A DNA stretch of 64,000 nt, from contig NZ_CP041360.1 of assembly GCF_006965485.1 (NCBI RefSeq), forward strand, positions 3,948,501-4,012,500, given 5' to 3'. Made by a program: the position numbers and the translations under genes. Shown here one piece after another: positions 1 to 64,000 of the stretch (position 1 is its first letter; each line of letters begins with the position of its first letter). The notes under the pieces were generated by a model that worked only from the letters and a program-made list of their open reading frames with translations, was not told the origin of the DNA and did not search any database. Origin of the DNA: Spirosoma sp. KCTC 42546 (GTDB taxonomy: Bacteria; Bacteroidota; Bacteroidia; Cytophagales; Spirosomataceae).

Positions 1-810
1 AAAATAGGAGGCTTTATAGTTATTGAGGATCTGCTCAAACGACTCGGCTTCAACCCAGGAATAGGTATAGGGCCGATTTTTTAGATGCAAAAACTGGAAG
101 CCCACTTCGCGGGCCAGAATGAATATTCGCTGTTCGACCGATAGCCCGACATTCATGTGTAAGGTATGCTGTTCAGGCCGATACACTGATCGCAGCGAAA
201 CCAATTCCGGATGAGTAAGGGTATCGAACTGTTCAATTCGAACATCATAACGGGTTTTGAGCAGATTAACCAACAGAGCTTCTTCAACGGGTCGGTCAGA
301 TGGGGCAAACTCGCTCAGAAATTGGTCGGCCTCTGCTTCGATCTCCGGGAAATAATTGTCGTGCATTTCCTGATACGACCGAAGCATGGTCAGGTACAGT
401 CGCTCAACGCTCATGTTATAGCTTAACGCAATATCCATAAACGTGCGAATCATGGCACTGACTTTGGCGGGTGCTTCGGCTAGTAGTTCGAGCAGGTCGG
501 AGGGATCAATGCCAAAGAGTTCGAGGGGAATCTCAGTGAGGAATTTTGAGCGAAGCAGATCCGAAATCGGCTCTAACTTTTTACTCAATTTCAACGAAAC
601 AAGCGAGTCATAATCGACTTGCATTGCATTCGCTAAGGCTGAAATCTTATCTGCCTTGGGGTATTTACGACCTTTTTCAATTTCAGTCACATACGAAATT
701 GATAAGCCTGATTTTTGCGCCAGTTCACTGACAGACAGGCCCTTGTCTAGTCTTAATTGGCGTAGCTTTAGGCCAAATAACAGGCGTATATGATCGGCAG
801 GTAAGTTCAA
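1..810 (-). CDS. XRE-family regulator with degenerate IrrE-like domain (partial, 3' end outside window)
   Basis: Reading the minus strand from a TTG at 810 gives an open frame to the window edge (about 270 residues, no stop). Residues about 8-62 form an XRE helix-turn-helix (LRLDKGLSVSELAQKSGLS, then SYVTEIEKGRKYPKADK). The part after residue 170 resembles the IrrE/ImmA-like region of HipB/DUF2083-type regulators, but the expected HExxH zinc motif reads AREVGFQF, so it is probably a sensor and not a protease. No ATG lies between the upstream in-frame stop (835-837) and the HTH, so TTG at 810 is the best start. It lies 14 bp after the menC stop and is probably cotranscribed with it. The ligand is unknown. 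Confidence 0.8.
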   Translation of the reverse strand, partial: MNLPADHIRLLFGLKLRQLRLDKGLSVSELAQKSGLSISYVTEIEKGRKYPKADKISALANAMQVDYDSLVSLKLSKKLEPISDLLRSKFLTEIPLELFGIDPSDLLELLAEAPAKVSAMIRTFMDIALSYNMSVERLYLTMLRSYQEMHDNYFPEIEAEADQFLSEFAPSDRPVEEALLVNLLKTRYDVRIEQFDTLTHPELVSLRSVYRPEQHTLHMNVGLSVEQRIFILAREVGFQFLHLKNRPYTYSWVEAESFEQILNNYKASYF

Positions 811-824
811 CGGATTGAAGTAGG

Positions 825-1937
825 TTAAGAAAGTTCAGCGCCAGACTGATCAACCGTAAGCGGGTCGAAGTTCCAGGGCTTGGTCGAATCATAATGCAGA
901 AATCCGTTCGAGGTAAACAGCGGGCTATCGACATTGTTATAGTACAACTGACCTGTGCCTAACCCTTGTGGCAGTAAATGCTTGAATTGGGCTGTGTATT
1001 GAGCAATGGCATTCAGTCCAATGTTCGACTCGAGTGCTGAGGTAATCCACCAGCCAATATTCAATCGTCCAGCCAGTTCAATCCACTCATCACAGTGGCG
1101 TAATCCACCCAGTAACGTTGGTTTCAGGATAATAAACTGCGGCTGGATTTTTTTCAACAACCTGAATTTATGGACGTACTCCATCTGGCCAATGAGTTCC
1201 TCATCCAGCGCTATGGGTATGGGTGTGTGGCGGCAAAGATCGGCCAGTAGATCGGGCTGGCCCGCACGGATAGGTTGCTCAATCGAATGCAAATCGTAAG
1301 TTGCCAGCCGTTCGAGCTTGACTAATGCTTCATCAGGTTTAAAGGCACCATTCGCATCGACCCGAAGCGTAATCTGGTCGGACGTAAAGCGATCCCGAAT
1401 CATGGCCAGCAAGTCACATTCCTGCTCAAAGTCGAGTGCGCCAATTTTTAATTTTAGAGTTGTATAACCTGCCTGCAATTTCTCCTCGATTTGCTGGCGC
1501 ATAAAAGCCGGACTACCCATCCAGACCAGTCCATTGATGGGTAACGCCCGTTGGCCCGTCGTAAAATCAGAGGCCCGGATAATACGCTGACCACCAGCCA
1601 GAAAATCAAGCATGGCCGTCTCAAAGCCGAATAATATGCTTGGAAACTGTGGGCTGATCACCTGGTTGAGTACTATCGGAATATTCCAGCTAAATAATTG
1701 AAGATCTAATTCGTTGAATTCCAGGCAGTATTGCTGAAGTCGTTCATCAAAGTCAGGCCGATCGTCATAGCTTAGTCCCACCAAAGGACCACATTCACCG
1801 TAGCCGACAATGGATGGATTCTCGTCGTCGAAGAGCCGGATAATGTAGGATTTTTTTTTCGTAAGGGTTCCGCGCGACGTACCCGCTTCGAAGCGAAAAT
1901 GCAACGTATATGGTAGGAAGTCGGCTTTTAAACTCAT
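825..1937 (-). CDS. menC: o-succinylbenzoate synthase (enolase superfamily)
   Basis: This 370-residue member of the muconate-lactonizing subgroup of the enolase superfamily most likely dehydrates SHCHC to o-succinylbenzoate in menaquinone synthesis. The acid/base pair is visible as K162-x-K164 (TTLKLKIG). Metal ligands are D194 (LRVDANGAF), E220 (SIEQP) and D245 (ALDEE), and the second catalytic lysine is K272 (ILKPTLLGG). Length fits MenC. No other men genes are in the window. Dipeptide epimerases share this fold, so the exact substrate is inferred. Start ATG at 1937 faces lpxK across an 83-bp divergent spacer. Confidence 0.85.
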   Translation of the reverse strand: MSLKADFLPYTLHFRFEAGTSRGTLTKKKSYIIRLFDDENPSIVGYGECGPLVGLSYDDRPDFDERLQQYCLEFNELDLQLFSWNIPIVLNQVISPQFPSILFGFETAMLDFLAGGQRIIRASDFTTGQRALPINGLVWMGSPAFMRQQIEEKLQAGYTTLKLKIGALDFEQECDLLAMIRDRFTSDQITLRVDANGAFKPDEALVKLERLATYDLHSIEQPIRAGQPDLLADLCRHTPIPIALDEELIGQMEYVHKFRLLKKIQPQFIILKPTLLGGLRHCDEWIELAGRLNIGWWITSALESNIGLNAIAQYTAQFKHLLPQGLGTGQLYYNNVDSPLFTSNGFLHYDSTKPWNFDPLTVDQSGAELS

Positions 1938-1978
1938 TGTAAGGATGGCGAGGACGGGAAATCCCAGTCCTAAAAGTA

Positions 1979-1986
1979 CTACTTTT
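1979..1986 (+). promoter_or_regulatory. TAnnTTTG -7 box upstream of lpxK
   Basis: TACTTTTG fits the Bacteroidota -7 consensus TAnnTTTG and lies 34 bp before the preferred lpxK ATG. No clear -33 TTTG is seen at the usual distance. Confidence 0.4.
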
Positions 1987-2020
1987 GGCTGCTCAACCGG
2001 GCAATATTACGAAAATATTA

Positions 2021-3085
2021 ATGAAACGTTTGGTAGTTAAATGGCTACTCTTGCCACTCAGTGGACTCTATGGACTAGTTGTTGATATTCGTAATTGGCT
2101 CTTTGATAGTCACTTATTGAAATCATATCGACCTTCTGTCTACTCCATTAGCGTTGGTAATTTGACCGTAGGGGGCACAGGAAAAACACCTATGATCGAA
2201 TTTTTGATTAAACGGTATGTCTTTTCCGCTGTAAACGGAATGGGAGAGACGGCTACCTTGAGTCGAGGGTATGGCCGAAAAACCAACGGGTTTCGGATCG
2301 CAACAGGTACCGATTCGGCCGAAACAATTGGCGACGAACCACTTCAACTTTACCGGAAGTTTGGCACTCAGGTGCGGGTTTGTGTGGGTGAACGACGGGT
2401 CGATGCCATTCTGTCACTTCTGAGGCTTCATCCCGAAACAAAACGTATCCTGCTCGACGATGCCTTCCAGCACCGGGCCGTTCGGCCGCATTTGAGCATT
2501 CTGTTGATGGATTACAACCGACCCTTTTACGATGACTATGCTTTTCCTGCCGGACGACTACGTGAGCGACGGAAAGGAGCTCGTCGGGCCGATGTTGTGG
2601 TTGTTACAAAATGCCCAATGAATTTGTGGGCAACAGAGCAGGAACGAATTGCCAGACGGATTCGACGCTATACTTCCCCGGGAGTTCCTATCTTTTTTGC
2701 CGGACTGAGCTATAGTTCACCCATGACATTGGCAACCCATCAAGTGGCTACAGATCTTAATCCAGTTGTGCTGGTATCGGGGCTGGCCAATGCTGACCCA
2801 CTTGAACAGTATGTTCGGCAAACATTTGGCCTACGTAGCCATTACCGATTTGCCGATCATTATGCCTATACAAGGGCCGATCTTGACGTACTTTTGGCGG
2901 ATTTGCCGGCTGAAACAGTCCTGCTGACCACCGAAAAAGACTGGGTGAAACTTGATGCCCTGCTCAGCCCGGAAGAACGGTCCACCCTGCCGCTCTTTTA
3001 TCTGCCAGTTGCTGTTCAGTTTCTCGCTGGGCAAGAAACAGAGTTTACTCAATTTCTGGACGCAAACGCCCTTAAAAATCGTTAA
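2021..3085 (+). CDS. lpxK: Tetraacyldisaccharide 4'-kinase
   Basis: LpxK phosphorylates the 4' position of the tetraacyl-disaccharide precursor to make lipid IVA, at the cytoplasmic face of the inner membrane. The 354-residue protein has an N-terminal hydrophobic segment (KWLLLPLSGLYGLVVDI), a Walker A loop GGTGKT at 51-56 in the family context VGNLTVGGTGKTP, and the usual DDAFQHR segment. The frame is open from a TTG at 1985, but ATG at 2021 gives the family N-terminus (MKRLVVKWLL) and lies after a TAnnTTTG box, so it is preferred. It is divergent from menC and is followed at 62 bp by a porin. Other lipid A genes are absent. Confidence 0.93.
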   Translation: MKRLVVKWLLLPLSGLYGLVVDIRNWLFDSHLLKSYRPSVYSISVGNLTVGGTGKTPMIEFLIKRYVFSAVNGMGETATLSRGYGRKTNGFRIATGTDSAETIGDEPLQLYRKFGTQVRVCVGERRVDAILSLLRLHPETKRILLDDAFQHRAVRPHLSILLMDYNRPFYDDYAFPAGRLRERRKGARRADVVVVTKCPMNLWATEQERIARRIRRYTSPGVPIFFAGLSYSSPMTLATHQVATDLNPVVLVSGLANADPLEQYVRQTFGLRSHYRFADHYAYTRADLDVLLADLPAETVLLTTEKDWVKLDALLSPEERSTLPLFYLPVAVQFLAGQETEFTQFLDANALKNR

Positions 3086-3134
3086 ATACTGATCGTGTGT
3101 TCAGGCAAATTTTCGGCTGTCCCGCGTTTTGACG

Positions 3135-3142
3135 TACTTTTG
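3135..3142 (+). promoter_or_regulatory. TAnnTTTG -7 box directly before the porin start
   Basis: TACTTTTG ends only 5 bp before the ATG at 3148. If functional, transcription would begin about at the start codon (leaderless mRNA). The -33 element is weak. Confidence 0.35.
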
Positions 3143-3147
3143 ACCTA

Positions 3148-5169
3148 ATGAATCGGAGTCTTCTAGTTTTATTTTTAATGCTGGGCCTGGTGCTCAGAAG
3201 TTTGGCGCAAACGGGCCAAATGCCGGGTGGGTTTCCTGGAAGTTTTGGTGGACGACAGACAATGCCTGCTTCCACGACAGGGAATAAAGGGACAGGGATC
3301 ATTGATGACTCTACGAAAGTTATCTATGGCCCAAAATCAACACGCTTCGTACTGGAGGATGATATTTTAAATAATCGTCAGAAACTGTACACCTTAGATA
3401 CTACTATGGACGAGGTGCATCGGTTTACTTATGTGCAGCGAAGCCAGAATTTATACCAGGATTTGGGTACCCTGGGCACGCCCATACGCCCTGTATTTTT
3501 ACAGGTTCCCCAACAATTAGGTGCCCAATCGGGCTACTACGTATTTAATCCCTACGCCTACCAGACAAAGGACGTCAAGTACTTCAATACAAAATCGCCC
3601 TACACCGATATGTACATTGCCCTGGGCGGAAACAGCCAGAATATTCTGCGCTTCGATATGTCGCAGAATATTAATCCCCGATGGAATGTAGGCTTTGATG
3701 TACAGCGATTTACATCGCAGAAACTATTTGGCACCAGCGGAACAAACGACTCCTACAAACTCCTAGCTCAGAATTGGGGACTATTATTACATACAAACTA
3801 TCGTTCGAAAAACGACAAATACACTCTGCTGGCTCATTTTAACAACATGAACCACAGTCTCGATGAACAGGGTGGTGTACTGCCAGGACTGGAGGCTGAT
3901 GGAACTACACCTATCATTTATAATTATACGGGAGATTCACGCTTACGAAGTGGCAGCTCAACGGTGCAGGGACCACATGGCTGGGAAATCCGGAATGACT
4001 GGCACGTTTATCACCAATATGTACTGGATAAAGGCTTTCAACTGTACCATCGGTTTGATTACCAGACCCATAAGAATTTTTATCAGGATGATACCCTCCG
4101 TCTAAATCAGTCGGTTACGCCAATTGATGGCTCGGCAGCTATTCGTTTTTACCCCACTATTTTGGGCGATACGTCGCGCATTTTTCAATTAACCCGATAC
4201 CGATTATTGGAGAATCAGTTTGGTATAAAAGGGAATGCTCAATACAAAGGCTCTTCGTTTAACTACCGCGCCTATCTCCGCATTCGGAGTTATAACCAAA
4301 CTACTCATTATAACGAGTCGCGTACATCGTTTAATGATTATTCAACTTCCCGGCTCGAAACGTTTGTGGGAGGATGGCTTGGTTATTATTTCCCGGATAG
4401 TTTATCACGCCTGACGGCTGAAGCTGAATTTGGCACGAATACCAAGGGAAACCTCCTATATCGACTCAAGGGAGAGCTTGAGAGTAAATTTCTAACGGCT
4501 GGTTATTCGTCAATCTCCACAAATCCCACGTTGATGCAGGAGCGGTATCAGAGCATGGTTTTTTTCTGGCGGAACGATTTCAGATTGCCAATTTTTAACC
4601 ATGCCTATGGCAAGCTGAACCTTCATTACAGACAGCTTCGAATTGAACCGAGTCTAGATTACTACCTGTTATCGAATTATATTTACTTTGACGACAAAGC
4701 CACACCTCAGCAGGTCGATGGCTCGTTCAGTGTGCTTCGAACCGGACTAGGCTATCATTTTCAACTAGGTAAATTTCTGGTATCTGGACAGGGGTATTAT
4801 ACGGTTCAATCAAGGTCGGATGTGCTCCGGATACCGCCATTTTTTATGAATACCCGTATCCAGTATGAATTTCTATATGCCAAAGTCCTGTATATTCAAA
4901 CCGGCATTGATTTACATTATAAGTCGTCTTATTTTGCCGATGCCTATATGCCGGTCACGCAGCAGTTTTATCTTCAGAACACGGAGAAGGTTGAAGGGGC
5001 CATACTGGCCGATCTATATGCCAATCTGCGCATCAACCGAACGAGATTGTTTGTAAAGCTTACCCATGCCAATCAGGGCTTGCCACAGGCGGGCTATTTT
5101 GTATCGCCTGGTTTCCTGCAAATGCGCCGGGGTTTCTCGTTTGGCGTCGACTGGTACTTGTTCGACTAG
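3148..5169 (+). CDS. Putative outer-membrane porin (Bacteroidetes putative porin family)
   Basis: A 673-residue exported protein with a signal peptide (LLVLFLMLGLVLRSLAQ, cleavage near 20). A short Gly/Pro/Met-rich linker follows, then a long body of alternating aromatic and polar residues typical of an outer-membrane beta barrel (for example YGKLNLHYRQLRI, FLVSGQGYYTVQ). The end GFSFGVDWYLFD has the terminal aromatic pattern used for barrel assembly. It matches the Bacteroidetes putative porin family (PF14121-like) in length and style. The pore substrate is unknown. The gene stands alone, and the 209 bp downstream to the GMC gene hold nothing I recognise. Confidence 0.8.
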   Translation: MNRSLLVLFLMLGLVLRSLAQTGQMPGGFPGSFGGRQTMPASTTGNKGTGIIDDSTKVIYGPKSTRFVLEDDILNNRQKLYTLDTTMDEVHRFTYVQRSQNLYQDLGTLGTPIRPVFLQVPQQLGAQSGYYVFNPYAYQTKDVKYFNTKSPYTDMYIALGGNSQNILRFDMSQNINPRWNVGFDVQRFTSQKLFGTSGTNDSYKLLAQNWGLLLHTNYRSKNDKYTLLAHFNNMNHSLDEQGGVLPGLEADGTTPIIYNYTGDSRLRSGSSTVQGPHGWEIRNDWHVYHQYVLDKGFQLYHRFDYQTHKNFYQDDTLRLNQSVTPIDGSAAIRFYPTILGDTSRIFQLTRYRLLENQFGIKGNAQYKGSSFNYRAYLRIRSYNQTTHYNESRTSFNDYSTSRLETFVGGWLGYYFPDSLSRLTAEAEFGTNTKGNLLYRLKGELESKFLTAGYSSISTNPTLMQERYQSMVFFWRNDFRLPIFNHAYGKLNLHYRQLRIEPSLDYYLLSNYIYFDDKATPQQVDGSFSVLRTGLGYHFQLGKFLVSGQGYYTVQSRSDVLRIPPFFMNTRIQYEFLYAKVLYIQTGIDLHYKSSYFADAYMPVTQQFYLQNTEKVEGAILADLYANLRINRTRLFVKLTHANQGLPQAGYFVSPGFLQMRRGFSFGVDWYLFD

Positions 5170-5378
5170 GACTACATAGCGATTTGGGGTCTTCTGACAG
5201 ATGGCTGATACGTGCATAGACGACGTTGCTACCTAAAAACAATCTAAATTGGACGGGTACTAGTCCGAAATATCGGGTTCTTCGTACTACTTTAGGGTAA
5301 TTTTAATCTCCAGTTGCTTTTATTAGCATAATCAGGTTACTTGTCTCAGCAAAACCAATAATTCTTTATAAATTCTGC

Positions 5379-7127
5379 ATGGATCCATTTCAGATTCAAA
5401 AAGCACCCACCCAATTTGATGTAGTCATCGTTGGCTCAGGGGCTGGGGGTGGCATGGCGGCTTATACGCTGGCGAAAGCTGGTGCGAAAGTCGCGTTGTT
5501 AGAAGCGGGTGGTTATTTTGACCCGGCTGATCCCAAATACATTACCCAATTGAAATGGCCTTGGGAGTCACCCCGGCGTGGCGCGAGTACAACGCGTGCG
5601 TTCGGTGATTTTGACGCTGCCTGGGGTGGTTGGGATATTGAAGGTGAGCCGTACTCTGCCAAACAGGGTACCGAATTCTATTGGTTCCGGTCCCGGATGC
5701 TGGGCGGACGAACCAACCACTGGGGTCGTATTTCTATGCGCTTCGGCCCGGATGATTTCCGCCGTCGTTCACTTACCGGAATAGGCGATGACTGGCCAAT
5801 CACGTACGACGATCTGAAGCCATTTTACGATCGGGTTGACAAGATGATTGGGGTATTTGGTTCGATAGAGACCGATTTTCCAAATGAACCGAACGGCCAC
5901 TTCCTGCCACCGCCTAAACCCCGCCTGCATGAACTGATGCTTCGGAAAGGGGCGAAGAGTATTGGGGTTCCGGTTATTCCATCGCGCTTGAGCATCCTGA
6001 CCAAACCCATCAATAAAGACCGTGGCTCTTGCTTCTATTGTAGCCAGTGCGGACGTGCCTGTCAGGCGTATGCCGACTTCTCGTCGTCGTCGGTACTTTG
6101 TATTCCTGCGGTTAAAACCGGTAACGTAACCCTTATCAACGGAGCTATGGCCCGTGAAGTGTTGACCGACCCCAAAACGGGTCTGGCAACAGGCGTAAGT
6201 TATGTGGATACCCGTACGCTTGAGGAGGTTACGATTAAGGCGAAGTCGGTTATCCTGAGTGCCAGTACCTGCGAAACAGCCCGGCTTTTACTGAACTCTA
6301 AATCATCCCGTTTCCCGACTGGACTGGCCAATAGCAGTGGCGTAATCGGCAAATACCTGAATGACTCGACCGGCGCTAGTCGTTCTGGGTTTGTTCCGGC
6401 TCTGATGGATCGTAAACGCTATAATGAAGATGGCGTAGGTGGTATGCACGTATTTACGCCCTGGTGGCTTGATAACAAGAAACTGGATTTCCCGCGCGGC
6501 TATCACATCGAGTACGGTGGTGGCATGGGTATGCCTGGCTACGGCTTTGGTGGTGGCATTGAGAACATGAACGGCCGGTTCCCCGGTCGGGATGGTAAGA
6601 TGAAGACTGGCGGTGGCTATGGCGCAGGTCTGAAAGATGATTACCGTCGGTTCTATGGGGCTTATATTGGTATGGCTGGTCGTGGAGAACCGATTCCGCT
6701 CGAAAGCAACTACTGTGAAATTGACCCGAACAGCGTGGATAAGTACGGTATTCCAACCCTGCGTTTCCATTACAAATGGTCGGAGAATGAGATAAAGCAG
6801 GCCAAACACATGCAGGATACCTTCGAAGAAATCATTCATTCGATGGGGGGTGTTCCGTTGGGTAATAAACCAGGTCCTGAGAATAATTACGGTCTGGAAG
6901 CGCCTGGAAAAATCATTCACGAAGTCGGTACGGTTCGGATGGGTAACGACCCACAAAAATCGGCGCTGAACAAATGGCAGCAGGCTCACGATGTGAAAAA
7001 CCTGTTTGTCGTTGATGCGGCTCCGTTCGTCTCGCAGGGCGACAAAAACGTAACCTGGACAATTCTGGCCAGCTCCATGCGTACCAGTGAGTATCTGATC
7101 GATGAAGTCAAAAAGAAAAATATATAA
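5379..7127 (+). CDS. GMC-family FAD-dependent oxidoreductase (large subunit, sugar/alcohol dehydrogenase type)
   Basis: 582 residues. The N-terminal FAD-binding motif GSGAGG is at 19-24 with the ADP-ribose acidic end LLEAGG near 41-46. The GMC C-terminal domain carries HEVGTVRMG and VVDAAPF-x7-NVTW. A cysteine set C218-x2-C221-x2-C224-x3-C228 could bind an Fe-S cluster, as known for FAD-dependent glucose and fructose dehydrogenases of this type. It has no signal peptide. Its likely partner, a gluconate 2-dehydrogenase subunit-3 protein with a Tat-like signal, starts at 7623, so export by hitchhiking is inferred. The pair is unusually interrupted by an S23-like gene. Substrate unknown. Confidence 0.88.
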
Positions 7128-7130
7128 ATC

Positions 7131-7612
7131 AGTTTGAAGTTTGTAGTTCGAGGTCTGACGTTATAAGTACATGGCAACTTTACAGCGTTTTGAAGAATTG
7201 AAGGCTTGGCAAAAAGCTCGTTTGGTCTCAAAAGAAGTATACCTAATTACTTCGCAAGGACCATTTGCCAAAGATTTTGATCTTAAGGGCCAGATACGTC
7301 GTGCTAGTGGGTCAGCCATGGATAATATAGCAGAAGGTTTTGAGCGTGGAGGAAAAGGTGAGTTTATTCAGTTTCTGGGTATGGCTAAGGGATCTGCTGG
7401 AGAAGTAAGATCACAACTGTATCGGGCATTGGATCAATCATATATTACCCAGACCACGTTCGACAGTCTGTATGCTCAGGCCGAAGAAGTTAGTCGAATG
7501 ATAACAAATTTGATTGCGTATTTGAACCGTTCCACTTACAAGGGGAATAAGTACATCGTTTCTGAAGATTTACCGGACTATAACCTCGAACTACAAACTA
7601 CAAACCTCAAAC
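7131..7612 (+). mobile_element. Candidate S23-like stem-loop insertion: ORF enclosed by inverted repeats
   Basis: The left arm (7131-7154) is made of 7-bp words of the type GTTTGNA. The right arm (7583-7612) contains its complement, with 17 consecutive matching bases (acctcgaactacaaact) and further imperfect matches. The arms enclose the four-helix-bundle ORF at 7171-7626, whose last codons lie in the right arm. The insert separates two genes that are normally adjacent. No transposase and no clear target duplication is seen. Confidence 0.55.
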
Positions 7613-7626
7613 CCGAAGGTTTATGA
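7171..7626 (+). CDS. Four-helix-bundle protein, S23 ribosomal/intervening-sequence protein family
   Basis: A 151-residue protein whose first 120 residues match the S23/IVP four-helix-bundle family: [11 protein letters not shown] at the start, [19 protein letters not shown] in the middle and [19 protein letters not shown] after it. In Leptospira and Coxiella such genes lie in intervening sequences of 23S rRNA; a related fold is the avd protein of diversity-generating retroelements. The function here is unknown. The tail [14 protein letters not shown] is encoded by the right inverted-repeat arm and looks acquired. The TGA overlaps the ATG of the next gene by 4 bp, so translation of the small dehydrogenase subunit may now be coupled to this ORF. 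Confidence 0.88.
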
Positions 7627-8264
7627 AACGCAGAGATTCCTTAAAAACGCTATCGCTCGCCAGCTTTGGTTTAGCTGTTAATCCTGTCGAAGCCAACGTT
7701 CCTGAGCCACCAGACCCGAAACCCCTGAAAATTCCGGGTGGACGGCAGAAGCATGAAGCTGAGCGTGATGCCAAGCTTCATGCCGAGAAATTCTTTACCC
7801 CCCACGAACTACAAACCGTTACCGTTCTGTGCGATATCATCATTCCTGCCGATGAGCGGTCGGGGAGTGCCTCGCAGGCGGGTGTTCCGGCTTTCATCGA
7901 GTTTATGATGAAAGACCAGCCCCGCAACCAGACGCCTATGCGGGGTGGTATTAAATGGCTGGATAACACCTGCGTGAAACGCTATGGCAAGCAGTTTGTG
8001 CTATGCACCAAAGCGCAGCAGATCGACATGGTGGATCAGATTGCCTACCCGAGCAAAGCCACTCCCGACATGACGCAGGGCGCTTCGTTCTTCTCGATGA
8101 TGCGTAACATGACCGCTTCTGGTTTTTATACCAGTCAGATCGGTATCAAAGATCTGGGTTATGTAGGAAACGTACCCAATCAGTGGAACGGTGTGCCAGA
8201 CGATGTCCTGAAGCAATATGGTCTTGCGTATGAACAACGTGAGATTGATGCCTGGAAGGAATAA
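7623..8264 (+). CDS. Gluconate 2-dehydrogenase subunit 3 family protein
   Basis: A 213-residue protein with a twin-arginine-like N-terminus ([18 protein letters not shown]) and the subunit-3 fold signature around HELQTVTVLCDIIIPADERSGSA (residues about 60-82). This family forms the small subunit of membrane-associated FAD dehydrogenases and carries the export signal for the GMC large subunit. It therefore pairs with the gene at 5379. The ATG overlaps the S23-like stop. A strong terminator follows 11 bp after the stop and ends the operon. The substrate of the complex cannot be told from sequence. Confidence 0.85.
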   Translation: MKRRDSLKTLSLASFGLAVNPVEANVPEPPDPKPLKIPGGRQKHEAERDAKLHAEKFFTPHELQTVTVLCDIIIPADERSGSASQAGVPAFIEFMMKDQPRNQTPMRGGIKWLDNTCVKRYGKQFVLCTKAQQIDMVDQIAYPSKATPDMTQGASFFSMMRNMTASGFYTSQIGIKDLGYVGNVPNQWNGVPDDVLKQYGLAYEQREIDAWKE

Positions 8265-8274
8265 CAATTTACAA

Positions 8275-8315
8275 CAAAAAAAGGCCCTGAGAAACTCCTC
8301 AGGGCCTTTTTTTGT
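8275..8315. terminator. Rho-independent terminator, probably bidirectional
   Basis: GGCCCTGAG / CTCAGGGCC stem extended by A- and T-runs on both sides. It separates the GMC operon from the convergent DUF2442 gene. Confidence 0.9.
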
Positions 8316-8320
8316 GACAA

Positions 8321-8563
8321 TTAGAATCGTAAGAAACTTGCTACCGATAAATCTTCATCAAGAGCTTCCCAATGAATACCTTGCCCTCGGCCTATAAATC
8401 GCCAATTGTTGAGATCTACTTCGGAAGCGTCTCGTAAGCAGGGATACCAATCAATAGGTACACCAACCTCTCGACCATCCGTTAGGCGGACATATAGTTT
8501 ACTATCTTCAAACCACACATCGGTGGCGAAAACGGTTTCTGGATTTTTAGTTAAAGTAGCCAT
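8321..8563 (-). CDS. DUF2442 domain protein
   Basis: An 80-residue protein covering the whole DUF2442 domain: VWFEDSKLYVRLTDGREVGVP, then DWYPCLRDAS and a tail with NWRFIGRGQGIHWEALDEDL. DUF2442 genes often follow DUF4160 genes, and the pair has been suggested to act as a toxin-antitoxin-like module; this is not proven here. Its ATG lies inside the end of the DUF4160 frame (overlap 8547-8563), which supports cotranslation. The partner carries an early stop, so this copy may be an orphan. Confidence 0.85.
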   Translation of the reverse strand: MATLTKNPETVFATDVWFEDSKLYVRLTDGREVGVPIDWYPCLRDASEVDLNNWRFIGRGQGIHWEALDEDLSVASFLRF

Positions 8564-8780
8564 GCCAGGCTTGCAGGAGCGTTACTTGATATTCTACTAC
8601 TAATTTACGGATTTGATTTATTTCTTTCGCTGAAAAGCCATAAGAAGATTCCAATTCAACAGGTTCGAGCCAGAATTTGGCAACATCATCACCTTGCTCG
8701 ATGTGTATATGGGGTGGCTCATTACCTTCTTTACTGTAAAAGAAGAATCGAAATCAATCGATGCGGAGTACGGTAGGCAT
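8547..8780 (-). pseudogene. DUF4160 domain gene with nonsense codon 9
   Basis: The minus strand from ATG at 8780 reads MPTVLRID, then TGA at 8754-8756, and continues in the same frame as FRFFFYSKEGNEPPHIHIEQ through AKFWLEPVELESSYGFSA to LLQAWHGYFN and a stop at 8547-8549. The DUF4160 family normally has Gly or another residue at the stop position, so a single GGA-to-TGA change explains it. No ATG is available just after the stop, so the product is probably lost unless the stop is read through or the base is an error. Total frame 77 residues, overlapping DUF2442. Confidence 0.8.
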
Positions 8781-8847
8781 TAAGGTTTTTGTTGCAAATT
8801 AATATTTTTTTTAATTGCACTTTATTGTATTATTCGCTTACTTATTA

Positions 8848-9312
8848 CTATGCTAACCTAAGTTTCATGCCTTCGTTTGTTGCTATGAAACCCAGCGTTT
8901 CATAGAATTGAATAGCTCTGGGTCGTTTCTTATCCGTTATCAATTGGATCATATGGCAGCCTTTTTCTGTAGCCCGGTTAATGGCATAGCTAAAAAGCCG
9001 GGTTCCGAGCCCATTGCCGCGGTAGGCTGAATGCACGCGAACAGCTTCAATCTGCGCTCGCAATCCGCCCTGATGTGTGAGGTATTGGATAAACGATATA
9101 TGGAACGTGCCAACGATTTCGCCATTGATTTCAGCAACGGTTAACTCTTGATTAAAATCGTTTGAGATGCGGAAAAATGCCTTGGTATAGTTCTCTGAAA
9201 GAGGCAGTTCTATGTTTTCCCGCAAGGCACCCAAGGCATCGTCGGCGAGTAGTTTGATGATGGTGAGTAGATCGTTCTCGGTGGCTAAGCGAAAGGTAAG
9301 TTTTTGATCCAT
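8848..9312 (-). CDS. GNAT-family N-acetyltransferase
   Basis: 154 residues from ATG at 9312 (MDQKLTFRLATENDLLTI). The GNAT fold is clear: beta strands around LTVAEINGEIVGTFHI, the acetyl-CoA pyrophosphate loop VRVHSAYRGNGLGTRLF (Q/RxxGxG/A type) and the C-terminal LGFIATNEGMKL. The acceptor substrate is unknown. The frame extends upstream to 9390, but that part would encode an intergenic repeat word (9341-9374), so the later start is preferred. The gene is single and divergent from pyrG. Confidence 0.9.
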   Translation of the reverse strand: MDQKLTFRLATENDLLTIIKLLADDALGALRENIELPLSENYTKAFFRISNDFNQELTVAEINGEIVGTFHISFIQYLTHQGGLRAQIEAVRVHSAYRGNGLGTRLFSYAINRATEKGCHMIQLITDKKRPRAIQFYETLGFIATNEGMKLRLA

Positions 9313-9340
9313 AATCAGGAGGGGGGGCAGAGGTAAAACA

Positions 9341-9374
9341 ATGGTTGATCTCCGTGGCCTCTGTGTCTCTGTGG
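9341..9374. repeat. Solo arm of CACAGAGR-word repeat
   Basis: On the minus strand this reads as repeats of CACAGAG-type words preceded by AACC, the same text that forms both arms of the hairpins at 39058 and 49596. No partner arm is seen here. Confidence 0.5.
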
Positions 9375-9544
9375 TTAATAATTTGCGCAATTACTTGACG
9401 CCTATTGTCTGGATGATGTAAAGATAAAGGGAAAAAGAAGAGACAACATAAAGATTTAGTGAACAGCCGGCTGATGGCCAATTGATTAGCGTAAACCTAC
9501 CAACTTTTCCTTCTGTCATCCTCTCTTTCCTCCTAAATTTCTCT

Positions 9545-9552
9545 TACCTTTA
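9545..9552 (+). promoter_or_regulatory. Possible -7 box upstream of pyrG
   Basis: TACCTTTA differs from TAnnTTTG at one position and lies 32 bp before the pyrG ATG. Confidence 0.3.
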
Positions 9553-9583
9553 CATCCCGTAACGACCTAAACAGGTTTCAATC

Positions 9584-11281
9584 ATGGCGGCTACGGGACC
9601 AAAATCCGCGAAATATATTTTTGTTACTGGCGGAGTAACTTCATCATTAGGCAAGGGCATTATTGCTTCTTCGCTGGCTAAATTGCTTCAATCCAGGGGG
9701 CTTACGGTAACGATCCAGAAATTCGATCCGTATATCAACATTGACCCCGGCACCCTCAATCCGTACGAACACGGTGAATGCTACGTCACCGACGACGGCG
9801 CTGAAACCGACCTCGACCTTGGCCACTACGAGCGATTCCTGAATCGACCAACCTCGCAGGCCAACAACATTACCACCGGGCGTATTTACAACAACGTCAT
9901 CACCCGCGAACGTCGTGGCGATTTCCTGGGTAAAACGGTGCAGGTTGTGCCGCATATCACCGACGAAATCAAACGGAATATCCGGCTTCTGGGCGAAACG
10001 GGTGAGTACGACATCGTGATTACCGAAATTGGTGGTTGCGTGGGCGATATCGAATCGCTGCCGTTTGTCGAAGCTGTTCGGCAGTTGAAGTTTGAGCTAG
10101 GGGAAAAAGATACCCTTGTTATTCACCTTACACTGGTGCCTTATCTGCAATCGGCGGGTGAACTGAAAACGAAACCCACGCAGCACTCGGTCCGGATGTT
10201 GCTCGAAAATGGCGTGCAACCTGATATCATTGCCTGCCGAACCGAACACCCCTTGCCGCAGGATATTCGTCGGAAAATTGCACAGTTCTGTAACGTTCAG
10301 GTGAGTTCTGTGATCGAAGCGATTGATGCAGAGACGATCTACGACGTACCCTTGCTCATGCAAAAGGAGCGTCTCGACCAGCGGGCGTTGTATATGCTGG
10401 ATCTCTACAACGACAAAGATGCTGATCTGGACGTCTGGAAAGCGTTTTTGGGGCGACTCAAGAACCCTGGCGATGTTGTCCGTATTGGGTTGGTGGGGAA
10501 ATATGTTGAGCTTCACGACGCCTATAAGTCGATTGCGGAGTCGTTCATTCATGCAGGCGCTACCAACGAGTGTAAAGTGCAGTTGGAGTGGATTCAATCG
10601 GAAACTCTGGTGGATGAACACCACTGCTCTGAGGTACTGAGTCAACTGGATGCGGTGCTGGTTGCGCCTGGTTTTGGGGAGCGTGGTATTGATGGAAAAA
10701 TCAATGCAGTGCGTTACGTCCGCGAACAGGGTATTCCATTCCTGGGTATCTGTTTAGGCATGCAGATGGCGGTGATCGAATATGCCCGGAACGTGATGGG
10801 TATCGAAGACGCCCACTCGACTGAAATGGAGCCCCACACGGCTAATCCGGTCATTAGTATGATGGAAGAGCAGAAAAGCATTACCGACAAAGGCGGAACG
10901 ATGCGGTTAGGGGCCTATGCCTGTAAACTTAAACGCGATTCGCTGGCACACCATATCTATGGCAAGACGCAGATTAGTGAACGCCATCGCCATCGGTATG
11001 AATTCAATAATGATTACTTAGCCGCTTTTGAAAAAGCAGGACTCCGCCCAACCGGTATTAACCCGGAAACGGGCTTAGTTGAAGTGGTTGAGCTACCTAA
11101 GGAAGTCCATCCCTGGTATGTAGGCGTGCAGTTTCACCCAGAGCTTAAAAGCACGGTGTTAAATCCGCATCCGCTCTTTGTGAAATTTGTAAAGGCCGCG
11201 CTGGCCTATAGTCAGCAAAAACGTGCCGAACCCGCATCTACAACAACCGCCCATGTAGAAACTGTCGATGCGGTTGATTAA
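9584..11281 (+). CDS. pyrG: CTP synthase
   Basis: 565 residues, full length. The synthetase domain (1 to about 270) begins with KYIFVTGGVTSSLGKG and contains the YINIDPGTLNPYEHGE and DGAETDLDLGHYERF segments that bind UTP and ATP. The glutamine amidotransferase domain has the oxyanion/nucleophile region FLGICLGMQMAV (Cys nucleophile) and the VQFHPE histidine-glutamate pair. It makes CTP from UTP, glutamine and ATP in the cytoplasm. yidC follows, with a promoter at the pyrG stop and a hairpin in between. Confidence 0.97.
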   Translation: MAATGPKSAKYIFVTGGVTSSLGKGIIASSLAKLLQSRGLTVTIQKFDPYINIDPGTLNPYEHGECYVTDDGAETDLDLGHYERFLNRPTSQANNITTGRIYNNVITRERRGDFLGKTVQVVPHITDEIKRNIRLLGETGEYDIVITEIGGCVGDIESLPFVEAVRQLKFELGEKDTLVIHLTLVPYLQSAGELKTKPTQHSVRMLLENGVQPDIIACRTEHPLPQDIRRKIAQFCNVQVSSVIEAIDAETIYDVPLLMQKERLDQRALYMLDLYNDKDADLDVWKAFLGRLKNPGDVVRIGLVGKYVELHDAYKSIAESFIHAGATNECKVQLEWIQSETLVDEHHCSEVLSQLDAVLVAPGFGERGIDGKINAVRYVREQGIPFLGICLGMQMAVIEYARNVMGIEDAHSTEMEPHTANPVISMMEEQKSITDKGGTMRLGAYACKLKRDSLAHHIYGKTQISERHRHRYEFNNDYLAAFEKAGLRPTGINPETGLVEVVELPKEVHPWYVGVQFHPELKSTVLNPHPLFVKFVKAALAYSQQKRAEPASTTTAHVETVDAVD

Positions 11282-11304
11282 GCAGCTAGATTGCTGTAAT
11301 TTTG
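11274..11304 (+). promoter_or_regulatory. Promoter for yidC at the end of pyrG
   Basis: TTG at 11274-11276, a 20-bp spacer, then TAATTTTG at 11297-11304. This matches the Bacteroidota -33/-7 layout and overlaps the pyrG stop codon. It would place the 11315-11392 hairpin in the yidC 5' leader. Confidence 0.55.
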
Positions 11305-11314
11305 CACGAAATTC

Positions 11315-11392
11315 AGTTTGACGTCTGATGTTTGACGTTTGTGGTTTCTCCGGGAGCTACAACATCAAACATCGTACATCAAACATCAAACT
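11315..11392. repeat. Periodic-arm hairpin (GTTTGAYG / CATCAAA words)
   Basis: The left arm 11315-11350 and right arm 11354-11392 are imperfect complements. The right arm is four near-copies of the 7-mer CATCAAA. It lies between pyrG and yidC, 6 bp before the yidC ATG. Confidence 0.75.
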
Positions 11393-11398
11393 ATAAAA

Positions 11399-13252
11399 AT
11401 GGATCGTAATCAAATAATTGGCATTGTCCTGATTCTGGCGATGCTGGTCGGCTATCAGCTACTGGTACCGAAACCCGCGCCCGAAAAACAGCCGGCCCAA
11501 ATAACACAAACCACGAAACCGAAGTCAGCCTCCGGGGCGGAGGCCGCTATTGCCAAGGCAGAGCAACCGCTCGATTCCGCTGCTGCTAAAGCTCAGTTTG
11601 GTGATTTTGCCGCTGCCGCCACGGGTGAGGCCCGCGATATTATCATTGAGAATAAAGATATTAAAGTAACGTTTAGTACGCAGGGTGGCCGTGTGAAGGA
11701 GGTTGTATTAAAAAACTACAAGACCTACGATCAGAAACCATTGGTGCTCATCGACGAGCAAAGCAGCAAGTCATTACTGGAATTGCCCACTAATCGGGGT
11801 AAAGTCGATTTGCACAAACTGTATTACCAGACAACGGCTCAAAACAGCACGGTTAGCGGCCAGCCACAGCAAATTACATTCCGGGCGGAAGTTGCGCCAG
11901 GGCAGTCGGTTGAGCAAGTGTACACTATACCCGCCGAGGGTTATGTGCTGGACTATGGTCTGAAACTAAATGGTCTGGGTAATGCTGTCACTAACGACAA
12001 TATCCGGTTCTTTTGGGAAGATAAGATGCGGCAGTATGAAAACGACCTGAGCAACAACCGTCGGGCTGCCACGATCAATTACCTTACTGCCGATGAGAAC
12101 TTTCAAAACCTGACCGAGGGCGAAAGTAATCAGGAAGTTACTGTTGAGGAGCCCGTACAGTGGTTTACGGTTAAACACAAGTATTTCCTGGCGGGATTTG
12201 TGGCTAAGAATGCTCCATTAACCAAGGCTAACTTTAAAGCGCTTGTTGATCCAACAGACAGCAGTGTTGTGAAAACCGCCATTGCAGATGTAAGTCTTTC
12301 GATGGCTGATGTTAAAGCGGGTAAAGGGCAGTACAAACTCTTTTATGGCCCGAATGACTTTCAGTTGCTGGGAAGCGTAGCCCCGGAATTTGATCGGAAC
12401 GTGTATTTAGGCTATTCTGTACTGAAACCCATTAACAAGTATTTCTTTGTACCGGTCTTTAACTACTTCGAAAAGTTTATTTCGAATTACGGGTTGCTAA
12501 TCATTGCCCTGGTGGTGTTTGTAAAATTGATTCTAACCCCCTTAACCTATAAGTCATACGTTAGTATGGCTAAAATGCGGGTGCTGCAACCGGAGTTGAA
12601 TGAGATGAAAGAACGCGTTGGCGATGATATGGCCAAGCAGCAGGCTGAGCAAATGAAGCTATACCAGGAGGTAGGGGTAAGCCCGCTGAGTGGATGCGTT
12701 CCGGTGCTGGCTACGATGCCAATTCTGTTTGCCCTGTTTATGCTCTTCCCAAACCTCATTGAATTGCGGCAGAAATCATTTTTGTGGGCAAGTGACCTGT
12801 CTACCTACGATGCGTTCATTAAGTTTCCCGCCATTCCGTTTGTGGGTAGTCATTTGAGCTTGTTCACTGTGTTGATGACGGCATCTTCCATCGCGTACGC
12901 TTACTACAACAACCAAACGACGCCAACACAACCGGGTCCGGTGAATATGAAAGCGCTGAGCTATGTATTCCCGCTGATGTTTATGTTTGTCCTGAACTCG
13001 TATCCGGCTGGTTTAACATTCTATTACTTCGTGTCGAACGTAGTGACCATCACCCAACAGCAACTCATTCGCCGGTTTGTTGATGAGGACAAAATAAAAG
13101 CGGTACTGGACGAAAATCGGCGGAAAAATGCCGCTGGTCAGGGTAAGAAACCCGGTGGATTCCAGGCGCTTCTGCAAAAACAACTGGCGGCTGCTGAAGA
13201 AGCCCGCAAACAGGCTGACGAAGCACAACGGAAAGCAAAGTCCAAGAAGTAA
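11399..13252 (+). CDS. yidC: Membrane protein insertase YidC
   Basis: 617 residues from ATG at 11399 (MDRNQIIGIVLILAMLVGYQ, first membrane segment). A large periplasmic beta domain follows (about 80-340). The conserved five-helix insertase core starts near NYGLLIIALVVFVKLILTPL and includes MAKMRVLQPELNEMKE, GCVPVLATMPILFALF and SSIAYAYYNNQ. The C-terminal tail is Lys/Ala-rich. YidC inserts proteins into the inner membrane, alone or with Sec. An upstream extension to 11339 would translate the hairpin and is rejected. Confidence 0.95.
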   Translation: MDRNQIIGIVLILAMLVGYQLLVPKPAPEKQPAQITQTTKPKSASGAEAAIAKAEQPLDSAAAKAQFGDFAAAATGEARDIIIENKDIKVTFSTQGGRVKEVVLKNYKTYDQKPLVLIDEQSSKSLLELPTNRGKVDLHKLYYQTTAQNSTVSGQPQQITFRAEVAPGQSVEQVYTIPAEGYVLDYGLKLNGLGNAVTNDNIRFFWEDKMRQYENDLSNNRRAATINYLTADENFQNLTEGESNQEVTVEEPVQWFTVKHKYFLAGFVAKNAPLTKANFKALVDPTDSSVVKTAIADVSLSMADVKAGKGQYKLFYGPNDFQLLGSVAPEFDRNVYLGYSVLKPINKYFFVPVFNYFEKFISNYGLLIIALVVFVKLILTPLTYKSYVSMAKMRVLQPELNEMKERVGDDMAKQQAEQMKLYQEVGVSPLSGCVPVLATMPILFALFMLFPNLIELRQKSFLWASDLSTYDAFIKFPAIPFVGSHLSLFTVLMTASSIAYAYYNNQTTPTQPGPVNMKALSYVFPLMFMFVLNSYPAGLTFYYFVSNVVTITQQQLIRRFVDEDKIKAVLDENRRKNAAGQGKKPGGFQALLQKQLAAAEEARKQADEAQRKAKSKK

Positions 13253-13268
13253 GTGGAGAGTCAAGCTG

Positions 13269-13347
13269 TGAGTTAAGCATGTAGCGTGAAGAGTAAGAAT
13301 AGACATGATAGATTATTCTTCACTCTTCACGCCACATGCTTAACTCA
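13269..13347. repeat. Hairpin with near-perfect 33-bp arms
   Basis: Left arm from 13269 (TGAGTTAAGCATGTAGCGTG...) and right arm 13314-13347 are complementary except for two or three positions. It lies just after yidC and before the 13375 gene. Confidence 0.8.
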
Positions 13348-13374
13348 TTACTTTTTTGCATTAACCCAATAAAC

Positions 13375-15153
13375 ATGAACGGTAAATCGTGTTGGTATAA
13401 GCTGATGGTTGTTTGTCTGTTCTGCTTGCTGCAGGGGCACACAACTACGGCTCAGATAGCACCTGAGGTTCAGAAACGCTACAATGCCGCGGTTAACCTG
13501 CTGCGGTCAGGCGATTATGAGCGGGCAAAAACGGATCTGAATGTACTGATTCAGCAACGGGGGCCTCTGGCCCCCTATGCCAGTTATTATTATGCTATTG
13601 CCGCATTTCGTCAGCGAAATTTTGCTCAATCCCGGCTGATGCTTAAACAGTTAATGGACCAATTTCCAGACTGGCGTAAAGTAAACGATGCCTATTATTT
13701 GCTTGCTGCTGTTTCCATGGAAATGGGTCAATATGAAGAGGCACTAACGACTATTCAGCAAATAAGTGATCCTGCACTTCGCCCAGACGTTACGAAACTG
13801 GAACAGAATTTTATACACAGAATTACTGATCTAACAAGCCTAAAACAACTAAACAGAAATTTCCCGAATGATCGAATTATTGGGCTTGCCCTGATTGATC
13901 TGATCCAACGAACCGCTAGCGATAAAGATGATCTGGAACTGTCTGACCGACTAACCAATCGGTTTGGCGTTCCGGGCGTAACAGCTACCCAATCCTCCAC
14001 ATCAACGGTTGTAGGTACACCAAATCAGACCAGTCAGCCAGTTACATCGCCCACCCGTAATTCACGCCCAAAAGGCTATTATAACATTGCGGTGATGTTT
14101 CCGTTCCGGCTCGATGAGTTCAATGCTGAAAAACGAGCCCGTGCCAATCAGTATGTGTATGACCTGTACGATGGGATCAAGATGGCCAAAGCCAAGTTGC
14201 AGGAGGAAGGGATCACGGTCAATGTGTTTGCCTACGATCTTGATAATGACGCCAACAAAACGCTGGAATTAGTTAATAGCCCTGCCTTTGCGCAAACAGA
14301 TCTGATTATCGGGCCGCTTTATATAGAACCGAATCGGATTGCTTCGGCCTATGCCAATCAAAATAATATCCTGCTGCTGAACCCCATTGCGACGAGTAGC
14401 GAGTTGGTGGCGAATCAACCCATGTCCTTTCTGGCACAACCGTCGATGAATCAGCAGGCAAAAAAAGTGGCCGACTATACCCGTAGCCTGAATGGGAGCC
14501 GCCGGGCGGCCATTTATTTTGGGACATCCCGTAAAGATTCATTGCTGGCAATGACCTACCAGAATGAACTCAAACAGCAGAATTATACCGTAATTGATTT
14601 TCGGAAAGTAAGTGGTACAGCACAGGCCATGGCCGATGCCATGCAACTAACGGGAAAACCCACTACGACGCGTCCGGCTGCTACGACGGCTACAATCAAT
14701 GTTGGCCATGTGTTTTTTGCCAGTAGTAACGAAGAAGATGGCGCACGGATGATCGATGCGCTCAGTCGACGGCATGTGATGGGGCCACTCATTACCACGG
14801 CATCGGCCTTTGATTTTTATCGAAATTCAACATCAACCTTCAATCGGAAGGATTTGTATTTACTTTACCCCGATTTCATAGATACCTCACGTGAGCCGGT
14901 CATCTCGTTTCAGGAGCAATACGTAGCCAAACGGAATACGATACCATCCGTTTTTGCCAGTGAAGGCTATGACATGATGCTTTTCTTTGGGCGGCAATTG
15001 GCGAAAAATGGACTCCAGGCCCGGAATCGAAGCAATCTGCACTCTGATACAGACGATTATTTACTGTCGGGTTTCGACTATACACAAACGAATGAAAACC
15101 AAATCGTACCAATCGTAAAATACGAAGATGGGCGGTTGGTTAAAATTAATTAG
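13375..15153 (+). CDS. Exported TPR plus type-1 periplasmic-binding-fold protein
   Basis: 592 residues from ATG at 13375, with a signal peptide (LMVVCLFCLLQGHTTTAQ). Residues about 20-170 look like TPR/tetratricopeptide helices (YYAIAAFRQRNFAQSRLMLK, YYLLAAVSMEMGQYEEALTT). After a Thr/Ser-rich linker, residues about 230-590 resemble an ABC-type branched-chain amino-acid receptor (YNIAVMFPFRL, YDGIKMAKAKLQEEG, DLIIGPLYIEP). This two-part design resembles LpoA-like penicillin-binding-protein activators, but a role in peptidoglycan synthesis is only an inference. The frame opens earlier (13336) inside the hairpin, so the later ATG is chosen. Confidence 0.75.
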   Translation: MNGKSCWYKLMVVCLFCLLQGHTTTAQIAPEVQKRYNAAVNLLRSGDYERAKTDLNVLIQQRGPLAPYASYYYAIAAFRQRNFAQSRLMLKQLMDQFPDWRKVNDAYYLLAAVSMEMGQYEEALTTIQQISDPALRPDVTKLEQNFIHRITDLTSLKQLNRNFPNDRIIGLALIDLIQRTASDKDDLELSDRLTNRFGVPGVTATQSSTSTVVGTPNQTSQPVTSPTRNSRPKGYYNIAVMFPFRLDEFNAEKRARANQYVYDLYDGIKMAKAKLQEEGITVNVFAYDLDNDANKTLELVNSPAFAQTDLIIGPLYIEPNRIASAYANQNNILLLNPIATSSELVANQPMSFLAQPSMNQQAKKVADYTRSLNGSRRAAIYFGTSRKDSLLAMTYQNELKQQNYTVIDFRKVSGTAQAMADAMQLTGKPTTTRPAATTATINVGHVFFASSNEEDGARMIDALSRRHVMGPLITTASAFDFYRNSTSTFNRKDLYLLYPDFIDTSREPVISFQEQYVAKRNTIPSVFASEGYDMMLFFGRQLAKNGLQARNRSNLHSDTDDYLLSGFDYTQTNENQIVPIVKYEDGRLVKIN

Positions 15154-15241
15154 TGGAGTAAGTGAAATAGGTGTAATGAGTAGAGTAAGTATAGCCCTAT
15201 CCCACTCAGTACACTTACTCCACCCAGTCCACTCACTCCAC
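15153..15241. repeat. Imperfect hairpin of GTGGAGTRAG words
   Basis: The left arm begins GTGGAGTAAGTGAAATAG at 15153 right after the stop of the previous gene; the right arm ends CCACTCACTCCAC at 15241. Both arms repeat short GAGTAAGT-like words. It sits 4 bp before hemL. Confidence 0.65.
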
Positions 15242-15245
15242 AAAA

Positions 15246-16541
15246 ATGACAACGAGCGAACAGTTATTCGAAAAAGCTAAAACGCTGATTCCTGGCGGAG
15301 TAAACTCACCGGTGCGGGCATTCCGGGCGGTAGGCGGTACACCACTTTTTATCAAGTCGGCCAAAGGGCCTTATCTCTATGATGAAGATGGTCGCCAATA
15401 TATTGAACTGATCAATTCCTGGGGCCCCATGATTTTAGGGCATGCCTTCGAGCCCGTAGAAAAAGCTGTTCGGGATGCCATCCAGCATTCGTTTTCATTT
15501 GGAGCTCCGACGCGCAAAGAAGTCGAGATGGCCGAATTGATTACGACAATGGTTCCTTCCGTGGAGAAGGTACGGATGGTCAACTCCGGTACAGAGGCTA
15601 CCATGGCTGCCATTCGGGTAGCGCGTGGGTTTACCAATCGGGACAAGATCATCAAGTTTGAAGGCTGCTACCATGGCCACGGCGACTCATTTTTGATCGC
15701 TGCCGGAAGTGGTGCCATGACGATGGGCATCCCGGATAGTCCAGGTGTTACAAAAGCTACGGCTGCCGATACACTGACTGCACCGTTCAATGATCTGGCG
15801 GCTGTAGAAGCGTTGCTGGATAATAACCATAACCAGGTGGCGGCTGTCATTCTGGAGCCTGTGGTGGGCAATATGGGCTGCGTATTGCCCGAACCCGGTT
15901 TTCTGGAAGAAATTCGTTCGCTCTGCGACAAGCATGGTGTTGTTCTGATTTTCGACGAAGTCATGACCGGCTTCCGATTAGCAAAGGGCGGAGCACAGGA
16001 ACGATTTGGCATTATTCCGGACCTGACCACTATGGGGAAAATCATCGGTGGCGGGATGCCTGTCGGCGCTTACGGTGGTCGTGCTGATATCATGAATATG
16101 GTATCTCCCGCTGGACCCGTCTATCAGGCCGGAACCCTGTCAGGCAATCCAATTGCGATGTCGGCCGGATTAGCGATGTTGCACCACCTGAATGAACATC
16201 CCGAAGTTTATACGCACCTGGAGGAAATTGGCGAGAAGCTAACCTCCGGTTTCAAGGCTAGTCTACTGAAAATCGGGCTGAATTATACGATCAATCACCT
16301 GGGCTCTATGTTCACGCTGTTCATGACGGAGCAGCCCGTATCGAACTTTACAGATGCCAAGACCTGCGACATACCCTTGTTTGGGCGGTATTTTCACGCC
16401 ATGCTCAAGCGGGGTGTTTACCTGGCACCCTCGCAGTTCGAAAGCCTGTTCTTGTCGGTAGCCTTAACGGATGAGTTAGTAGAGCAGGTAATTCAGGCGA
16501 ATGACGAAAGTTTATTGGAAGTAATGCATACTGTAGACTGA
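15246..16541 (+). CDS. hemL: Glutamate-1-semialdehyde 2,1-aminomutase
   Basis: 431 residues, full length. It isomerises glutamate-1-semialdehyde to 5-aminolevulinate in C5-pathway haem synthesis. The family N-terminus (FEKAKTLIPGGVNSPVRAF) and the SGTEATMAAIR segment are present. The PLP lysine is K265 in TTMGKIIGGGMPVGAYGG, and FDEVMTGFR lies upstream. The last codons (MHTVD) are encoded within the left arm of the hairpin at 16523. cobA and the siroheme-dependent reductase further along use the same tetrapyrrole pathway but are not in the same operon. Confidence 0.96.
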   Translation: MTTSEQLFEKAKTLIPGGVNSPVRAFRAVGGTPLFIKSAKGPYLYDEDGRQYIELINSWGPMILGHAFEPVEKAVRDAIQHSFSFGAPTRKEVEMAELITTMVPSVEKVRMVNSGTEATMAAIRVARGFTNRDKIIKFEGCYHGHGDSFLIAAGSGAMTMGIPDSPGVTKATAADTLTAPFNDLAAVEALLDNNHNQVAAVILEPVVGNMGCVLPEPGFLEEIRSLCDKHGVVLIFDEVMTGFRLAKGGAQERFGIIPDLTTMGKIIGGGMPVGAYGGRADIMNMVSPAGPVYQAGTLSGNPIAMSAGLAMLHHLNEHPEVYTHLEEIGEKLTSGFKASLLKIGLNYTINHLGSMFTLFMTEQPVSNFTDAKTCDIPLFGRYFHAMLKRGVYLAPSQFESLFLSVALTDELVEQVIQANDESLLEVMHTVD

Positions 16542-16619
16542 ATACTGTAAGATGGACAGTTGGTGATAGCCTTGCAGGGGTATTACCCATTTTACAGTAT
16601 TCATTCTATAGTATGCATT
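16523..16619. repeat. Hairpin with 28-bp arms overlapping the hemL 3' end
   Basis: Arms 16523-16550 (AATGCATACTGTAGACTGAA...) and 16592-16619 are complementary except for a few bases. The left arm includes the last six hemL codons, and the right arm ends 3 bp before the ATG of the glycosyltransferase gene. Confidence 0.8.
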
Positions 16620-16622
16620 GTT

Positions 16623-17630
16623 ATGTTCTTCTCCATTATCATCCCCATCTTCAATCGCCCCGACGAACTTCGCGAGTTGCTGAGTAGTCTGACAAAACAG
16701 ACCTACACCAGTTTTGAAGTTATTGTTGTTGAGGACGGCTCTAAATTAAAAGCAGATGGAGTCGTAACGGAGTTCGAAAACCAGCTTACTATCCGGTATT
16801 TTTTTAAAGAGAACTCAGGACAGGGGTTCACCCGAAACTACGGTTTTAAGCAGGCTAAGGGTGATTATTTCGTTATTTTCGATTCAGACGCGCTCATTCC
16901 TGATCACTACTTCCAGGTTGTCAACGAACAGCTTACGAGCTCCTGGTTAGATGCTTATGGCGGTCCTGATGCGGCCCATCCTGAGTTTACGCCTATTCAG
17001 AAAGCCATTAGTTACTCCATGACTTCACCTTTTACAACAGGAGGCATTCGGGGCAGTGGCAAAAATCTGGGCGGTACCTATCACCCAAGAAGTTTCAATA
17101 TGGGCTTATCGAGGAAGGTCTGGGAAACGATCGGCGGGTATAAACTAAGTCGGATGGGGGAGGACATTGAATTTGCGATCCGCATTATCGAGAACGGATT
17201 CAAAACCGGCTTAATCCAGGACGCTTTTATTTATCACAAACGTCGAACAAGTTTTGGTCAGTTTTTTCGGCAGCTTCGTTTTTTTGGTCGCGCCCGGATT
17301 AACATCTCCCGGTATTATCCCAGCGAGCTAAAGCTCGTTCATACCTTTCCGGCTTTATTCACGCTGTTTTTAGCCACCGTACCGGTCTGGGCCTTAATAA
17401 GCCCCGTACTCTTCTGGCTTGCCTTGAGTGTACTTATCGTATTGGCAATCCTCATTTTTATTGATGCTACCCGAAAAGAAAAAAGTTTACAAGTTGGTTT
17501 ACTGAGTGTCGAGGCAGCCTTTGTCCAATTAACAGGTTATGGGGTAGGGTTTTTAAGTGAAGGCTGGAAACGATTTTGGGAACCGAAACAGTTTCGCGAA
17601 ACAGGGGCTAGTATTGAGTACCCATCCTGA
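16623..17630 (+). CDS. Family 2 glycosyltransferase with C-terminal membrane helices
   Basis: 335 residues from ATG at 16623, giving the classic GT-A start MFFSIIIPIFNRPDELREL. The nucleotide-sugar site includes VVEDGS and the DxD-like DSDAL near residue 85. GEDIEFAIRI is the downstream acidic motif. Two hydrophobic segments (FPALFTLFLATVPVWALI and VLFWLALSVLIVLAILIFI) anchor the C-terminus in the membrane. Donor and acceptor are unknown; cell-surface glycan or lipid glycosylation is likely. The upstream extension (16560) runs through the hairpin and is not used. Confidence 0.87.
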   Translation: MFFSIIIPIFNRPDELRELLSSLTKQTYTSFEVIVVEDGSKLKADGVVTEFENQLTIRYFFKENSGQGFTRNYGFKQAKGDYFVIFDSDALIPDHYFQVVNEQLTSSWLDAYGGPDAAHPEFTPIQKAISYSMTSPFTTGGIRGSGKNLGGTYHPRSFNMGLSRKVWETIGGYKLSRMGEDIEFAIRIIENGFKTGLIQDAFIYHKRRTSFGQFFRQLRFFGRARINISRYYPSELKLVHTFPALFTLFLATVPVWALISPVLFWLALSVLIVLAILIFIDATRKEKSLQVGLLSVEAAFVQLTGYGVGFLSEGWKRFWEPKQFRETGASIEYPS

Positions 17631-17740
17631 AAAGGATCAATAGACCATTTTCGTTTATATTTAGGCCAACCCTTCACCAATCGTAACGAAATTGGCCTGT
17701 TGAACGTTATCTACCAAATTCCGCTGAACGACGCATTTCT

Positions 17741-18097
17741 ATGACCAAGCTTGCTAAACCACCCGGCCAACGATTAGTGAAACGTATGAGCACCCGAACG
17801 AAGGGACTGATTATAGCTCCTCTGGGTTTGTTGTTGTTTAGTGCGGGACTGTGTGTGTTGAGTGTAGCAGCTGAGGCAAACCATTCGGGAGCTCCGTTTC
17901 GGCAATGGTTTCTATGGGGTGCGTATAGCCTGATCCTGATTAACAGTGGACTATTATTATTTGGGCAGGCGGTTCGCTACCGGGCTCAGTTGGACTATCG
18001 CCGGTTTGTGCGCCGGGAGCTTAAAAAGCGGGATCGCGAACTGACCCGGATTCTCCAGAAACGCAAAACCTCGCCTACTAAGGGCGAGGTTAAATGA
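17741..18097 (+). CDS. Small two-helix membrane protein of unknown function
   Basis: 118 residues, basic at both ends, with two hydrophobic segments (GLIIAPLGLLLFSAGLCVLSV near 26-46 and WFLWGAYSLILINSGLLLFG near 57-76) and a charged helical tail (FVRRELKKRDRELTRILQKR). I do not recognise a family. The ATG at 17741 is used; an ATG at 17786 (MSTRTKG) is an alternative. It is convergent with the small gene at 18121 and ends in a hairpin. Confidence 0.6.
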   Translation: MTKLAKPPGQRLVKRMSTRTKGLIIAPLGLLLFSAGLCVLSVAAEANHSGAPFRQWFLWGAYSLILINSGLLLFGQAVRYRAQLDYRRFVRRELKKRDRELTRILQKRKTSPTKGEVK

Positions 18098-18120
18098 CTG
18101 AAACAAGTCATTGAAAAAAC
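18067..18120. terminator. Tandem hairpins between convergent genes
   Basis: AACCTCGCC/GGCGAGGTT (18067-18091) overlaps the end of the upstream ORF. A second stem AATGACT/AGTCATT (18093-18112) is followed by an A-rich stretch. They probably end transcription between the two convergent genes. Confidence 0.5.
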
Positions 18121-18276
18121 TTAAGCAGCTTTCTTTTCTGCAAACGATGCCTTGATGGCGTCAATATCTACGTTCTTGATCGTTGGCTTACGCAGCAATT
18201 GCTTGATCGCATTTACTTTATTGTTGGCAATAGCGCGGTTCCGGCGAGCCTTACGCTTTAGTTCTGTTACTCCCAT
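18121..18276 (-). CDS. Small basic conserved protein (51 aa)
   Basis: The minus-strand frame reads MGVTELKRKARRNRAIANNK, then VNAIKQLLRKPTIKNVDIDA and IKASFAEKKAA. It is strongly basic at the N-terminus, all-helical in appearance, with no signal peptide. I recall similar short proteins as conserved hypotheticals in Cytophagales, but have no function for them; a nucleic-acid or ribosome-associated role would fit the charge and is inference only. It lies divergently from hisS across a 231-bp spacer filled by an ACAGGATT-repeat hairpin. Confidence 0.75.
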   Translation of the reverse strand: MGVTELKRKARRNRAIANNKVNAIKQLLRKPTIKNVDIDAIKASFAEKKAA

Positions 18277-18334
18277 GATTGTATGTTTTTAACGTATCGG
18301 TTCAAAATCAAGGTGCAAAAATACGGTTTTTTCT

Positions 18335-18494
18335 GACAGGATTGACAGGATTGACAGGATTTTTATACTACCATGCCAGTTAAAAGAAATGATTTGACAG
18401 GATTAACGGAAGTTGGATGGGCTAAAAATCCTGTTAATCCTGTAATCCTGTCCATAAACCTTTTTGATTTCTGCAAATCCTGTACTCCTGTCTC
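18335..18494. repeat. Periodic-arm hairpin of GACAGGATT words
   Basis: The left side has three tandem copies of GACAGGATT (18335-18361) and one more near 18396. The right side has the complement AATCCTGT(T) in at least five copies (18426-18494). It fills the spacer before hisS and reaches almost to its -7 box. Confidence 0.75.
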
Positions 18495-18495
18495 T

Positions 18496-18503
18496 TAATT
18501 TTG
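18496..18503 (+). promoter_or_regulatory. TAnnTTTG -7 box directly before hisS
   Basis: TAATTTTG ends 4 bp before the hisS ATG, which suggests a leaderless or near-leaderless transcript. No clear -33 element. Confidence 0.35.
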
Positions 18504-18507
18504 CAGC

Positions 18508-19872
18508 ATGCAAAAACCAAGCTTACCAAAAGGCACCCGTGACTTTGGCCCGGAGCAAATGCGCAAACGGCTATTTATATTCGATACCATTCGCAGGACA
18601 TTCCAACGGTTTGGCTTCCAGCCCCTCGAAACCCCATCCATGGAAAACCTGTCAACCCTAACAGGAAAATACGGTGACGAAGGTGACCAGTTATTATTCA
18701 AAATCCTCAATTCCGGCGATTTTGCCGCTACGCTTACCGAACTCGATCTGGCGTCGGGGTCTAAAAAACTAACCCCTAAAATTTCCGAAAAAGGCCTGCG
18801 TTATGACCTGACGGTTCCCTTCGCCCGCTACGTGGTGATGAACCGGAATAACCTGACCATGCCTTTCAAGCGTTATCAGATGCAACCCGTTTGGCGTGCC
18901 GACCGACCACAGAAAGGGCGCTACCGGGAATTTTACCAGTGCGATGCCGATGTAGTTGGTACTGATTCATTGATTTGTGAGGCCGAAATCATTCTCATGA
19001 TCCACGAGGTATTTAGAAATCTCAATATTCAGGATTTCACGCTGAAGTTAAACAACCGGAAAGTTCTGGCGGGTATCGCTGAGGTAATAGGAGCACCCGG
19101 CCAGGAGGGGTTATTATCTGTGGCTATTGATAAACTGGATAAGATCGGTAAGGAGAAAGTACTGGATGAGCTTCGGGAACGAGGTTTTACGGAGGAGGCC
19201 ATTGTTAACCTTGATCCACTGTTTGGGTTTATGAATCAGGAGGTATCTCAGGTAGTGGATCAACTCCAAACATGGCTTGTTTCATCCGAAACGGCTTGCC
19301 AGGGAATTACCGAACTTAAAGAAACACTTGAATTAGTCAGTCAATACGGCTTAGCAGACAGCCGTGTAGAATTAGATCCGACACTGGCCCGTGGGCTTTC
19401 GTACTATACCGGAGCCATTTTTGAGGTAAAAGCTAACGGCGTATCGATTGGAAGTGTTAGTGGGGGTGGACGCTATGATAACCTGACGGGCGCCTTCGGT
19501 ATGCCAGGTTTATCGGGCGTGGGAATCTCGTTTGGTGTAGACCGGATTTATGACGTGATGGAGGAGCTAAACCTGTTTCCGGCAAATGCTGGGCAGGGAA
19601 CCCAGGTGCTCATCATCCCATTCGATTTGGAAGCTCGCGGAGTTGCCTTGCCTTTATTGAGTAAACTCCGCGCTGCCAATGTTGTCTCGGAGGTGTATCC
19701 TGACCTGGCGAAAGTGAAAAAGATGATGGACTATGCCAATGCCAAAGCTATCCCGTATGTGGTGCTGATTGGCTCGGAAGAAGTGCAGACAGGCATCCTT
19801 TCGCTAAAGAATATGCTAACCGGCGAGCAGACGAAAGTGACCCCCGATGAAATTGTGCAAGTCGTGCAGTAA
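18508..19872 (+). CDS. hisS: Histidyl-tRNA synthetase
   Basis: 454 residues, class II synthetase. The family N-terminus KPSLPKGTRDFGPEQMRKR, motif 2 (RYREFYQCDADVVG), the histidine loop LARGLSYYTGAIFEV and motif 3 (GGGRYDNL, then GVGISFGVDRIYDVM) are all visible. A C-terminal anticodon-binding domain (about 345-454) starts at GTQVLIIPFDLEARG. It charges tRNA-His in the cytoplasm. It is convergent with cobA, separated by a nested palindrome. Confidence 0.96.
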   Translation: MQKPSLPKGTRDFGPEQMRKRLFIFDTIRRTFQRFGFQPLETPSMENLSTLTGKYGDEGDQLLFKILNSGDFAATLTELDLASGSKKLTPKISEKGLRYDLTVPFARYVVMNRNNLTMPFKRYQMQPVWRADRPQKGRYREFYQCDADVVGTDSLICEAEIILMIHEVFRNLNIQDFTLKLNNRKVLAGIAEVIGAPGQEGLLSVAIDKLDKIGKEKVLDELRERGFTEEAIVNLDPLFGFMNQEVSQVVDQLQTWLVSSETACQGITELKETLELVSQYGLADSRVELDPTLARGLSYYTGAIFEVKANGVSIGSVSGGGRYDNLTGAFGMPGLSGVGISFGVDRIYDVMEELNLFPANAGQGTQVLIIPFDLEARGVALPLLSKLRAANVVSEVYPDLAKVKKMMDYANAKAIPYVVLIGSEEVQTGILSLKNMLTGEQTKVTPDEIVQVVQ

Positions 19873-19952
19873 CCGTTCGACCCCATTCGGGGTCGTATGT
19901 TTATAGAGGTATCTTTTACTATAGACATACGACCCCGAATGGGGTCGAACGG
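19873..19952. terminator. Nested palindrome between hisS and cobA
   Basis: 34-bp arms (19873-19906 and 19919-19952) are near-perfect complements. Each arm contains its own small palindrome GACCCCATTCGGGGTC. It lies 1 bp after the hisS stop, between convergent genes, so it is probably a bidirectional terminator. It is not of the periodic-arm type. Confidence 0.75.
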
Positions 19953-19980
19953 GATATGACAAACTAGAAATGGGGTTCAC

Positions 19981-20733
19981 TTACAGGCCTACTTTAGCCG
20001 CGCTAAGAACCGTTTGGAGGTCTATTTGTGGAAGTGCGGCTACTTCGCCGATGACGATGATTGCGGGATTACTGATCCCAGACTCTGCCACTTTCTCGTT
20101 GATGGTTTCTACATTGCCAATCACAAGCTGCTGTTCGGGTAGGGTTCCATTCTGAATGATGGCAACGGGCGTTTCGGTTTTACCACAATTCGCAAAAACG
20201 GCCATAATTTCTGCCAGTTTGTGCATGCCCATCAGTATCACAACCGTTGCCGACGACTGAGCTGCCAAGGTAAGATCGGCTGACAGTTGCCCTTCTTTAG
20301 TGGTACCCGTTACTACCCAGAAACTTTCAGAGAGACCTCGCGTGGTGAGGGGTATTCCTGCTGCGGCAGGTACCGCATAGCTACTCGACAAACCGGGCAC
20401 TACATGCGTGTCGATCCCGTGCTGACGAGCGTAATCAACTTCCTCATAACCACGCCCAAATACAAACGAATCACCACCCTTCAGCCGCACTACATGCCCG
20501 TATTGTTGCGCATAGTGTACGATCAAGGGATTAATGTCTTCCTGAACGCACGAATAGGCGCCCCGGCGTTTGCCTACGTAGACTTTCAGGGTGTCGGGAC
20601 GGCAATAGTCGAGTAAATCCGGGTGAACCAGTGCATCATACATAACCACATTGGCCTGTTGTAACGCTTTGATTCCCTTTACCGTTATCAGATCCGCATC
20701 TCCCGGACCCGCTCCTACAAGAGTAAGTTTCAT
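19981..20733 (-). CDS. cobA: Uroporphyrinogen-III C-methyltransferase
   Basis: 250 residues. SUMT signature at the N-terminus (LTLVGAGPGDADLITVKG, then VVMYDALVH), the KGGDSFVFGRGYEE motif, the VVPGLSSSYAVPAAAGIPLT segment and the PVAIIQNGT motif. It adds two methyl groups from SAM to uroporphyrinogen III to give precorrin-2, the siroheme precursor. It lies directly after the siroheme-using reductase on the same strand, so it supplies that enzyme's cofactor. The periodic hairpin at 20736 lies between them. Confidence 0.94.
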   Translation of the reverse strand: MKLTLVGAGPGDADLITVKGIKALQQANVVMYDALVHPDLLDYCRPDTLKVYVGKRRGAYSCVQEDINPLIVHYAQQYGHVVRLKGGDSFVFGRGYEEVDYARQHGIDTHVVPGLSSSYAVPAAAGIPLTTRGLSESFWVVTGTTKEGQLSADLTLAAQSSATVVILMGMHKLAEIMAVFANCGKTETPVAIIQNGTLPEQQLVIGNVETINEKVAESGISNPAIIVIGEVAALPQIDLQTVLSAAKVGL

Positions 20734-20735
20734 GA

Positions 20736-20820
20736 TTTCAATGATGAATGAGTGAATGAGCGAATGAGTGAGTTGCTAACGCGAAGCTTATTCACTCATT
20801 CGCTCATTCACTCATTGAAA
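20736..20820. repeat. Periodic-arm hairpin of GAATGAGT words
   Basis: Left arm from 20736 has the 8-mer GAATGAGT/GAATGAGC in tandem; the right arm (20790-20820) is its complement with TTCACTCATTCGCTCATTCA. It fills the whole gap between the reductase stop (20822) and the cobA start (20733). Confidence 0.85.
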
Positions 20821-20821
20821 A

Positions 20822-22972
20822 TTAACTGTCCTGCGCCTGGGTTAATTCCTGTAGTTCGGGTAAACCTTCCTGCTCGATCTGAGCTTCGCGGTTGGCTTGA
20901 ACGGTTTGCAGGAACGCTTCGGCCTGGGCAATGAATCGGCGGGCAAACTCTTCCGACGGCTCCTGTTTGTTTATACTGAACACCAGTGCTTTAAACTCGC
21001 CTTCTACCTGGTGGAAATCCGGTTCACCAACAAAGGTTTTATCGAAATCGCTAACAATGCCATGTTGCGTATTAGTGGGTACGTCCCGACTCATCAAGGC
21101 GGCTCGAGCCCCTGTTATAAATACGTTGTATGTATGGTATAAGGCATCGGACCAGCGACTTTCCGCAAGGGCTTCCCGTGCCCAGCCCAGTTTTTCGCTG
21201 GCTTCTGTCAGGGTTGTAGCCACCAGGTCGATTAGTACGCTAGCGCACTCACCAATACCAACCTCCGTTACGTACTGTTCCGTATGGTCCCAATCGATAT
21301 AATCACTGTCAATGAGAGTTTTGAGGTCGGCCAGTGGTTTCAGTAACTGGTAAAAGTAGTTTTTCCCCTGACGGGCATAGTAATCACTATAGTACTCGCC
21401 ATCGAATGAATTCGCTTCGAAGTCACGCAGTAAATAACGCAACGAATCGGGACCACGTTTAGCCGGGATTTTAATGACTTTGTCGGCAATCAATCCTTCG
21501 CCTTTTCCGTTGAAACCGCCCCCGAGCAGCACTTGTAGGGCAGGGAGCACGTAAGCCCCATTTTTGAGTGATGAGCCGTGATAGCCAATGTTGGCCACCG
21601 AGTGCTGTCCACAGCCATTCATGCAGCCCGAAATCTTGATTTTGATATCGTCGTTGAATACCAGATCCGGGAATTCGTCGTGCATCATGGTTTCCAGTGC
21701 CCGTGTAATCCCGTAACTGCTTGAAATGGCCAGATTGCAGGTGTCCGTACCGGGGCAGGTGGTAATATCAGCGGTGGTATCGAAACCAGGGTCAGCTAAT
21801 CCCAGTGCATTCAAGGCTTCATAAATAGCAGGTAAATCCTCAGGCTTCACAAAACGAAGTAAGTACCCTTGATTGACCGTCACCCGAATATCATCGGCTG
21901 CATACTGGTTTACAATTTGTGCCAGAGCACGGGCTGTATCGGAATGCATATCACCCAGTAACACCCGGAGTTGAACGGCATACCATCCCGCCTGCTTCTG
22001 TTCGAAAACGTTGGTTTTCAGCCAGCGCTCAAAACCTTCGTTCCCACTAAGGACATTCGGAGCCGGAGCATCCGGACGAGCGGCTGGTGGTGTTGCAAAG
22101 AGCGAATTGCCGGAGGTCTCGCCGACTTCATACGATTTGACGCGTAAAGCGGGTGTTTCGTCGGCAATCCGACGGAGCAGTTCCTCTAGCCCAATGTCAT
22201 TGAGCAGGTACTTCATCCGGGCTTTATGCCGCTTTTGGCGCTCCCCATAGCGGTCGAATACGCGAATGACACCTTCAATAAACGGAATTACCCGGTCTTC
22301 TTCCAGAAACTCAAATGCGGTTTGTGCCGAAAAAGGCTGAGCGCCCAAACCACCACCCAGCATTACTTTGAATCCCCGCTGGCCATTCTGCGTGCGGGCA
22401 ACTAGCCCAACATCGTGCATATAGCCATAAGCAGAGTCTTTCTCGCTGGATGAAAGCGAAATTTTAAACTTACGACCCATATCCTGGCAAATTGGATTAC
22501 GCAGGAAATAATCGAATATAGCGTGAGCGTAGGGGGTTATATCAAACGGCTCTAGTGGATCAACGCCTGCCCGTGCCGAACCGGTTACGTTCCGGACGGT
22601 GTTGCCACAGGCTTCTTTCAGGGTAATGCCCGCATCTTCCAGATCAGCCCAGAGTTGGGGCGAATCGGCCAATTTGACAAAGTGCAGCTGGATATCCTGG
22701 CGGGTAGTAGCGTGGAGGTTGCCCGTTGCATACTTGTCCGATAAGTCAGCAATACGAACCAGTTGATCGGCCGTGATGCGTCCGTGGGGGAGCTTGATCC
22801 GAATCATTTGTACCCCTGGTTGCCGCTGGCCATATACACCCCGTGTCAGACGGAATTTCCGGAACGCTTCATCGGCGATATCCCCTTGCTGAAACGAACC
22901 GATTTTCTGAGCCAGATCGAGAATGTCGCGACGGGCGGCTGTACTTACATTGTCAGTGAGCTGAATAGACAT
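20822..22972 (-). CDS. Ferredoxin-type nitrite/sulfite reductase with C-terminal extension
   Basis: 716 residues. Two repeats of the siroheme/Fe4S4 reductase fold are present. Cluster ligands are C406 and C412 (TCPGTDTCNLA) and C450 and C454 (GCMNGCGQH). The N-terminal ferredoxin-like half contains LPHGRITADQLVRIADLSD. Residues about 560-716 form a helical extension of the HEPN-like kind seen in Bacteroidetes members. It reduces sulfite to sulfide or nitrite to ammonia; the two cannot be separated here, and no ATP sulfurylase or nitrate reductase gene is in view. cobA downstream provides the siroheme precursor. Confidence 0.88.
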   Translation of the reverse strand: MSIQLTDNVSTAARRDILDLAQKIGSFQQGDIADEAFRKFRLTRGVYGQRQPGVQMIRIKLPHGRITADQLVRIADLSDKYATGNLHATTRQDIQLHFVKLADSPQLWADLEDAGITLKEACGNTVRNVTGSARAGVDPLEPFDITPYAHAIFDYFLRNPICQDMGRKFKISLSSSEKDSAYGYMHDVGLVARTQNGQRGFKVMLGGGLGAQPFSAQTAFEFLEEDRVIPFIEGVIRVFDRYGERQKRHKARMKYLLNDIGLEELLRRIADETPALRVKSYEVGETSGNSLFATPPAARPDAPAPNVLSGNEGFERWLKTNVFEQKQAGWYAVQLRVLLGDMHSDTARALAQIVNQYAADDIRVTVNQGYLLRFVKPEDLPAIYEALNALGLADPGFDTTADITTCPGTDTCNLAISSSYGITRALETMMHDEFPDLVFNDDIKIKISGCMNGCGQHSVANIGYHGSSLKNGAYVLPALQVLLGGGFNGKGEGLIADKVIKIPAKRGPDSLRYLLRDFEANSFDGEYYSDYYARQGKNYFYQLLKPLADLKTLIDSDYIDWDHTEQYVTEVGIGECASVLIDLVATTLTEASEKLGWAREALAESRWSDALYHTYNVFITGARAALMSRDVPTNTQHGIVSDFDKTFVGEPDFHQVEGEFKALVFSINKQEPSEEFARRFIAQAEAFLQTVQANREAQIEQEGLPELQELTQAQDS

Positions 22973-23012
22973 AAGGTATATTGTCTATAGATTTAATAGT
23001 CTAGCTTATTAA

Positions 23013-23059
23013 AACGAAACGCCGGAACAGCCCGGCGTATTCGTTTATGTACAAATATA
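23013..23059 (-). promoter_or_regulatory. Promoter -7 box and leader hairpin before the nitrite/sulfite reductase
   Basis: On the minus strand TATATTTG (23059-23052) matches TAnnTTTG. Downstream in the presumed leader is a stem AACGAATACGCCGG / CCGGCGTTTCGTT (positions about 23046 to 23013), about 40 bp before the start codon. It may be a leader structure or the end of a short transcript. Confidence 0.45.
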
Positions 23060-23177
23060 AAGCCATTCGACCGGCATAAAGTTCTGGGGATGCCCAACTT
23101 CTGGTTATGGACGATAAAGAACGGTTATAGAAGTGTGTTATTTATAACGGAACACCGGCCGTTTCATCGATCTGTTT

Positions 23178-23225
23178 TACTGCGTTAACCCTAAACCGAT
23201 AATGACCTTTAGCCTTAACGCAGTA
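23178..23225. terminator. Hairpin after tkt
   Basis: TACTGCGTTAA (23178-23188) pairs perfectly with TTAACGCAGTA (23215-23225), with CTAAA/TTTAG inside. It begins 6 bp after the transketolase stop. No T-run follows on the minus strand, so termination is probable but not certain. Confidence 0.5.
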
Positions 23226-23231
23226 ACTTGT

Positions 23232-25277
23232 TCAGGACAGTACCTCTTTCTTCTCTATACCCTCTGGTTGGCCTTTCAAAACGGCTTTCGCCTGGTTGAC
23301 AACGTTTTCGACCGTAAAACCAAAGTAAGCCATGACCTCTTCGCCGGGTCCGGAAAGGCCAAAGCGATTCATGCTGATGGTCGTCCCCTCGTCGGTAACG
23401 TATTTGTGCCAGCCAATGGGGGAGCCTACTTCTACCGCCAATCGTTTGCGGATAGCCGGAGGTAGCACCTGATGCTGATAGGTCTTGTCCTGTTGCTCAA
23501 ATAACTCCCAGGAAGGCATACTGACAACCCGAGACCGAATACCCTGTTTTTTTAACGCTGTCTGAGCCTCCAGTACCAGCGATACTTCCGAGCCTGTGGC
23601 GATCAAAATAAGCTGGGGGATGCCTTCGCATTCACTGAGAATATAGGCTCCTTTTTCCAGCCCCCGTGCCGAACCGTATTTACTCTGGTCAAGCACCGGT
23701 AATTTCTGGCGGGAGAGTAGCAGCAATACAGGCGTTTTAGGCTGTTTCATGGCTACGCGCCAGGCTTCAACGGTTTCGTTGGCATCGGCCGGGCGAAGGA
23801 CAATTACGTTTGGAATGGTGCGTAACGATACGAACTGCTCAACGGGCTGGTGCGTGGGGCCGTCTTCCCCTAAGCCGATGCTGTCGTGGGTGAACACAAA
23901 CGTTGCAGCCGATTCGGCAAGGGCAGTCAGCCGGATAGCGCCCCGCATATAGTCAGAAAAGTTGAGGAAGGTACCGCCATAAGGGTGTATTCCACCGTGT
24001 TGAGCCATTCCATTGAGAGCTGCGCCCATAGCGTGTTCGCGCACGCCAAACCAGATATTCGAGTTTTCGTAACGACCCGGCTGGAAACTAACATCGCCTT
24101 TTGTGGGCATGTCATTAGACGATGCCAGATCAGCAGATCCCCCAAACAGGAAAGGAACCCGCTTTTTCAAAGCCTCCAGTGCTTTACCAGACGCCTGACG
24201 GGTGGCCAGTGGGCCATCGGCCGGGGTAAATTTAGGTAAATCAGCTTCCCAGTCTTCGGGGAGCTTACCGGAAAAGGATCGGCTAAAGTCGTTGGCCTGA
24301 TCGGGAAATTGGTCCTTATAAGCGGCAAACTGCTTTTTCCAGTCGGCCTGTACATCGGCTCCGCGTTTTCCGGCTTCGAGCAGGTGGGGTTTTACTTCCT
24401 CCGGTATGACAAATGACTTGTCGGGGTCCCAACCGAAGAATTCCTTCGTTTTTCGCACATTCTCTTCCCCCAATGGGCTACCGTGCACTTTACTGGTACC
24501 TTCCTGCGGACTACCGTAGCCAATGATCGTGCGCACGGCGATAATAGACGGACGTTCGGTTTCGGCCTGAGCTAATCGAATGGCGGCTTCAATTGCATCC
24601 AGATTGTTGCCATCGGTTACCTGCTGGGTGTGCCAGCCATAGGCCTCGAACCGAGCCATCCGGTCCTCGGTAAAGGCCAGATTCGTGGGGCCATCGAGCG
24701 AGATCAGGTTATCATCGTAGAGGTAAATGAGCTTGCCTAATTTCAGGTGACCCGCCAGCGAAGCCGCTTCTGAGGCAATTCCCTCCATCAAATCACCGTC
24801 GCTAACAATCGAATAGGTGTAATGATCCATGAGGGTATACCCATCTCGGTTGTAGGTGGCGGCCAGAAAGGCTTCGGCCATTGCCATCCCAACCCCATTG
24901 GCAAAACCCTGTCCCAACGGTCCAGTGGTTACTTCAACCCCAGGCGTCAGATTTGATTCTGGATGGCCGGGTGTCTTTGAATGGAGTTGCCGGAACTGTT
25001 TCAGGTCATTCAGAGAAAGATCGTAGCCGTACAGGTGCAACAGGCTGTAGAGTAGGGCAGACCCGTGCCCTGCGGATAACACAAATCGATCCCGGTTGGG
25101 CCATTTGGGGTCTTTGGGGTTAAATCGCAGAAAGCGCGACCAGAGAACATACGCCATAGGAGCGGCTCCCAACGGTAAACCAGGATGTCCCGAATTTGCT
25201 TTTTGAACGGCATCGACCGATAGCAGTCGGATGGTGTTCACGCTAAGTTGGTCGAGGTCAACAGAATGTTTAGTCAT
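23232..25277 (-). CDS. tkt: Transketolase
   Basis: 681 residues from ATG at 25277 ([20 protein letters not shown]). The thiamine diphosphate site is visible as [20 protein letters not shown] with DDNLISLDG downstream. [17 protein letters not shown] and the substrate motifs [12 protein letters not shown] and [10 protein letters not shown] are present. The pyrimidine domain has [22 protein letters not shown] and VLRPADANE. It transfers two-carbon units in the non-oxidative pentose phosphate pathway. An extension to 25364 adds 29 unsupported residues and is rejected. Confidence 0.96.
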
Positions 25278-25402
25278 AACGAACGAGTCAGCTAGTAAAC
25301 AATAGACCTGATTGGATATCCGATTGTCAGGCCGGTTGTTAGGTAGTAACACGTGAACCGCCATGAAGGGTTGAAAAAATTACTGAATTGGTCCAACGTA
25401 GC

Positions 25403-26137
25403 TTACATAACCATCCCCAGCAGTAAAAAGAAGAGAAACCCCGCATAAAAGGTGGCGGTTAACCAGGCGGGCTCTTCGGCAATATGCGCTTCGGTGAGTA
25501 ATTCATCGGTAACAAGAAACAGCAACGCTGCCAATCCCACCGATAGTACCATATCCAGCACTTGTTCGGATACATTTTGCAGCAGGCTGGCTCCCAGGCC
25601 CGTGCTGAGTAGAAATAAAGCGGCAAAGCCAACAATCAGACTACTAATTCGGCCTCGTGTCAGCTTGTTTTTGACGAGTGACGTTGCTGTGGCCAGTCCA
25701 AGGGACAGGCTTTCGATTCCCAGCGCAAACGCCAGTAGTTTCCCCTGTTTTGCGCCCGCGGCAAAGCCAACGCCTAACAGTAAGCCATCGACAAACACAT
25801 CGATACCAATAACAATCAGGAACGTAATGGGCCATTTTCCGCCGGTATCTTTCTTTTTGCTCTGGTGTTCCTTTGCTTCCGTCCATTGACGGATCAGGAG
25901 CATCAGGAGGATGCCTGCCCCGAACCCCAGGGCCGTCAATACAGGATGGTGTAAATGAACCACTTCGGGCAAAATCTCGACGGCTACAACGGAGAAAATG
26001 ACCCCGGCTGCAAAATGAAGTACGGCACTTTGTAGCTTAATGGATAACCGGAAATAAACGGCTATTAATCCGCCCAGGCTAAGCCCAAGGGCAGGCAGAA
26101 GCGCGTAAACTAGAATTTGTTGAACAATTGGTGTCAT
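25403..26137 (-). CDS. ZIP-family metal transporter
   Basis: 244 residues with about eight hydrophobic segments. The ZIP pattern of helices with internal His/Glu ligands is suggested by LHFAAGVIFSVVAVEILPEV followed by the His pair HLHHP, then VDGLLLGVGFAAG and FALGIESLSLGLA. ZIP proteins usually import Zn, Fe or Mn. It is the last gene of a run with czcB and czcA (29-bp gap, same strand), so it likely belongs to metal homeostasis. The ion and direction are not determined by sequence. Confidence 0.75.
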   Translation of the reverse strand: MTPIVQQILVYALLPALGLSLGGLIAVYFRLSIKLQSAVLHFAAGVIFSVVAVEILPEVVHLHHPVLTALGFGAGILLMLLIRQWTEAKEHQSKKKDTGGKWPITFLIVIGIDVFVDGLLLGVGFAAGAKQGKLLAFALGIESLSLGLATATSLVKNKLTRGRISSLIVGFAALFLLSTGLGASLLQNVSEQVLDMVLSVGLAALLFLVTDELLTEAHIAEEPAWLTATFYAGFLFFLLLGMVM

Positions 26138-26166
26138 GTTGATTGATTTAGTCAGTGACTTGAGAA

Positions 26167-27342
26167 TTACCCCGCTGTCTTAGCCCGTTCGGCACTAATG
26201 AAATAAGCCCCTTGCCGCACAATTGAGGATGGGTCTATAGAGGCTGGTAAGGCTACTTCAGTTCGATGATTTTGGGTAATGCCAGCTCGGACCGGAAGCA
26301 TGCCAAATTGATAGGTACCTGCTGGACTGTTGGCCTTTCGAATGTAAACAAACACCCGGTTGCCTTCTTTGATCAGCGCATCTTCGGGCAAGGCGACCAC
26401 CTGCCGGGGAGCGGCCAGAATTGTAGCGCGAACATACGAGCCAGCGAAAAGTCGATCATGTTTCCCCGCCACTAAGTCGGCATGTACCAGTACTGTTTTG
26501 GTTTGCGCGTCAAAGGATTGGCCTACCCGAATCACTCTCGCCTGCATGTCGCCGGTTTGTTGCTGGGGCACGGTGAAACGCACCAGTTGTCCCTCCCGAA
26601 CATGGCGGATATCATTCTCGAAAACGCGCAGTTCGAGGTAGAGGTGCTCTTTCCCAACAATCTCGATGAGTGCATCCGTCGTGCCCACGTACTGGCCCAG
26701 GCGTAGGTTGACTTTGTCGACGTACCCACTAATGGGAGCCAGAAGCGGAATAGTACGGCTAATTTTTCCGTTGCGAAGGCTTTCCAGTGGAATATGCAGC
26801 TGAGCCAGTTGGGCCTCCAGTGAAGACAGCAAAGCCGTAGTTGTTTCAAACTCCGACGTCGATTGCTGTAGTTTCCGTCGTGCGCCCACTTCCTCCCGAA
26901 CCAGCTCGGTTTGTCGGTCAAGTTCCTGGCGTTCAAAACGATTCTTGGCTTTGGCTTGCAGGTACTCCTGTTGTAATTTGACGTAATCGGGGTGCTCCAA
27001 TACAGCCAGTACCTGGCCTTTGCGGACAAAATCCCCTTCCACCAATTGGGCTGACCGGACAAAGCCACCCATGGGGGCACTCACTGTAGCCCATTGATCG
27101 GGTGGGGCTTCGAGCTTACCCGTTGCCTGGATCGTTTCTCCCAACGTAAGGGTATCCGGGCCACCCAGTTGAATACCTGTTTCAATAAACTGGGCGGCAC
27201 TGATGGTAACCGTAGACGCAGATTGACTGGACGATATGGGAGCCGTTTCCGACTTTTTTTCGGAGGAGGAACAGCTCCAGAGGCCAGCTAGTCCGACAAA
27301 TATCCCAAAAATTATCTGTTTTTTCGTTTGAGTCGTTTTCAT
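26167..27342 (-). CDS. RND efflux periplasmic adaptor (CzcB/CusB type)
   Basis: 391 residues. Lipoprotein-type N-terminus ending in FVGLAGLWSCSSS (lipobox LWSC). The membrane-fusion fold follows: a lipoyl half (GFVRSAQLVEGDFVRKGQVLAVLEHPDYVKL), a coiled-coil hairpin (about 125-200), the second lipoyl half (IPLLAPISGYVDKVNLRLGQYV) and a beta barrel. It bridges the inner-membrane pump and the outer-membrane channel. It starts 14 bp after czcA-tolC on the same strand and is certainly cotranscribed. Heavy-metal specificity is inferred from the CzcA partner. Confidence 0.9.
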   Translation of the reverse strand: MKTTQTKKQIIFGIFVGLAGLWSCSSSEKKSETAPISSSQSASTVTISAAQFIETGIQLGGPDTLTLGETIQATGKLEAPPDQWATVSAPMGGFVRSAQLVEGDFVRKGQVLAVLEHPDYVKLQQEYLQAKAKNRFERQELDRQTELVREEVGARRKLQQSTSEFETTTALLSSLEAQLAQLHIPLESLRNGKISRTIPLLAPISGYVDKVNLRLGQYVGTTDALIEIVGKEHLYLELRVFENDIRHVREGQLVRFTVPQQQTGDMQARVIRVGQSFDAQTKTVLVHADLVAGKHDRLFAGSYVRATILAAPRQVVALPEDALIKEGNRVFVYIRKANSPAGTYQFGMLPVRAGITQNHRTEVALPASIDPSSIVRQGAYFISAERAKTAG

Positions 27343-27356
27343 GGGGAATGAGTATA

Positions 27357-30300
27357 TTAAGGAGCCTTGGGCGAATAGCCGGTTAGTGCATCCTGTTCAA
27401 TAATCGATTGGTTATAGTGGGCCAGGGCGTCCAGATATTGCTCGCGAATGAGCCAGGCCTGTGTAGTGCTTTGCACAAATTCAACGTATTCAATATCGCC
27501 ACCCAGGTAACTCCGTTCGGCGGTTCGCAGAATCAGATTCGCCTGGGGTAAGGCGGAGGTCTCGTAATAGGAGAGCGTCATTACCGATTGACGATACTGC
27601 TGTTCCCGAATCGAAAGTTCACCCCGAAGCCGGTGTTGTTGGTACATCAATTGACGATCAGCGATCTGACCCTGAAGCCGGGCCGCTTCCAGTCTGGCCC
27701 GTAACGGCGTTAGGAAGAGGGGGAGCGAAACACCAACCTGATAGACGCCAAATCCACCTCGTCGTTCAATGGATTGCGATAAATACCCTACCCGAACATC
27801 CGGCCAAAAGCGTTGCTGTTCCAGATTGATCTGACGACGACTTAGCTCAACATGCGCACGTTGGAGTGCCAGGATTGGAGTAGACTCCAAGGCTGCGGGC
27901 AAGAGCGGTTGGCTTACTTTCATTGAGCTGGTTGTATCGATAACTACTGGCTCGTTCACCTGTAGTAACATGGCCAGTTGCTGCCTGCCAATCCCAATTT
28001 CAGATTGGAGGACTGCTAGTCGGTTCTGGATATCGCGTTGCCGGGTTTCGGCCGTTACGCGCTCCAGCTGATTGGTTTCACCAGTGCGGTAGCGGATACC
28101 AGCCGCCCGGGATGCCCGTTGGTACAACGTATCCTGGGCCTGGAATAGGCTAAGCCGTTCGTAATTGAGTCGAAGGGTATAAAAGACGGACCGAATCTCA
28201 CGTATCAGTTCAGTTCGGTGGAGGGCTGCTTGCTGTTGGGCTAGCTGTTGCTGCGACTGATTTAGTTTTTTCTGAGCCACGTACACAGAGGGCATCGCCA
28301 GCGACTGCATGACCACCAAACTATGGTCGATGGGATAGGACTGAATCTGTCCGCGTTGGTAATCGACGGTGGTTCGGGGAATGTCCCAGGCAGTTTTCGT
28401 CAACTGTTCTGTCACTCTGACGCCCAGATTGCTGGCCTGTAGCGCACCGTTGTTTTGCAACGCCACGGTAATTGCCTGGTCAATGGATAGGGGAGCCGGT
28501 GTTGATTGGGACCTGGCAGTTGTAGGACTAGCCAGCCCAGCCAATAGGAACAATCCCGCAAGACTCTGTAAAACAGTAGGTTGTCGACCGGATTCCCGGC
28601 GACGTACGCTACGAGAGGTAACCAGGCTATATAATACAGGCAAAACCACCAGCGTAAGGAGGGTGGCCGATACCAGACCCCCAATCACGACCGTTGCTAA
28701 GGGCTTCTGAACTTCGGCCCCGGCTGAACTCGACAAGGCCATCGGCAGAAAACCCAGCGACGCCACCGCGGCAGTCATGACAACCGGGCGGAACCGAACC
28801 GCTGTGCCTGCTTTCACCCGCTCTACTACATCCGTGATGCCTTCTTCGGCGAGCTGATTAAAATAGCTGATCAGTACAATGCCGTTCAGGACCGCGATGC
28901 CAAAGAGCGCAATAAAGCCAACCCCCGCCGAAATACTGAAGGGCATACCGCGTACCCAAAGTGCCAGCACCCCGCCGATGGCAGAAAGAGGAATAGCCGA
29001 GAAGATCATCAGGGCCTGTGCCATCGAACCAAAGGTGAAAAAAAGTAGTAACCCAATCAGGACCAGGGCCAGTGGCACCGCAATAGCCAGTCGCTCCTTC
29101 GCTTTAACCAGATTCTCAAACTGCCCACCGTAGCTGTAACTGTAGCCTGCCGGTAGGGGTACCTCTTTCTCCAGAATGGTTTTCATCTCCCCGACCAGAC
29201 TTTCAACATCGCGGCCCCGGACGTTGATCCCCAGGGTGATCCGTCGCCGGGCATTGTCCCGGGAAATCTGCATCGGTGCGTTTTGGTAGCTGATGGTGGC
29301 CAGCTGATCCAGCGGAACCTGCTGGCCGTTGGGCAAATCGACGTATAACTGGCGAATGTTGTCGATGTCCTGCCGATACGTACTATCGAGCCGCGCGACC
29401 AGATCGAAACGTTTCTCCCCTTCGAAAACAACACCAGCCGTTTCCCCGGCAAAGGCTGTTTTCAGGATGCGGTTCAGGCTCGCTACAGAAACCCCATATT
29501 GCGCCAACCGGGGTCGGTTGTAGGAAACCAGCATTTGTGGCAATCCACTGATCTGTTCCACCTTCAGGTCGGCCACGCCCGGGATAGACGTTAGTTTAGC
29601 GGCTGCCTGATTGGCTTTTTTGAACAGGATGGCAAGGTCTTCGCCGTAAATTTTAACGGCAATATCCGACTTTACGCCTGTCATTAATTCATTGAAGCGT
29701 AGCTGAATGGGTTGGGTGAATTCCAGATTCAGGCCGGGTAAGACCCGTAATGCCCGCTCCATTTTCATCAACAGTTCTTCCTTAGTCGAAGCCGTTGTCC
29801 AGTCTGCCTGATCTTTCAGGACAACAATAACGTCGGCCGCTTCAATGGGCATGGGGTCTGTCGGGATTTCTGCCGTGCCAATCTTGGAAATAACTTCCTT
29901 CACTTCCGGGAAGCCGCTTTTAAGAATGGTTTCCAACCGGCGGGTTGTTTCAATTGTCTGGGAGAGCGACGAGCCTGGTTTTAGGGTTAAACTAATAGCA
30001 ATATCCCCCTCGTCCAGATTCGGAATAAACTCACCACCCAGGGTGCCAAATAGCCCAACTGTTCCGGCCAGCAGGAGTACAGAGGCAGCTAAAACACTTT
30101 TTTGCCACCGTAAGGACCCAGTCAGTAAGGGCGCGTACACGCGGTAAAGGGCCTTCATGATTCGGTCGGCCAGGGTACCTTCTTCCTGGATATCCTGCCG
30201 CAAAAGGGTAGCTGCCATCATTGGTACATAAGTCACACAGAGCAGCATAGCCCCAATTATGGCGAAACCAACCGTCAGGGCCATCGGGCGAAACATCTTT

Positions 30301-31694
30301 CCCTCAATACCCGTCAGTGATAAAATAGGAAAGTAGACGATCAGAATAATAAGCTGACCAAACAGGGCCGATCGCATCAGCCGACTGGCGGAGTCCAGCG
30401 CAATTTCATCCATGGACTGCGAGCGGCTGGCCCGCGTGTGAACGATCTGAAAAATCATACTCTCCACAATAATGACGGCCCCATCGACCAGCAGGCCAAA
30501 ATCAATAGCGCCTAAACTCATCAGATTGGCCGATACGCCGAAGACATGCATCATGCCCAGTGCGAAGAGCATACAAAGCGGAATCACCGATGCAACGACC
30601 AGACCCGCTCGCCAGTTGCCCAGTAAGAGCAGTAAAACACTCATCACAATCAGTCCCCCTTCGAGCAAATTCTTGGTAACCGTGTGGATGGCTTTGTCAA
30701 TGAGTACTTTACGGTCCTGGAAGGGCTCAATTACCAGACCCGGTGGCAGACTTTTCTGAATGTCGGCCATCCGGCTTTTCACCCCTTCAATGGTTTTCTC
30801 AGAAGAAGCCCCTTTTAACATCAACACAATTCCGCCCACTACTTCGCCCCGGCCGTTGCGGGTCATTGCGCCGTACCGAACGGCATGACCAAACCCCACC
30901 TGCGCTACATCCCGAACGAGTACAGGTGTCGGCCCCAGGTTCTTGACCACAATCTGACCAATTTCGTCGGGGCTTTTGACCATGCCCTCTCCGCGAATAA
31001 AAAAGGCTTCCGGCCCTTTTTCTATATAGCTTCCTCCCGTGTTGGCATTGTTCGTGGACAAGGCATCGACCACTTCAGTGAGGGTTGTATTCATACCCCT
31101 GAGCCGTTCCGGGTCAATGCTTACCTCATATTCTTTCAAATAGCCGCCCAGACTACTAATATCCACCACGCCGGGGACCCCCGCCAGTTGTCGTTTGATC
31201 AGCCAATCCTGGATGGTACGTAGATCGGTGGCGGAGTACTGGGATTCAAAGCCTTCTTTAGGGCGGACAACGTACTGATAAATTTCCCCTAACCCCGTTG
31301 TGATGGGTGCTAACTGAGGCTTACCTGCGGTTAGTTCGGCTTCAATGGTTTTCAACTGTTCCGTAACTAACTGCCTGGCCTGTAAGGTGGGCGTAGCTTC
31401 CTCAAAAACCACCGTAATGACCGATAACCCAAAGCGGGAGATTGATCGGATTTCAGTAACCCCCGGTACATTGCGGAGGGTTGTTTCGAGCGGGAAGGTG
31501 ATAAATTGTTCGGTTTCCTGAGCAGCCAGTGAGGGTGCCTGCGTAATAACCTGAACCTGATTGTTGGTAATATCCGGAATGGCGTCGATAGGAAGCTGGC
31601 TGAGGGCATAGGTTCCCCAGGCAATCAGCGCCACGACACCCAGCACCACCATCAGTTTTTGATGGATGCTGAACTGAATGATTTTTTGCAGCAT
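27357..31694 (-). CDS. CzcA-type heavy-metal RND pump fused to a TolC-like outer-membrane factor
   Basis: 1445 residues from ATG at 31694. Residues 1 to about 1030 are a CzcA/CusA RND transporter: N-terminal helix, ITNNQVQVITQAPSLA, the charged helix-4 motif GAIDFGLLVDGAVIIVES, and 12 membrane helices in two halves. After a basic linker, a second signal-like hydrophobic segment (LQSLAGLFLLAGLASPTTARS, about 1040-1060) leads into a TolC/CzcC-type domain to the end (QAITVALQNNGALQASN, long coiled coils). Such fusions are known in Bacteroidetes. It forms with CzcB a complete efflux path in two polypeptides. The metal is not predictable. Confidence 0.92.
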   Translation of the reverse strand: MLQKIIQFSIHQKLMVVLGVVALIAWGTYALSQLPIDAIPDITNNQVQVITQAPSLAAQETEQFITFPLETTLRNVPGVTEIRSISRFGLSVITVVFEEATPTLQARQLVTEQLKTIEAELTAGKPQLAPITTGLGEIYQYVVRPKEGFESQYSATDLRTIQDWLIKRQLAGVPGVVDISSLGGYLKEYEVSIDPERLRGMNTTLTEVVDALSTNNANTGGSYIEKGPEAFFIRGEGMVKSPDEIGQIVVKNLGPTPVLVRDVAQVGFGHAVRYGAMTRNGRGEVVGGIVLMLKGASSEKTIEGVKSRMADIQKSLPPGLVIEPFQDRKVLIDKAIHTVTKNLLEGGLIVMSVLLLLLGNWRAGLVVASVIPLCMLFALGMMHVFGVSANLMSLGAIDFGLLVDGAVIIVESMIFQIVHTRASRSQSMDEIALDSASRLMRSALFGQLIILIVYFPILSLTGIEGKMFRPMALTVGFAIIGAMLLCVTYVPMMAATLLRQDIQEEGTLADRIMKALYRVYAPLLTGSLRWQKSVLAASVLLLAGTVGLFGTLGGEFIPNLDEGDIAISLTLKPGSSLSQTIETTRRLETILKSGFPEVKEVISKIGTAEIPTDPMPIEAADVIVVLKDQADWTTASTKEELLMKMERALRVLPGLNLEFTQPIQLRFNELMTGVKSDIAVKIYGEDLAILFKKANQAAAKLTSIPGVADLKVEQISGLPQMLVSYNRPRLAQYGVSVASLNRILKTAFAGETAGVVFEGEKRFDLVARLDSTYRQDIDNIRQLYVDLPNGQQVPLDQLATISYQNAPMQISRDNARRRITLGINVRGRDVESLVGEMKTILEKEVPLPAGYSYSYGGQFENLVKAKERLAIAVPLALVLIGLLLFFTFGSMAQALMIFSAIPLSAIGGVLALWVRGMPFSISAGVGFIALFGIAVLNGIVLISYFNQLAEEGITDVVERVKAGTAVRFRPVVMTAAVASLGFLPMALSSSAGAEVQKPLATVVIGGLVSATLLTLVVLPVLYSLVTSRSVRRRESGRQPTVLQSLAGLFLLAGLASPTTARSQSTPAPLSIDQAITVALQNNGALQASNLGVRVTEQLTKTAWDIPRTTVDYQRGQIQSYPIDHSLVVMQSLAMPSVYVAQKKLNQSQQQLAQQQAALHRTELIREIRSVFYTLRLNYERLSLFQAQDTLYQRASRAAGIRYRTGETNQLERVTAETRQRDIQNRLAVLQSEIGIGRQQLAMLLQVNEPVVIDTTSSMKVSQPLLPAALESTPILALQRAHVELSRRQINLEQQRFWPDVRVGYLSQSIERRGGFGVYQVGVSLPLFLTPLRARLEAARLQGQIADRQLMYQQHRLRGELSIREQQYRQSVMTLSYYETSALPQANLILRTAERSYLGGDIEYVEFVQSTTQAWLIREQYLDALAHYNQSIIEQDALTGYSPKAP

Positions 31695-31783
31695 GAAAAA
31701 GGTAACTCGTTGAGAAATAAAGAACAAGTGACCGCGCTTCTGTCGGAGACAAAGGCAGGGACACTCGATAAGTCAAGCGAGAA

Positions 31784-32176
31784 TTACCCTATGCGAGGAG
31801 GTTGAAACAGAAAGGGGGCTTGCAGAAAGGAGTACAGATTTTCGTACGCAAACCGAACGGGTAATCGGAGAATAAGGCTTGAAAGCTGATCAGGACGCCA
31901 TTGCAACTGGGTTAAGATAAACACAAATCCCGCCGACAGGTGATTGTACATGGGCAGTTTTACGCCCTGATGGGGTGTCTTCGCGTGTTTGGACGCAGTG
32001 TTATAATGAAGGTCCAGAAACTGCCAGAAGTCAAACCCGGCTCCGGCCGTTTTTTTATGCAACTGATAATGGACAAGAAGTCCGGGGAGTTTATATACTT
32101 CCTCTACGTCAGTCTGCGGGAACAAACTGCCGGCCAGCATGAGTATACCCAGAAAAAGAGCCAGCGCGGATTTCAT
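31784..32176 (-). CDS. Exported leader protein of the metal-efflux operon, unknown function
   Basis: 130 residues with a signal peptide (ALALFLGILMLAGSLFPQ). The mature part is rich in His, Phe and Leu (LLVHYQLHKK, FDFWQFLDLHYN). It precedes the czcA fusion by 89 bp on the same strand. I recall uncharacterised proteins of this style at the head of Bacteroidetes cation-efflux operons. The His content could fit metal binding in the periplasm, but no defined motif is seen. Confidence 0.7.
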   Translation of the reverse strand: MKSALALFLGILMLAGSLFPQTDVEEVYKLPGLLVHYQLHKKTAGAGFDFWQFLDLHYNTASKHAKTPHQGVKLPMYNHLSAGFVFILTQLQWRPDQLSSLILRLPVRFAYENLYSFLQAPFLFQPPRIG

Positions 32177-32180
32177 GGGG

Positions 32181-32188
32181 CAAAGGTA
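32181..32188 (-). promoter_or_regulatory. TAnnTTTG -7 box directly before the efflux operon
   Basis: TACCTTTG on the minus strand ends 4 bp before the ATG at 32176, the same tight spacing as at hisS and the porin. Confidence 0.4.
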
Positions 32189-32228
32189 GGGCTCAATCGG
32201 CGTACTTCCGCGTCAAGGAGGCATTTGG

Positions 32229-32477
32229 TCAAAATACCTCGTTCCGCTCACCCGTTTCCTGCCAGTCGGCGTCCATCTCCTGAAACCGTTGCGCTACCCG
32301 CGTCAGAAAAGGCGTATCGAGCATGGTGGGAACGGCTTCCGGGTCGCTAATGTCCATTTCACTGATCTTATACGTCTGCTCATAGGGACCGGCTTCAATT
32401 TTGACGATATATTTGCCATTCCAGGCGTAAAGGCCTATGCGGAACTGAGGGTGGGGAATATCCTGAACGAAACGCAT
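32229..32477 (-). CDS. Conserved hypothetical protein (82 aa)
   Basis: Starts MRFVQDIPHPQFRIGLYAWN and continues with YIVKIEAGPYEQTYKISEMD. A small acidic alpha/beta protein without signal peptide or membrane segment. I recall similar sequences as conserved hypotheticals in Cytophagales; function unknown. ATG at 32477 fits the family start; the frame opens further up (32549) through the hairpin region, which is rejected. It is divergent from the TPR lipoprotein. Confidence 0.7.
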   Translation of the reverse strand: MRFVQDIPHPQFRIGLYAWNGKYIVKIEAGPYEQTYKISEMDISDPEAVPTMLDTPFLTRVAQRFQEMDADWQETGERNEVF

Positions 32478-32489
32478 TTTTATTGAATA

Positions 32490-32617
32490 ATTGTTAATGT
32501 ATAATGAATAACGACTTGTTAACAGCGTATCAAAACTGTGTGGAGACAAAGGTAGGCAACGCAGTTTGTCATCTACTTCTCAAATCGTTATTCATTCTTC
32601 ATTGTTCATTATACATT
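32490..32617. repeat. Wide-loop hairpin of AATGTATAATGAAT / ATTCATTMTTCATT words
   Basis: Left arm 32490-32518 and right arm 32581-32617 are imperfect complements across a 62-bp loop. The right arm consists of TTCATT-type words. It overlaps the start of the 32504 ORF, and the right arm encodes its hydrophobic signal segment. Confidence 0.65.
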
Positions 32618-33595
32618 CTCTCCTGTGGAAACGAAACCGACGAAGCGGCTCAGTTTTTTCTGAAGGGGAATGTGCAGCTCCAGAAACGCGAGTATAAGGA
32701 AGCCATTCGGTATTATTCGGAAGCGATCGGTAAAAAGCCCGATTTTGCCGATGCGTATAACAATCGGGGATTAGCGAAATTCCGAAACGATGACCGGGAA
32801 GGCGCTCTGGCTGATTACACCCGAGCTATCGATGCAGACCCTGATTTCGGGACGGCCTATTTTAACCGGGCGGAAGTTCGACTGGAAACCGGCGACGCGG
32901 CAGGCAGCCTGGCGGATCTCGAACGAATTGAGAAGCAATACCAGGATTCTACCTTTTACCAGACCCGATTAGCGGATACCTACGTTCGACTCAACAAGGT
33001 GTCGCAGGCGCAAACGGCCTATGATCGGGCCCTGCAACTCAAGCCCGACAATGTTGAAGCCCTCACCAATCGGGGGGCGTTGTATTTTAGTCAGAAAGCC
33101 TACAAAGAAGCTGACGCCGACATCCGGCAGGCATTGAAACTGAAACCAAATCAGGATGCCGCGCTCAATAACCTGAGTTTATTACTGGCGCATGCCGGAA
33201 ACTATGCCGAAGCACTTACGTATGTTGATCGCGCGTTAAGTCATCAACCCCGGCAGCCTTATTACCTGAATAATAAGGCCTATCTGCTGCTGAAATTGAA
33301 CCGCCCGGGCGAGGCCCTGCCACTGGTACAGGAATCGCTTCAACGTGATAACCAGAATGCCTGGGCGCATCATACGCTGGGTTTATACTGGCTGAGCCAG
33401 CAGCAACCCGATAAAGCCCTCTCCGAGTTTCGATTGGCCGAAAAACTGGATGCCTCCGTTGAGCAGCTTTATTATTATATAGGCACGGCGGAGCTGGCAG
33501 TCGGCAATAAAACCGGCGCCTGTGAAGCCTGGCAACGGGGCGAATCAGCAGGCGATGACCAGTCCCGACGCGAACGGGCGGATCGTTGCCGGTAG
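32504..33595 (+). CDS. TPR-repeat lipoprotein
   Basis: 363 residues in frame from ATG at 32504. About eight TPR units follow residue 47 (AQFFLKGNVQLQKREYKEAI, YNNRGLAKFRNDDREGALAD, and so on to the C-terminus). Just before them is SLFILHCSLYILSCGNETDE, a lipobox-like LSC with a preceding hydrophobic stretch, so the protein is probably a lipoprotein. The hydrophobic stretch is encoded by a repeat arm, and the true start may be a non-ATG codon inside it because residues 1-26 do not look like a normal n-region. Role: protein-protein scaffold, unknown partners. Confidence 0.75.
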   Translation: MNNDLLTAYQNCVETKVGNAVCHLLLKSLFILHCSLYILSCGNETDEAAQFFLKGNVQLQKREYKEAIRYYSEAIGKKPDFADAYNNRGLAKFRNDDREGALADYTRAIDADPDFGTAYFNRAEVRLETGDAAGSLADLERIEKQYQDSTFYQTRLADTYVRLNKVSQAQTAYDRALQLKPDNVEALTNRGALYFSQKAYKEADADIRQALKLKPNQDAALNNLSLLLAHAGNYAEALTYVDRALSHQPRQPYYLNNKAYLLLKLNRPGEALPLVQESLQRDNQNAWAHHTLGLYWLSQQQPDKALSEFRLAEKLDASVEQLYYYIGTAELAVGNKTGACEAWQRGESAGDDQSRRERADRCR

Positions 33596-33690
33596 AGCGT
33601 TTCACTCCATTAACTTTCCGAGTTGATAGACGGCTCATAAAAAGGGACAACTCAACGAACAATCGTGATTTGTCCCTGCCCGCAGTCAGG

Positions 33691-33943
33691 TCATCGGCCA
33701 CATTCACCGTGATAGTAGGCTATACTGCCTGAATTGGCCGTTGTGCGGGTAATGCTGAAGCCTAAACTCGACTCGCCCCCGCCACTGATAAAGGCCCCCG
33801 AATTCATCGTCAACGTCAACTGCCGATTCGCCAGGGAGGGCTTACCGTCCACTGCCCGTTATCGACGGCTACCGGGTTGTGCTCTCCACCTGCAACATTG
33901 ATGCTGGTCAGACTACCAGTAAACGACAGCGTGTAGCCACGTG
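33691..33943 (-). pseudogene. C-terminal relic of a secreted protein, frameshifted
   Basis: The minus strand first reads RGYTLSFTGSLTSINVAGGE and then HNPVAVDNGQWTVS, where the frame breaks near 33840. One frame over it continues LANRQLTLTMNSGAFISGGG, ESSLGFSITRTTANSGSIAY and YHGECGR with a stop at 33691-33693. Each half looks like real coding sequence, so this is the 3' end of a decayed gene with one frameshift and no 5' part. The family is not recognised. The rest of the 33596-33943 gap contains nothing else. Confidence 0.6.
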
Positions 33944-35236
33944 TCAATTCCGGTCAATGGCGAGCATCGTTTGCAGTAATACATTAGCTCCATTCCCAAT
34001 ATCGACTCCTTTCGAGAATTCTTTGGGTGAATGACTGATACCACCCACACTGGGGATGAAAATCATGCCCACCGGCGCAATTTGTGCTATTTCCTGCGAA
34101 TCATGCCCGGCCCCGCTTTGCATATACCGGTACGAGAATCCCAGCGCTTTGGCCGAACTTATGATTTTATCCTGAATCGGTTTGGCCGTGAGGGCAGGTG
34201 TTACGCCTACAGACGACTTCTTGAAGATGATGGTTGTTTCGGAAGCTTTGGCAATTTCCCTGGCTTTTGCTTCGACCTCATGAAACAGGCTCCAGATTTT
34301 ATCGTACGACAAATCCCGGATTTCCACGCCCAGTACTACCTTGCCCGGAATGACATTGTAGGCACCAGGCTCAACCGCCAGTTTTCCAATGGTACCAACC
34401 TGCTTGCCTTCGTGGCTGGTAATTACCTCATTCAGCGCAATAATGAGTTTGGCCGCTGCCAACAGCGCATCGCGACGCATTGCCATCGGGGTGGTGCCCG
34501 CATGGTTGGGTACCCCTTCAACCGTTGCATCCCAGTGTTCGATCCCGACTATTCCTTCAACCACGCCGATCTGCTGATTTTCGGTCATTAAGATGCCGCC
34601 CTGTTCAATGTGCAGTTCGATAAAGGCAGTCAAATCTCCTTTTTTTCGGACCACTTTGTTCAGGCTATCCGGGTTACCGCCAATGGCCCGGATGCCATCG
34701 GCTATTGTCAGTCCACTTTGGGTGACCGACTTCAGGGCGTCAGGCGTGATTTTACCAATCATTGCACCACTACCAACCGTACCGCCTTCTTCATTGGCAA
34801 AAATGATCAGCTCCAGGGGGTGTTCCGTGACGTAATTGTTTTCGTTGAGGGTTTCAATGAGTTCCAGCCCACTAATGGAACCAACGGGACCATCGTAATT
34901 GCCTCCATTGGGGACGCTGTCGATATGGGAGCCAAAGGCGATGGGTTTCAGGGCCGGATTTTTTCCTTTTCGTTGGCCAATGATATTGCCTGCATAGTCG
35001 ATTTTTACATCGAGTCCGGCTTTTTTCATTAGCCCAATGAAGTAGGCTCTGCCTTCCTGATCGGCTTTGCTATACGCCACCCGCCCTATTCCGCCATTGG
35101 GCAGCTCGCCAAATTTTGATAACTCCAGCAGTCGGGTTTGAATTCGCTGCTGGTTGATTTTCAGATTGATTGGCTGTGCCTGGGCAATCGCTGTACATGA
35201 AACAAGGACAAGGCAAATGAGTAATGTGTTTTTCAT
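33944..35236 (-). CDS. Exported M20-family amidase (N-carbamoyl amino acid / allantoate hydrolase type)
   Basis: 430 residues with a signal peptide (LLICLVLVSCTAIAQAQ). Metal-site motifs of the hydantoinase/carbamoylase subfamily are present: FGSHIDSVPNGGNYDGPVG, NEEGGTVGSGAMIG, ELHIEQGGIL, the dimerisation segment GVPNHAGTTPMAMRRDAL and SGAGHDSQEIAQIAPVGMIF. It probably hydrolyses N-carbamoyl or ureido compounds in the periplasm with two divalent metals. Cytoplasmic members lack the signal, so location here is a feature of this lineage. It follows an alpha/beta hydrolase gene by 12 bp and is likely in one operon. Confidence 0.87.
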   Translation of the reverse strand: MKNTLLICLVLVSCTAIAQAQPINLKINQQRIQTRLLELSKFGELPNGGIGRVAYSKADQEGRAYFIGLMKKAGLDVKIDYAGNIIGQRKGKNPALKPIAFGSHIDSVPNGGNYDGPVGSISGLELIETLNENNYVTEHPLELIIFANEEGGTVGSGAMIGKITPDALKSVTQSGLTIADGIRAIGGNPDSLNKVVRKKGDLTAFIELHIEQGGILMTENQQIGVVEGIVGIEHWDATVEGVPNHAGTTPMAMRRDALLAAAKLIIALNEVITSHEGKQVGTIGKLAVEPGAYNVIPGKVVLGVEIRDLSYDKIWSLFHEVEAKAREIAKASETTIIFKKSSVGVTPALTAKPIQDKIISSAKALGFSYRYMQSGAGHDSQEIAQIAPVGMIFIPSVGGISHSPKEFSKGVDIGNGANVLLQTMLAIDRN

Positions 35237-35248
35237 GAATGGATATAG

Positions 35249-36127
35249 TTAGTCAAGCTGTGCCATGCCCTTTTTCTTTCGATAAGGCGTTTTGAAAAAA
35301 TCTCCGACAATCTGATTGAATAGATCTTTGTACGTAATCAGCGTTGAATGCCCGGAGTTGGGCAAAATCCACAAGTACGATTGCGGAATGGACTGGGCAA
35401 TGACCAGTGTGTGTTTGGGTAAAATTACATCGTTATCGCCACCAATTACCAGCGTAGGGCATTTTACTTTTTGTAAATCGGTGGTTGAAATATGGGGATG
35501 GCGGATCATCAGCGTAAGCAGCTTCTCCTGGGTTTTAACCGCCGGGATTTGCTGCACCTTGGCCAGACTATCGTTGGTGGAAACGATCCATTGAAAAAGG
35601 TCAGGTTCAACGGCGGTTGTGTCGGGCCATAGATTTGCGCCGGTAATAGCCAGTTTCTTTACCTTTTCGGGGTGCCGCATGGCTAGTAACAACCCGTCGA
35701 TTCCACCGTCACTCCAACCAATAACGTAGCATGAATCTACATGCAGCTGATTCAGCAGAGCGTTTAGATCGTCGGCCATCATTTCATACGTGAGGGAGTC
35801 GCTGGTGTCCGTCGATTTTCCCTGGGCCCGGCTATCCGCTACAATGACTTTGTAGTTTTTGGCGAAATAGGGAATCTGGTTCTTGAAGTTATTGATGGAG
35901 CCGCCGTTGCCATGAATCAACAGGAGTGGTTTCCCGGCGCCATAGACTTCATAATACATATTGAACCCCCGGATAGTGGCATAGTTTCCCACATTGGCGT
36001 TGTTGCCAAATTGTTTGTTGCCGGATGACGCAACCGGTAATGTCGATTGCGCAAACGAGGGTACCGTAAACAGAGTGGTTAGTAGCGAGAGGAGTAGTTT
36101 TTGGGAGTTGCTCATTGGGCTGGTCAT
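35249..36127 (-). CDS. Exported alpha/beta hydrolase
   Basis: 292 residues with a signal peptide (KLLLSLLTTLFTVPSFAQ). Alpha/beta-hydrolase landmarks: oxyanion segment LLIHGNGGS, nucleophile elbow GWSDGG (Ser), acid in VIGGDNDVILP and the C-terminal histidine in PNSGHST. The substrate is unknown. ATG at 36127 is used; ATG four codons later (MSNSQK) is equally possible. It is upstream of, and likely cotranscribed with, the M20 amidase. Confidence 0.87.
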   Translation of the reverse strand: MTSPMSNSQKLLLSLLTTLFTVPSFAQSTLPVASSGNKQFGNNANVGNYATIRGFNMYYEVYGAGKPLLLIHGNGGSINNFKNQIPYFAKNYKVIVADSRAQGKSTDTSDSLTYEMMADDLNALLNQLHVDSCYVIGWSDGGIDGLLLAMRHPEKVKKLAITGANLWPDTTAVEPDLFQWIVSTNDSLAKVQQIPAVKTQEKLLTLMIRHPHISTTDLQKVKCPTLVIGGDNDVILPKHTLVIAQSIPQSYLWILPNSGHSTLITYKDLFNQIVGDFFKTPYRKKKGMAQLD

Positions 36128-36212
36128 TGTTTTTAGGAAGACAATATACCGAACTTAATGAACCTTATACGCTTCCAGCTCAATCTGGGTTGGAAGTCTA
36201 AGCGGTGACTGT

Positions 36213-36272
36213 TAACCGGGCCTGGTAACTACCAACGTGACAACTCGCTGGTAGATACCAGGCAGTTGGTTA
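36213..36272. terminator. Hairpin at the 3' end of the 36270 gene
   Basis: TAACCGGGCCTGGTA... at 36213 pairs imperfectly with ...TACCAGGCAGTTGGTTA ending at 36272. It includes the stop codon of the minus-strand gene. A terminator role is likely, but no T-run is seen. Confidence 0.45.
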
Positions 36273-36674
36273 TACTTTACTTTCTGGATACACCTTTTTG
36301 TGCTGGGCCACGAGTATCGTGTACTGTTCCGGGGTTAAGATTGCTTTATAAGCGCGCACCTTATCGTCTTCAACACCTATGGCCAGCGTTCGTAATTTTT
36401 TTTGATTCATGCCGGATGCTTTCAGCTTCTTTACCCCATCGTTGTAATTCACAACCGCATTGGTAATAATTTCTTTCGCCTTCGGAAGTTGCTGATCGGT
36501 GAGCTTCAGCCGTTGTTTATCCGCTTTTATAACGGCTTTAACAATCATGCCGATGGTCGTGCCATTGTTGAGGAAGACAAATTTCTCATTTTCAACGGAG
36601 GAGGGTTTGGTCTGGGCTACCATACCCGTTGATGAGCCAAGCAGTAGCGCGAAGGCGACAATGTAATTTTTCAT
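36270..36674 (-). CDS. Small exported protein of unknown function
   Basis: 134 residues from ATG at 36674, signal peptide KNYIVAFALLLGSSTGMVAQ. The mature part is helical and Lys-rich (AVIKADKQRLKLTDQQLPKA, KLKASGMNQKKLRTLAIGV) and ends with ILTPEQYTILVAQHKKVYP. The segment LTPEQ near the C-terminus resembles Spy/CpxP-like periplasmic helical proteins, but the family assignment is weak. An extension to 36752 is rejected because the signal peptide fits the later ATG. Confidence 0.7.
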   Translation of the reverse strand: MKNYIVAFALLLGSSTGMVAQTKPSSVENEKFVFLNNGTTIGMIVKAVIKADKQRLKLTDQQLPKAKEIITNAVVNYNDGVKKLKASGMNQKKLRTLAIGVEDDKVRAYKAILTPEQYTILVAQHKKVYPESKV

Positions 36675-36873
36675 GCGAGCCAATTGATTACGACCAGTGA
36701 TTTGCTGGCTTATACAAAAGTACAGTTTCGGGATAAATACCGTTTCTGGCATGTCGTTTATCTATCCTGTTGTACCGGTCGTCAAACTAATTTCCCGCCG
36801 ATCGGTCAAGTCACTACATTCAGGGTGCAGGGTCCAGACGATCCGGAGCGGACACTACCCAACTATAGTTTCG

Positions 36874-39045
36874 ATGGAAAACAGGAAACGAACACCCTCC
36901 CGCAGGGATTTTATTCGGTCGGCTGGCTTGTCTGGTCTAGCTTTAACAATTGGGGTTACGGTCCCCGTTTTCGGTGCTGAGTCCATAGCGATTGTGACCA
37001 TACCAACGGCTGCTCCCGACGGTATCGAACTGGTTTCCTGGATCTCGATCAGTCAGGCTGGGCGGGTAACCATCATGAATCATCGCTCCGAGATGGGGCA
37101 GGGGACCTTCCAGGCAATTCCACAGCTAATTGCCGAAGAGCTGGAGGTAAGCCTGGATCAGGTAACGATCCAGTTTGCGCCCGCCAATCCGAAAAAGTAC
37201 GGACCTCAGCCACAGGAAGGGAGTTTCTCGATTCGGGGATGGTACAAACAGTTGTTACAGATCGGTGCGTCTGCCCGTGAGATGCTCATTGAGGCTGCCG
37301 CGAACCAATGGACTGTTCCTGCGTCGGAATGCTACGCCGAAAAGGGACAGGTAATTCATCGCCCAACCAACAAGAAACTCGGTTATGGAGCCCTGGTCGA
37401 GGACGCATCCAAATTAACTCCCCCACAGAACGTTCCCTTAAAAAGCCGGAGCGCGTATACCCTTATCGGAAAATCAGTACCCCGGCAGGATATTCCTCTA
37501 AAAGTCAATGGCCGTGCTCAATTTGGACTTGATAAGAAACTACCGGGTATGCTGTATGCCGTGGTAGAACGCAATCCCCGCTTCCGGGGAAAAGTTAAGC
37601 GAATTGACGATAGCGCAACGAAGGCAGTACCCGGAGTGAAGCGGGTTCTTACCGTTCAACGGGCTGTTTTCTCGAGTTTATTTGAAGGCGTTGCGGTTGT
37701 AGCGGATACACTCTGGGCGGCCATGAAGGGACGCAAGCTGTTGAAGATCGAGTGGGACGATACGGGGTTTGATCACCTGGATAGCGAACAGTTAGTTGCC
37801 CAGATGCGGGACGACCTTAAAAAGCCAGCGCCCGCTGCGAAATTCGAAAACGCCTTTCAACAGGCTGCCACTAAACTGGAGGCCGTTTATGAAACACCCT
37901 ACCAATCGCATAGCGCGATGGAGCCCCTCAATTGTACGGCGCATGTCCAGGAAAACAGAATTGAGATCTGGGGACCCATCCAGGAAGCGAACTGGATTCA
38001 GGCGGATTTAAGTGCGCGAATGGGCGTTCCTATTGAGCATGTGTCCGTCAATATGACCTTTCTCGGTGGCGGGTTCGGACGCAAAGCGTTTACCGATTAC
38101 CCCCACGAAGCAGCCCTGATCTCCAAAGCCATGAAAGCCCCCGTTCAGGTGGTCTGGACCCGGGAGGATGACATGAGCCAGGGTCCCTTTCGGCCCGGTG
38201 CTCTGTATGCCTGCAAAGGAGGGCTTTCCAGGGATGGCAACATCCTGGCTTTTCAAGCGATAACCGCCGGGCAGTGGATCGGGCAGGAGTGGAGTACGAA
38301 ACCCAATTCAGCTCCTGAACCAATGACCGATAATACGGGCACGATGGAAGGTATGCTAACTCCCTACTTTACGTCTATTCCTCACTACAGCCTGGGCGGT
38401 GTGGGTACCCGGTCGCCCATTCCCGTGATGTGGTGGCGTTCGGTATCTGCATCCACGAGTGGCTTTGCCTGCGAAAGCTTTATCGATGAACTGGCCCATG
38501 CGGCCGGAAAAGACCCCCTGGACTTCCGGCGAGCTCACCTTCAGGATACTCGCTATGAGGCATTTATTAATCAACTTGAGCACGTTAGCGGCTGGAAATC
38601 AAGGCGTAAGCAGGCCGGTTGGGGCGTTGCCATAACGGAATGTTTTGGCAGTATCTGCGGTCATGTCGTAACGGTATCGCGTAAATTGGATGGGCATGTA
38701 ACGATCGATAACGTGATTGCCCTGATGGATTGCGGCTGGTACGTAAACCCGGATAGTATTCGTGCGCAGGTGGAGGGAAGTATCCTGATGGGCCTGGGTG
38801 CTGCCAGTAAACACGCCACTACCTTTACAGACGGGAAAGCCGTGGAGCAAAACTTCAATACCTATACCATGCCCCGCATCGCCGATAGCCCCCGCATCGA
38901 GGTGCATATCATGGAAAACGATGAAAAAGCCGGGGGCGTAGGCGAACCCGGTTTGCCGCCCTTCGCGCCCGCGTTGTGCAATGCAATTTTTGACCTGACC
39001 GGGAAGCGTATCCGTACCTTGCCGTTTAAGTTAGAGGACGTGTAG
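36874..39045 (+). CDS. Molybdopterin-dependent oxidoreductase large subunit (isoquinoline 1-oxidoreductase beta-like)
   Basis: 723 residues from ATG at 36874, with a Tat signal (RRDFIRSAGLSGLALTIG). It has the aldehyde-oxidase/xanthine-dehydrogenase large-subunit fold of the IorB type: AINQAGRVTIMNHRSEMGQG-like cofactor region near residues 50-75, the cofactor loop LGGGFGRKAFTDYPHEA, and the C-terminal GVGEPGLPPFAPALCNAIF with the catalytic Glu. It probably hydroxylates an aromatic or aldehyde substrate in the periplasm. The expected 2Fe-2S small subunit and electron acceptor are not adjacent. The frame extends to 36697, but the Tat start is preferred. Confidence 0.88.
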   Translation: MENRKRTPSRRDFIRSAGLSGLALTIGVTVPVFGAESIAIVTIPTAAPDGIELVSWISISQAGRVTIMNHRSEMGQGTFQAIPQLIAEELEVSLDQVTIQFAPANPKKYGPQPQEGSFSIRGWYKQLLQIGASAREMLIEAAANQWTVPASECYAEKGQVIHRPTNKKLGYGALVEDASKLTPPQNVPLKSRSAYTLIGKSVPRQDIPLKVNGRAQFGLDKKLPGMLYAVVERNPRFRGKVKRIDDSATKAVPGVKRVLTVQRAVFSSLFEGVAVVADTLWAAMKGRKLLKIEWDDTGFDHLDSEQLVAQMRDDLKKPAPAAKFENAFQQAATKLEAVYETPYQSHSAMEPLNCTAHVQENRIEIWGPIQEANWIQADLSARMGVPIEHVSVNMTFLGGGFGRKAFTDYPHEAALISKAMKAPVQVVWTREDDMSQGPFRPGALYACKGGLSRDGNILAFQAITAGQWIGQEWSTKPNSAPEPMTDNTGTMEGMLTPYFTSIPHYSLGGVGTRSPIPVMWWRSVSASTSGFACESFIDELAHAAGKDPLDFRRAHLQDTRYEAFINQLEHVSGWKSRRKQAGWGVAITECFGSICGHVVTVSRKLDGHVTIDNVIALMDCGWYVNPDSIRAQVEGSILMGLGAASKHATTFTDGKAVEQNFNTYTMPRIADSPRIEVHIMENDEKAGGVGEPGLPPFAPALCNAIFDLTGKRIRTLPFKLEDV

Positions 39046-39057
39046 GATTTTTAATTA

Positions 39058-39122
39058 AACACAGAGGCACAGATAACACAGAGAATAAATTAAAAACTCA
39101 ATGTTATCTGTGCCGCTATGTT
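39058..39122. repeat. Hairpin of CACAGAGR words
   Basis: Left arm 39058-39078 (AACACAGAGGCACAGATAAC...) pairs with right arm 39102-39122 with two mismatches. The text matches 9341-9374 and 49596-49676. It lies between two convergent genes. Confidence 0.75.
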
Positions 39123-39128
39123 CATTTC

Positions 39129-40736
39129 CTAGTTGGCAGCCGGTACCCGTTTTAGATCCAGGTCCTGAAAATCGAAACTAAAATCGGTGAGGGGCGAAAT
39201 GGGTTTCATTTTGATGGAGGCAGGTTTCTGATTCTCGTCATACTGGAATGTCAGGTAAGCATCGGCATCGAAACTACGGTTGGTCCACTTGACAATGAAG
39301 GTATTATTCTTGTAGAAGAACAGCTCTCCCGTGAGTTTGGGGGAGCGCAGCGACTGGAACCACCATCGCCCCGGCGACCCGGTTCCAGTCTTCTGGCTAA
39401 TGACCACATCTCCGAACCAGGTATCGTGATAGGTTCCGGCGTACGCAGCAAAATCAACTGGCGTCGTAGTGTTTTTCTGTTCCCGGGCTATAGACTCCCA
39501 GATTCCCTTTGTGATCTTATCCGCTTCTTCCTGCCCCTTTTTAACCCGGTCGTTGTAAACCTGTATCCAGTCGGTGGGAGGGAGGCCCAGGTAACTGTCT
39601 TTGATGGTGTTGGTAATGGCGCTGAACGCTGCACCGGACTGCTGATTGGTGAAGACGATAATACCCAACTGGAGCTCGGGGAGTAAGGTTACCTGCGTAA
39701 CCATACCGGCGAGTCCACCCGTGTGCGTTACCTGTTTATAGCCTTTCACATCGCTCAGGCCCCAGCCCAGTCCATAGGCAGCAAAATGGGTATTATAGGG
39801 GGGCGTCGGTGTTGGACTTACCGGAAGAATAGTTTGGGCACCCCACATATCAGCCTGTCGTTTTTCGCTGAATAACTGCTTGCTCCCATTTTCACCATAT
39901 TTCCCTTTACTCAACTGGCAGATCACCCATTTACTCATATCCGCTACGCTGGAGTTGATCCCACCGGCCGAATACCCAAACCGGAACATATCCCGGCTAA
40001 TGACCTGTACTTTCCCGTCCACAGGCGCATGGGCATCAATCACATTGACTTTATCGGCCAGGCGGCTGTAGCTGCCCGCGCTGCGGTTCATGCCTAATGG
40101 ATTCATGATCCGTTCTTCCACAAATGCTTCCCAGCTTTTCCCACTCACCCGTTCTACTACTTCACCGGCTACCATATACAGCAGGTTGTCATAATCGTAC
40201 TTAGTCCGAAAACCCGAAACCGGTTTCAGGTAACGGAGATTATGAATGATGTCTTTCATGGTAAAGTTGCTGGAATCAGGCCAGAACATCAGATCCCCCG
40301 CTCCCAGGCCCAGTCCACTCCGGTGGGTCAGCAAATCCCGGATGGTAAAGGCCTCCGTCACATAGGGATCATACATCCGAAACTCGGGGATATAGTCGAT
40401 CACTTTATCATCCCAGGCTAGTTTTCCTTCATCCATCAGTATACCCAGGGCGGCAGCGGTAAAGGCTTTGCTGTTAGAGGCTATCCCAAACAGCGTGTTT
40501 TCGTCTACCTTTTGGTTCGTTTTCAACGAGCGAACCCCATAGCCTTTGCTGTGAATGACCTTGCCATCCTTGATAACGGCTACGGCAATCCCCGGCACAT
40601 CGAACGTGGTAAGGGTGCGCTGCACCAGAGCGTCGATCTGAGACGAGGGGATACCCTGAGCCGATGCAGACTGAAAGGGGATGAAGCCATTAAAGAGTAT
40701 AATGGCAGTAGCGAACAGGAGAACATGTGTTTTCAT
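39129..40736 (-). CDS. Exported serine hydrolase of the class C beta-lactamase fold
   Basis: 535 residues from ATG at 40736, signal peptide VLLFATAIILFNGFIPFQSA. Active-site motifs: SNSK (SxxK, in FGIASNSKAFTAAALG), YDN in the YxN position (RTKYDYDNLLYMVAGE) and HTGG in the KTG position. A C-terminal beta-rich domain (about 430-535) resembles DUF3471. Such proteins are usually peptidases or esterases and not resistance enzymes. The frame extends to 41030 without supporting features. It is convergent with the Mo enzyme gene. Confidence 0.88.
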   Translation of the reverse strand: MKTHVLLFATAIILFNGFIPFQSASAQGIPSSQIDALVQRTLTTFDVPGIAVAVIKDGKVIHSKGYGVRSLKTNQKVDENTLFGIASNSKAFTAAALGILMDEGKLAWDDKVIDYIPEFRMYDPYVTEAFTIRDLLTHRSGLGLGAGDLMFWPDSSNFTMKDIIHNLRYLKPVSGFRTKYDYDNLLYMVAGEVVERVSGKSWEAFVEERIMNPLGMNRSAGSYSRLADKVNVIDAHAPVDGKVQVISRDMFRFGYSAGGINSSVADMSKWVICQLSKGKYGENGSKQLFSEKRQADMWGAQTILPVSPTPTPPYNTHFAAYGLGWGLSDVKGYKQVTHTGGLAGMVTQVTLLPELQLGIIVFTNQQSGAAFSAITNTIKDSYLGLPPTDWIQVYNDRVKKGQEEADKITKGIWESIAREQKNTTTPVDFAAYAGTYHDTWFGDVVISQKTGTGSPGRWWFQSLRSPKLTGELFFYKNNTFIVKWTNRSFDADAYLTFQYDENQKPASIKMKPISPLTDFSFDFQDLDLKRVPAAN

Positions 40737-40947
40737 AGATGATGGCCGAATGGTCCCGAAAGAACGCGAATTTAAGGCTACAGGAAAAGCTAATGAACAC
40801 GAGGTAACCAAAAGAAGTACGTCTGTGCGATTAAGATTGGAACTGGTCCAGTGTGGATTGATACCCGTATCTTTAAAAACCGCCCGGAATCCAACCTTAT
40901 TGGCTTTATTGGGGTCGTATTGTACGCGTGACCAAACCCGTTGAAGG

Positions 40948-41385
40948 ATGAAAAATAGTATATTGAGCTTGTTGCTACTAGTGGCTTTGGGAATCATAAG
41001 TTGTAAAAAAACAGCCGAGGTTGATCCCACAGCCTATCCCTTAAAAGAATACACGCTGGATTTGAACCAAGCCAAGGCGTGGTTACCTGGTAAGTGGAAG
41101 TTGATAAAGGTATCAGCCCAGATTCTTAACCCTACTATACCGAATGTAGAACTGGTGATCGATGAGAACCAGATCAATCTTATACAGGACGGTATTCAGA
41201 CCGACAAGGTTGATTATACGACAGTTAAGACAGATTATGGTCTGCTGATCAAAACCAATGCCCAACCCAGAGGAGACAACTGGTATATCCGTGATCCCAG
41301 CTTATATATCAATAAGGATCGAATGTATTTAGATTTGGGTAGGGCTCAGGACTTGCCTGCTTATGAATTCAGCAAAGTGAATTAG
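40948..41385 (+). CDS. Small lipoprotein of unknown function
   Basis: 145 residues. A lipoprotein signal with lipobox IISC (SLLLLVALGIISCKKTAEVD). The mature part reads like a lipocalin-type beta barrel (WLPGKWKLIKVSAQI, QINLIQDGIQTDKVDYT), a style common in Bacteroidetes lipoproteins. No partner is evident. It is divergent from the beta-lactamase-like gene across 211 bp in which I see no clear promoter. Confidence 0.75.
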   Translation: MKNSILSLLLLVALGIISCKKTAEVDPTAYPLKEYTLDLNQAKAWLPGKWKLIKVSAQILNPTIPNVELVIDENQINLIQDGIQTDKVDYTTVKTDYGLLIKTNAQPRGDNWYIRDPSLYINKDRMYLDLGRAQDLPAYEFSKVN

Positions 41386-41452
41386 CTCCGCTCGATTGAT
41401 GATACTTAAGAGTACTCCAGTGTATAGGCTTATGTAAACTTATTTCTCAGCC

Positions 41453-41722
41453 ATGAAAACAATTCATTTTTCCATCGACCTACGGTCTTTCTTTCTGGGC
41501 GCACTTACCGTCACGGGCATCCTGCTACTCACAAATTTTACGCCTTCGGGACAACCCGAACCCGGCTTTATTGAAAACCGCCGGTTTCAGGCGGTTTCCG
41601 GCGAGCGGGAAACCATTATTCTGGACACCAAAACGGGGCAATTTGTAGTTATGCCGAGTTACATTGGCCAGCCCCGTAGACTTAAGTATGATTTTAATGA
41701 AATTGAGCCTAAAAGCAACTAG
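41453..41722 (+). CDS. Small single-pass membrane or exported protein, unknown
   Basis: 89 residues with one N-terminal hydrophobic segment (SFFLGALTVTGILLLTNF) and a polar tail containing RETIILDTKTGQFVVMPSYI. The tail looks like a short beta domain. No known family is recognised. A strong terminator follows 24 bp after the stop, which supports it as a real transcription unit. Confidence 0.65.
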   Translation: MKTIHFSIDLRSFFLGALTVTGILLLTNFTPSGQPEPGFIENRRFQAVSGERETIILDTKTGQFVVMPSYIGQPRRLKYDFNEIEPKSN

Positions 41723-42089
41723 TTGATTGAGCCTTAACGAGTTTATAAGCCCTGGCCATCCGGGGCTTTTTTAGTAGCCTGTTCCAGGCGGCAGGGCATC
41801 CTTCCAGCCCGAATGGACTGGTTGTTTTCCAGTCAGTGCTATATCGTTTTCAAAAGCCAGACTGCAAACGGGAAAAACGGCGATTAATGTGTTTGAGGGC
41901 TTTCCGGGCTTTCTAAGGGGCATTTTTACCAATAAAGCCCTCAAGTTTTGCCGGTTAATAAATTGACATGAACGGTTATTAATTTTTTGATTTTGAGTCA
42001 ATATCTTAAGCGCTAACAACCTGAAGTTGCGGTGACTAGATTGGGCATTACGGCTAGTAGTGCCCTACTCATCGCATTTCTAAACCCAT
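41723..42089. other. Intergenic region without recognised gene
   Basis: Apart from the terminator at 41747-41773 and a weak palindrome GGGCATTAC...GTAGTGCCC near 42044, I see nothing. An 82-codon frame on the minus strand (41771-42019) runs from the terminator and shows no family features. Confidence 0.5.
41747..41773 (+). terminator. Rho-independent terminator
   Basis: AAGCCC, a nine-base loop, GGGGCTT and a T-run (CTTTTTTAG). Confidence 0.85.
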
Positions 42090-42467
42090 ATGAAAACGGA
42101 AAACGTAGTACGGATAGGCCAGTTAGCCGAAACACTTAAAACCCTGGGTGACACCCAGAGAGCAAAAACACACCAGCCAGATCAGGAAAACAACCAGTTC
42201 CTGCCTGATCTGGTGACGGAACTACGGGCCATTTTTGTAGCTGAAACGGGCGAAAACCCCTGGGCCAAACCCATTGAAGATATCTCGGAGCAGCATCTGC
42301 ATCAGTTGAGCGATACCTATATCGGCGAAGAGGAATACTTTATTGAATTCAACACCTTTTGGCTTGCGTTTCTTATGACTAAACCCGAGCCTGATCAGAT
42401 GGTTAAGCTGCTGAAGCAATTGAAAGACTGGGGGTACGTGCTCGACGATGAGTCCGGATTAGGTTGA
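42090..42467 (+). CDS. Hypothetical acidic protein (125 aa)
   Basis: A soluble, acidic protein rich in Glu, Gln and Leu, without signal peptide (MKTENVVRIGQLAETLKTLG; FNTFWLAFLMTKPEPDQMVK). Mainly helical in appearance. No family recognised. It opens a group of small plus-strand genes (42090-43339) that look like accessory or phage-type cargo. Confidence 0.6.
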   Translation: MKTENVVRIGQLAETLKTLGDTQRAKTHQPDQENNQFLPDLVTELRAIFVAETGENPWAKPIEDISEQHLHQLSDTYIGEEEYFIEFNTFWLAFLMTKPEPDQMVKLLKQLKDWGYVLDDESGLG

Positions 42468-42667
42468 TTCGTCCGGTTACGATTCTACACTCCGCCTTCA
42501 CGCCACCAAAGCCACAAAAGTTGCCAATAGAGTAGGCAGATTAATTTGGGGCGGGGCCGTTTCCTTACAACCCGTCTCCAGTTGCTTTCAATACCAGTCG
42601 ACAATCAGTTTTTTTTGCTGGAAATGCATACATACAGGGTATGTCCAGCCACAAGTAAGATCACACA

Positions 42668-42919
42668 GTGGACCCAGAACAGTACGATCCGGAACTAGAT
42701 TCAAATGGGGAGTTACCCGTCAGACCCAAAGTAACACTATACGCCCTTCTGGTGGTGGTTTTCCTGTTTCTGTTGCTATTGAAACGAGCTAAAGTACTCG
42801 CCTGGTCCTGGTGGTGGATCAGCCTGCCGCTCTGGATCTTACCCACGGGGTATGGTCTGAGAAGTATCATTACCTGGGTTAGCAAATTCGTACCCCAAAA
42901 TCGTATTCGGAAACGGTAA
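42668..42919 (+). CDS. Small membrane protein with WSWWWISLPLWI motif (copy 1)
   Basis: 83 residues: an acidic N-terminus, then two membrane segments (LYALLVVVFLFLLLL and WSWWWISLPLWILPTGYGL) and a basic tail. The SWWW..PLW core resembles small phage and prophage membrane proteins sometimes annotated as transmembrane Fragile-X-F family. The gene at 43058 is a clear paralog. Function unknown. Confidence 0.65.
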   Translation: MDPEQYDPELDSNGELPVRPKVTLYALLVVVFLFLLLLKRAKVLAWSWWWISLPLWILPTGYGLRSIITWVSKFVPQNRIRKR

Positions 42920-43057
42920 TCTTTATTGTGCGAAAACAAATGCCTGGTTACTGTGTACCACCGATCCAGCTCGTGTTCGACCGTTTATGCAGCTTTTCAA
43001 TCCTGATGGAGTACTTTTTAGTAGCTTGACACCCATAAACAAAACCCATATATACCT

Positions 43058-43339
43058 ATGCACACGTATCAACTTGACGGGAACGACCAGCTTTACGAGC
43101 TGGACTATCCAAGTCCCAGGGAGCAACAGACCCAATCAAATGTGGCCTTCCTATCCATTCTGGCTGTCATCTTTTTTTGTCTAACACTTTTAAAACAGTC
43201 GCAGGCAATTGATTGGTCCTGGTGGTGGATCAGCCTGCCACTGTGGATCATACCGGCCGGGGCGCTGCTACTGGTCATAGTTACCCTGGTGGTGACCCTC
43301 TGGCATGAGGCTGTGTATGCCATCCGCTTTAAGCTATAA
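43058..43339 (+). CDS. Small membrane protein with WSWWWISLPLWI motif (copy 2)
   Basis: 93 residues, with the same plan as the gene at 42668: acidic N-terminus, FLSILAVIFFCLTLL, the identical motif WSWWWISLPLWI followed by IPAG, and one more hydrophobic stretch (LLLVIVTLVVTLW). The two genes are a diverged tandem duplication. A very strong terminator follows at once. Function unknown. Confidence 0.68.
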   Translation: MHTYQLDGNDQLYELDYPSPREQQTQSNVAFLSILAVIFFCLTLLKQSQAIDWSWWWISLPLWIIPAGALLLVIVTLVVTLWHEAVYAIRFKL

Positions 43340-43385
43340 AAACAAGACAAGCGGCCCGGAGTTTTCCGGGCCGCTTGTCTTGTTT
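43340..43385. terminator. Strong bidirectional hairpin terminator
   Basis: 21-bp perfect arms (43340-43360 and 43365-43385) with a GC-rich centre GCGGCCCGGA / TCCGGGCCGC and a 4-base loop, overlapping the stop of the 43058 gene. Confidence 0.85.
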
Positions 43386-43514
43386 ACTAATGACGAAATT
43401 ATAGGCGATTGGTCACCTAACTTGTAGTAAATTTTTATCAGAATAGGCAAAGTTGTAGTAATTGATTACCCTTAAAGGGTTCATGTTAACGTGATGCAGC
43501 ACATGCTTTTTAGA

Positions 43515-43916
43515 TTAAGCAACCCGCACGTGCGCGGGCACCAGGGTGTTCCACTCCGGGTTGAGCAGGTGCGTACTTTGGTAGGATTTATTCGGTAAGT
43601 CAATCCCTAACTGCTCAATAACATCGACAATACGCCTTCGACCGATGGTTAATCGAGCCCCGTTTCGCATAATCAGATGGGCATCCGTAGAGGAGCTCAG
43701 GACACAGCTATAAATATGGTCGGGATTCACCAGGTGGGCTTTATGAATCCGGACAAAGTTGGGCCAGCGTTCAAAATACCATTTTAGGGTCCGGCTGGAC
43801 AGAATTGCCTTGCCATCAAGCAGGTAAAGCGTGCAATAATTAATGTCCCCTGTTAAATAAAGTACCTTCTGCGGGGCAAACTTATGCTGTAGCTGGGCAG
43901 CGTTTACATTTTTCAT
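43515..43916 (-). CDS. Stand-alone LytTR-type DNA-binding protein
   Basis: 133 residues from ATG at 43916. Residues about 15-100 match LytTR: VLYLTGDINYCTLYLLDGKA, RTLKWYFERWPNFVRIHKAH and NPDHIYSC, then the strand pattern up to GARLTIGRRRIVDVIEQL. There is no receiver domain, so phosphorylation control as in full LytR regulators is not expected. Target genes are unknown; the Kazal lipoprotein and small membrane genes flank it. Confidence 0.85.
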   Translation of the reverse strand: MKNVNAAQLQHKFAPQKVLYLTGDINYCTLYLLDGKAILSSRTLKWYFERWPNFVRIHKAHLVNPDHIYSCVLSSSTDAHLIMRNGARLTIGRRRIVDVIEQLGIDLPNKSYQSTHLLNPEWNTLVPAHVRVA

Positions 43917-44410
43917 ACTCAGGATGGTTAATGGAGGGATAGTCAAAACTATCGCATAAAACCCTGAATTACAAGCGGTAAACGTCAATATTTATTACTT
44001 TCTCCTTTTGGTAACAAAAGAACTTGCATTATTCCTATAGCCTGTTCAGGTTATTTTGGCTGGTAGTGACCCAAAACACCCGCAACATTAACTCACCTTT
44101 AAAGCATCGAGGCTTAAAGGCCAAAGCCCGGAGGCAATTTTGTTAATTGTAATGCTCGTTAAGTTGGACAAAGTAACGGTCGTACAGATTGACAAAAAAG
44201 CTACGACTTAGGAACCGTAGCTTTTTTGTTATTCGGTTCTTCTTCACTGGCTTTTAGACAATTAACCTACAAGGATCGGTAATCTACATACCTATCTAAT
44301 GCGCTCACCTACTTTGTCGCCTGGGATCGAACGCCCCCCATTACCTTTATTGCAAGCTGGCCAGCCCTACCCAATATAAGCCACGTTCAACCAATAAACA
44401 CCTATCAATC
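43917..44410. other. Intergenic region with structured segment and orphan terminator
   Basis: No convincing ORF. It contains a stem CCTTTAAAGC / GCTTAAAGG near 44097-44121 and the terminator at 44192-44229, which no annotated gene needs. A weak promoter-like pair is TTG near 44032 and TTATTTTG near 44050. A small RNA of about 170 nt is possible; evidence is only structural. Confidence 0.35.
44192..44229. terminator. Orphan rho-independent terminator
   Basis: ACAAAAAAGCTACG pairs perfectly with CGTAGCTTTTTTGT across a 10-base loop. Confidence 0.85.
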
Positions 44411-45007
44411 ATGAAATTACATTACACCCTTTCCTGGCCTAAATTAGTGCGCCTGGTCTTCGTTCTGCTTCTGCTGACGGGCTGCAACCCGGCTTCTGAT
44501 AATGTCAGCCCAGACTCCAGTCTAGATCAGGCCCGTCTTCGTACACGGTCCCCCTCAAATTGCGTCGCACTCCAGCTCCCGCTCACTCTTCAAACTAGTT
44601 GCGGCAATATAAACGCCCCCGTGTGCGGCTGCAATAAGGTAACCTACCAGAATGCCTGTTTAGCTCAGGCTGCTGGCATTAGAGTAGAGTACTCAGGGAA
44701 TTGCAAAGAGGACTGCGTTGAAAAGCCGCTCCCTATTATAACGAATTGTCCCTACAATTTCGCCCCCGTGTGCGGCTGCAATAAGGTAACCTACCGGAAT
44801 TCCTGTTTAGCTCAGGCTGCTGGCATTAAAGTAGAGTACTCGGGAAATTGCAAAGAGGACTGCGTCGAAAATCCGCTTCTTCCTCTAACGAATTGCTCCT
44901 TTAATAGCGCCCCCGTGTGCGGCTGCAATAATGTAACCTACCTGAATGCCTGCTTTGCTCAGGCGGTAGGTATTAGAGTGGTCTATTCTGGGAGTTGTAG
45001 ACAGTAG
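44411..45007 (+). CDS. Lipoprotein with three Kazal-type inhibitor domains
   Basis: 198 residues. Lipobox LTGC after a hydrophobic signal (LVFVLLLLTGCNPASDN). Three tandem modules of 49 residues follow, each with the Kazal core APVCGCNxVTYxNxCxAQAxGIxVxYSGxC. The spacing is exactly 147 bp (equivalent points at 44614, 44761 and 44908). Modules 1 and 2 are almost identical in DNA, so the duplication is recent. Kazal domains inhibit serine proteases, so this may protect the cell surface against extracellular proteases; that is an inference. It ends at a perfect terminator. Confidence 0.9.
   Translation: MKLHYTLSWPKLVRLVFVLLLLTGCNPASDNVSPDSSLDQARLRTRSPSNCVALQLPLTLQTSCGNINAPVCGCNKVTYQNACLAQAAGIRVEYSGNCKEDCVEKPLPIITNCPYNFAPVCGCNKVTYRNSCLAQAAGIKVEYSGNCKEDCVENPLLPLTNCSFNSAPVCGCNNVTYLNACFAQAVGIRVVYSGSCRQ
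44614..45000 (+). repeat. Three tandem 147-bp Kazal-coding units
   Basis: Each unit begins near CGCCCCCGTGTGCGGCTGCA. The first two differ at only a few bases over about 100 bp; the third is more diverged. Confidence 0.9.
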
Positions 45008-45021
45008 AAATAGTTGTACCA

Positions 45022-45060
45022 CCTAAAACGCCCGGTCATTAGTTGACCGGGCGTTTTAGG
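45022..45060. terminator. Perfect bidirectional terminator
   Basis: 17-bp perfect arms (CCTAAAACGCCCGGTCA and its complement). It serves the Kazal gene and the minus-strand relic at 45061. Confidence 0.9.
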
Positions 45061-45229
45061 TTAAATCATCGTCTTTTTGCCGCTTTTTTTTCATCTCCTC
45101 ACTCTTCTGGAGTTCCCCGGCTACCCGGTGCTCGTCCGGACGGCCATAGACCTCCAGTCCTTTATCGAACTTTCTGTCTGGCACCACTTTGACCGAGTCG
45201 GTACTTAGCAAGAAGGTATTGAAACACAG
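45061..45229 (-). pseudogene. 3' relic of a mobile-element gene
   Basis: The minus strand reads LCFNTFLLSTDSVKVVPDRK, FDKGLEVYGRPDEHRVAGEL and QKSEEMKKKRQKDDDLT with a stop at 45061-45063. A stop lies directly upstream (TAA before CTG at 45229), so only the C-terminal 56 codons remain. The charged tail and the neighbouring primase relic suggest a gene from an integrative or mobilisable element, but I cannot name the family. Confidence 0.45.
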
Positions 45230-45362
45230 TTAGTAAAGGTTTTTCGACCAGCCTTCGAACGTAAATTCTCTAGAAGGTTCAGCTCTGTTGCCATCAGCTT
45301 TAACCAATAATTGAATTTAGCCAGGGAGAGAACTAATAATTTCTCCCAACCATCGTATTTAG

Positions 45363-45725
45363 GTTCGCTACGGCAACGGCAACCGAGAGAATTACGCGGT
45401 AGGCTTCAAGCCGGATAAGGATAGTTACGCCCTACGCTCTGAGGGCTTTTTTGACTTTCTCTCTGCCCTTACCTACAAAAAGCAACTACGGCCCGAATGC
45501 ACGACCATTATCCTGAACTCAACAACCAATCTGGTGCAAGCCTTACCGGGCTTAGAAGGGGCTAACCGAATCCATACCTACTTCGATAACGATAAAGCAG
45601 GACGTGCGACCTACGGGCAATTACGAAGCGCAAATTTTCCCGTCTATGACCGCTCCTGTCTATACGCAGACTACAATGATTTCAATGATATGATACGGCA
45701 ACGTCCTGTACAAAATCCTCTATAG
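45363..45725 (+). pseudogene. C-terminal fragment of a toprim-domain DNA primase (mobile element)
   Basis: The frame after a stop at 45360-45362 reads VRYGNGNRENYAVGFKPDKD, then SEGFFDFLSALTYKK, CTTIILNSTTNLVQALPGL and NRIHTYFDNDKAGRATYGQL to the TAG at 45723-45725. FDNDKAG is the toprim DxD motif, and the order matches the end of CHC2-zinc-finger/toprim proteins of Bacteroidetes mobile elements. The N-terminal zinc finger and most of the protein are missing. A GTG at 45534 could start a short product, but the domain would be incomplete. Confidence 0.75.
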
Positions 45726-45737
45726 GCTAAAATGTGG

Positions 45738-45836
45738 CTTTTTGAAGGCTTTCGGCGGGCTTTTGCCGGACTATTGAAGGCTTACCGGAGGTCTATCGGA
45801 GAGCTTTTAAAGAACTATCAGAGGACTATCGAGTCC
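45738..45836. repeat. Nine tandem 11-bp degenerate units
   Basis: The 99 bp divide exactly into nine 11-mers of the form CTATCGGAGGA: for example CTTTCGGCGGG, TTACCGGAGGT, CTATCGGAGAG, CTATCAGAGGA. They start 12 bp after the primase relic and end 24 bp before the next gene. The 11-bp period keeps all units on nearly the same face of the helix. Confidence 0.75.
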
Positions 45837-45860
45837 AATTCAACACTTAACTTTTGACAA

Positions 45861-46055
45861 ATGGAAGAGCAACACAAAACCAAACCAGTACGGAATTTTA
45901 AATATCAGAGAGCCGAACGCTACGGAGCGCGTGTATACTATCATAAGCTTTGTTTACACTGCAACTGCCAATACGAGAGTATACGGATGGATTCGGCTTT
46001 CTGCTGTTATCGGTGTGCTAAAGCAGCTCGGAGGAGAAGAGGTGTGAAAATTTGA
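45861..46055 (+). CDS. Small Cys-rich basic protein (zinc-ribbon-like)
   Basis: 64 residues, very basic. Two Cys groups (LCLHCNC and CCYRC, spaced by about 15 residues) could bind one zinc ion as CxxC-x15-CxxC, and the tail AAKAARRRRGVKI is nucleic-acid-binding in style. It follows the 11-bp repeat tract and is probably a leftover of the same mobile element as the toprim relic. Function unknown. Confidence 0.6.
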   Translation: MEEQHKTKPVRNFKYQRAERYGARVYYHKLCLHCNCQYESIRMDSAFCCYRCAKAARRRRGVKI

Positions 46056-46076
46056 AATTTGTTAGAATTGTTGATT

Positions 46077-46120
46077 GAAATAAAAAAGCTTCAATGGAAC
46101 CATTGAAGCTTTTTTATTTC
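46077..46120. terminator. Perfect bidirectional terminator
   Basis: 21-bp perfect arms (GAAATAAAAAAGCTTCAATGG and complement) with a 2-base loop, between the convergent small Cys-rich gene and the AT-rich gene, whose stop it includes. Confidence 0.9.
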
Positions 46121-46882
46121 AATTTTATTGCTAGTTAACTTTAATTCCTTAATATCTGAAGATGGAATAATGATAGATGTTTTACTTTTTTTGTTATATA
46201 AGAAATGATAATTTATGCTTGACCCAAGATATAAGTTTAATGAGTCAATTTTATAGATAGTGCTATTTGTTATAATTGTTGAGCCTTTTCTATAGTTTCC
46301 TTCTGTTAAGTTATATTTTATCAACAACTCTAGGATTAAATAAAAAATTAAAATTGATAATATATTAGAATAAGCATAAATAGTGATTGACAAATTTTTA
46401 GGAAATATTTCCTGTAATTGAAATAAATAACTAAAAAGAGGTGTAGTTGAAGCAATTATGATTAGTATAAATACCATCAAAATTGGTAATTGTATAGTTT
46501 TGTTTGCCTCAATACTATCAATAAATAAAAATAACGGTATGATTGCCCCTAAAATCGCCAATAAGTAGAGTGAATAATATCCTACTACTAACCACAGGGC
46601 TTTGTTTCTAAATATATAATTGAATATAGAGTTACTAATTTTTTTTGTTACAATTCTTTGCAGAATTGTAACAAAAAATAATATAATAACTAATAAAAAA
46701 GGGAGATCATCAAGAAAAGATAAGAGTATTTCGGAAGGTTCAAAGTAGCCAGTTACTTCAATATTATAAATCGAATAAAATAATTTAATTTTTATTGCAC
46801 TAATAATTGAAATTAGAATAGGTAAAATAGGTAAGTATTTTACAAAATACTCCCAACGATTTTCTGTTTCGGTTGAATGCAT
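46091..46882 (-). CDS. AT-rich multi-pass membrane protein of unknown function
   Basis: 263 residues with about five hydrophobic segments (YLPILPILISIISAIKI, LPFLLVIILFFVTIL, WLVVGYYSLYLLAILGAIIP, LPILMVFILIIIASTTPLF, LSILIFYLILELLI) and a C-terminal soluble tail (about 200-263) of beta character. Base composition is far more AT-rich than all neighbours, and Lys/Asn/Ile codons dominate, so it was likely acquired by transfer. No family recognised. It sits between the mobile-element relics and tRNA-Ser, a common cargo position. Confidence 0.7.
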   Translation of the reverse strand: MHSTETENRWEYFVKYLPILPILISIISAIKIKLFYSIYNIEVTGYFEPSEILLSFLDDLPFLLVIILFFVTILQRIVTKKISNSIFNYIFRNKALWLVVGYYSLYLLAILGAIIPLFLFIDSIEANKTIQLPILMVFILIIIASTTPLFSYLFQLQEIFPKNLSITIYAYSNILSILIFYLILELLIKYNLTEGNYRKGSTIITNSTIYKIDSLNLYLGSSINYHFLYNKKSKTSIIIPSSDIKELKLTSNKIEIKKLQWFH

Positions 46883-47009
46883 ATTATACTTTGGTAACAG
46901 GGTATACGTTTCTACAATTTGCTAGACTTTATCTGTAGATTGTTACGCATTTAGACTGTATCCTAGCAGAAAATACTAAGTAGGATACTAACTCGGATAC
47001 AAATCACAT

Positions 47010-47048
47010 AAAAAAAGGCACTCAAATCATTGATTATGAGTGCCTTAG
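47010..47048 (-). terminator. Terminator of tRNA-Ser
   Basis: On the minus strand GGCACTCA pairs with TGAGTGCC, with AATCA/TGATT inside, followed by seven T. It lies 16 bp after the tRNA 3' end. Confidence 0.85.
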
Positions 47049-47059
47049 CTTTTCTTTTG

Positions 47060-47144
47060 CAGAGAGAGAGGGATTCGAACCCCCGGACCTGTTACAGTCA
47101 GTGGTTTTCAAGACCACCGCAATCGACCACTCTGCCATCTCTCT
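47060..47144 (-). tRNA. tRNA-Ser (anticodon UGA)
   Basis: 85 nt. Acceptor AGAGAGA/TCTCTCT with discriminator G. The anticodon loop CTTGAAA, flanked by a GTGGT/ACCAC stem, gives UGA. A long variable arm (ACTGTAACAGGT region) is typical of serine tRNA, and the T-loop TTCGAAT is present. CCA is not encoded. Its 3' end faces the accessory region, a common integration target, but I found no second copy of the tRNA end. Confidence 0.95.
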
Positions 47145-47321
47145 TTCTGGGTGCAAATATACGAGTCTTTCGATATTTGTCAACCCACTGCGGGCCATTT
47201 TCGGCCAAAAACCGTAGTTTTGCCAATATTCAATGAGCGAATGAATGCATTCGTACCGGCGTAAAATACGGCACTCGCCTATACCAACCAGTATTAACTC
47301 ATTCATTCACAATTCGCTAAC

Positions 47322-49580
47322 ATGGACGCTACTGAATCGCTACCCTCGCTTGAAACGGCCCGGAAATTGGGCGTGCTGCCCGAAGAATTTGACCGGATTG
47401 CCGAAATTTTAGGTCGTCGGCCCAATTTTACCGAACTGAGTATCTTCTCGGTGATGTGGTCGGAACACTGTTCCTATAAGAACTCCATCCTCTGGCTGAA
47501 AACACTCCCCCGCGATGGCGATCGGATGCTGGCCAAAGCCGGTGAAGAAAATGCGGGTCTGGTCGACATTGGCGATGGGCTGGCCTGTTCGTTCAAGATC
47601 GAGTCGCACAACCACCCGTCGGCACTGGAGCCCTATCAGGGGGCGGCAACGGGCGTTGGGGGTATCAACCGCGATATATTTACCATGGGTGCCCGGCCCA
47701 TAGCCCAGTTGAACTCGCTCCGGTTTGGCGATCTGACTCTGGCCAAAACCAAACGGCTGCTGCGGGGTGTCGTAAAAGGCATCGGCGATTATGGCAATGC
47801 CTTCGGTATCCCAACCGTGGGTGGTGAGCTGTTCTTCGACGAGTGCTACAACACCAATCCGCTCGTGAATGCCTTCTCGGCGGGTATCGTAGAAGTGGGT
47901 AAATCCGCTAAAGCAACGTCCTACGGGGTGGGTAATCCCGTGTTCATTGTGGGATCGGCCACCGGGAAAGACGGAATTCACGGCGCTACCTTCGCGTCGG
48001 AAGATATTTCGGCCGCTTCGACCGACAAGCTGCCAGCGGTACAGGTCGGCGATCCGTTCATGGAAAAACTACTGCTCGAAGCCACCCTCGAAATCATTGC
48101 TACCGGCTACGTGATCGGGATTCAGGATATGGGTGCGGCTGGTATCATCTGCTCCACCTCTGAAATGAGCGCGAAGGGCGAGCACGGAATGATCATCGAC
48201 CTCGATAAAGTACCCACGCGTCAACCCAACATGGCCCCGTTCGAGATCCTGTTGTCGGAGTCGCAGGAGCGGATGCTGGTGGTTATTGAGAAAGGGAAAG
48301 AGCATATTATTCAGGGTATTTTCGATAAGTGGGATCTGAACTGCGCGCAGATCGGGGAAGTAACGGCCAAAGGAGAAAATGACCTTGGTCGGCTGCATTT
48401 CTACCGCTACGGTCAGCTCGTGGCCGATGTTCCCGCCTACGACCTGGTGTTAGGCGGTGGCGCACCCCAGTACGAGCGGGCGTACAAAGAGCCCGCCTAT
48501 ATTAAGGAGTATGCCAAATTCGATGTGGAGGAGGTTGACGATATCGAAACCGACGACATCAAAAAAATAGCCCAGCACCTGCTGACCCACCCGAACATCT
48601 GCTCGCGCAAGTGGGTGTACGAACAATACGATTCAATGGTGGGGACGGCCAACCGCAGTACCAACGCCCCCTCCGATGCGGCCGTTGTGCGGGTGAAAGG
48701 CCCCGGCTTACCCGCTACCGATAAATCCATCGTCATTACCGTGGATTGCAACAGCCGCTATGTGAACGCCAATCCGCGTCAGGGGGCAATGATCGCCGTG
48801 GCCGAAGCCTGCCGCAACATCGTTTGCTCGGGTGGCGAGCCACTGGCCGTAACCAACAACCTGAACTTCGGGAATCCGTATGTGCCGGAAGTGTACTGGC
48901 ATTTTGTGGAAGCCGTGCAGGGTATGGGCGAAGCCTGCCGTCGGTTCAGTACCCCGGTTACGGGCGGTAACGTCAGTTTCTACAACCAAAGCTCCGACGA
49001 TGGCCCCGTTTTCCCGACGCCAACCATCGGCATGCTGGGCCTGATGGAAAACCCCGACGATCTGATGACGCTGAACTTCAAGAACGAAGGCGATCTGATT
49101 TACCTGGTGGGCCCATCAACCAACGATATTGCGTCCTCGGAATACCTGTATTCGTACCTGGGCATTAAGGCATCGCCCGCGCCAACCTTTGATTTTGAAA
49201 CCGAATGGCGCGTTCAGGAAGGTATCAAAACCATGATTCGGCACGGCTGGCTTCAGTCGGCGCACGATGTATCGGATGGTGGCCTGTTCGTAACGCTGGC
49301 GGAGTCGGCCATGGCAGGTAACACGGGGTTTGCAATTGCGACCGATACCCGTCACCGCACGGATTCCTTCCTGTTTGGCGAAAGCCAGAGCCGGGTTGTT
49401 ATTTCGATTTCGCCCGAGCAGCACCAGCATGTGGTTGGTTATCTGGAAGATAGCGTATTGCCGTTCGTGCTGTTAGGAACCGTAACGGCCCAGGACTTTG
49501 TGATCGACGAGAACCTAATCCTGAGCGTATCTGAAGCGAAAGGGCTGTACGATACTGCATTAGGGAAAATAATGGCGTAA
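47322..49580 (+). CDS. purL: Phosphoribosylformylglycinamidine synthase subunit PurL (short type)
   Basis: 752 residues, the small PurL form that works with separate PurS and PurQ; neither is in the window. Family motifs: [42 protein letters not shown] (substrate and ATP site), [17 protein letters not shown] and, in the second half, NNLNFGNP and [14 protein letters not shown]. It converts FGAR, ATP and glutamine-derived ammonia to FGAM in purine synthesis. ATG at 47322 follows a weak inverted repeat (about 47233-47318) of GAATGA/TCATTC words. Confidence 0.96.
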
Positions 49581-49595
49581 ACATCTAAAAAGGAG

Positions 49596-49676
49596 TAACC
49601 ACAGAGGCACAGAGATCACAAAGAACCCAACGACTAAAATCTGGAAAACTCTGTGTTCTTTGTGCCTCTGTGGTTA
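49596..49676. repeat. Periodic-arm hairpin of CACAGAGG words
   Basis: Left arm from 49596 (TAACCACAGAGGCACAGAGA...) and right arm 49649-49676 (CTCTGTGTTCTTTGTGCCTC...) are complements. The text is shared with 39058-39122 and the solo arm at 9341. It lies between purL and the IMPase-family gene. Confidence 0.85.
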
Positions 49677-49711
49677 AACCTCTTTTTCTATTAGGGAGAA
49701 TTCGCAATAAT

Positions 49712-50512
49712 ATGGCAGTTGATTTAGTCGAGATCACCAAAGAAATCTGTACCATCGCCACCGAAGCCGGGGCGTTTCTGCTTCAGGAACGGAGCAAGTT
49801 TCAACGCGAATCCATCGAATACAAGGGACTGAATAACCTGGTTTCCTACGTCGATAAAGAAACCGAAAAGCAGTTAGTTGAGAAACTGAGCAAGTTACTG
49901 CCCGAAGCGGGGTTTATTACCGAAGAGGGAACCACCGGGCAGGAAGCCGACAAAGAGGCCCTCAACTGGGTGATCGACCCACTGGATGGCACGGCCAATT
50001 TCATTCATGATTTACCCGTGTTTTCGGTTAGTATCGGACTCGCCCAGGGCAAAACACCCATTGCCGGCGTCATCTACGACCCCAATCGCAACGAGTGTTT
50101 CTCGGCCTGGCAGGGGGGAGGTGCCTATTGCAATGGCAATCGAATTTCGGTTTCGCCCGCTACCCAACTGGGTGAGAGCCTGATTGCGACTGGATTTCCC
50201 TACTATCACTTCGAACAGATGCCACAATACCTGCGCATTCTGGAATCACTCATGAAGCAAACGCACGGCCTGCGTCGGTTGGGGTCGGCCGCCATCGATC
50301 TGGCCTATGTAGCCTGTGGACGGTTTGAAGCCTTTTATGAATACAACCTCAATTCCTGGGATATGGCAGCGGGTGTGTTGCTCGTTCAGGAGGCCGGTGG
50401 CGTGGTAACTGATTTCGAAGGGGGCAATGAGTTTCTATTCCGGGGCGATGTAATAGCCGGTTGCGGAGTTCACCCGGAGTTGATAAAGGCAATTCAGGAA
50501 TATTGGGGATGA
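49712..50512 (+). CDS. Inositol monophosphatase family phosphatase
   Basis: 266 residues from ATG at 49712 (MAVDLVEITKEICTIATEAG). Metal-binding motifs: E in FITEEGTTG, the signature WVIDPLDGTANFIHDLPVF, and the second motif NSWDMAAGVLLVQEAGGVVTDF. It hydrolyses sugar-phosphate esters such as inositol-1-phosphate with Mg2+. The physiological substrate (inositol phosphate, PAP or fructose bisphosphate) is not determined. Upstream residues from 49670 would come from the hairpin and are excluded. Confidence 0.92.
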   Translation: MAVDLVEITKEICTIATEAGAFLLQERSKFQRESIEYKGLNNLVSYVDKETEKQLVEKLSKLLPEAGFITEEGTTGQEADKEALNWVIDPLDGTANFIHDLPVFSVSIGLAQGKTPIAGVIYDPNRNECFSAWQGGGAYCNGNRISVSPATQLGESLIATGFPYYHFEQMPQYLRILESLMKQTHGLRRLGSAAIDLAYVACGRFEAFYEYNLNSWDMAAGVLLVQEAGGVVTDFEGGNEFLFRGDVIAGCGVHPELIKAIQEYWG

Positions 50513-50637
50513 TAATGTCTGGGCCAGGCTCAGGCCTGGCCCAGACTGCAAAACCGGACTAGCCAAATTCTGAAAATCGGACGATTTTACCAGACCGACG
50601 CCCTACGTTATTTGTGTCCACCATCTTTTGAAAAGCT

Positions 50638-51174
50638 ATGCAGGCTATTGATACCCTCCGTTACCCGATTGGTGATTTTGTGTATGGTCAATCGTTCTCA
50701 GTTGACGATACGAACCGGCATATTGCAATCATTGCTGCCCTCCCCCATAAACTAGCTGAACTGGTTAGTGAGTGGGAAGATGATCGGCTCGATACACCCT
50801 ATCGTCCCGGCGGCTGGACTGTTCGTCAGTTGGTTCATCACATGGCCGATAGCCATATCAACGCCTACGTCCGAACGAAACTGGCGTTAACTGAACCGCA
50901 TCCAACCATCAGCCCGTATGAAGAAGGCGAATGGGCTAAACTCCCGGATGCCAAACTCGCTATTGCCCCATCGCTGGCTATTCTCAAAAACCTGCATTTA
51001 CGTTGGGTAACCGTCCTTGAGGCACTTTCGGAGGCCGAATTACAGCGAACGTATTACCACCCCGGTAGCCAGCGCACCTTTTTACTGGCCGAAGTAATTG
51101 CCCTGTACGCCTGGCACAGCGAACACCACTATCAACACGCCTATCGGCTAGCGGAAAGGAACGGTTGGGTGTGA
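50638..51174 (+). CDS. DinB/YfiT-family metal-dependent protein
   Basis: 178 residues. Four-helix DinB fold with the three-histidine metal site: H in VRQLVHHMADSHINAYVR and the C-terminal pair in YAWHSEHHYQHAYRL. The start LRYPIGDFVYG matches the YfiT/BstA subgroup, whose members include bacillithiol S-transferases and were earlier called putative hydrolases. Bacillithiol use in this organism is plausible but not shown here. A hairpin separates it from the next small gene. Confidence 0.88.
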   Translation: MQAIDTLRYPIGDFVYGQSFSVDDTNRHIAIIAALPHKLAELVSEWEDDRLDTPYRPGGWTVRQLVHHMADSHINAYVRTKLALTEPHPTISPYEEGEWAKLPDAKLAIAPSLAILKNLHLRWVTVLEALSEAELQRTYYHPGSQRTFLLAEVIALYAWHSEHHYQHAYRLAERNGWV

Positions 51175-51193
51175 AATAATGTATAGCAGGTAG

Positions 51194-51260
51194 TGTAGAG
51201 TGAAAAGTGAAGAATGAATAATAACGCTTTCGTAGGCTATTCTTCACTTTTCACTCTACA
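51194..51260. repeat. Hairpin with 22-bp perfect arms of GTGAAAAGTGAAG words
   Basis: 51194-51215 and 51239-51260 are perfect complements, 23-base loop. It lies between the DinB-type gene and the Cys-rich small gene, 18 bp before the ATG of the latter. Confidence 0.85.
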
Positions 51261-51278
51261 TTCTTAACTTCTTTAGCT

Positions 51279-51434
51279 ATGCAGGAACTCATCATACTTC
51301 TCGTTTTTGCGGCTGCGCTGGCCTATTTAGGTCGACGGGTGTACCGAAGTTTTTCGAAAAAACAGGCGGGTTGCGGAAAAGGATGCGGTTGTGCTACGGA
51401 TGCGAAACCGACCCTGCACACGACCGAAAAATGA
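51279..51434 (+). CDS. FeoB-associated Cys-rich membrane protein
   Basis: 51 residues: MQELIILLVFAAALAYLGRR as a single membrane helix, then a basic stretch and the cluster AGCGKGCGCATD with four Cys, then a polar tail. This matches the small FeoB-associated Cys-rich membrane family. No feoA or feoB gene is in the window, so the iron link is by family only. It has its own spacing from the DUF4403 gene (50 bp). Confidence 0.8.
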   Translation: MQELIILLVFAAALAYLGRRVYRSFSKKQAGCGKGCGCATDAKPTLHTTEK

Positions 51435-51484
51435 ATATGATTATTGGGAGATAACATTTTAGTATTCCGATGGTTCTTGTAGCA

Positions 51485-52879
51485 ATGAATGCTCAACGAA
51501 TCATCGGTTTTTTAGTTTTACTGACCATAGGTATCGGGTTCATGGGATGTAAGCGTGTTAAACCCACTGCACCCACTGCCGAAGCCTTCGATCCTCCCGT
51601 AACAGATCCCGTGTCGTATATGGCCGGGAACCTCACCTTCAACATCCGCGACCTGGAACGAAAGGTCAATAAGGGTCTGTCGACCACACTGGTTACCGAA
51701 GAAACATTCGAAGGAAAAAAAGGGGAAGCCTGGCGACTTCGGGTTGAGCGAACCGGCCCCGTGCAGATTCGCTACGAAAATCGACGGGTGTTTTTTTCGG
51801 CTCCCCTGCAGGTCTACTACACCAATCCAATTGGTCTTCGTAAAAGCAAGGATCGAAAAAGCCGACCACTGTGTGCGCTGGCGGTAAATTTTACCAGTCC
51901 GGTGGGGATAGGACCAAACTGGCGGTTGCAAACAAAAGTCAAATTTGAAGAATATCACTGGACTCTGGAACCCAAGGTTCGGTTGCTGGGGATAAACATC
52001 AGCGTGAAAAACATTGCCGAAACGATCCTCGATAAGCGTCGGGCCGATATCGAGCAGGCCATTGATAATGCCGTTCATCGGGGGCTACGCCTGGATAAGG
52101 AGGTAAGTAAGATCTGGCGGGATATGCAGAAACCGCTGCGTGTTGCCAAAGTCCCCGAAAATATATGGCTGATTCCAAGGCCGTTTAGCATTGCAGCCGC
52201 CCCCGTTTATGGCAATACAAAACAGATTACGGTACCCATTCAAATTGCCTTTCGGGTTGATACGCGCTTAGGCCCCAAACCCGTAGTGGATTCCCTGGAA
52301 CGCCTTCCCCAACTCTTACGCCGGAATGCATTGCCCGAAGCCTCGCGCCTGGAGGTGTTGGCCTTTATTCCCTATACCGATGTGAACCAGGTGCTGGCCA
52401 AGACGCTGGACAAACAGAAGCTGAAGCTAATAGGCGGCAACATAATGATAAAAAATACGACCATGTACGGGAGTGGGAAAAAGCTGATCCTGAAAGCCGA
52501 TGTGGGCGGAAAGGTGCATGGAACGCTCTATTTTCATGGTACACCGGCCTATGATACACTGACCAACACCTTGCGTATTCAGAACGTAGATTTTGACGTG
52601 GATACGGAGGAGCGTCTATTATCTACGGCCGACTGGCTCCTGCATGACCACCTGCGCGATACGATTCAGGCGGCCATGGTTATTCCACTTCGGCAGCCGA
52701 TTTCATCCATTCCCGAAAAAATAGAAACCGCTTTTTCTAAGGCTAAAGTTGGCCAGAAAACGGCACTCGATATTGATACGTTCAAATTAGTGCCCCAGCG
52801 AATCGTTGTCCAGCCCAAAGGGGTTCAGATCCTGATTAAAGTCCAGTCCAAAGTAGCCGTGCAGGTGAAGCGGTTTTAA
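51485..52879 (+). CDS. DUF4403 family lipoprotein
   Basis: 464 residues from ATG at 51485, with a lipobox FMGC (LVLLTIGIGFMGCKRVKP). The body fits DUF4403: MAGNLTFNIRDLERKVNK, a middle TVPIQIAFRVDTR region and the repeated beta-rich half ending in VLIKVQSKVAVQVKRF. The two halves look like a tandem of lipid-binding (BPI/TULIP-like) folds, which would fit an outer-membrane lipid role, but that is inference. The stop overlaps the convergent alkA stop by 4 bp. Confidence 0.85.
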   Translation: MNAQRIIGFLVLLTIGIGFMGCKRVKPTAPTAEAFDPPVTDPVSYMAGNLTFNIRDLERKVNKGLSTTLVTEETFEGKKGEAWRLRVERTGPVQIRYENRRVFFSAPLQVYYTNPIGLRKSKDRKSRPLCALAVNFTSPVGIGPNWRLQTKVKFEEYHWTLEPKVRLLGINISVKNIAETILDKRRADIEQAIDNAVHRGLRLDKEVSKIWRDMQKPLRVAKVPENIWLIPRPFSIAAAPVYGNTKQITVPIQIAFRVDTRLGPKPVVDSLERLPQLLRRNALPEASRLEVLAFIPYTDVNQVLAKTLDKQKLKLIGGNIMIKNTTMYGSGKKLILKADVGGKVHGTLYFHGTPAYDTLTNTLRIQNVDFDVDTEERLLSTADWLLHDHLRDTIQAAMVIPLRQPISSIPEKIETAFSKAKVGQKTALDIDTFKLVPQRIVVQPKGVQILIKVQSKVAVQVKRF

Positions 52880-53502
52880 TGTACCGGTTTCCACCGCCAT
52901 AAATAACGACTCGCTGTGGTGCGGTGCGGTCGCCAGGCATCGGCTATTTCGTGTAAAATTTTGTATAGCGCTTTGCCCGTCAGGCCACTGGTTTGTTCGG
53001 GATACGCCAGCAGCATCCGTTGCCGGATAACCAGATCATCAATAGGGAAAACGTCTGGGCGGTCGAGTACGAACATGAGCAACATCTCCACGGTCCATCG
53101 GCCCACACCTTTGATCGGAAGTAAATATTGCACCACTTCCTCGTCTGACATAGGATCCAGATGCGCCCGGTTGACTGGATGCTGGAGCGAGAACTCCGCA
53201 ACACTTTGCAGGTACTTAATTTTCTGGAAGGACAGCCCCGCGCTCCGTAGCTCGTCGGTCGTTTTTAAAAGTAGTAACGAAGCGTCAGGATAGTTTTCGG
53301 GGAACAACGCCCGGAAACGGGTAAAAATGGCATCGGCGGCTTTAACGGAGATCTGTTGCGACACGATACTTTCGAGTAGCGCCAGATACACATCATCGGC
53401 GTAGTCGTTAAAGACTTTAGGATTGGCCGTCTCGGCAATCAGACGGGCCATAATCGGGTCCTTCGCGAGGTGGGCGAGGGCTGGAGAATTGGTGAGTTGC
53501 AT
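52876..53502 (-). CDS. DNA-3-methyladenine glycosylase II type (HhH-GPD) protein
   Basis: 208 residues, an AlkA-like base-excision glycosylase without the N-terminal AlkA domain. Helix-hairpin-helix at about 126-145 (YLLPIKGVGRWTVEMLL), followed by the catalytic Asp pair D155/D156 in VFPIDDLVIRQRM. The N-terminal helical part has SIVSQQISVKAADAIFTRF, a family hallmark. It removes alkylated bases such as 3-methyladenine. No Fe-S cluster cysteines of the MutY/Nth type are present. Confidence 0.92.
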   Translation of the reverse strand: MQLTNSPALAHLAKDPIMARLIAETANPKVFNDYADDVYLALLESIVSQQISVKAADAIFTRFRALFPENYPDASLLLLKTTDELRSAGLSFQKIKYLQSVAEFSLQHPVNRAHLDPMSDEEVVQYLLPIKGVGRWTVEMLLMFVLDRPDVFPIDDLVIRQRMLLAYPEQTSGLTGKALYKILHEIADAWRPHRTTASRYLWRWKPVH

Positions 53503-53659
53503 GGACGGTTGTTCTTGCCTTACTGAGCAGGCGCTACCTGAACAACAAAGATAACCAGGCAGGTTGAGAGACCCTATTCATGCACTCTGGTCTGTTTTTT
53601 CGACAGTTCAGAAACCATTCACTTTCGGTTGAGTGCGGGTTATTGCATCTTTACCGACG

Positions 53660-54706
53660 ATGGAAAAACTGAACGACCGATGGTTGCGACTGGTGGGTGT
53701 ACCCCTGATTTCAATCGTCTCGAATTTTATATTCTTTCAACCCGATAACGATGCCCGACATATCAGCCGCTGGGTGGCGCTTGGGATAAGCCTGGCCGAA
53801 TGCGTCCTGATCTGGGAGGTCGCCCGGCTGGGTATTATCCAGGCGCGCCGTCGGTATCCCCGACTGAACCAGACAACAGCGCGTGTGTGCAGGCAACTGG
53901 CCTGGTTTGTAATCATAACTGTTGTGCAGCGGGTTGCCCTGGTTTACCTCTATGATGTGACTCAATTTTGGGGCTACCCGATGTCCACCCGATCCTATTG
54001 GGTCAATACCCTGATTCCCTTCTTATTTGTTGTTCCACTGGCCGTAATCTACGAGGCCCATTACCTGTATCGACAGTGGTGGGCAACGTATTACGAAGCG
54101 GAGCAGCTTAAAAAGGAGGCCCTTCAAAGTCAGCTCGATTCGCTGAAAGCACAGATCAATCCCCATTTTTTATTCAATAGCCTGAGTACACTCTCGTCGC
54201 TGGTGACTGAAAACCCGAAACAGGCCGAAACGTTTATCGAGGAACTGGCGTCGGTCTATCGGTATGTGCTTCAAACCAACGAGCAACTGTTAACGTCTTT
54301 GGCGAGTGAACTGACGTTTATTCAGGCGTATTTTCATTTGCTGCAAATGCGTTTCGGGCGAAGTGTTGAACTGGACGTTACCGTCGATGAGTCGTATCTC
54401 GCCTTTTTTATTCCTCCGCTGACCTTGCAGTTGCTGGTTGAAAATGCGGTTAAACACAACACGGCACTCCCAGCCAAACCGCTGGTCATTCGAATTTATA
54501 CCGATGCCGACAAGCATCTGGTTGTCAGTAATACACGCCGTCCGAAACAAAACAGAGTCCCGTCGAACCGAACCGGGCTAGCCCATATTACCGCCAAATA
54601 CCGGTTGCTGGGACAGCCCGATGTGGTGATCAACCAATCAGACGATTGTTTTCAGGTATTGGTGCCCCTCATTCAGGAAACCCGCTATGACTATTCTCAT
54701 CATTGA
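53660..54706 (+). CDS. LytS-type sensor histidine kinase
   Basis: 348 residues from ATG at 53660. Four hydrophobic segments in the first 140 residues (for example LVGVPLISIVSNFIFF and TLIPFLFVVPLAVIY), then the His_kinase (LytS) motif QINPHFLFNSLSTLSSLV with H169 as phosphoacceptor. The ATPase part has LTLQLLVENAVKHN. It phosphorylates the LytTR regulator whose gene overlaps its end by 20 bp. No extracellular ligand domain is present; the signal is unknown. Confidence 0.9.
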   Translation: MEKLNDRWLRLVGVPLISIVSNFIFFQPDNDARHISRWVALGISLAECVLIWEVARLGIIQARRRYPRLNQTTARVCRQLAWFVIITVVQRVALVYLYDVTQFWGYPMSTRSYWVNTLIPFLFVVPLAVIYEAHYLYRQWWATYYEAEQLKKEALQSQLDSLKAQINPHFLFNSLSTLSSLVTENPKQAETFIEELASVYRYVLQTNEQLLTSLASELTFIQAYFHLLQMRFGRSVELDVTVDESYLAFFIPPLTLQLLVENAVKHNTALPAKPLVIRIYTDADKHLVVSNTRRPKQNRVPSNRTGLAHITAKYRLLGQPDVVINQSDDCFQVLVPLIQETRYDYSHH

Positions 54707-55529
54707 AGACGAAGAACCCACCGCCCGAAAGCTACAGCGGTTACTGGGTGACATTGAGCCTGCCATTCGGGTGGTGGGCATGACAGTTAGTGTCGACGAA
54801 TCGGTGGAGTGGTTGCGGGCGAATCCTCAGCCGGATCTGATCTTTATGGACATTGAACTCGCCGACGGGCAGAGTTTCGATATTTTTAACCAGGTACCTG
54901 TAACGAGTCCGGTTATTTTCACAACGGCCTATGATGAATACGCCATTAAGGCATTTAAAGTCAATAGTATCGACTACCTCCTTAAACCTGTAAAAGAAGC
55001 GGAGTTACGGCAGGCATTGGCTAAACTACAGTCGATGAAGCAGATTTTGTTGGGTTTGCAGGGGGCAGGGGGCGCGGAGCAGGGTGAAAAAAGCCTGCAG
55101 GCATCACTGGTAACCTTGCTTCAACACCTGCAACTATCGTCTCCGTCAGACTCAGTGCCCCCTACTCCGCGCCCCCAGCCCCCCGCAGTTTTCAAAGACC
55201 GGTTCCTGATTAAACAGGGGCAGCGTTTGTTTTCGGTGCCAGTAGAGGAGGTTGCCTATTTTTTCAGTCGGAATAAACTGACATTCATCAAAACCCACGA
55301 CAATCACGACTGGCTCCTTGATCACACCCTCGATGAACTGGCACAACTGCTCGATCCCCGTCATTTTTTTCGGCTTAACCGGCAGGTGATTGCCGACCTG
55401 AAGGCGGTTCATAAAGTTTACCTGTATTTCAATGGCAAGCTCAAGATCAATTTACAGCCGGGCTTTGAGGAAGAAGTGGTGGTTAGCCGGGAAAAAGCCA
55501 GTGAGTTGAAGCGTTGGTTGGGCGAGTAA
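54687..55529 (+). CDS. LytTR-family response regulator with repeat-derived linker
   Basis: 280 residues. Receiver domain 1 to about 120 with acidic pocket IIEDEEP, phosphoacceptor D55 (LIFMDIELADG) and conserved FTTAYDEYAIKAFKVNSIDYLLKPV. The LytTR DNA-binding domain covers about 170-280 (RFLIKQGQRLFSVPVEEVAY, RHFFRLNRQVIADLKAVHK). The linker of about 45 residues (124-167, with GAGGAEQGE and PPTPRPQPP) is encoded by an in-frame G-rich/C-rich inverted repeat. It forms a two-component pair with the kinase just upstream. Target genes unknown. Confidence 0.93.
   Translation: MTILIIEDEEPTARKLQRLLGDIEPAIRVVGMTVSVDESVEWLRANPQPDLIFMDIELADGQSFDIFNQVPVTSPVIFTTAYDEYAIKAFKVNSIDYLLKPVKEAELRQALAKLQSMKQILLGLQGAGGAEQGEKSLQASLVTLLQHLQLSSPSDSVPPTPRPQPPAVFKDRFLIKQGQRLFSVPVEEVAYFFSRNKLTFIKTHDNHDWLLDHTLDELAQLLDPRHFFRLNRQVIADLKAVHKVYLYFNGKLKINLQPGFEEEVVVSREKASELKRWLGE
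55058..55186. repeat. In-frame periodic-arm hairpin in the response-regulator linker
   Basis: Left arm 55058-55084 (7-bp words GCAGGGG) and right arm 55158-55186 are imperfect complements; the inner word GGGGGCGCGGAG matches exactly. The two arms lie in the same open reading frame. Confidence 0.75.
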
Positions 55530-55629
55530 AATCGACGTTTCAGTCAGAAAAACCCCCTTTTCGGTCGTTGCTTCGTTTCGGTCGAGTTTTGTTTGGGCCA
55601 ATTTTGCTTCGTACAAAAAGCAACAGCTA

Positions 55630-57081
55630 ATGAAACGACTCCTGATTATTTCCTTCCTTTTTCTAGCGCAACACCGGGTGCTAATTGGGCAAACTCTGAC
55701 ACCGGAGCAACTCCAAACGGATTTTACCCGCTTCCGAACAGCCCTTAACGAAGTGCACCCGGAGATGTACCGGTACACACCGAAGCCCGTATTCGACTCG
55801 CTGTTTTCGGTAACGGCCGCTCAGCTGAACCGCCCCATGGCCCAACAGGAATTTTACGTGACCATGAATCCACTGCTGGTGGCTTTGCGCGATGGGCATA
55901 TTAAGTGGATTGTTTCGGGAAAAGATGAGCATTACCCCTTTTACGCCGATAAACTGTTTCCGGTAAAGCTTTATGTTCTGGGAGAGAAAGCCTGGGTGAC
56001 AGGTAACTACGGCTCCGTTACCGTACCGGATGGGGCAGAGGTAACCGCAATAAACGGTAAGCCGATGGCGGATATTATTCGGACGTTACTGCCCAGGATG
56101 ACCTTTGCCGATGGGAATCGAATAGGTGGAAAACTGGAAGATCTGAATCGGTATTTTTCGGGATACTACGCTACGTTCATTGAGGCTCCAACTACGTTTA
56201 ACCTGGCCTACCAAATCGGCGGGGAAGCGAAAACCATAACACTCCAACCCGTAACGGAACAGACGATTAAAGCCTATGCCGAGACGCACAAAGCCAGTCC
56301 GCAAAAGCCCTTTCGCCTGACGTTTACTGATCCGCAAACGGCCCTGATGACCATCGAACGGTTTATGGGCGATAAAAAAGAGCAGGATTATACTCAGTTT
56401 CTGGCCGATTCGTTCCGGGAAATCAAACAGAAAAATGTACAGAACCTGGTACTCGATCTGCGGGATAACGAAGGCGGGGAAGAATCGTGGGGTGTTCAGT
56501 TATACCGTTATTTTGCCGGGCAACCCTTCCGTTATTATGATCATATCCGTGTTCGGCAGAAAAAGAGTTACTCGTTCCCCGCCTGGACATCAAAGCTGTA
56601 CCGAATGGCGAAAGGACTGGCCGTTAAGAAACGCGGAACCGACTATGTGTTTACCTGGCATCGGGGATTGCGTAAAACAAAACCTAAAGCAGATGCCTAC
56701 CACGGTAACCTCTACGTACTGCTGAATGGTACTAGTTTTTCGGTCACGACGGAGTTTGCGGCCCGCCTTCACGCCGACCGACAACGGCGGCCGGGTGAGA
56801 CCGTTTTTATCGGGCAGGAGAGTGGGGGTGGGTACAAAGTCAACAGTAGCGGTATTTTCACGATTACCCAATTGCCCAATTCTAAAATTGACCTCGGTAT
56901 CGGTATGTTTGGTTTCAATATGGCCAACGTAGCAGCCTATCCATACACCGATCGCGGCATCATTCCCGACCATAGGGTTGAACCCACCGTTGATGATGTT
57001 CTGAACCACAACGACCGGGTCATGTCATATACATTGACGCTCATTCAATCGAAGAAAGGGGCATTGACCAAGAGCCAATAA
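55630..57081 (+). CDS. Exported S41-family peptidase
   Basis: 483 residues with a signal peptide (LLIISFLFLAQHRVLIGQ). An N-terminal helical segment (FTRFRTALNEVHPEMYRYT) and a PDZ-like region (VTAINGKPMADII) lead into the tail-specific-protease core: LVLDLRDNEGGEESWG, YVLLNGTSFSVTTEFAARLH with the likely nucleophile Ser, and FIGQESGGGYKVNSSG. The family usually cleaves C-terminal tails of periplasmic proteins, but Bacteroidetes members of this type are uncharacterised. A perfect 29-bp hairpin follows. Confidence 0.87.
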   Translation: MKRLLIISFLFLAQHRVLIGQTLTPEQLQTDFTRFRTALNEVHPEMYRYTPKPVFDSLFSVTAAQLNRPMAQQEFYVTMNPLLVALRDGHIKWIVSGKDEHYPFYADKLFPVKLYVLGEKAWVTGNYGSVTVPDGAEVTAINGKPMADIIRTLLPRMTFADGNRIGGKLEDLNRYFSGYYATFIEAPTTFNLAYQIGGEAKTITLQPVTEQTIKAYAETHKASPQKPFRLTFTDPQTALMTIERFMGDKKEQDYTQFLADSFREIKQKNVQNLVLDLRDNEGGEESWGVQLYRYFAGQPFRYYDHIRVRQKKSYSFPAWTSKLYRMAKGLAVKKRGTDYVFTWHRGLRKTKPKADAYHGNLYVLLNGTSFSVTTEFAARLHADRQRRPGETVFIGQESGGGYKVNSSGIFTITQLPNSKIDLGIGMFGFNMANVAAYPYTDRGIIPDHRVEPTVDDVLNHNDRVMSYTLTLIQSKKGALTKSQ

Positions 57082-57099
57082 ATTTATAAAAGGCTTGTC

Positions 57100-57165
57100 A
57101 GGGGTCAGTTGTCAGATACGCCATATCTGCGAGATATGGCGTATCTGACAACTGACCCCTTTTTG
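57100..57165. terminator. Perfect 29-bp hairpin terminator
   Basis: 57100-57128 and 57132-57160 are perfect complements around a 3-base loop GCG, followed by TTTTT. It ends the S41 gene and faces the convergent 57173 gene. Confidence 0.88.
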
Positions 57166-57172
57166 CGAACAA

Positions 57173-58387
57173 TTAATCATTTTTATACTTCGACAGGAGT
57201 CGCCGGACTACATCGCCGGCCAGTTCATCCCGCATGCTGTCCAGAAGTTGCCAGCGAGAAGGGGGGAACGGAGTGGCCGTTTTCAGCGACTGGCCGTTCA
57301 GGGCACGGTCGTCGCCACTGAAAGACTGCCACTCACTTTGCCAGGAACGGCTTTCCCAAACGGGTTCTTCCCACAGTATATTACCCGTTTGCGTGTCCAG
57401 GGCCCGCATCCGCAGATCCAGTCCAGCCTGAATTTCGTGCCGGTAGGTTGTCAGAGTGCCCGATACTTTTTCTTTGACATCGACTTTGGTGGAGTCGTTT
57501 ATTTTCTTCTCACCGACTTTGTACTCCTGATGGCTATACACCGTTGTGGACGAAGAGGAATTGCTTTCGCGGAAGGGCGAGTAGTTGGTTACAACTAGCT
57601 GGATAGCCTGGTGAATCGGATAGCCGTCTCCCAACGTGGATTCTCCAGGCGAGTCCACGCCGGGGTGGTAAAGCCGTACAAATTGAGAGGGGGTTGTGTT
57701 TCGCCCCAACTGTTGTAAAATCAAACGTTCTAATTCCCGGTTGTCATCAGCGCTCAGTTCAGGGGTTGGGCTTAGGGGTTCAACTACCACACGAAGGATG
57801 GCAAAGGGGAGGGATTCAGCCGCTTTTGCATTCGCCTGTTGGTAATTGGGTATCCAGTCAGCCGCTTTTCTAAAGTTCAGGTAGGCATCTTTAGCGGCCA
57901 GTCTATTTTCCTGTCGGTAAGCAAATGCCTGTTCAGCAACCTGATAGCGATCAGCCGCGGCCAGCTCACGGGTGGCTTGCTGGCGATCCTGATAAGAGCT
58001 TGGGTAGGCCGATAGCCATTCGGCGCAGGTCTCGCACTGCTGGTCGAATCCACGACGGTCGAATCCACGACGGGCATTATCCGTGAGGGCCTGGAGCTGC
58101 TCGTATTCCTGATAAACACGTTCCCAGCGAAAAGCCTCGGTGCTGGAAGGGGCCGATAATCGACGAATGGCGGTCTGGTGCTGTTCGTAGGCCTGAACAA
58201 ACGCCTGCTCCAGAACCTGCGAAGCCATCGTATGCCCACGCTTGCTCAACCCAGGCCGCTGCTGAAGTCGCTTCGATGCTTTTTGAACCGCTAAGTCGAA
58301 GTGGTTCCGATTCAGTGCACTTTTGCCGCTGCTACACGATGTAAGGATAGCGGTTGTAAAAAGGAGGAGTAGGATGCAGCGGAACAT
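57173..58387 (-). CDS. Lipoprotein of unknown function
   Basis: 404 residues. Lipobox LTSC (LLLLFTTAILTSCSSGKSAL). The first half is helical with TPR-like spacing (VLEQAFVQAYEQHQTAIRRL, EQAFAYRQENRLAAKDAYL). The second half contains a beta-type region (LQLVVTNYSPFRESNSSSST, LDLRMRALDTQTGNILWEEP). A 15-bp tandem duplication encodes the repeat RRGFDRRGFD near residue 110. I do not recognise the family. It stands alone between convergent S41 and divergent corA. Confidence 0.75.
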   Translation of the reverse strand: MFRCILLLLFTTAILTSCSSGKSALNRNHFDLAVQKASKRLQQRPGLSKRGHTMASQVLEQAFVQAYEQHQTAIRRLSAPSSTEAFRWERVYQEYEQLQALTDNARRGFDRRGFDQQCETCAEWLSAYPSSYQDRQQATRELAAADRYQVAEQAFAYRQENRLAAKDAYLNFRKAADWIPNYQQANAKAAESLPFAILRVVVEPLSPTPELSADDNRELERLILQQLGRNTTPSQFVRLYHPGVDSPGESTLGDGYPIHQAIQLVVTNYSPFRESNSSSSTTVYSHQEYKVGEKKINDSTKVDVKEKVSGTLTTYRHEIQAGLDLRMRALDTQTGNILWEEPVWESRSWQSEWQSFSGDDRALNGQSLKTATPFPPSRWQLLDSMRDELAGDVVRRLLSKYKND

Positions 58388-58413
58388 GGTGTTAAGATAC
58401 GTTTTTTTGAACT

Positions 58414-58447
58414 TTTGACAACGCGCCGAGTAGTTGGTTTATCTTTG
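58414..58447 (+). promoter_or_regulatory. Promoter of corA
   Basis: TTTG at 58414-58417 (within ACTTTTGACA), 22-bp spacer, TATCTTTG at 58440-58447. It gives a leader of about 40 nt. Confidence 0.6.
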
Positions 58448-58493
58448 ATGCCAAAAATCAGTGTAGCGTTGCTTCTGGAACAACAAACTACCT

Positions 58494-59618
58494 ATGTCGA
58501 AACATAAACGGTACCGTTCTGCCGAGAAAACGCTGGGTACTTCGCCCGGTACGCTAACCTACGTAGGGGCGGAAATTGAGCATGCCACAAAAATTAAACG
58601 CATTGAATTCAATGCCTCAGACTATCGCATCGACGATAGTAGTAAACTAAGTGCCTGTCGGCTACCGGGCTTCGAAACACCTTATATCAACTGGATTGAT
58701 GTGGATGGGATTCATGAGCCGAAAGTGGTTGCGGCTCTGGGGCAGCAGTTTCATTTGCACCCATTATTGCTCGAAGACGTTCTTAATACGGAGCAGAAAC
58801 CCAAAATAGATATCTATGATGAACCAACACCCGGCAATGGCAATGGGGTTGCTCATCCGGCTGGTACAATTGTGTATGTAACGCTCAAAATGCTGCACCA
58901 CAGCCGTCAGCGGCAGGAACTGGATGTGGAGCATGTGAGCTTAGTGTTGGGTAAAAATTACCTGATCTCGTTTCAGGAGGAGCGAACCAGGGATATTTTC
59001 GAACCCGTCATCGAGCGGATTAAAGCCTCTGCCGGAAAAACCCGGCGGAATGGGGCCGATTATCTGCTCTATGCCCTGATGGACGTCATTGTCGATCACT
59101 ATTTTCTGATAACGGAACGTATTGGCGAGAAAATGGATGAGCTGGAAGACCAGATCGTACAGGAGCGGGCCAATCAGCAGACCCTGGCGATCCTGTACAC
59201 CCTGAAGCGTGAACTGGCCTTTATTCGACGAACGGTCTATCCCGTACGCGACATCATCAATACGTTGCTTCGCGAGGAATCCGATGTCATTCAGCACAAC
59301 ACCCTGCCCTACCTGCGCGACCTGGCCGACCATGTTACGCAGGTTATTGAAACGCTGGAATCATATCGGGAATTAACGGCTGGGTTGATGGATGTCTATT
59401 ACTCGATTGTGAGTAACCGGATGAACTCGGTCATGAAAACACTCACTATTTTTTCGGCGATTTTTATGCCACTGACGTTCATTGTGGGTGTGTATGGGAT
59501 GAATTTCGATAACATGCCTGAGCTGCATACCCGCAACGGTTATTTCGTGGTGTGGGGGGGTATGTTTTTGGTAACCATAGGTATGGTTGTGTATTTCAGA
59601 CGGAGACGCTGGATGTAA
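58494..59618 (+). CDS. corA: CorA-type Mg/Co transporter
   Basis: 374 residues. The cytoplasmic alpha/beta domain (1-250) has the CorA fold (WIDVDGIHEPKVVAALGQQF, LHPLLLEDVLN) and a long stalk helix. The two C-terminal membrane helices flank the signature YGMNFDNMPEL (GMN motif at the pore mouth), ending with the basic tail FRRRRWM. It forms a pentamer and conducts Mg2+ into the cytoplasm. murF-alr starts 41 bp downstream on the same strand. Confidence 0.95.
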   Translation: MSKHKRYRSAEKTLGTSPGTLTYVGAEIEHATKIKRIEFNASDYRIDDSSKLSACRLPGFETPYINWIDVDGIHEPKVVAALGQQFHLHPLLLEDVLNTEQKPKIDIYDEPTPGNGNGVAHPAGTIVYVTLKMLHHSRQRQELDVEHVSLVLGKNYLISFQEERTRDIFEPVIERIKASAGKTRRNGADYLLYALMDVIVDHYFLITERIGEKMDELEDQIVQERANQQTLAILYTLKRELAFIRRTVYPVRDIINTLLREESDVIQHNTLPYLRDLADHVTQVIETLESYRELTAGLMDVYYSIVSNRMNSVMKTLTIFSAIFMPLTFIVGVYGMNFDNMPELHTRNGYFVVWGGMFLVTIGMVVYFRRRRWM

Positions 59619-59658
59619 TTTAAAACCTGGGTAACCGGTGGGTGGTCCAGACCGTAGT

Positions 59659-62202
59659 ATGAAAACGAAGAATTTGCAGTTAATAAATCGTCAGTGGTTT
59701 ACCGATTCCCGGCAAGTGACAGGGAATGCTACGGACGCTGTTTTTTTTGCCATACAGGGCGAACACCATGATGGGCACAACTTTATTGGGGAGCTTTACC
59801 AGAAAGGTGTAAGACAGTTTGTGGTGGAACGGTCGGCGCTGACACCCGAGCGCCGAACGGAATTCATTGCGTATGCCGATGCAACGTTCATTGAGGTCGA
59901 TAGTAGTCTGCAAACAATGCAAACACTGGCCGCTGAACATCGGAAACGGGTTCAAATTCCGATTATTGGCATTACAGGGAGCAACGGCAAAACCATAGTT
60001 AAGGAATGGCTGGCTCAATTACTCGATGGAGGGCAGTCGCCGGACGAGTATGTGGTCGTTAAAAGTCCCAAGAGCTATAACTCGCAACTGGGAGTACCGC
60101 TGTCGGTTCACCAACTTACCGATAAGCATACCCTGGGAATTTTTGAGGCCGGGATTTCCAAGGTCCATGAGATGCAATCGCTGGAGGCTATTATCCGACC
60201 AACAATTGGCATTTTTACCAACATAGGCACGGCCCATGATGAGGGGTTCCGGACCCGGAAACAGAAAATAGCCGAAAAGCTCCGGCTATTTATTCACGCC
60301 AATACCCTCATTTACTGTTCCGATTACACCGATATTGACGAAGAAGTACATCTGCTGCTCAAAGCGGTCAATCCAACTATGAACGTCATTACCTGGTCGC
60401 TGAATGGGAAACCGGCTACGTATCAGGGTAAGTTGCAGCATGACCAATTGACCTTGACAAGCAAAGAGGGTACGGCTATTCAGCTAAAATTACCCTTTAC
60501 AGACCCTGCTTCGGTGGAGAATCTGATGCATTGTCTGGTAACGCTCCTGACGCTGCATCCCTGGACTACCGAGGCCCTGCAAGCCCGGTTGAATCGCCTT
60601 AGACCGGTTTCAATGCGGCTGGAACAGAAAGAGGGTATCAATAACTGTGTACTGATTGACGATTCGTATAATAATGACGTTGCTGGCTTGCAACTGGCGC
60701 TCAGTTTTCTCAATCAACAGAGTACCCGGCCTCGTCGGGTGGTCATTCTGTCGGATGTACTACAGTCGGGTCAGGCCGAACACGATCTGTATGAACAGGT
60801 TGGGACACTGATCCGCACCAATGCAATTGACCAATTTATTGGGATTGGCCCGGTCCTGAGTCGGAATGCTCATTTTTTTGCTGATTCCAGTTTATTCTTC
60901 GCGACCACGGATGCCTTTTTAACTCAGTTCCCATTCCACGAACTGCGCGACAGTTCTGTATTAGTAAAAGGGGCAAGGCCGTTCTCCTTCGAGCGGATTG
61001 TGGCCCGCCTGGAGCGGAAAGTCCACGGGACTGTTCTTGACATAAATCTGGATGCGCTGACGCATAACCTGAACTATTATCGGGACAAAGTAGGGTCCGA
61101 CACGAAGCTGATGGTCATGGTGAAGGCTTTTGCCTATGGCAGTGGCAGTACGGAAGTGGCACAACTCCTGCAATTTCACCGGGTCGATTACCTGGCGGTT
61201 GCCTACGCCGACGAAGGGATAGCGCTTCGGCAAAATGGGATCGAGCTACCCATCATGGTGATGAATCCTGCCCCTGAAACCTTCGATGCGCTGCTGGCGT
61301 ACAACCTGGAGCCTGAACTGTACAGCATGCGGATTTTGCGGGAGTGGGGTAGGTTTGTGCAGGGAGCGGGGAGCATGGAGCGGGGAGCAGGGGGCAAGGA
61401 GCAGGGAGATGGGAGCGACCTAAACCCTGCTCCGCGCTCCATGCCCTCTGCCAAAACCTCCCTGCACCTGAAAATTGACACCGGTATGCATCGGCTGGGG
61501 TTTCTGGAAACGGAGCTGGCAGAGGTAGCGAACTACTTGAAAGGCCACGATAATCTGCATGTGGCAACGGTGTTCAGCCATTTGGTTGGTTCCGATGATG
61601 CCCGGTTCAATAGTTTCTCAACGCAGCAATATGAAACCTTTCTGCGAAGTACAGCTATACTCGAAGCGGCTTTAGGCTACCGTCCAACGCGCCATCTGCT
61701 TAACTCGGCCGGTATTGTACGCTTTCCGGACTATAAACTCGATATGGTTCGCCTGGGTATTGGTCTATACGGAGTTGAAGCCAGTGGGATCAATCAGGCG
61801 GCTTTACAGACGGTTGGCACCCTTCGAACGGTGATCAGTCAGATCAAAACCGTTCGGGCAGGGGAGTCGATCGGGTATAGCCGGCGGGGAGTGCTTGATC
61901 ATGAAGCCCGCATCGCCACCCTGGCCATCGGTTATGCCGACGGTTTCGATCGTCGACTGGGCAATGGCGTTGGTCAGGTTTGGGTAAATGGAACGCGCTG
62001 TCCAACCGTTGGCAATGTGTGCATGGATATGACCATGATCGACGTCACGTCGGCAGTGGCTTCGGAAGGGGATGACGTCATAATTTTTGGTCCTGATCTA
62101 CCCATTACGGAATTGGCAAAACAGATGGACACAATTCCGTATGAGATCCTGACGGGTGTTAGTGAACGGGTAAAACGGGTGTTTTTCAAGGAGGGAAACT
62201 AA
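59659..62202 (+). CDS. murF-alr: Bifunctional UDP-MurNAc-tripeptide:D-Ala-D-Ala ligase / alanine racemase
   Basis: 847 residues. MurF part (1 to about 455): P-loop GSNGKT at 107-112, IGTAHDEGF and LIDDSYNND. Alr part (about 465-847): PLP lysine K489 in MVMVKAFAYGSG, KIDTGMHRLGF, the catalytic Tyr740 in IGYSRRG, and NVCMDMTMIDVT near the C-terminus. The fusion links D-Ala supply to cell-wall precursor ligation and is known in Bacteroidetes. Residues about 565-600, between LREWGRFV and SLHLKIDTG, are an in-frame low-complexity insert from an inverted repeat. ATG at 59659 is preferred over 59638. Confidence 0.95.
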   Translation: MKTKNLQLINRQWFTDSRQVTGNATDAVFFAIQGEHHDGHNFIGELYQKGVRQFVVERSALTPERRTEFIAYADATFIEVDSSLQTMQTLAAEHRKRVQIPIIGITGSNGKTIVKEWLAQLLDGGQSPDEYVVVKSPKSYNSQLGVPLSVHQLTDKHTLGIFEAGISKVHEMQSLEAIIRPTIGIFTNIGTAHDEGFRTRKQKIAEKLRLFIHANTLIYCSDYTDIDEEVHLLLKAVNPTMNVITWSLNGKPATYQGKLQHDQLTLTSKEGTAIQLKLPFTDPASVENLMHCLVTLLTLHPWTTEALQARLNRLRPVSMRLEQKEGINNCVLIDDSYNNDVAGLQLALSFLNQQSTRPRRVVILSDVLQSGQAEHDLYEQVGTLIRTNAIDQFIGIGPVLSRNAHFFADSSLFFATTDAFLTQFPFHELRDSSVLVKGARPFSFERIVARLERKVHGTVLDINLDALTHNLNYYRDKVGSDTKLMVMVKAFAYGSGSTEVAQLLQFHRVDYLAVAYADEGIALRQNGIELPIMVMNPAPETFDALLAYNLEPELYSMRILREWGRFVQGAGSMERGAGGKEQGDGSDLNPAPRSMPSAKTSLHLKIDTGMHRLGFLETELAEVANYLKGHDNLHVATVFSHLVGSDDARFNSFSTQQYETFLRSTAILEAALGYRPTRHLLNSAGIVRFPDYKLDMVRLGIGLYGVEASGINQAALQTVGTLRTVISQIKTVRAGESIGYSRRGVLDHEARIATLAIGYADGFDRRLGNGVGQVWVNGTRCPTVGNVCMDMTMIDVTSAVASEGDDVIIFGPDLPITELAKQMDTIPYEILTGVSERVKRVFFKEGN
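61351..61459. repeat. In-frame periodic-arm hairpin inside murF-alr
   Basis: Left arm 61351-61392 is tandem 7-mers GGAGCGG, GGAGCAT, GGAGCAG. Right arm 61425-61459 (CCCTGCTCCGCGCTCCATGC...) is its complement. The 36-codon insert lies in the racemase half, in frame. Confidence 0.8.

Positions 62203-62213
<11 letters not shown>
62184..62213. repeat. Direct repeat, left copy (3' end of murF-alr)
   Basis: TTTCAAGGAGGGAAACTAAC and TATACTGAAC; near-identical to 63375-63403 (two mismatches and one extra base). Confidence 0.75.
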
Positions 62214-63230
<1,017 letters not shown>

Positions 63231-63374
63231 CTATCAAAGATAGATAGCTACGTTTAAGACAACTAGATATTATTTTCTTATCACTATTAACATAATTTGG
63301 ATATTATTTGTATCCTGAATATGTGTAACGCAGTATAATATATTGACTAATAGTTAGTTAAAGTGATTAATTGC

Positions 63375-63403
63375 TTTCAAGGAGGAAACAAAGTATACTG
63401 AAC
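63375..63403. repeat. Direct repeat, right copy
   Basis: TTTCAAGGAGGAAACAAAG then TATACTGAAC; compare with 62184-62213. Confidence 0.75.
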
Positions 63404-63484
63404 GAATTTCGGGTTCATAATAAAGCATCCCCATCACCCCTAACAATACATAGTTCGTACGAAGCCATTTAATGAGCCTGCCTG

Positions 63485-63528
63485 ATACAAAACCAGCCCC
63501 ATCAATGATGATGGGGCTGGTTTTGTAT
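63485..63528. terminator. Perfect bidirectional terminator
   Basis: 20-bp perfect arms (ATACAAAACCAGCCCCATCA and complement) with a 4-base loop. Confidence 0.9.
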
Positions 63529-63563
63529 TAATCGTACTGAATATTCCTTTTTCTGACTTGTGA

Positions 63564-63782
63564 TTAGCTGTTGTTTTTCATGCTTTTATGCATTTTTTTC
63601 ATCGCCTTTCCCGAATCAGCTTTCATCTCATTGCCTTCCTTTTTGCCCTCTTTTTTCATCGCTTTTGCGTCTTTCTTCAGTTGCTTTTGCTCCATTTTAG
63701 CTTCCTTCTTGGTTTCATCCTGAGCGAAAGCTGTACCAGACATCAGCAGTATAGCGACAGCAAAAATCATTGCATTTTTCAT
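63564..63782 (-). CDS. Small exported Lys/Met-rich protein
   Basis: 72 residues with a signal peptide (MIFAVAILLMSGTAFAQ). The mature peptide is almost only Lys, Met, Glu, Ala and Asp (KMEQKQLKKDAKAMKKEGKK), a highly charged helix. Met/Lys-rich periplasmic peptides of this kind have no assigned function; metal binding by Met is conceivable. The terminator at 63485 ends its transcript. Confidence 0.7.
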   Translation of the reverse strand: MKNAMIFAVAILLMSGTAFAQDETKKEAKMEQKQLKKDAKAMKKEGKKEGNEMKADSGKAMKKMHKSMKNNS

Positions 63783-63903
63783 TGTTTATTCGGAGTAAAG
63801 TGACTATACATTACTCATAACTTGTTATAAACTAAATAGTTATTAAACATTCATTAAAGTTGATTTATCAAGCATTTTCCGAACCTTTTTAAAGGACAGG
63901 AAT

Positions 63904-64000
63904 CTAACTGGCTTGTAAAATTTCGCATACCTCAGCAGCTTTGTGCTTAATCTGAATCAGTATCTGTTCCTTTTCTTCGTAATTGACCGATTCACTAAAC
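63904..64000 (-). CDS. C-terminus of a gene cut by the window edge
   Basis: The minus-strand frame reads FSESVNYEEKEQILIQIKHK and AAEVCEILQAS with a stop at 63904-63906. It is a charged helix, probably the end of a small soluble protein. No family can be given from 31 codons. Confidence 0.45.
   Translation of the reverse strand, partial: FSESVNYEEKEQILIQIKHKAAEVCEILQAS

Follow-up and report, generated by a model that had tools for sequence, protein, structure and literature searches.

Periodic-arm hairpins in Spirosoma sp. KCTC 42546 and their association with S23-family genes

Closest described systems

REP sequences are dispersed intergenic palindromes, many copies of which carry no gene. 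Two inverted copies can enclose the gene of the RAYT protein with which they coevolve, and RAYTs are described in the available parts of that report as tyrosine transposases (PMC2817692). Intervening sequences (IVSs) of 23S rRNA genes contain an S23 ORF inside a hairpin of terminal inverted repeats. In the sections available they are termed selfish and S23 is said to lack a known function (PMC4990558), and a further report, again in its accessible part, calls the S23 protein functionally uncharacterised (PMC11270868). Cyanobacterial STRR (PMC2670836) and TAACTGA repeats (PMC4679880) are described, in the portions available, as intergenic 7-bp tandem repeats of unknown function, some of which form hairpins; for TAACTGA, horizontal spread was suggested without an evident mechanism (PMC4679880). 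The heptamers GGGAATC of Xanthomonas and GGGGA(C/T)T of Nostoc are also mostly intergenic. One Xanthomonas genome has 186 GGGAATC patterns and 70 convergent close pairs, at places largely common to two species, and in the available text these repeats were studied as G-quadruplexes and generally not found with mobile elements (PMC4692102). Finally, PF05635, the S23 family, is reported in an accessible excerpt to resemble Avd of diversity-generating retroelements (PMC10053308).

The elements described below share with REP/RAYT the dispersed palindromes and a protein gene flanked by inverted copies, with IVSs the position of the S23 ORF between terminal inverted repeats, and with STRRs the tandem heptamers in intergenic DNA. 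In contrast to REP/RAYT, their arms consist of tandem 7-9 bp words that change completely between subtypes, and S23 has no tyrosine (Y1) transposase domain. Whereas IVSs sit in rRNA genes, from whose transcripts RNase III excises them, no rRNA match was found in the 80 S23 loci scanned or in the window. The available parts of the STRR and TAACTGA papers (PMC2670836, PMC4679880) make no link between repeat and S23.

Periodic hairpins in the window and the chromosome

The window, a stretch of 64,000 nucleotides, was scanned together with 20 further stretches of 20 kb spaced evenly along its chromosome (464 kb in all) for hairpins with arms of at least 18 bp, pairing of at least 78 % and a loop of at most 120. 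This gave 88 hairpins, and none in one order-1 Markov resample per stretch. Clear periodicity (p<=0.01) was found in 29, 20 of them with period 7 and 22 of them outside the window; at p<=0.05 the number is 37, of which 33 are intergenic and four lie within genes. The constant layout with differing words proposed in the initial annotation of the window was borne out, and inverted repeats are present at all 13 places that it listed. G exceeds C in the 5' arm of 34 gene-less hairpins against 2, with one tie, and in 126 S23 arms against 8, with five ties. This excess was considered as a polarity relative to the gene or to transcription, an idea that was dropped; it is intrinsic, because a hairpin X...rc(X) reads identically on both strands.

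Arm periodicity, as judged by arm shuffling, holds at nine of the 12 gene-less places of the annotation (p<=0.015 at 11315, 13269, 16523, 18345, 20747, 32496, 51194, 55057 and 61373). The two CACAGAGG places, where the words are degenerate, show no significant periodicity (39058, p 0.75; 49596, p 0.33), and the place at 15153, with 21-bp arms that are 81 % complementary, was under the arm threshold and outside the periodicity test. The hairpin at 11316..11391 has the word GTTTGANG and lies in the pyrG-yidC spacer directly after a conserved TAATTTTG motif, which we take to be promoter -7-like. In the spacers that follow, a hairpin in yidC-tpr (13269..13347) has its best word match in genus S23 element L127 (cosine 0.38), one in tpr-hemL (15153..15241, GTGGAGTAAGTG) resembles by eye the genome's own S23 remnant L034, and one between hemL and a glycosyltransferase gene (16523..16619, ATACTGTAGACTGAATACTGTA) has no S23 word match (cosine 0.25). 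For the GACAGGATT word at 18334..18451 an S23 partner was not found, and the same holds for the CACAGAGG word, which is degenerate at 39053..39127 and recurs at 49587..49685. Words of genus S23 elements were matched by GAATGAGTGAATGAGC in the cobA-sulfite reductase spacer (20740..20823; L144, cosine 0.76), AATGTATAATGAATAA (32484..32615; L136, cosine 0.58, at the same element site as the genome's own L033) and GTGAAAAGTGAAG in the dinB-DUF4403 spacer (51194..51260; L130, cosine 0.69); relatives have a differing word in the first of these spacers and other words in the last. Two hairpins are in frame within genes. One, GCAGGGGGCAGGGGG, lies in a LytTR regulator gene (55057..55187) and the other, at 61366 (61359..61451), in the gene of a MurF-Alr fusion, where it falls in a variable loop of the alanine racemase portion and has a GGAGCNN word like that of S23 remnant locus L138 (cosine 0.52). 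A further hairpin missing from the annotation, at 57100..57160, is a 29-bp perfect palindrome with weak periodicity (lag 7, p 0.015) and is absent in both relatives compared (G003, G032).

S23 genes between inverted periodic arms

The thirteenth place, 7131/7583, had been read as one hairpin and proved to be something else. Its periodic arms, 7132..7165 (GTTTGAAGTTTGTAGTTCGAGG) and 7579..7612, enclose a forward-strand gene (7171..7626) for an S23/TIGR02436 four-helix-bundle protein (PF05635; TIGR02436 E 4.4e-32), and the 3' arm lies inside the C-terminal reading frame. The protein also matches two 'hypothetical protein' NCBIfam models. No catalytic domain was found by Pfam in eight S23 proteins or by NCBIfam in that of the window, and Pfam detected no domain besides PF05635 in the eight, apart from one protein with a weak bAvd match. 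Sequence relatives of S23 with solved structures are 2gsc and 2rld.

Inverted periodic arms flank all six PF05635 matches of the genome, and the word differs from one match to the next. Using an arm score of at least 25, such arms surround S23 genes at 64 of 75 loci examined in the genus (11 lack clear arms), 21/30 elsewhere in the phylum (nine lacking), 28/30 in TAACTGA-bearing genomes of other phyla and 26/28 in the phylum of Fischerella. Controls gave 1/62, 3/84 and 8/80 for small ORFs and 9/800, 17/1600 and 161/3200 for random positions. The S23 arms are periodic (p<=0.05) in 125 of 139 cases, mostly with period 7 (86) or 8 (30), and 74 genus elements fall into 24 sites. In an even draw of 148 genomes from the window's phylum, 106 have PF05635 genes; in the phylum of Fischerella 45 of 98 genomes do. 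S23 elements with such arms in cyanobacteria support the likeness to the heptamer repeats of that group, which had been raised without claiming a link.

One S23 subtype (L249, L306 and L128; L292 is similar) has TAACTGA as its arm word, which reads TCAGTTA inward. Among 80 TAACTGA loci with 5526 ORFs, the sole S23 gene sits between inverted TAACTGA arrays (L249). The examined TAACTGA arrays of other phyla are mostly direct and not hairpins: an opposite dimer was present within 100 bp in 0/94 and within 700 in seven, and a pattern search for close inverted triplets gave nothing.

Repeat words follow S23 protein similarity

Across 66 sites, the mean 5-mer cosine between words rises from 0.025 at <25 % protein identity to 0.281 at >=55 %. 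Of the 13 pairs at >=70 % identity, 12 share their word (cosine >=0.3), and of the 54 pairs at 55-70 %, 11 do (together 23/67); a reversed-reading control gave 0 and 1, respectively. The Mantel correlation is 0.40 (0/5000 permutations), part of which is due to common descent of whole elements. L313 is the same element as L298 and was left out of these counts and of the 28/30 above. Between taxon groups, words are shared by six of nine pairs at >=55 % identity, three of the nine involving L128, vs 0/9 reversed. Nine cross-phylum pairs, picked because they share words, have an identity of 0.27-0.42 at third codon positions (background mean 0.32); their 5' spacers are at background and their arms far above it. 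For new loci, the word was predicted in 6/7 cases whose closest reference shared at least 70 % identity (one of them trivial, at 97 %), in 0/11 at 55-70 % and in 0/8 below. S23 protein and repeat word coevolve, as do RAYTs and REPs. This covariation suggests that an S23 protein may bind its own word directly.

A genus S23 word is matched by 73 % of the 37 periodic gene-less hairpins and absent for the other 27 %; 20 word-permuted dictionaries matched 32 % (max 49 %). It had been claimed that the hairpins cannot be recent copies of one sequence. That stands for the whole set, but the words form families (a 20-mer pattern of the CACAGAGG word has 60 exact matches genome-wide), and the claim overlooks that most gene-less hairpins use words of genus S23 elements. 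Locus L084 (G016) has an internal deletion, with the start of the S23 gene and its C-terminal end kept between the arms. This single case is an internal-deletion derivative of a larger element, as in MITEs, and suggests that gene-less copies may derive from full S23 elements.

Orthologous sites and alternative explanations

At orthologous sites the hairpins are absent, present, or swapped for another word or S23 element between well-conserved flanks. Even near relatives have words that are quite different rather than drifted, and at the site of the window's S23 element (site A, where L084 also lies) G008 carries an S23 protein only 53 % identical between flanking proteins that are 96-97 % identical. 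These replacements bear on the proposal that the hairpins make themselves, slippage homogenising the words and template switching at quasi-palindromes copying the arms, with S23 as a bystander. Arms that are periodic and complementary simultaneously and words that vary inside an array favour such an origin, as do equal numbers of G.T and A.C mismatches (69 v 65; 10 v 12), which leave no RNA-level selection for pairing visible. Slippage and template switching alone, as suggested in the initial annotation, fail however to explain why periodic arms surround S23 genes so much more frequently than other small ORFs, why similar words accompany similar S23 proteins across phyla while neutral sites are near background, and why words are replaced rather than drifted. 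We consider this proposal unlikely. Its processes probably do help to keep the arms periodic and complementary in S23 elements.

Somewhat less likely still is that hairpins are the target and S23 genes insert into pre-existing loops, like IVSs at the tips of rRNA helices. Gene-less hairpins far outnumber the six S23 matches of the genome, which fits. So does the cysH-cysD spacer, where the genome has its own S23 element and 18 of 28 testable relatives carry a gene-less hairpin above all shuffles (the other ten have none above shuffles). However, the word of the element is GTCATT and those of the relatives' hairpins are GAGTGAAAGAGC and GATTGAATG, so that arms and gene seem to have arrived together. 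Furthermore, site A is empty in G003, G032 and G006, with neither hairpin nor gene, and matching of word and protein across phyla would be unexpected for such a target. The empty sites show no obvious target-site duplication of the kind found at the ends of MITEs, the exact element ends being imprecise, and neither excision nor a fresh insertion was observed directly.

It is equally improbable that a partner enzyme moves the elements, either a reverse transcriptase, as in the retroelements that carry the S23-like Avd, or a REP-type Y1 transposase. The resemblance to Avd, including the weak bAvd match, and the three Y1 transposases of the genome are in its favour, and within the phylum a larger share of S23-positive than of S23-negative genomes has Y1 transposases (73/106 v 18/42, p 0.005, a statistic that ignores genome size and kinship). 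Unlike diversity-generating retroelements, the genome has no PF00078 match at E<=1e-8, and reverse transcriptases are not linked to S23 (39/106 v 17/42, p 0.71). Among 50 genomes with at least five S23 genes, 30 lack a reverse transcriptase, eight lack Y1 and five lack both (E 1e-8). A reverse transcriptase is unnecessary for S23 elements, and an obligatory Y1 partner was rejected, the association being weak and some S23-rich genomes being without Y1.

It is very unlikely that the hairpins are just RNA structures of a familiar kind (terminators, 5'UTR stabilisers, processing sites), with selection acting on the fold whatever its word: pyrG-yidC has a hairpin above shuffles in 20 of 21 species right after the promoter-like motif and most periodic hairpins are intergenic, but the mismatch counts contain no G-U excess in the sense of transcription, some hairpins lie inside genes, the S23 association is left unexplained, and periodic hairpins switch words, in contrast to the terminator-like stem of the yidC-tpr spacer, which is unchanged in 17 of 21 rows. 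The word is not constant at sites B, D, E, H and J, so the hairpins are not each kept unchanged as plain terminators, the annotation's own alternative. Selection on RNA structure could act on top of the S23-element explanation.

Proposed explanation

We put at roughly two in three the probability that the hairpins belong to S23 elements, either complete or reduced to derivatives without the gene. The system would resemble REP/RAYT but rest on a protein that is not catalytic and is matched to its repeat word. The data point to a type of spreading DNA element that has gone unrecognised. A full element would consist of a periodic arm of 7-9 bp words (with usually more G than C in the 5' arm), an S23 gene and a complementary periodic arm, and most copies would be the hairpin alone. 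Most likely each class of elements has an S23 protein that recognises the repeated word of that class, possibly with one ring of subunits per run of words. Such recognition would keep word and protein together, and hairpins that have this word but no gene could then be maintained, or moved, in trans; mobilisation in trans by S23 is what we infer for them. The dedicated enzyme that had also been suggested is supported as a dedicated protein, but not in its enzyme nature.

A wider reading, which we hold only tentatively and at less than even odds as a whole, is that S23 (PF05635) defines a pan-bacterial class of transposase-less elements, in which a small ring-forming protein recognises a short repeat word and, with host DNA processing, suffices to seed and replace inverted arrays of it between genes. 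The word would change completely as the protein evolves, a code from S23 to word might be readable from genomes, and the heptamer repeats of cyanobacteria, Beggiatoaceae, Xanthomonas and Bacteroidetes would form one system with the S23 IVSs of rRNA.

Implications

Searches of an open-access library that lacks most subscription papers gave no report linking S23 to these repeats. Linking S23 to the puzzling heptamer repeats of several phyla supplies these repeats with a partner protein. If each S23 protein binds its own word, the family would be a natural series of nucleic-acid-reading proteins whose targets can be read, and several hundred hairpins per genome, as extrapolated from the 464-kb scan, would be accounted for.

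Periodic hairpins and the S23 element of the window

The initial annotation had proposed that hairpins with arms of short repeated words occur at 13 places in the window (G000:C1:3948501-4012500; GC 49 %), and inverted repeats were found at all 13. The window together with 20 evenly spaced 20-kb stretches of the same 8.66-Mb chromosome (464 kb) contained 88 hairpins. A chance origin was checked with randomised sequence, and a Markov resample of the same 464 kb (one per stretch) gave 0 hairpins versus the 88 observed. Arms were periodic in 29 of the 88 at p<=0.01, among which 20 had a period of 7, and in 37 at p<=0.05. According to ORF calls made in this analysis, 33 of these 37 are intergenic and 4 intragenic. 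Outside the window lie 22 of the 29, or 5.5 per 100 kb, and by extrapolation this amounts to several hundred periodic hairpins per genome.

One pair of arms in the window (5' arm 7132-7165, 3' arm 7579-7612) flanks a gene at 7171-7626 coding for a protein of the S23 family (TIGR02436 'four helix bundle protein', E 4.4e-32; PF05635 '23S_rRNA_IVP'). PF05635 has six matches in this genome, one with a stop, and inverted arms scoring at least 25 surround all six. Their words, the 7-9 bp units repeated in the arms, are all different: GTTTGAAG, GGGAGGAA, TATGATG, GTCATT (spaced), AATGGATAATG and GTGGAGTGAGTG.

Other repeats were also seen in the window. A near-perfect, non-periodic 34-bp palindrome centred on CGACCCCATTCGGGGTCG (19873-19952) probably represents a separate repeat class. 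A tandem repeat at 44614-44964 (unit 147 bp, 2.4 copies, 88 % matches) lies within the ORF at 44411-45007, and we take it to resemble cysteine-rich Kazal-type repeats. At 61359-61451, and at loci L317-L345 of several species, a MurF-Alr fusion has hairpin-like inserts of a GGAGC word in a variable loop within its alanine racemase portion; the inserts differ in length and preserve the reading frame.

Spread of armed S23 genes

PF05635 is present in 35 of 36 genus genomes. To score the arms, each upstream flank was aligned locally against the reverse-complemented downstream flank, and a score of at least 25 was required. This score was reached by 64 of the 75 genus S23 loci examined (108 matches listed), by 21 of 30 from the rest of the phylum (best hits from 30 of 106 PF05635-positive genomes) and by 28 of 30 sampled in other phyla (one duplicate removed). 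This last sample is biased, as its genomes were chosen for TAACTGA arrays and the Nostocales locus L249 was detected via its own arrays. Therefore 28 fresh loci from the phylum of Fischerella were tested, being best hits from 28 of 45 positive genomes among 98 evenly drawn, and 26 were armed. Of the two misses, one ends at a contig edge and the other (L401) shows a clear 3' arm of the GTCATT type. With the same score, controls gave 1/62, 3/84 and 8/80 for small ORFs and 9/800, 17/1600 and 161/3200 for random positions. Arms were periodic in 125 of 139 armed loci (period 7 in 86, 8 in 30, 9 in 6 and others in 3). The 5' arms are rich in G and poor in C in all groups (31.9 % G and 3.8 % C in the genus), with G exceeding C in 126 of the 139. 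A genome of the same class, G138, has 19 reverse transcriptase and 12 S23 matches. No rRNA was found at the 80 S23 loci scanned with Rfam.

The word follows the protein

Words were compared with S23 proteins at 66 sites, using one element per site and the 5-mer cosine. The mean cosine rose from 0.025 at protein identities below 25 % to 0.281 at 55 % and above (Mantel r 0.40, a value reached in 0 of 5000 permutations). A shared word (cosine at least 0.3) was found in 12 of 13 pairs at 70 % identity or more and in 11 of 54 pairs at 55-70 %; the reversed reading gave 0 of 13 and 1 of 54. Between taxon groups, 6 of 9 pairs with at least 55 % identity shared the word (reversed reading 0 of 9), these pairs not being independent since the genus locus L128 is in three of them. 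TCAGTTA is common to L128, L249 and Anabaena (L306), with a near variant in Microcystis (L292), the protein identity to L128 being 63-66 %. GTCATT is found in this genome (L032), Brasilonema (L297) and Anammoxibacter (L311), and AGCTATC in Bryobacteraceae (L286), Nostocales (L287) and L170.

Neutral sequence was checked in twelve pairs, selected for sharing a word. For the nine cross-phylum pairs, identity at third codon positions was 0.27-0.42, against a background mean of 0.32, and 5' spacers were within background, while arm scores were 21-42 (background 95th percentile 17), which indicates that the word outlasts neutral sequence across phyla. The three pairs within cyanobacteria had third positions of 0.45-0.56, and a similar spacer was seen in one. 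Among the fresh loci of the Fischerella phylum, the word was correctly predicted in 6 of 7 cases where the nearest earlier S23 protein was at least 70 % identical; one of the six, L400, is trivial (97 % identical to its reference). At 55-70 % identity 0 of 11 predictions succeeded, and below that 0 of 8. By these outcomes the word is coupled to the S23 protein over short to middle distances and changes beyond.

Gene-less hairpins and orthologous sites

The arm word of a genus S23 element was matched (cosine at least 0.35) by 73 % of the 37 gene-less hairpins with periodic arms in this genome, compared with a mean of 32 % (maximum 49 %) in 20 trials with word-permuted dictionaries keeping period and composition, and 12 % for non-periodic hairpins (n=51). 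Few of the periodic hairpins matched S23 words of the rest of the phylum (5 %) or of other phyla (11 %). The hairpin words CACAGAGG and GACAGGATT had no partner among the S23 words compared. The sequence GAGGCACAGAGANCACAGAG of the hairpin at 49587-49685, for whose word no S23 partner was found, has 60 exact genome matches, 30 per strand, many forming inverted pairs ~15-50 bp apart.

Flanking genes were located in 20 genus genomes for each of two regions, though not every gene in every genome, and a hairpin was counted when its score exceeded every shuffle. The comparison suggested by the annotation, for presence, absence and changed word at orthologous sites, revealed all three (pyrG-yidC, dinB-DUF4403, gmc-h213, cysH-cysD). 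Between pyrG and yidC, with well conserved flanks, a hairpin is present in 20 of 21 rows, and by eye the words fall into five or more classes (GTTTG, AGTC, AAGT, AGTTTTC, AGTCGGTA). A hairpin was also found at tpr-hemL (16 of 21 rows), at cobA-sulfite reductase (6 of 6, with four or more words) and at dinB-DUF4403 (12 of 21), where the word is GTGAAAAG in this genome, TATGATG-type in G003 and G008 and AATGGATAATG-type in G032. By contrast, the yidC-tpr spacer has a terminator-like stem whose sequence is the same in 17 of 21 rows. In the hemL-gt spacer (L078, L074) the hairpin is longer and non-periodic in G005 and shorter in G004, with common outer sequence, and a nested insertion is possible.

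The gmc-h213 spacer, which holds the S23 element of the window, has an element also in G008 and G018, one with an internal deletion in G016 and a gene-less hairpin with a different word in G035; neither a periodic hairpin nor an element is present in 8 of 13 rows, among them those of G003 and G032, which are near relatives. The S23 proteins of this genome and G008 are 53 % identical, the flanking proteins 96-97 %, reflecting either replacement or very fast evolution, the latter reported for REP-associated tyrosine transposases (RAYTs). Between cysH and cysD this genome has the GTCATT element. Of 28 relatives whose spacer is short, 18 carry a hairpin that outscores all 30 shuffles, mainly with GAGTGAAAGAGC or GATTGAATG words (GTTTCAAG in G008); in 10 of the 28 none exceeded the shuffles.

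Possible mechanism and relation to known systems

A reverse transcriptase as required partner was rejected. Transposases of the REP type (Y1) are weakly associated with S23 and absent from 8 of 50 S23-rich genomes, and were rejected as obligatory partner. Maintenance of pairing at the RNA level was not visible. Judging from sequence, the S23 protein would itself bind its own repeated word, as a putative activity. PMC4990558 describes an S23 protein as five four-helix bundles arranged in a ring, and the solved proteins 2gsc and 2rld are relatives by sequence. The gene-less hairpins would then be derivatives of S23 elements, maintained or moved in trans.

The rRNA intervening sequences are similar, yet S23 elements are located outside rRNA. 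The cyanobacterial STRR hairpins (PMC2670836) and the TAACTGA (PMC4679880) and GGGAATC repeats (PMC4692102), as far as the accessible parts of these papers describe them, seem to belong to the same picture; S23 is not named as repeat partner in those parts, and a report linking such repeats to S23 was not found in full-text searches of an open-access library. The mode of action resembles that of REP/RAYT systems as described in the accessible part of PMC2817692, but the S23 protein is not a Y1 transposase. Because each known kind tested fails on a defining feature, we rate the S23 hairpin system as a new kind, though REP-like in action.
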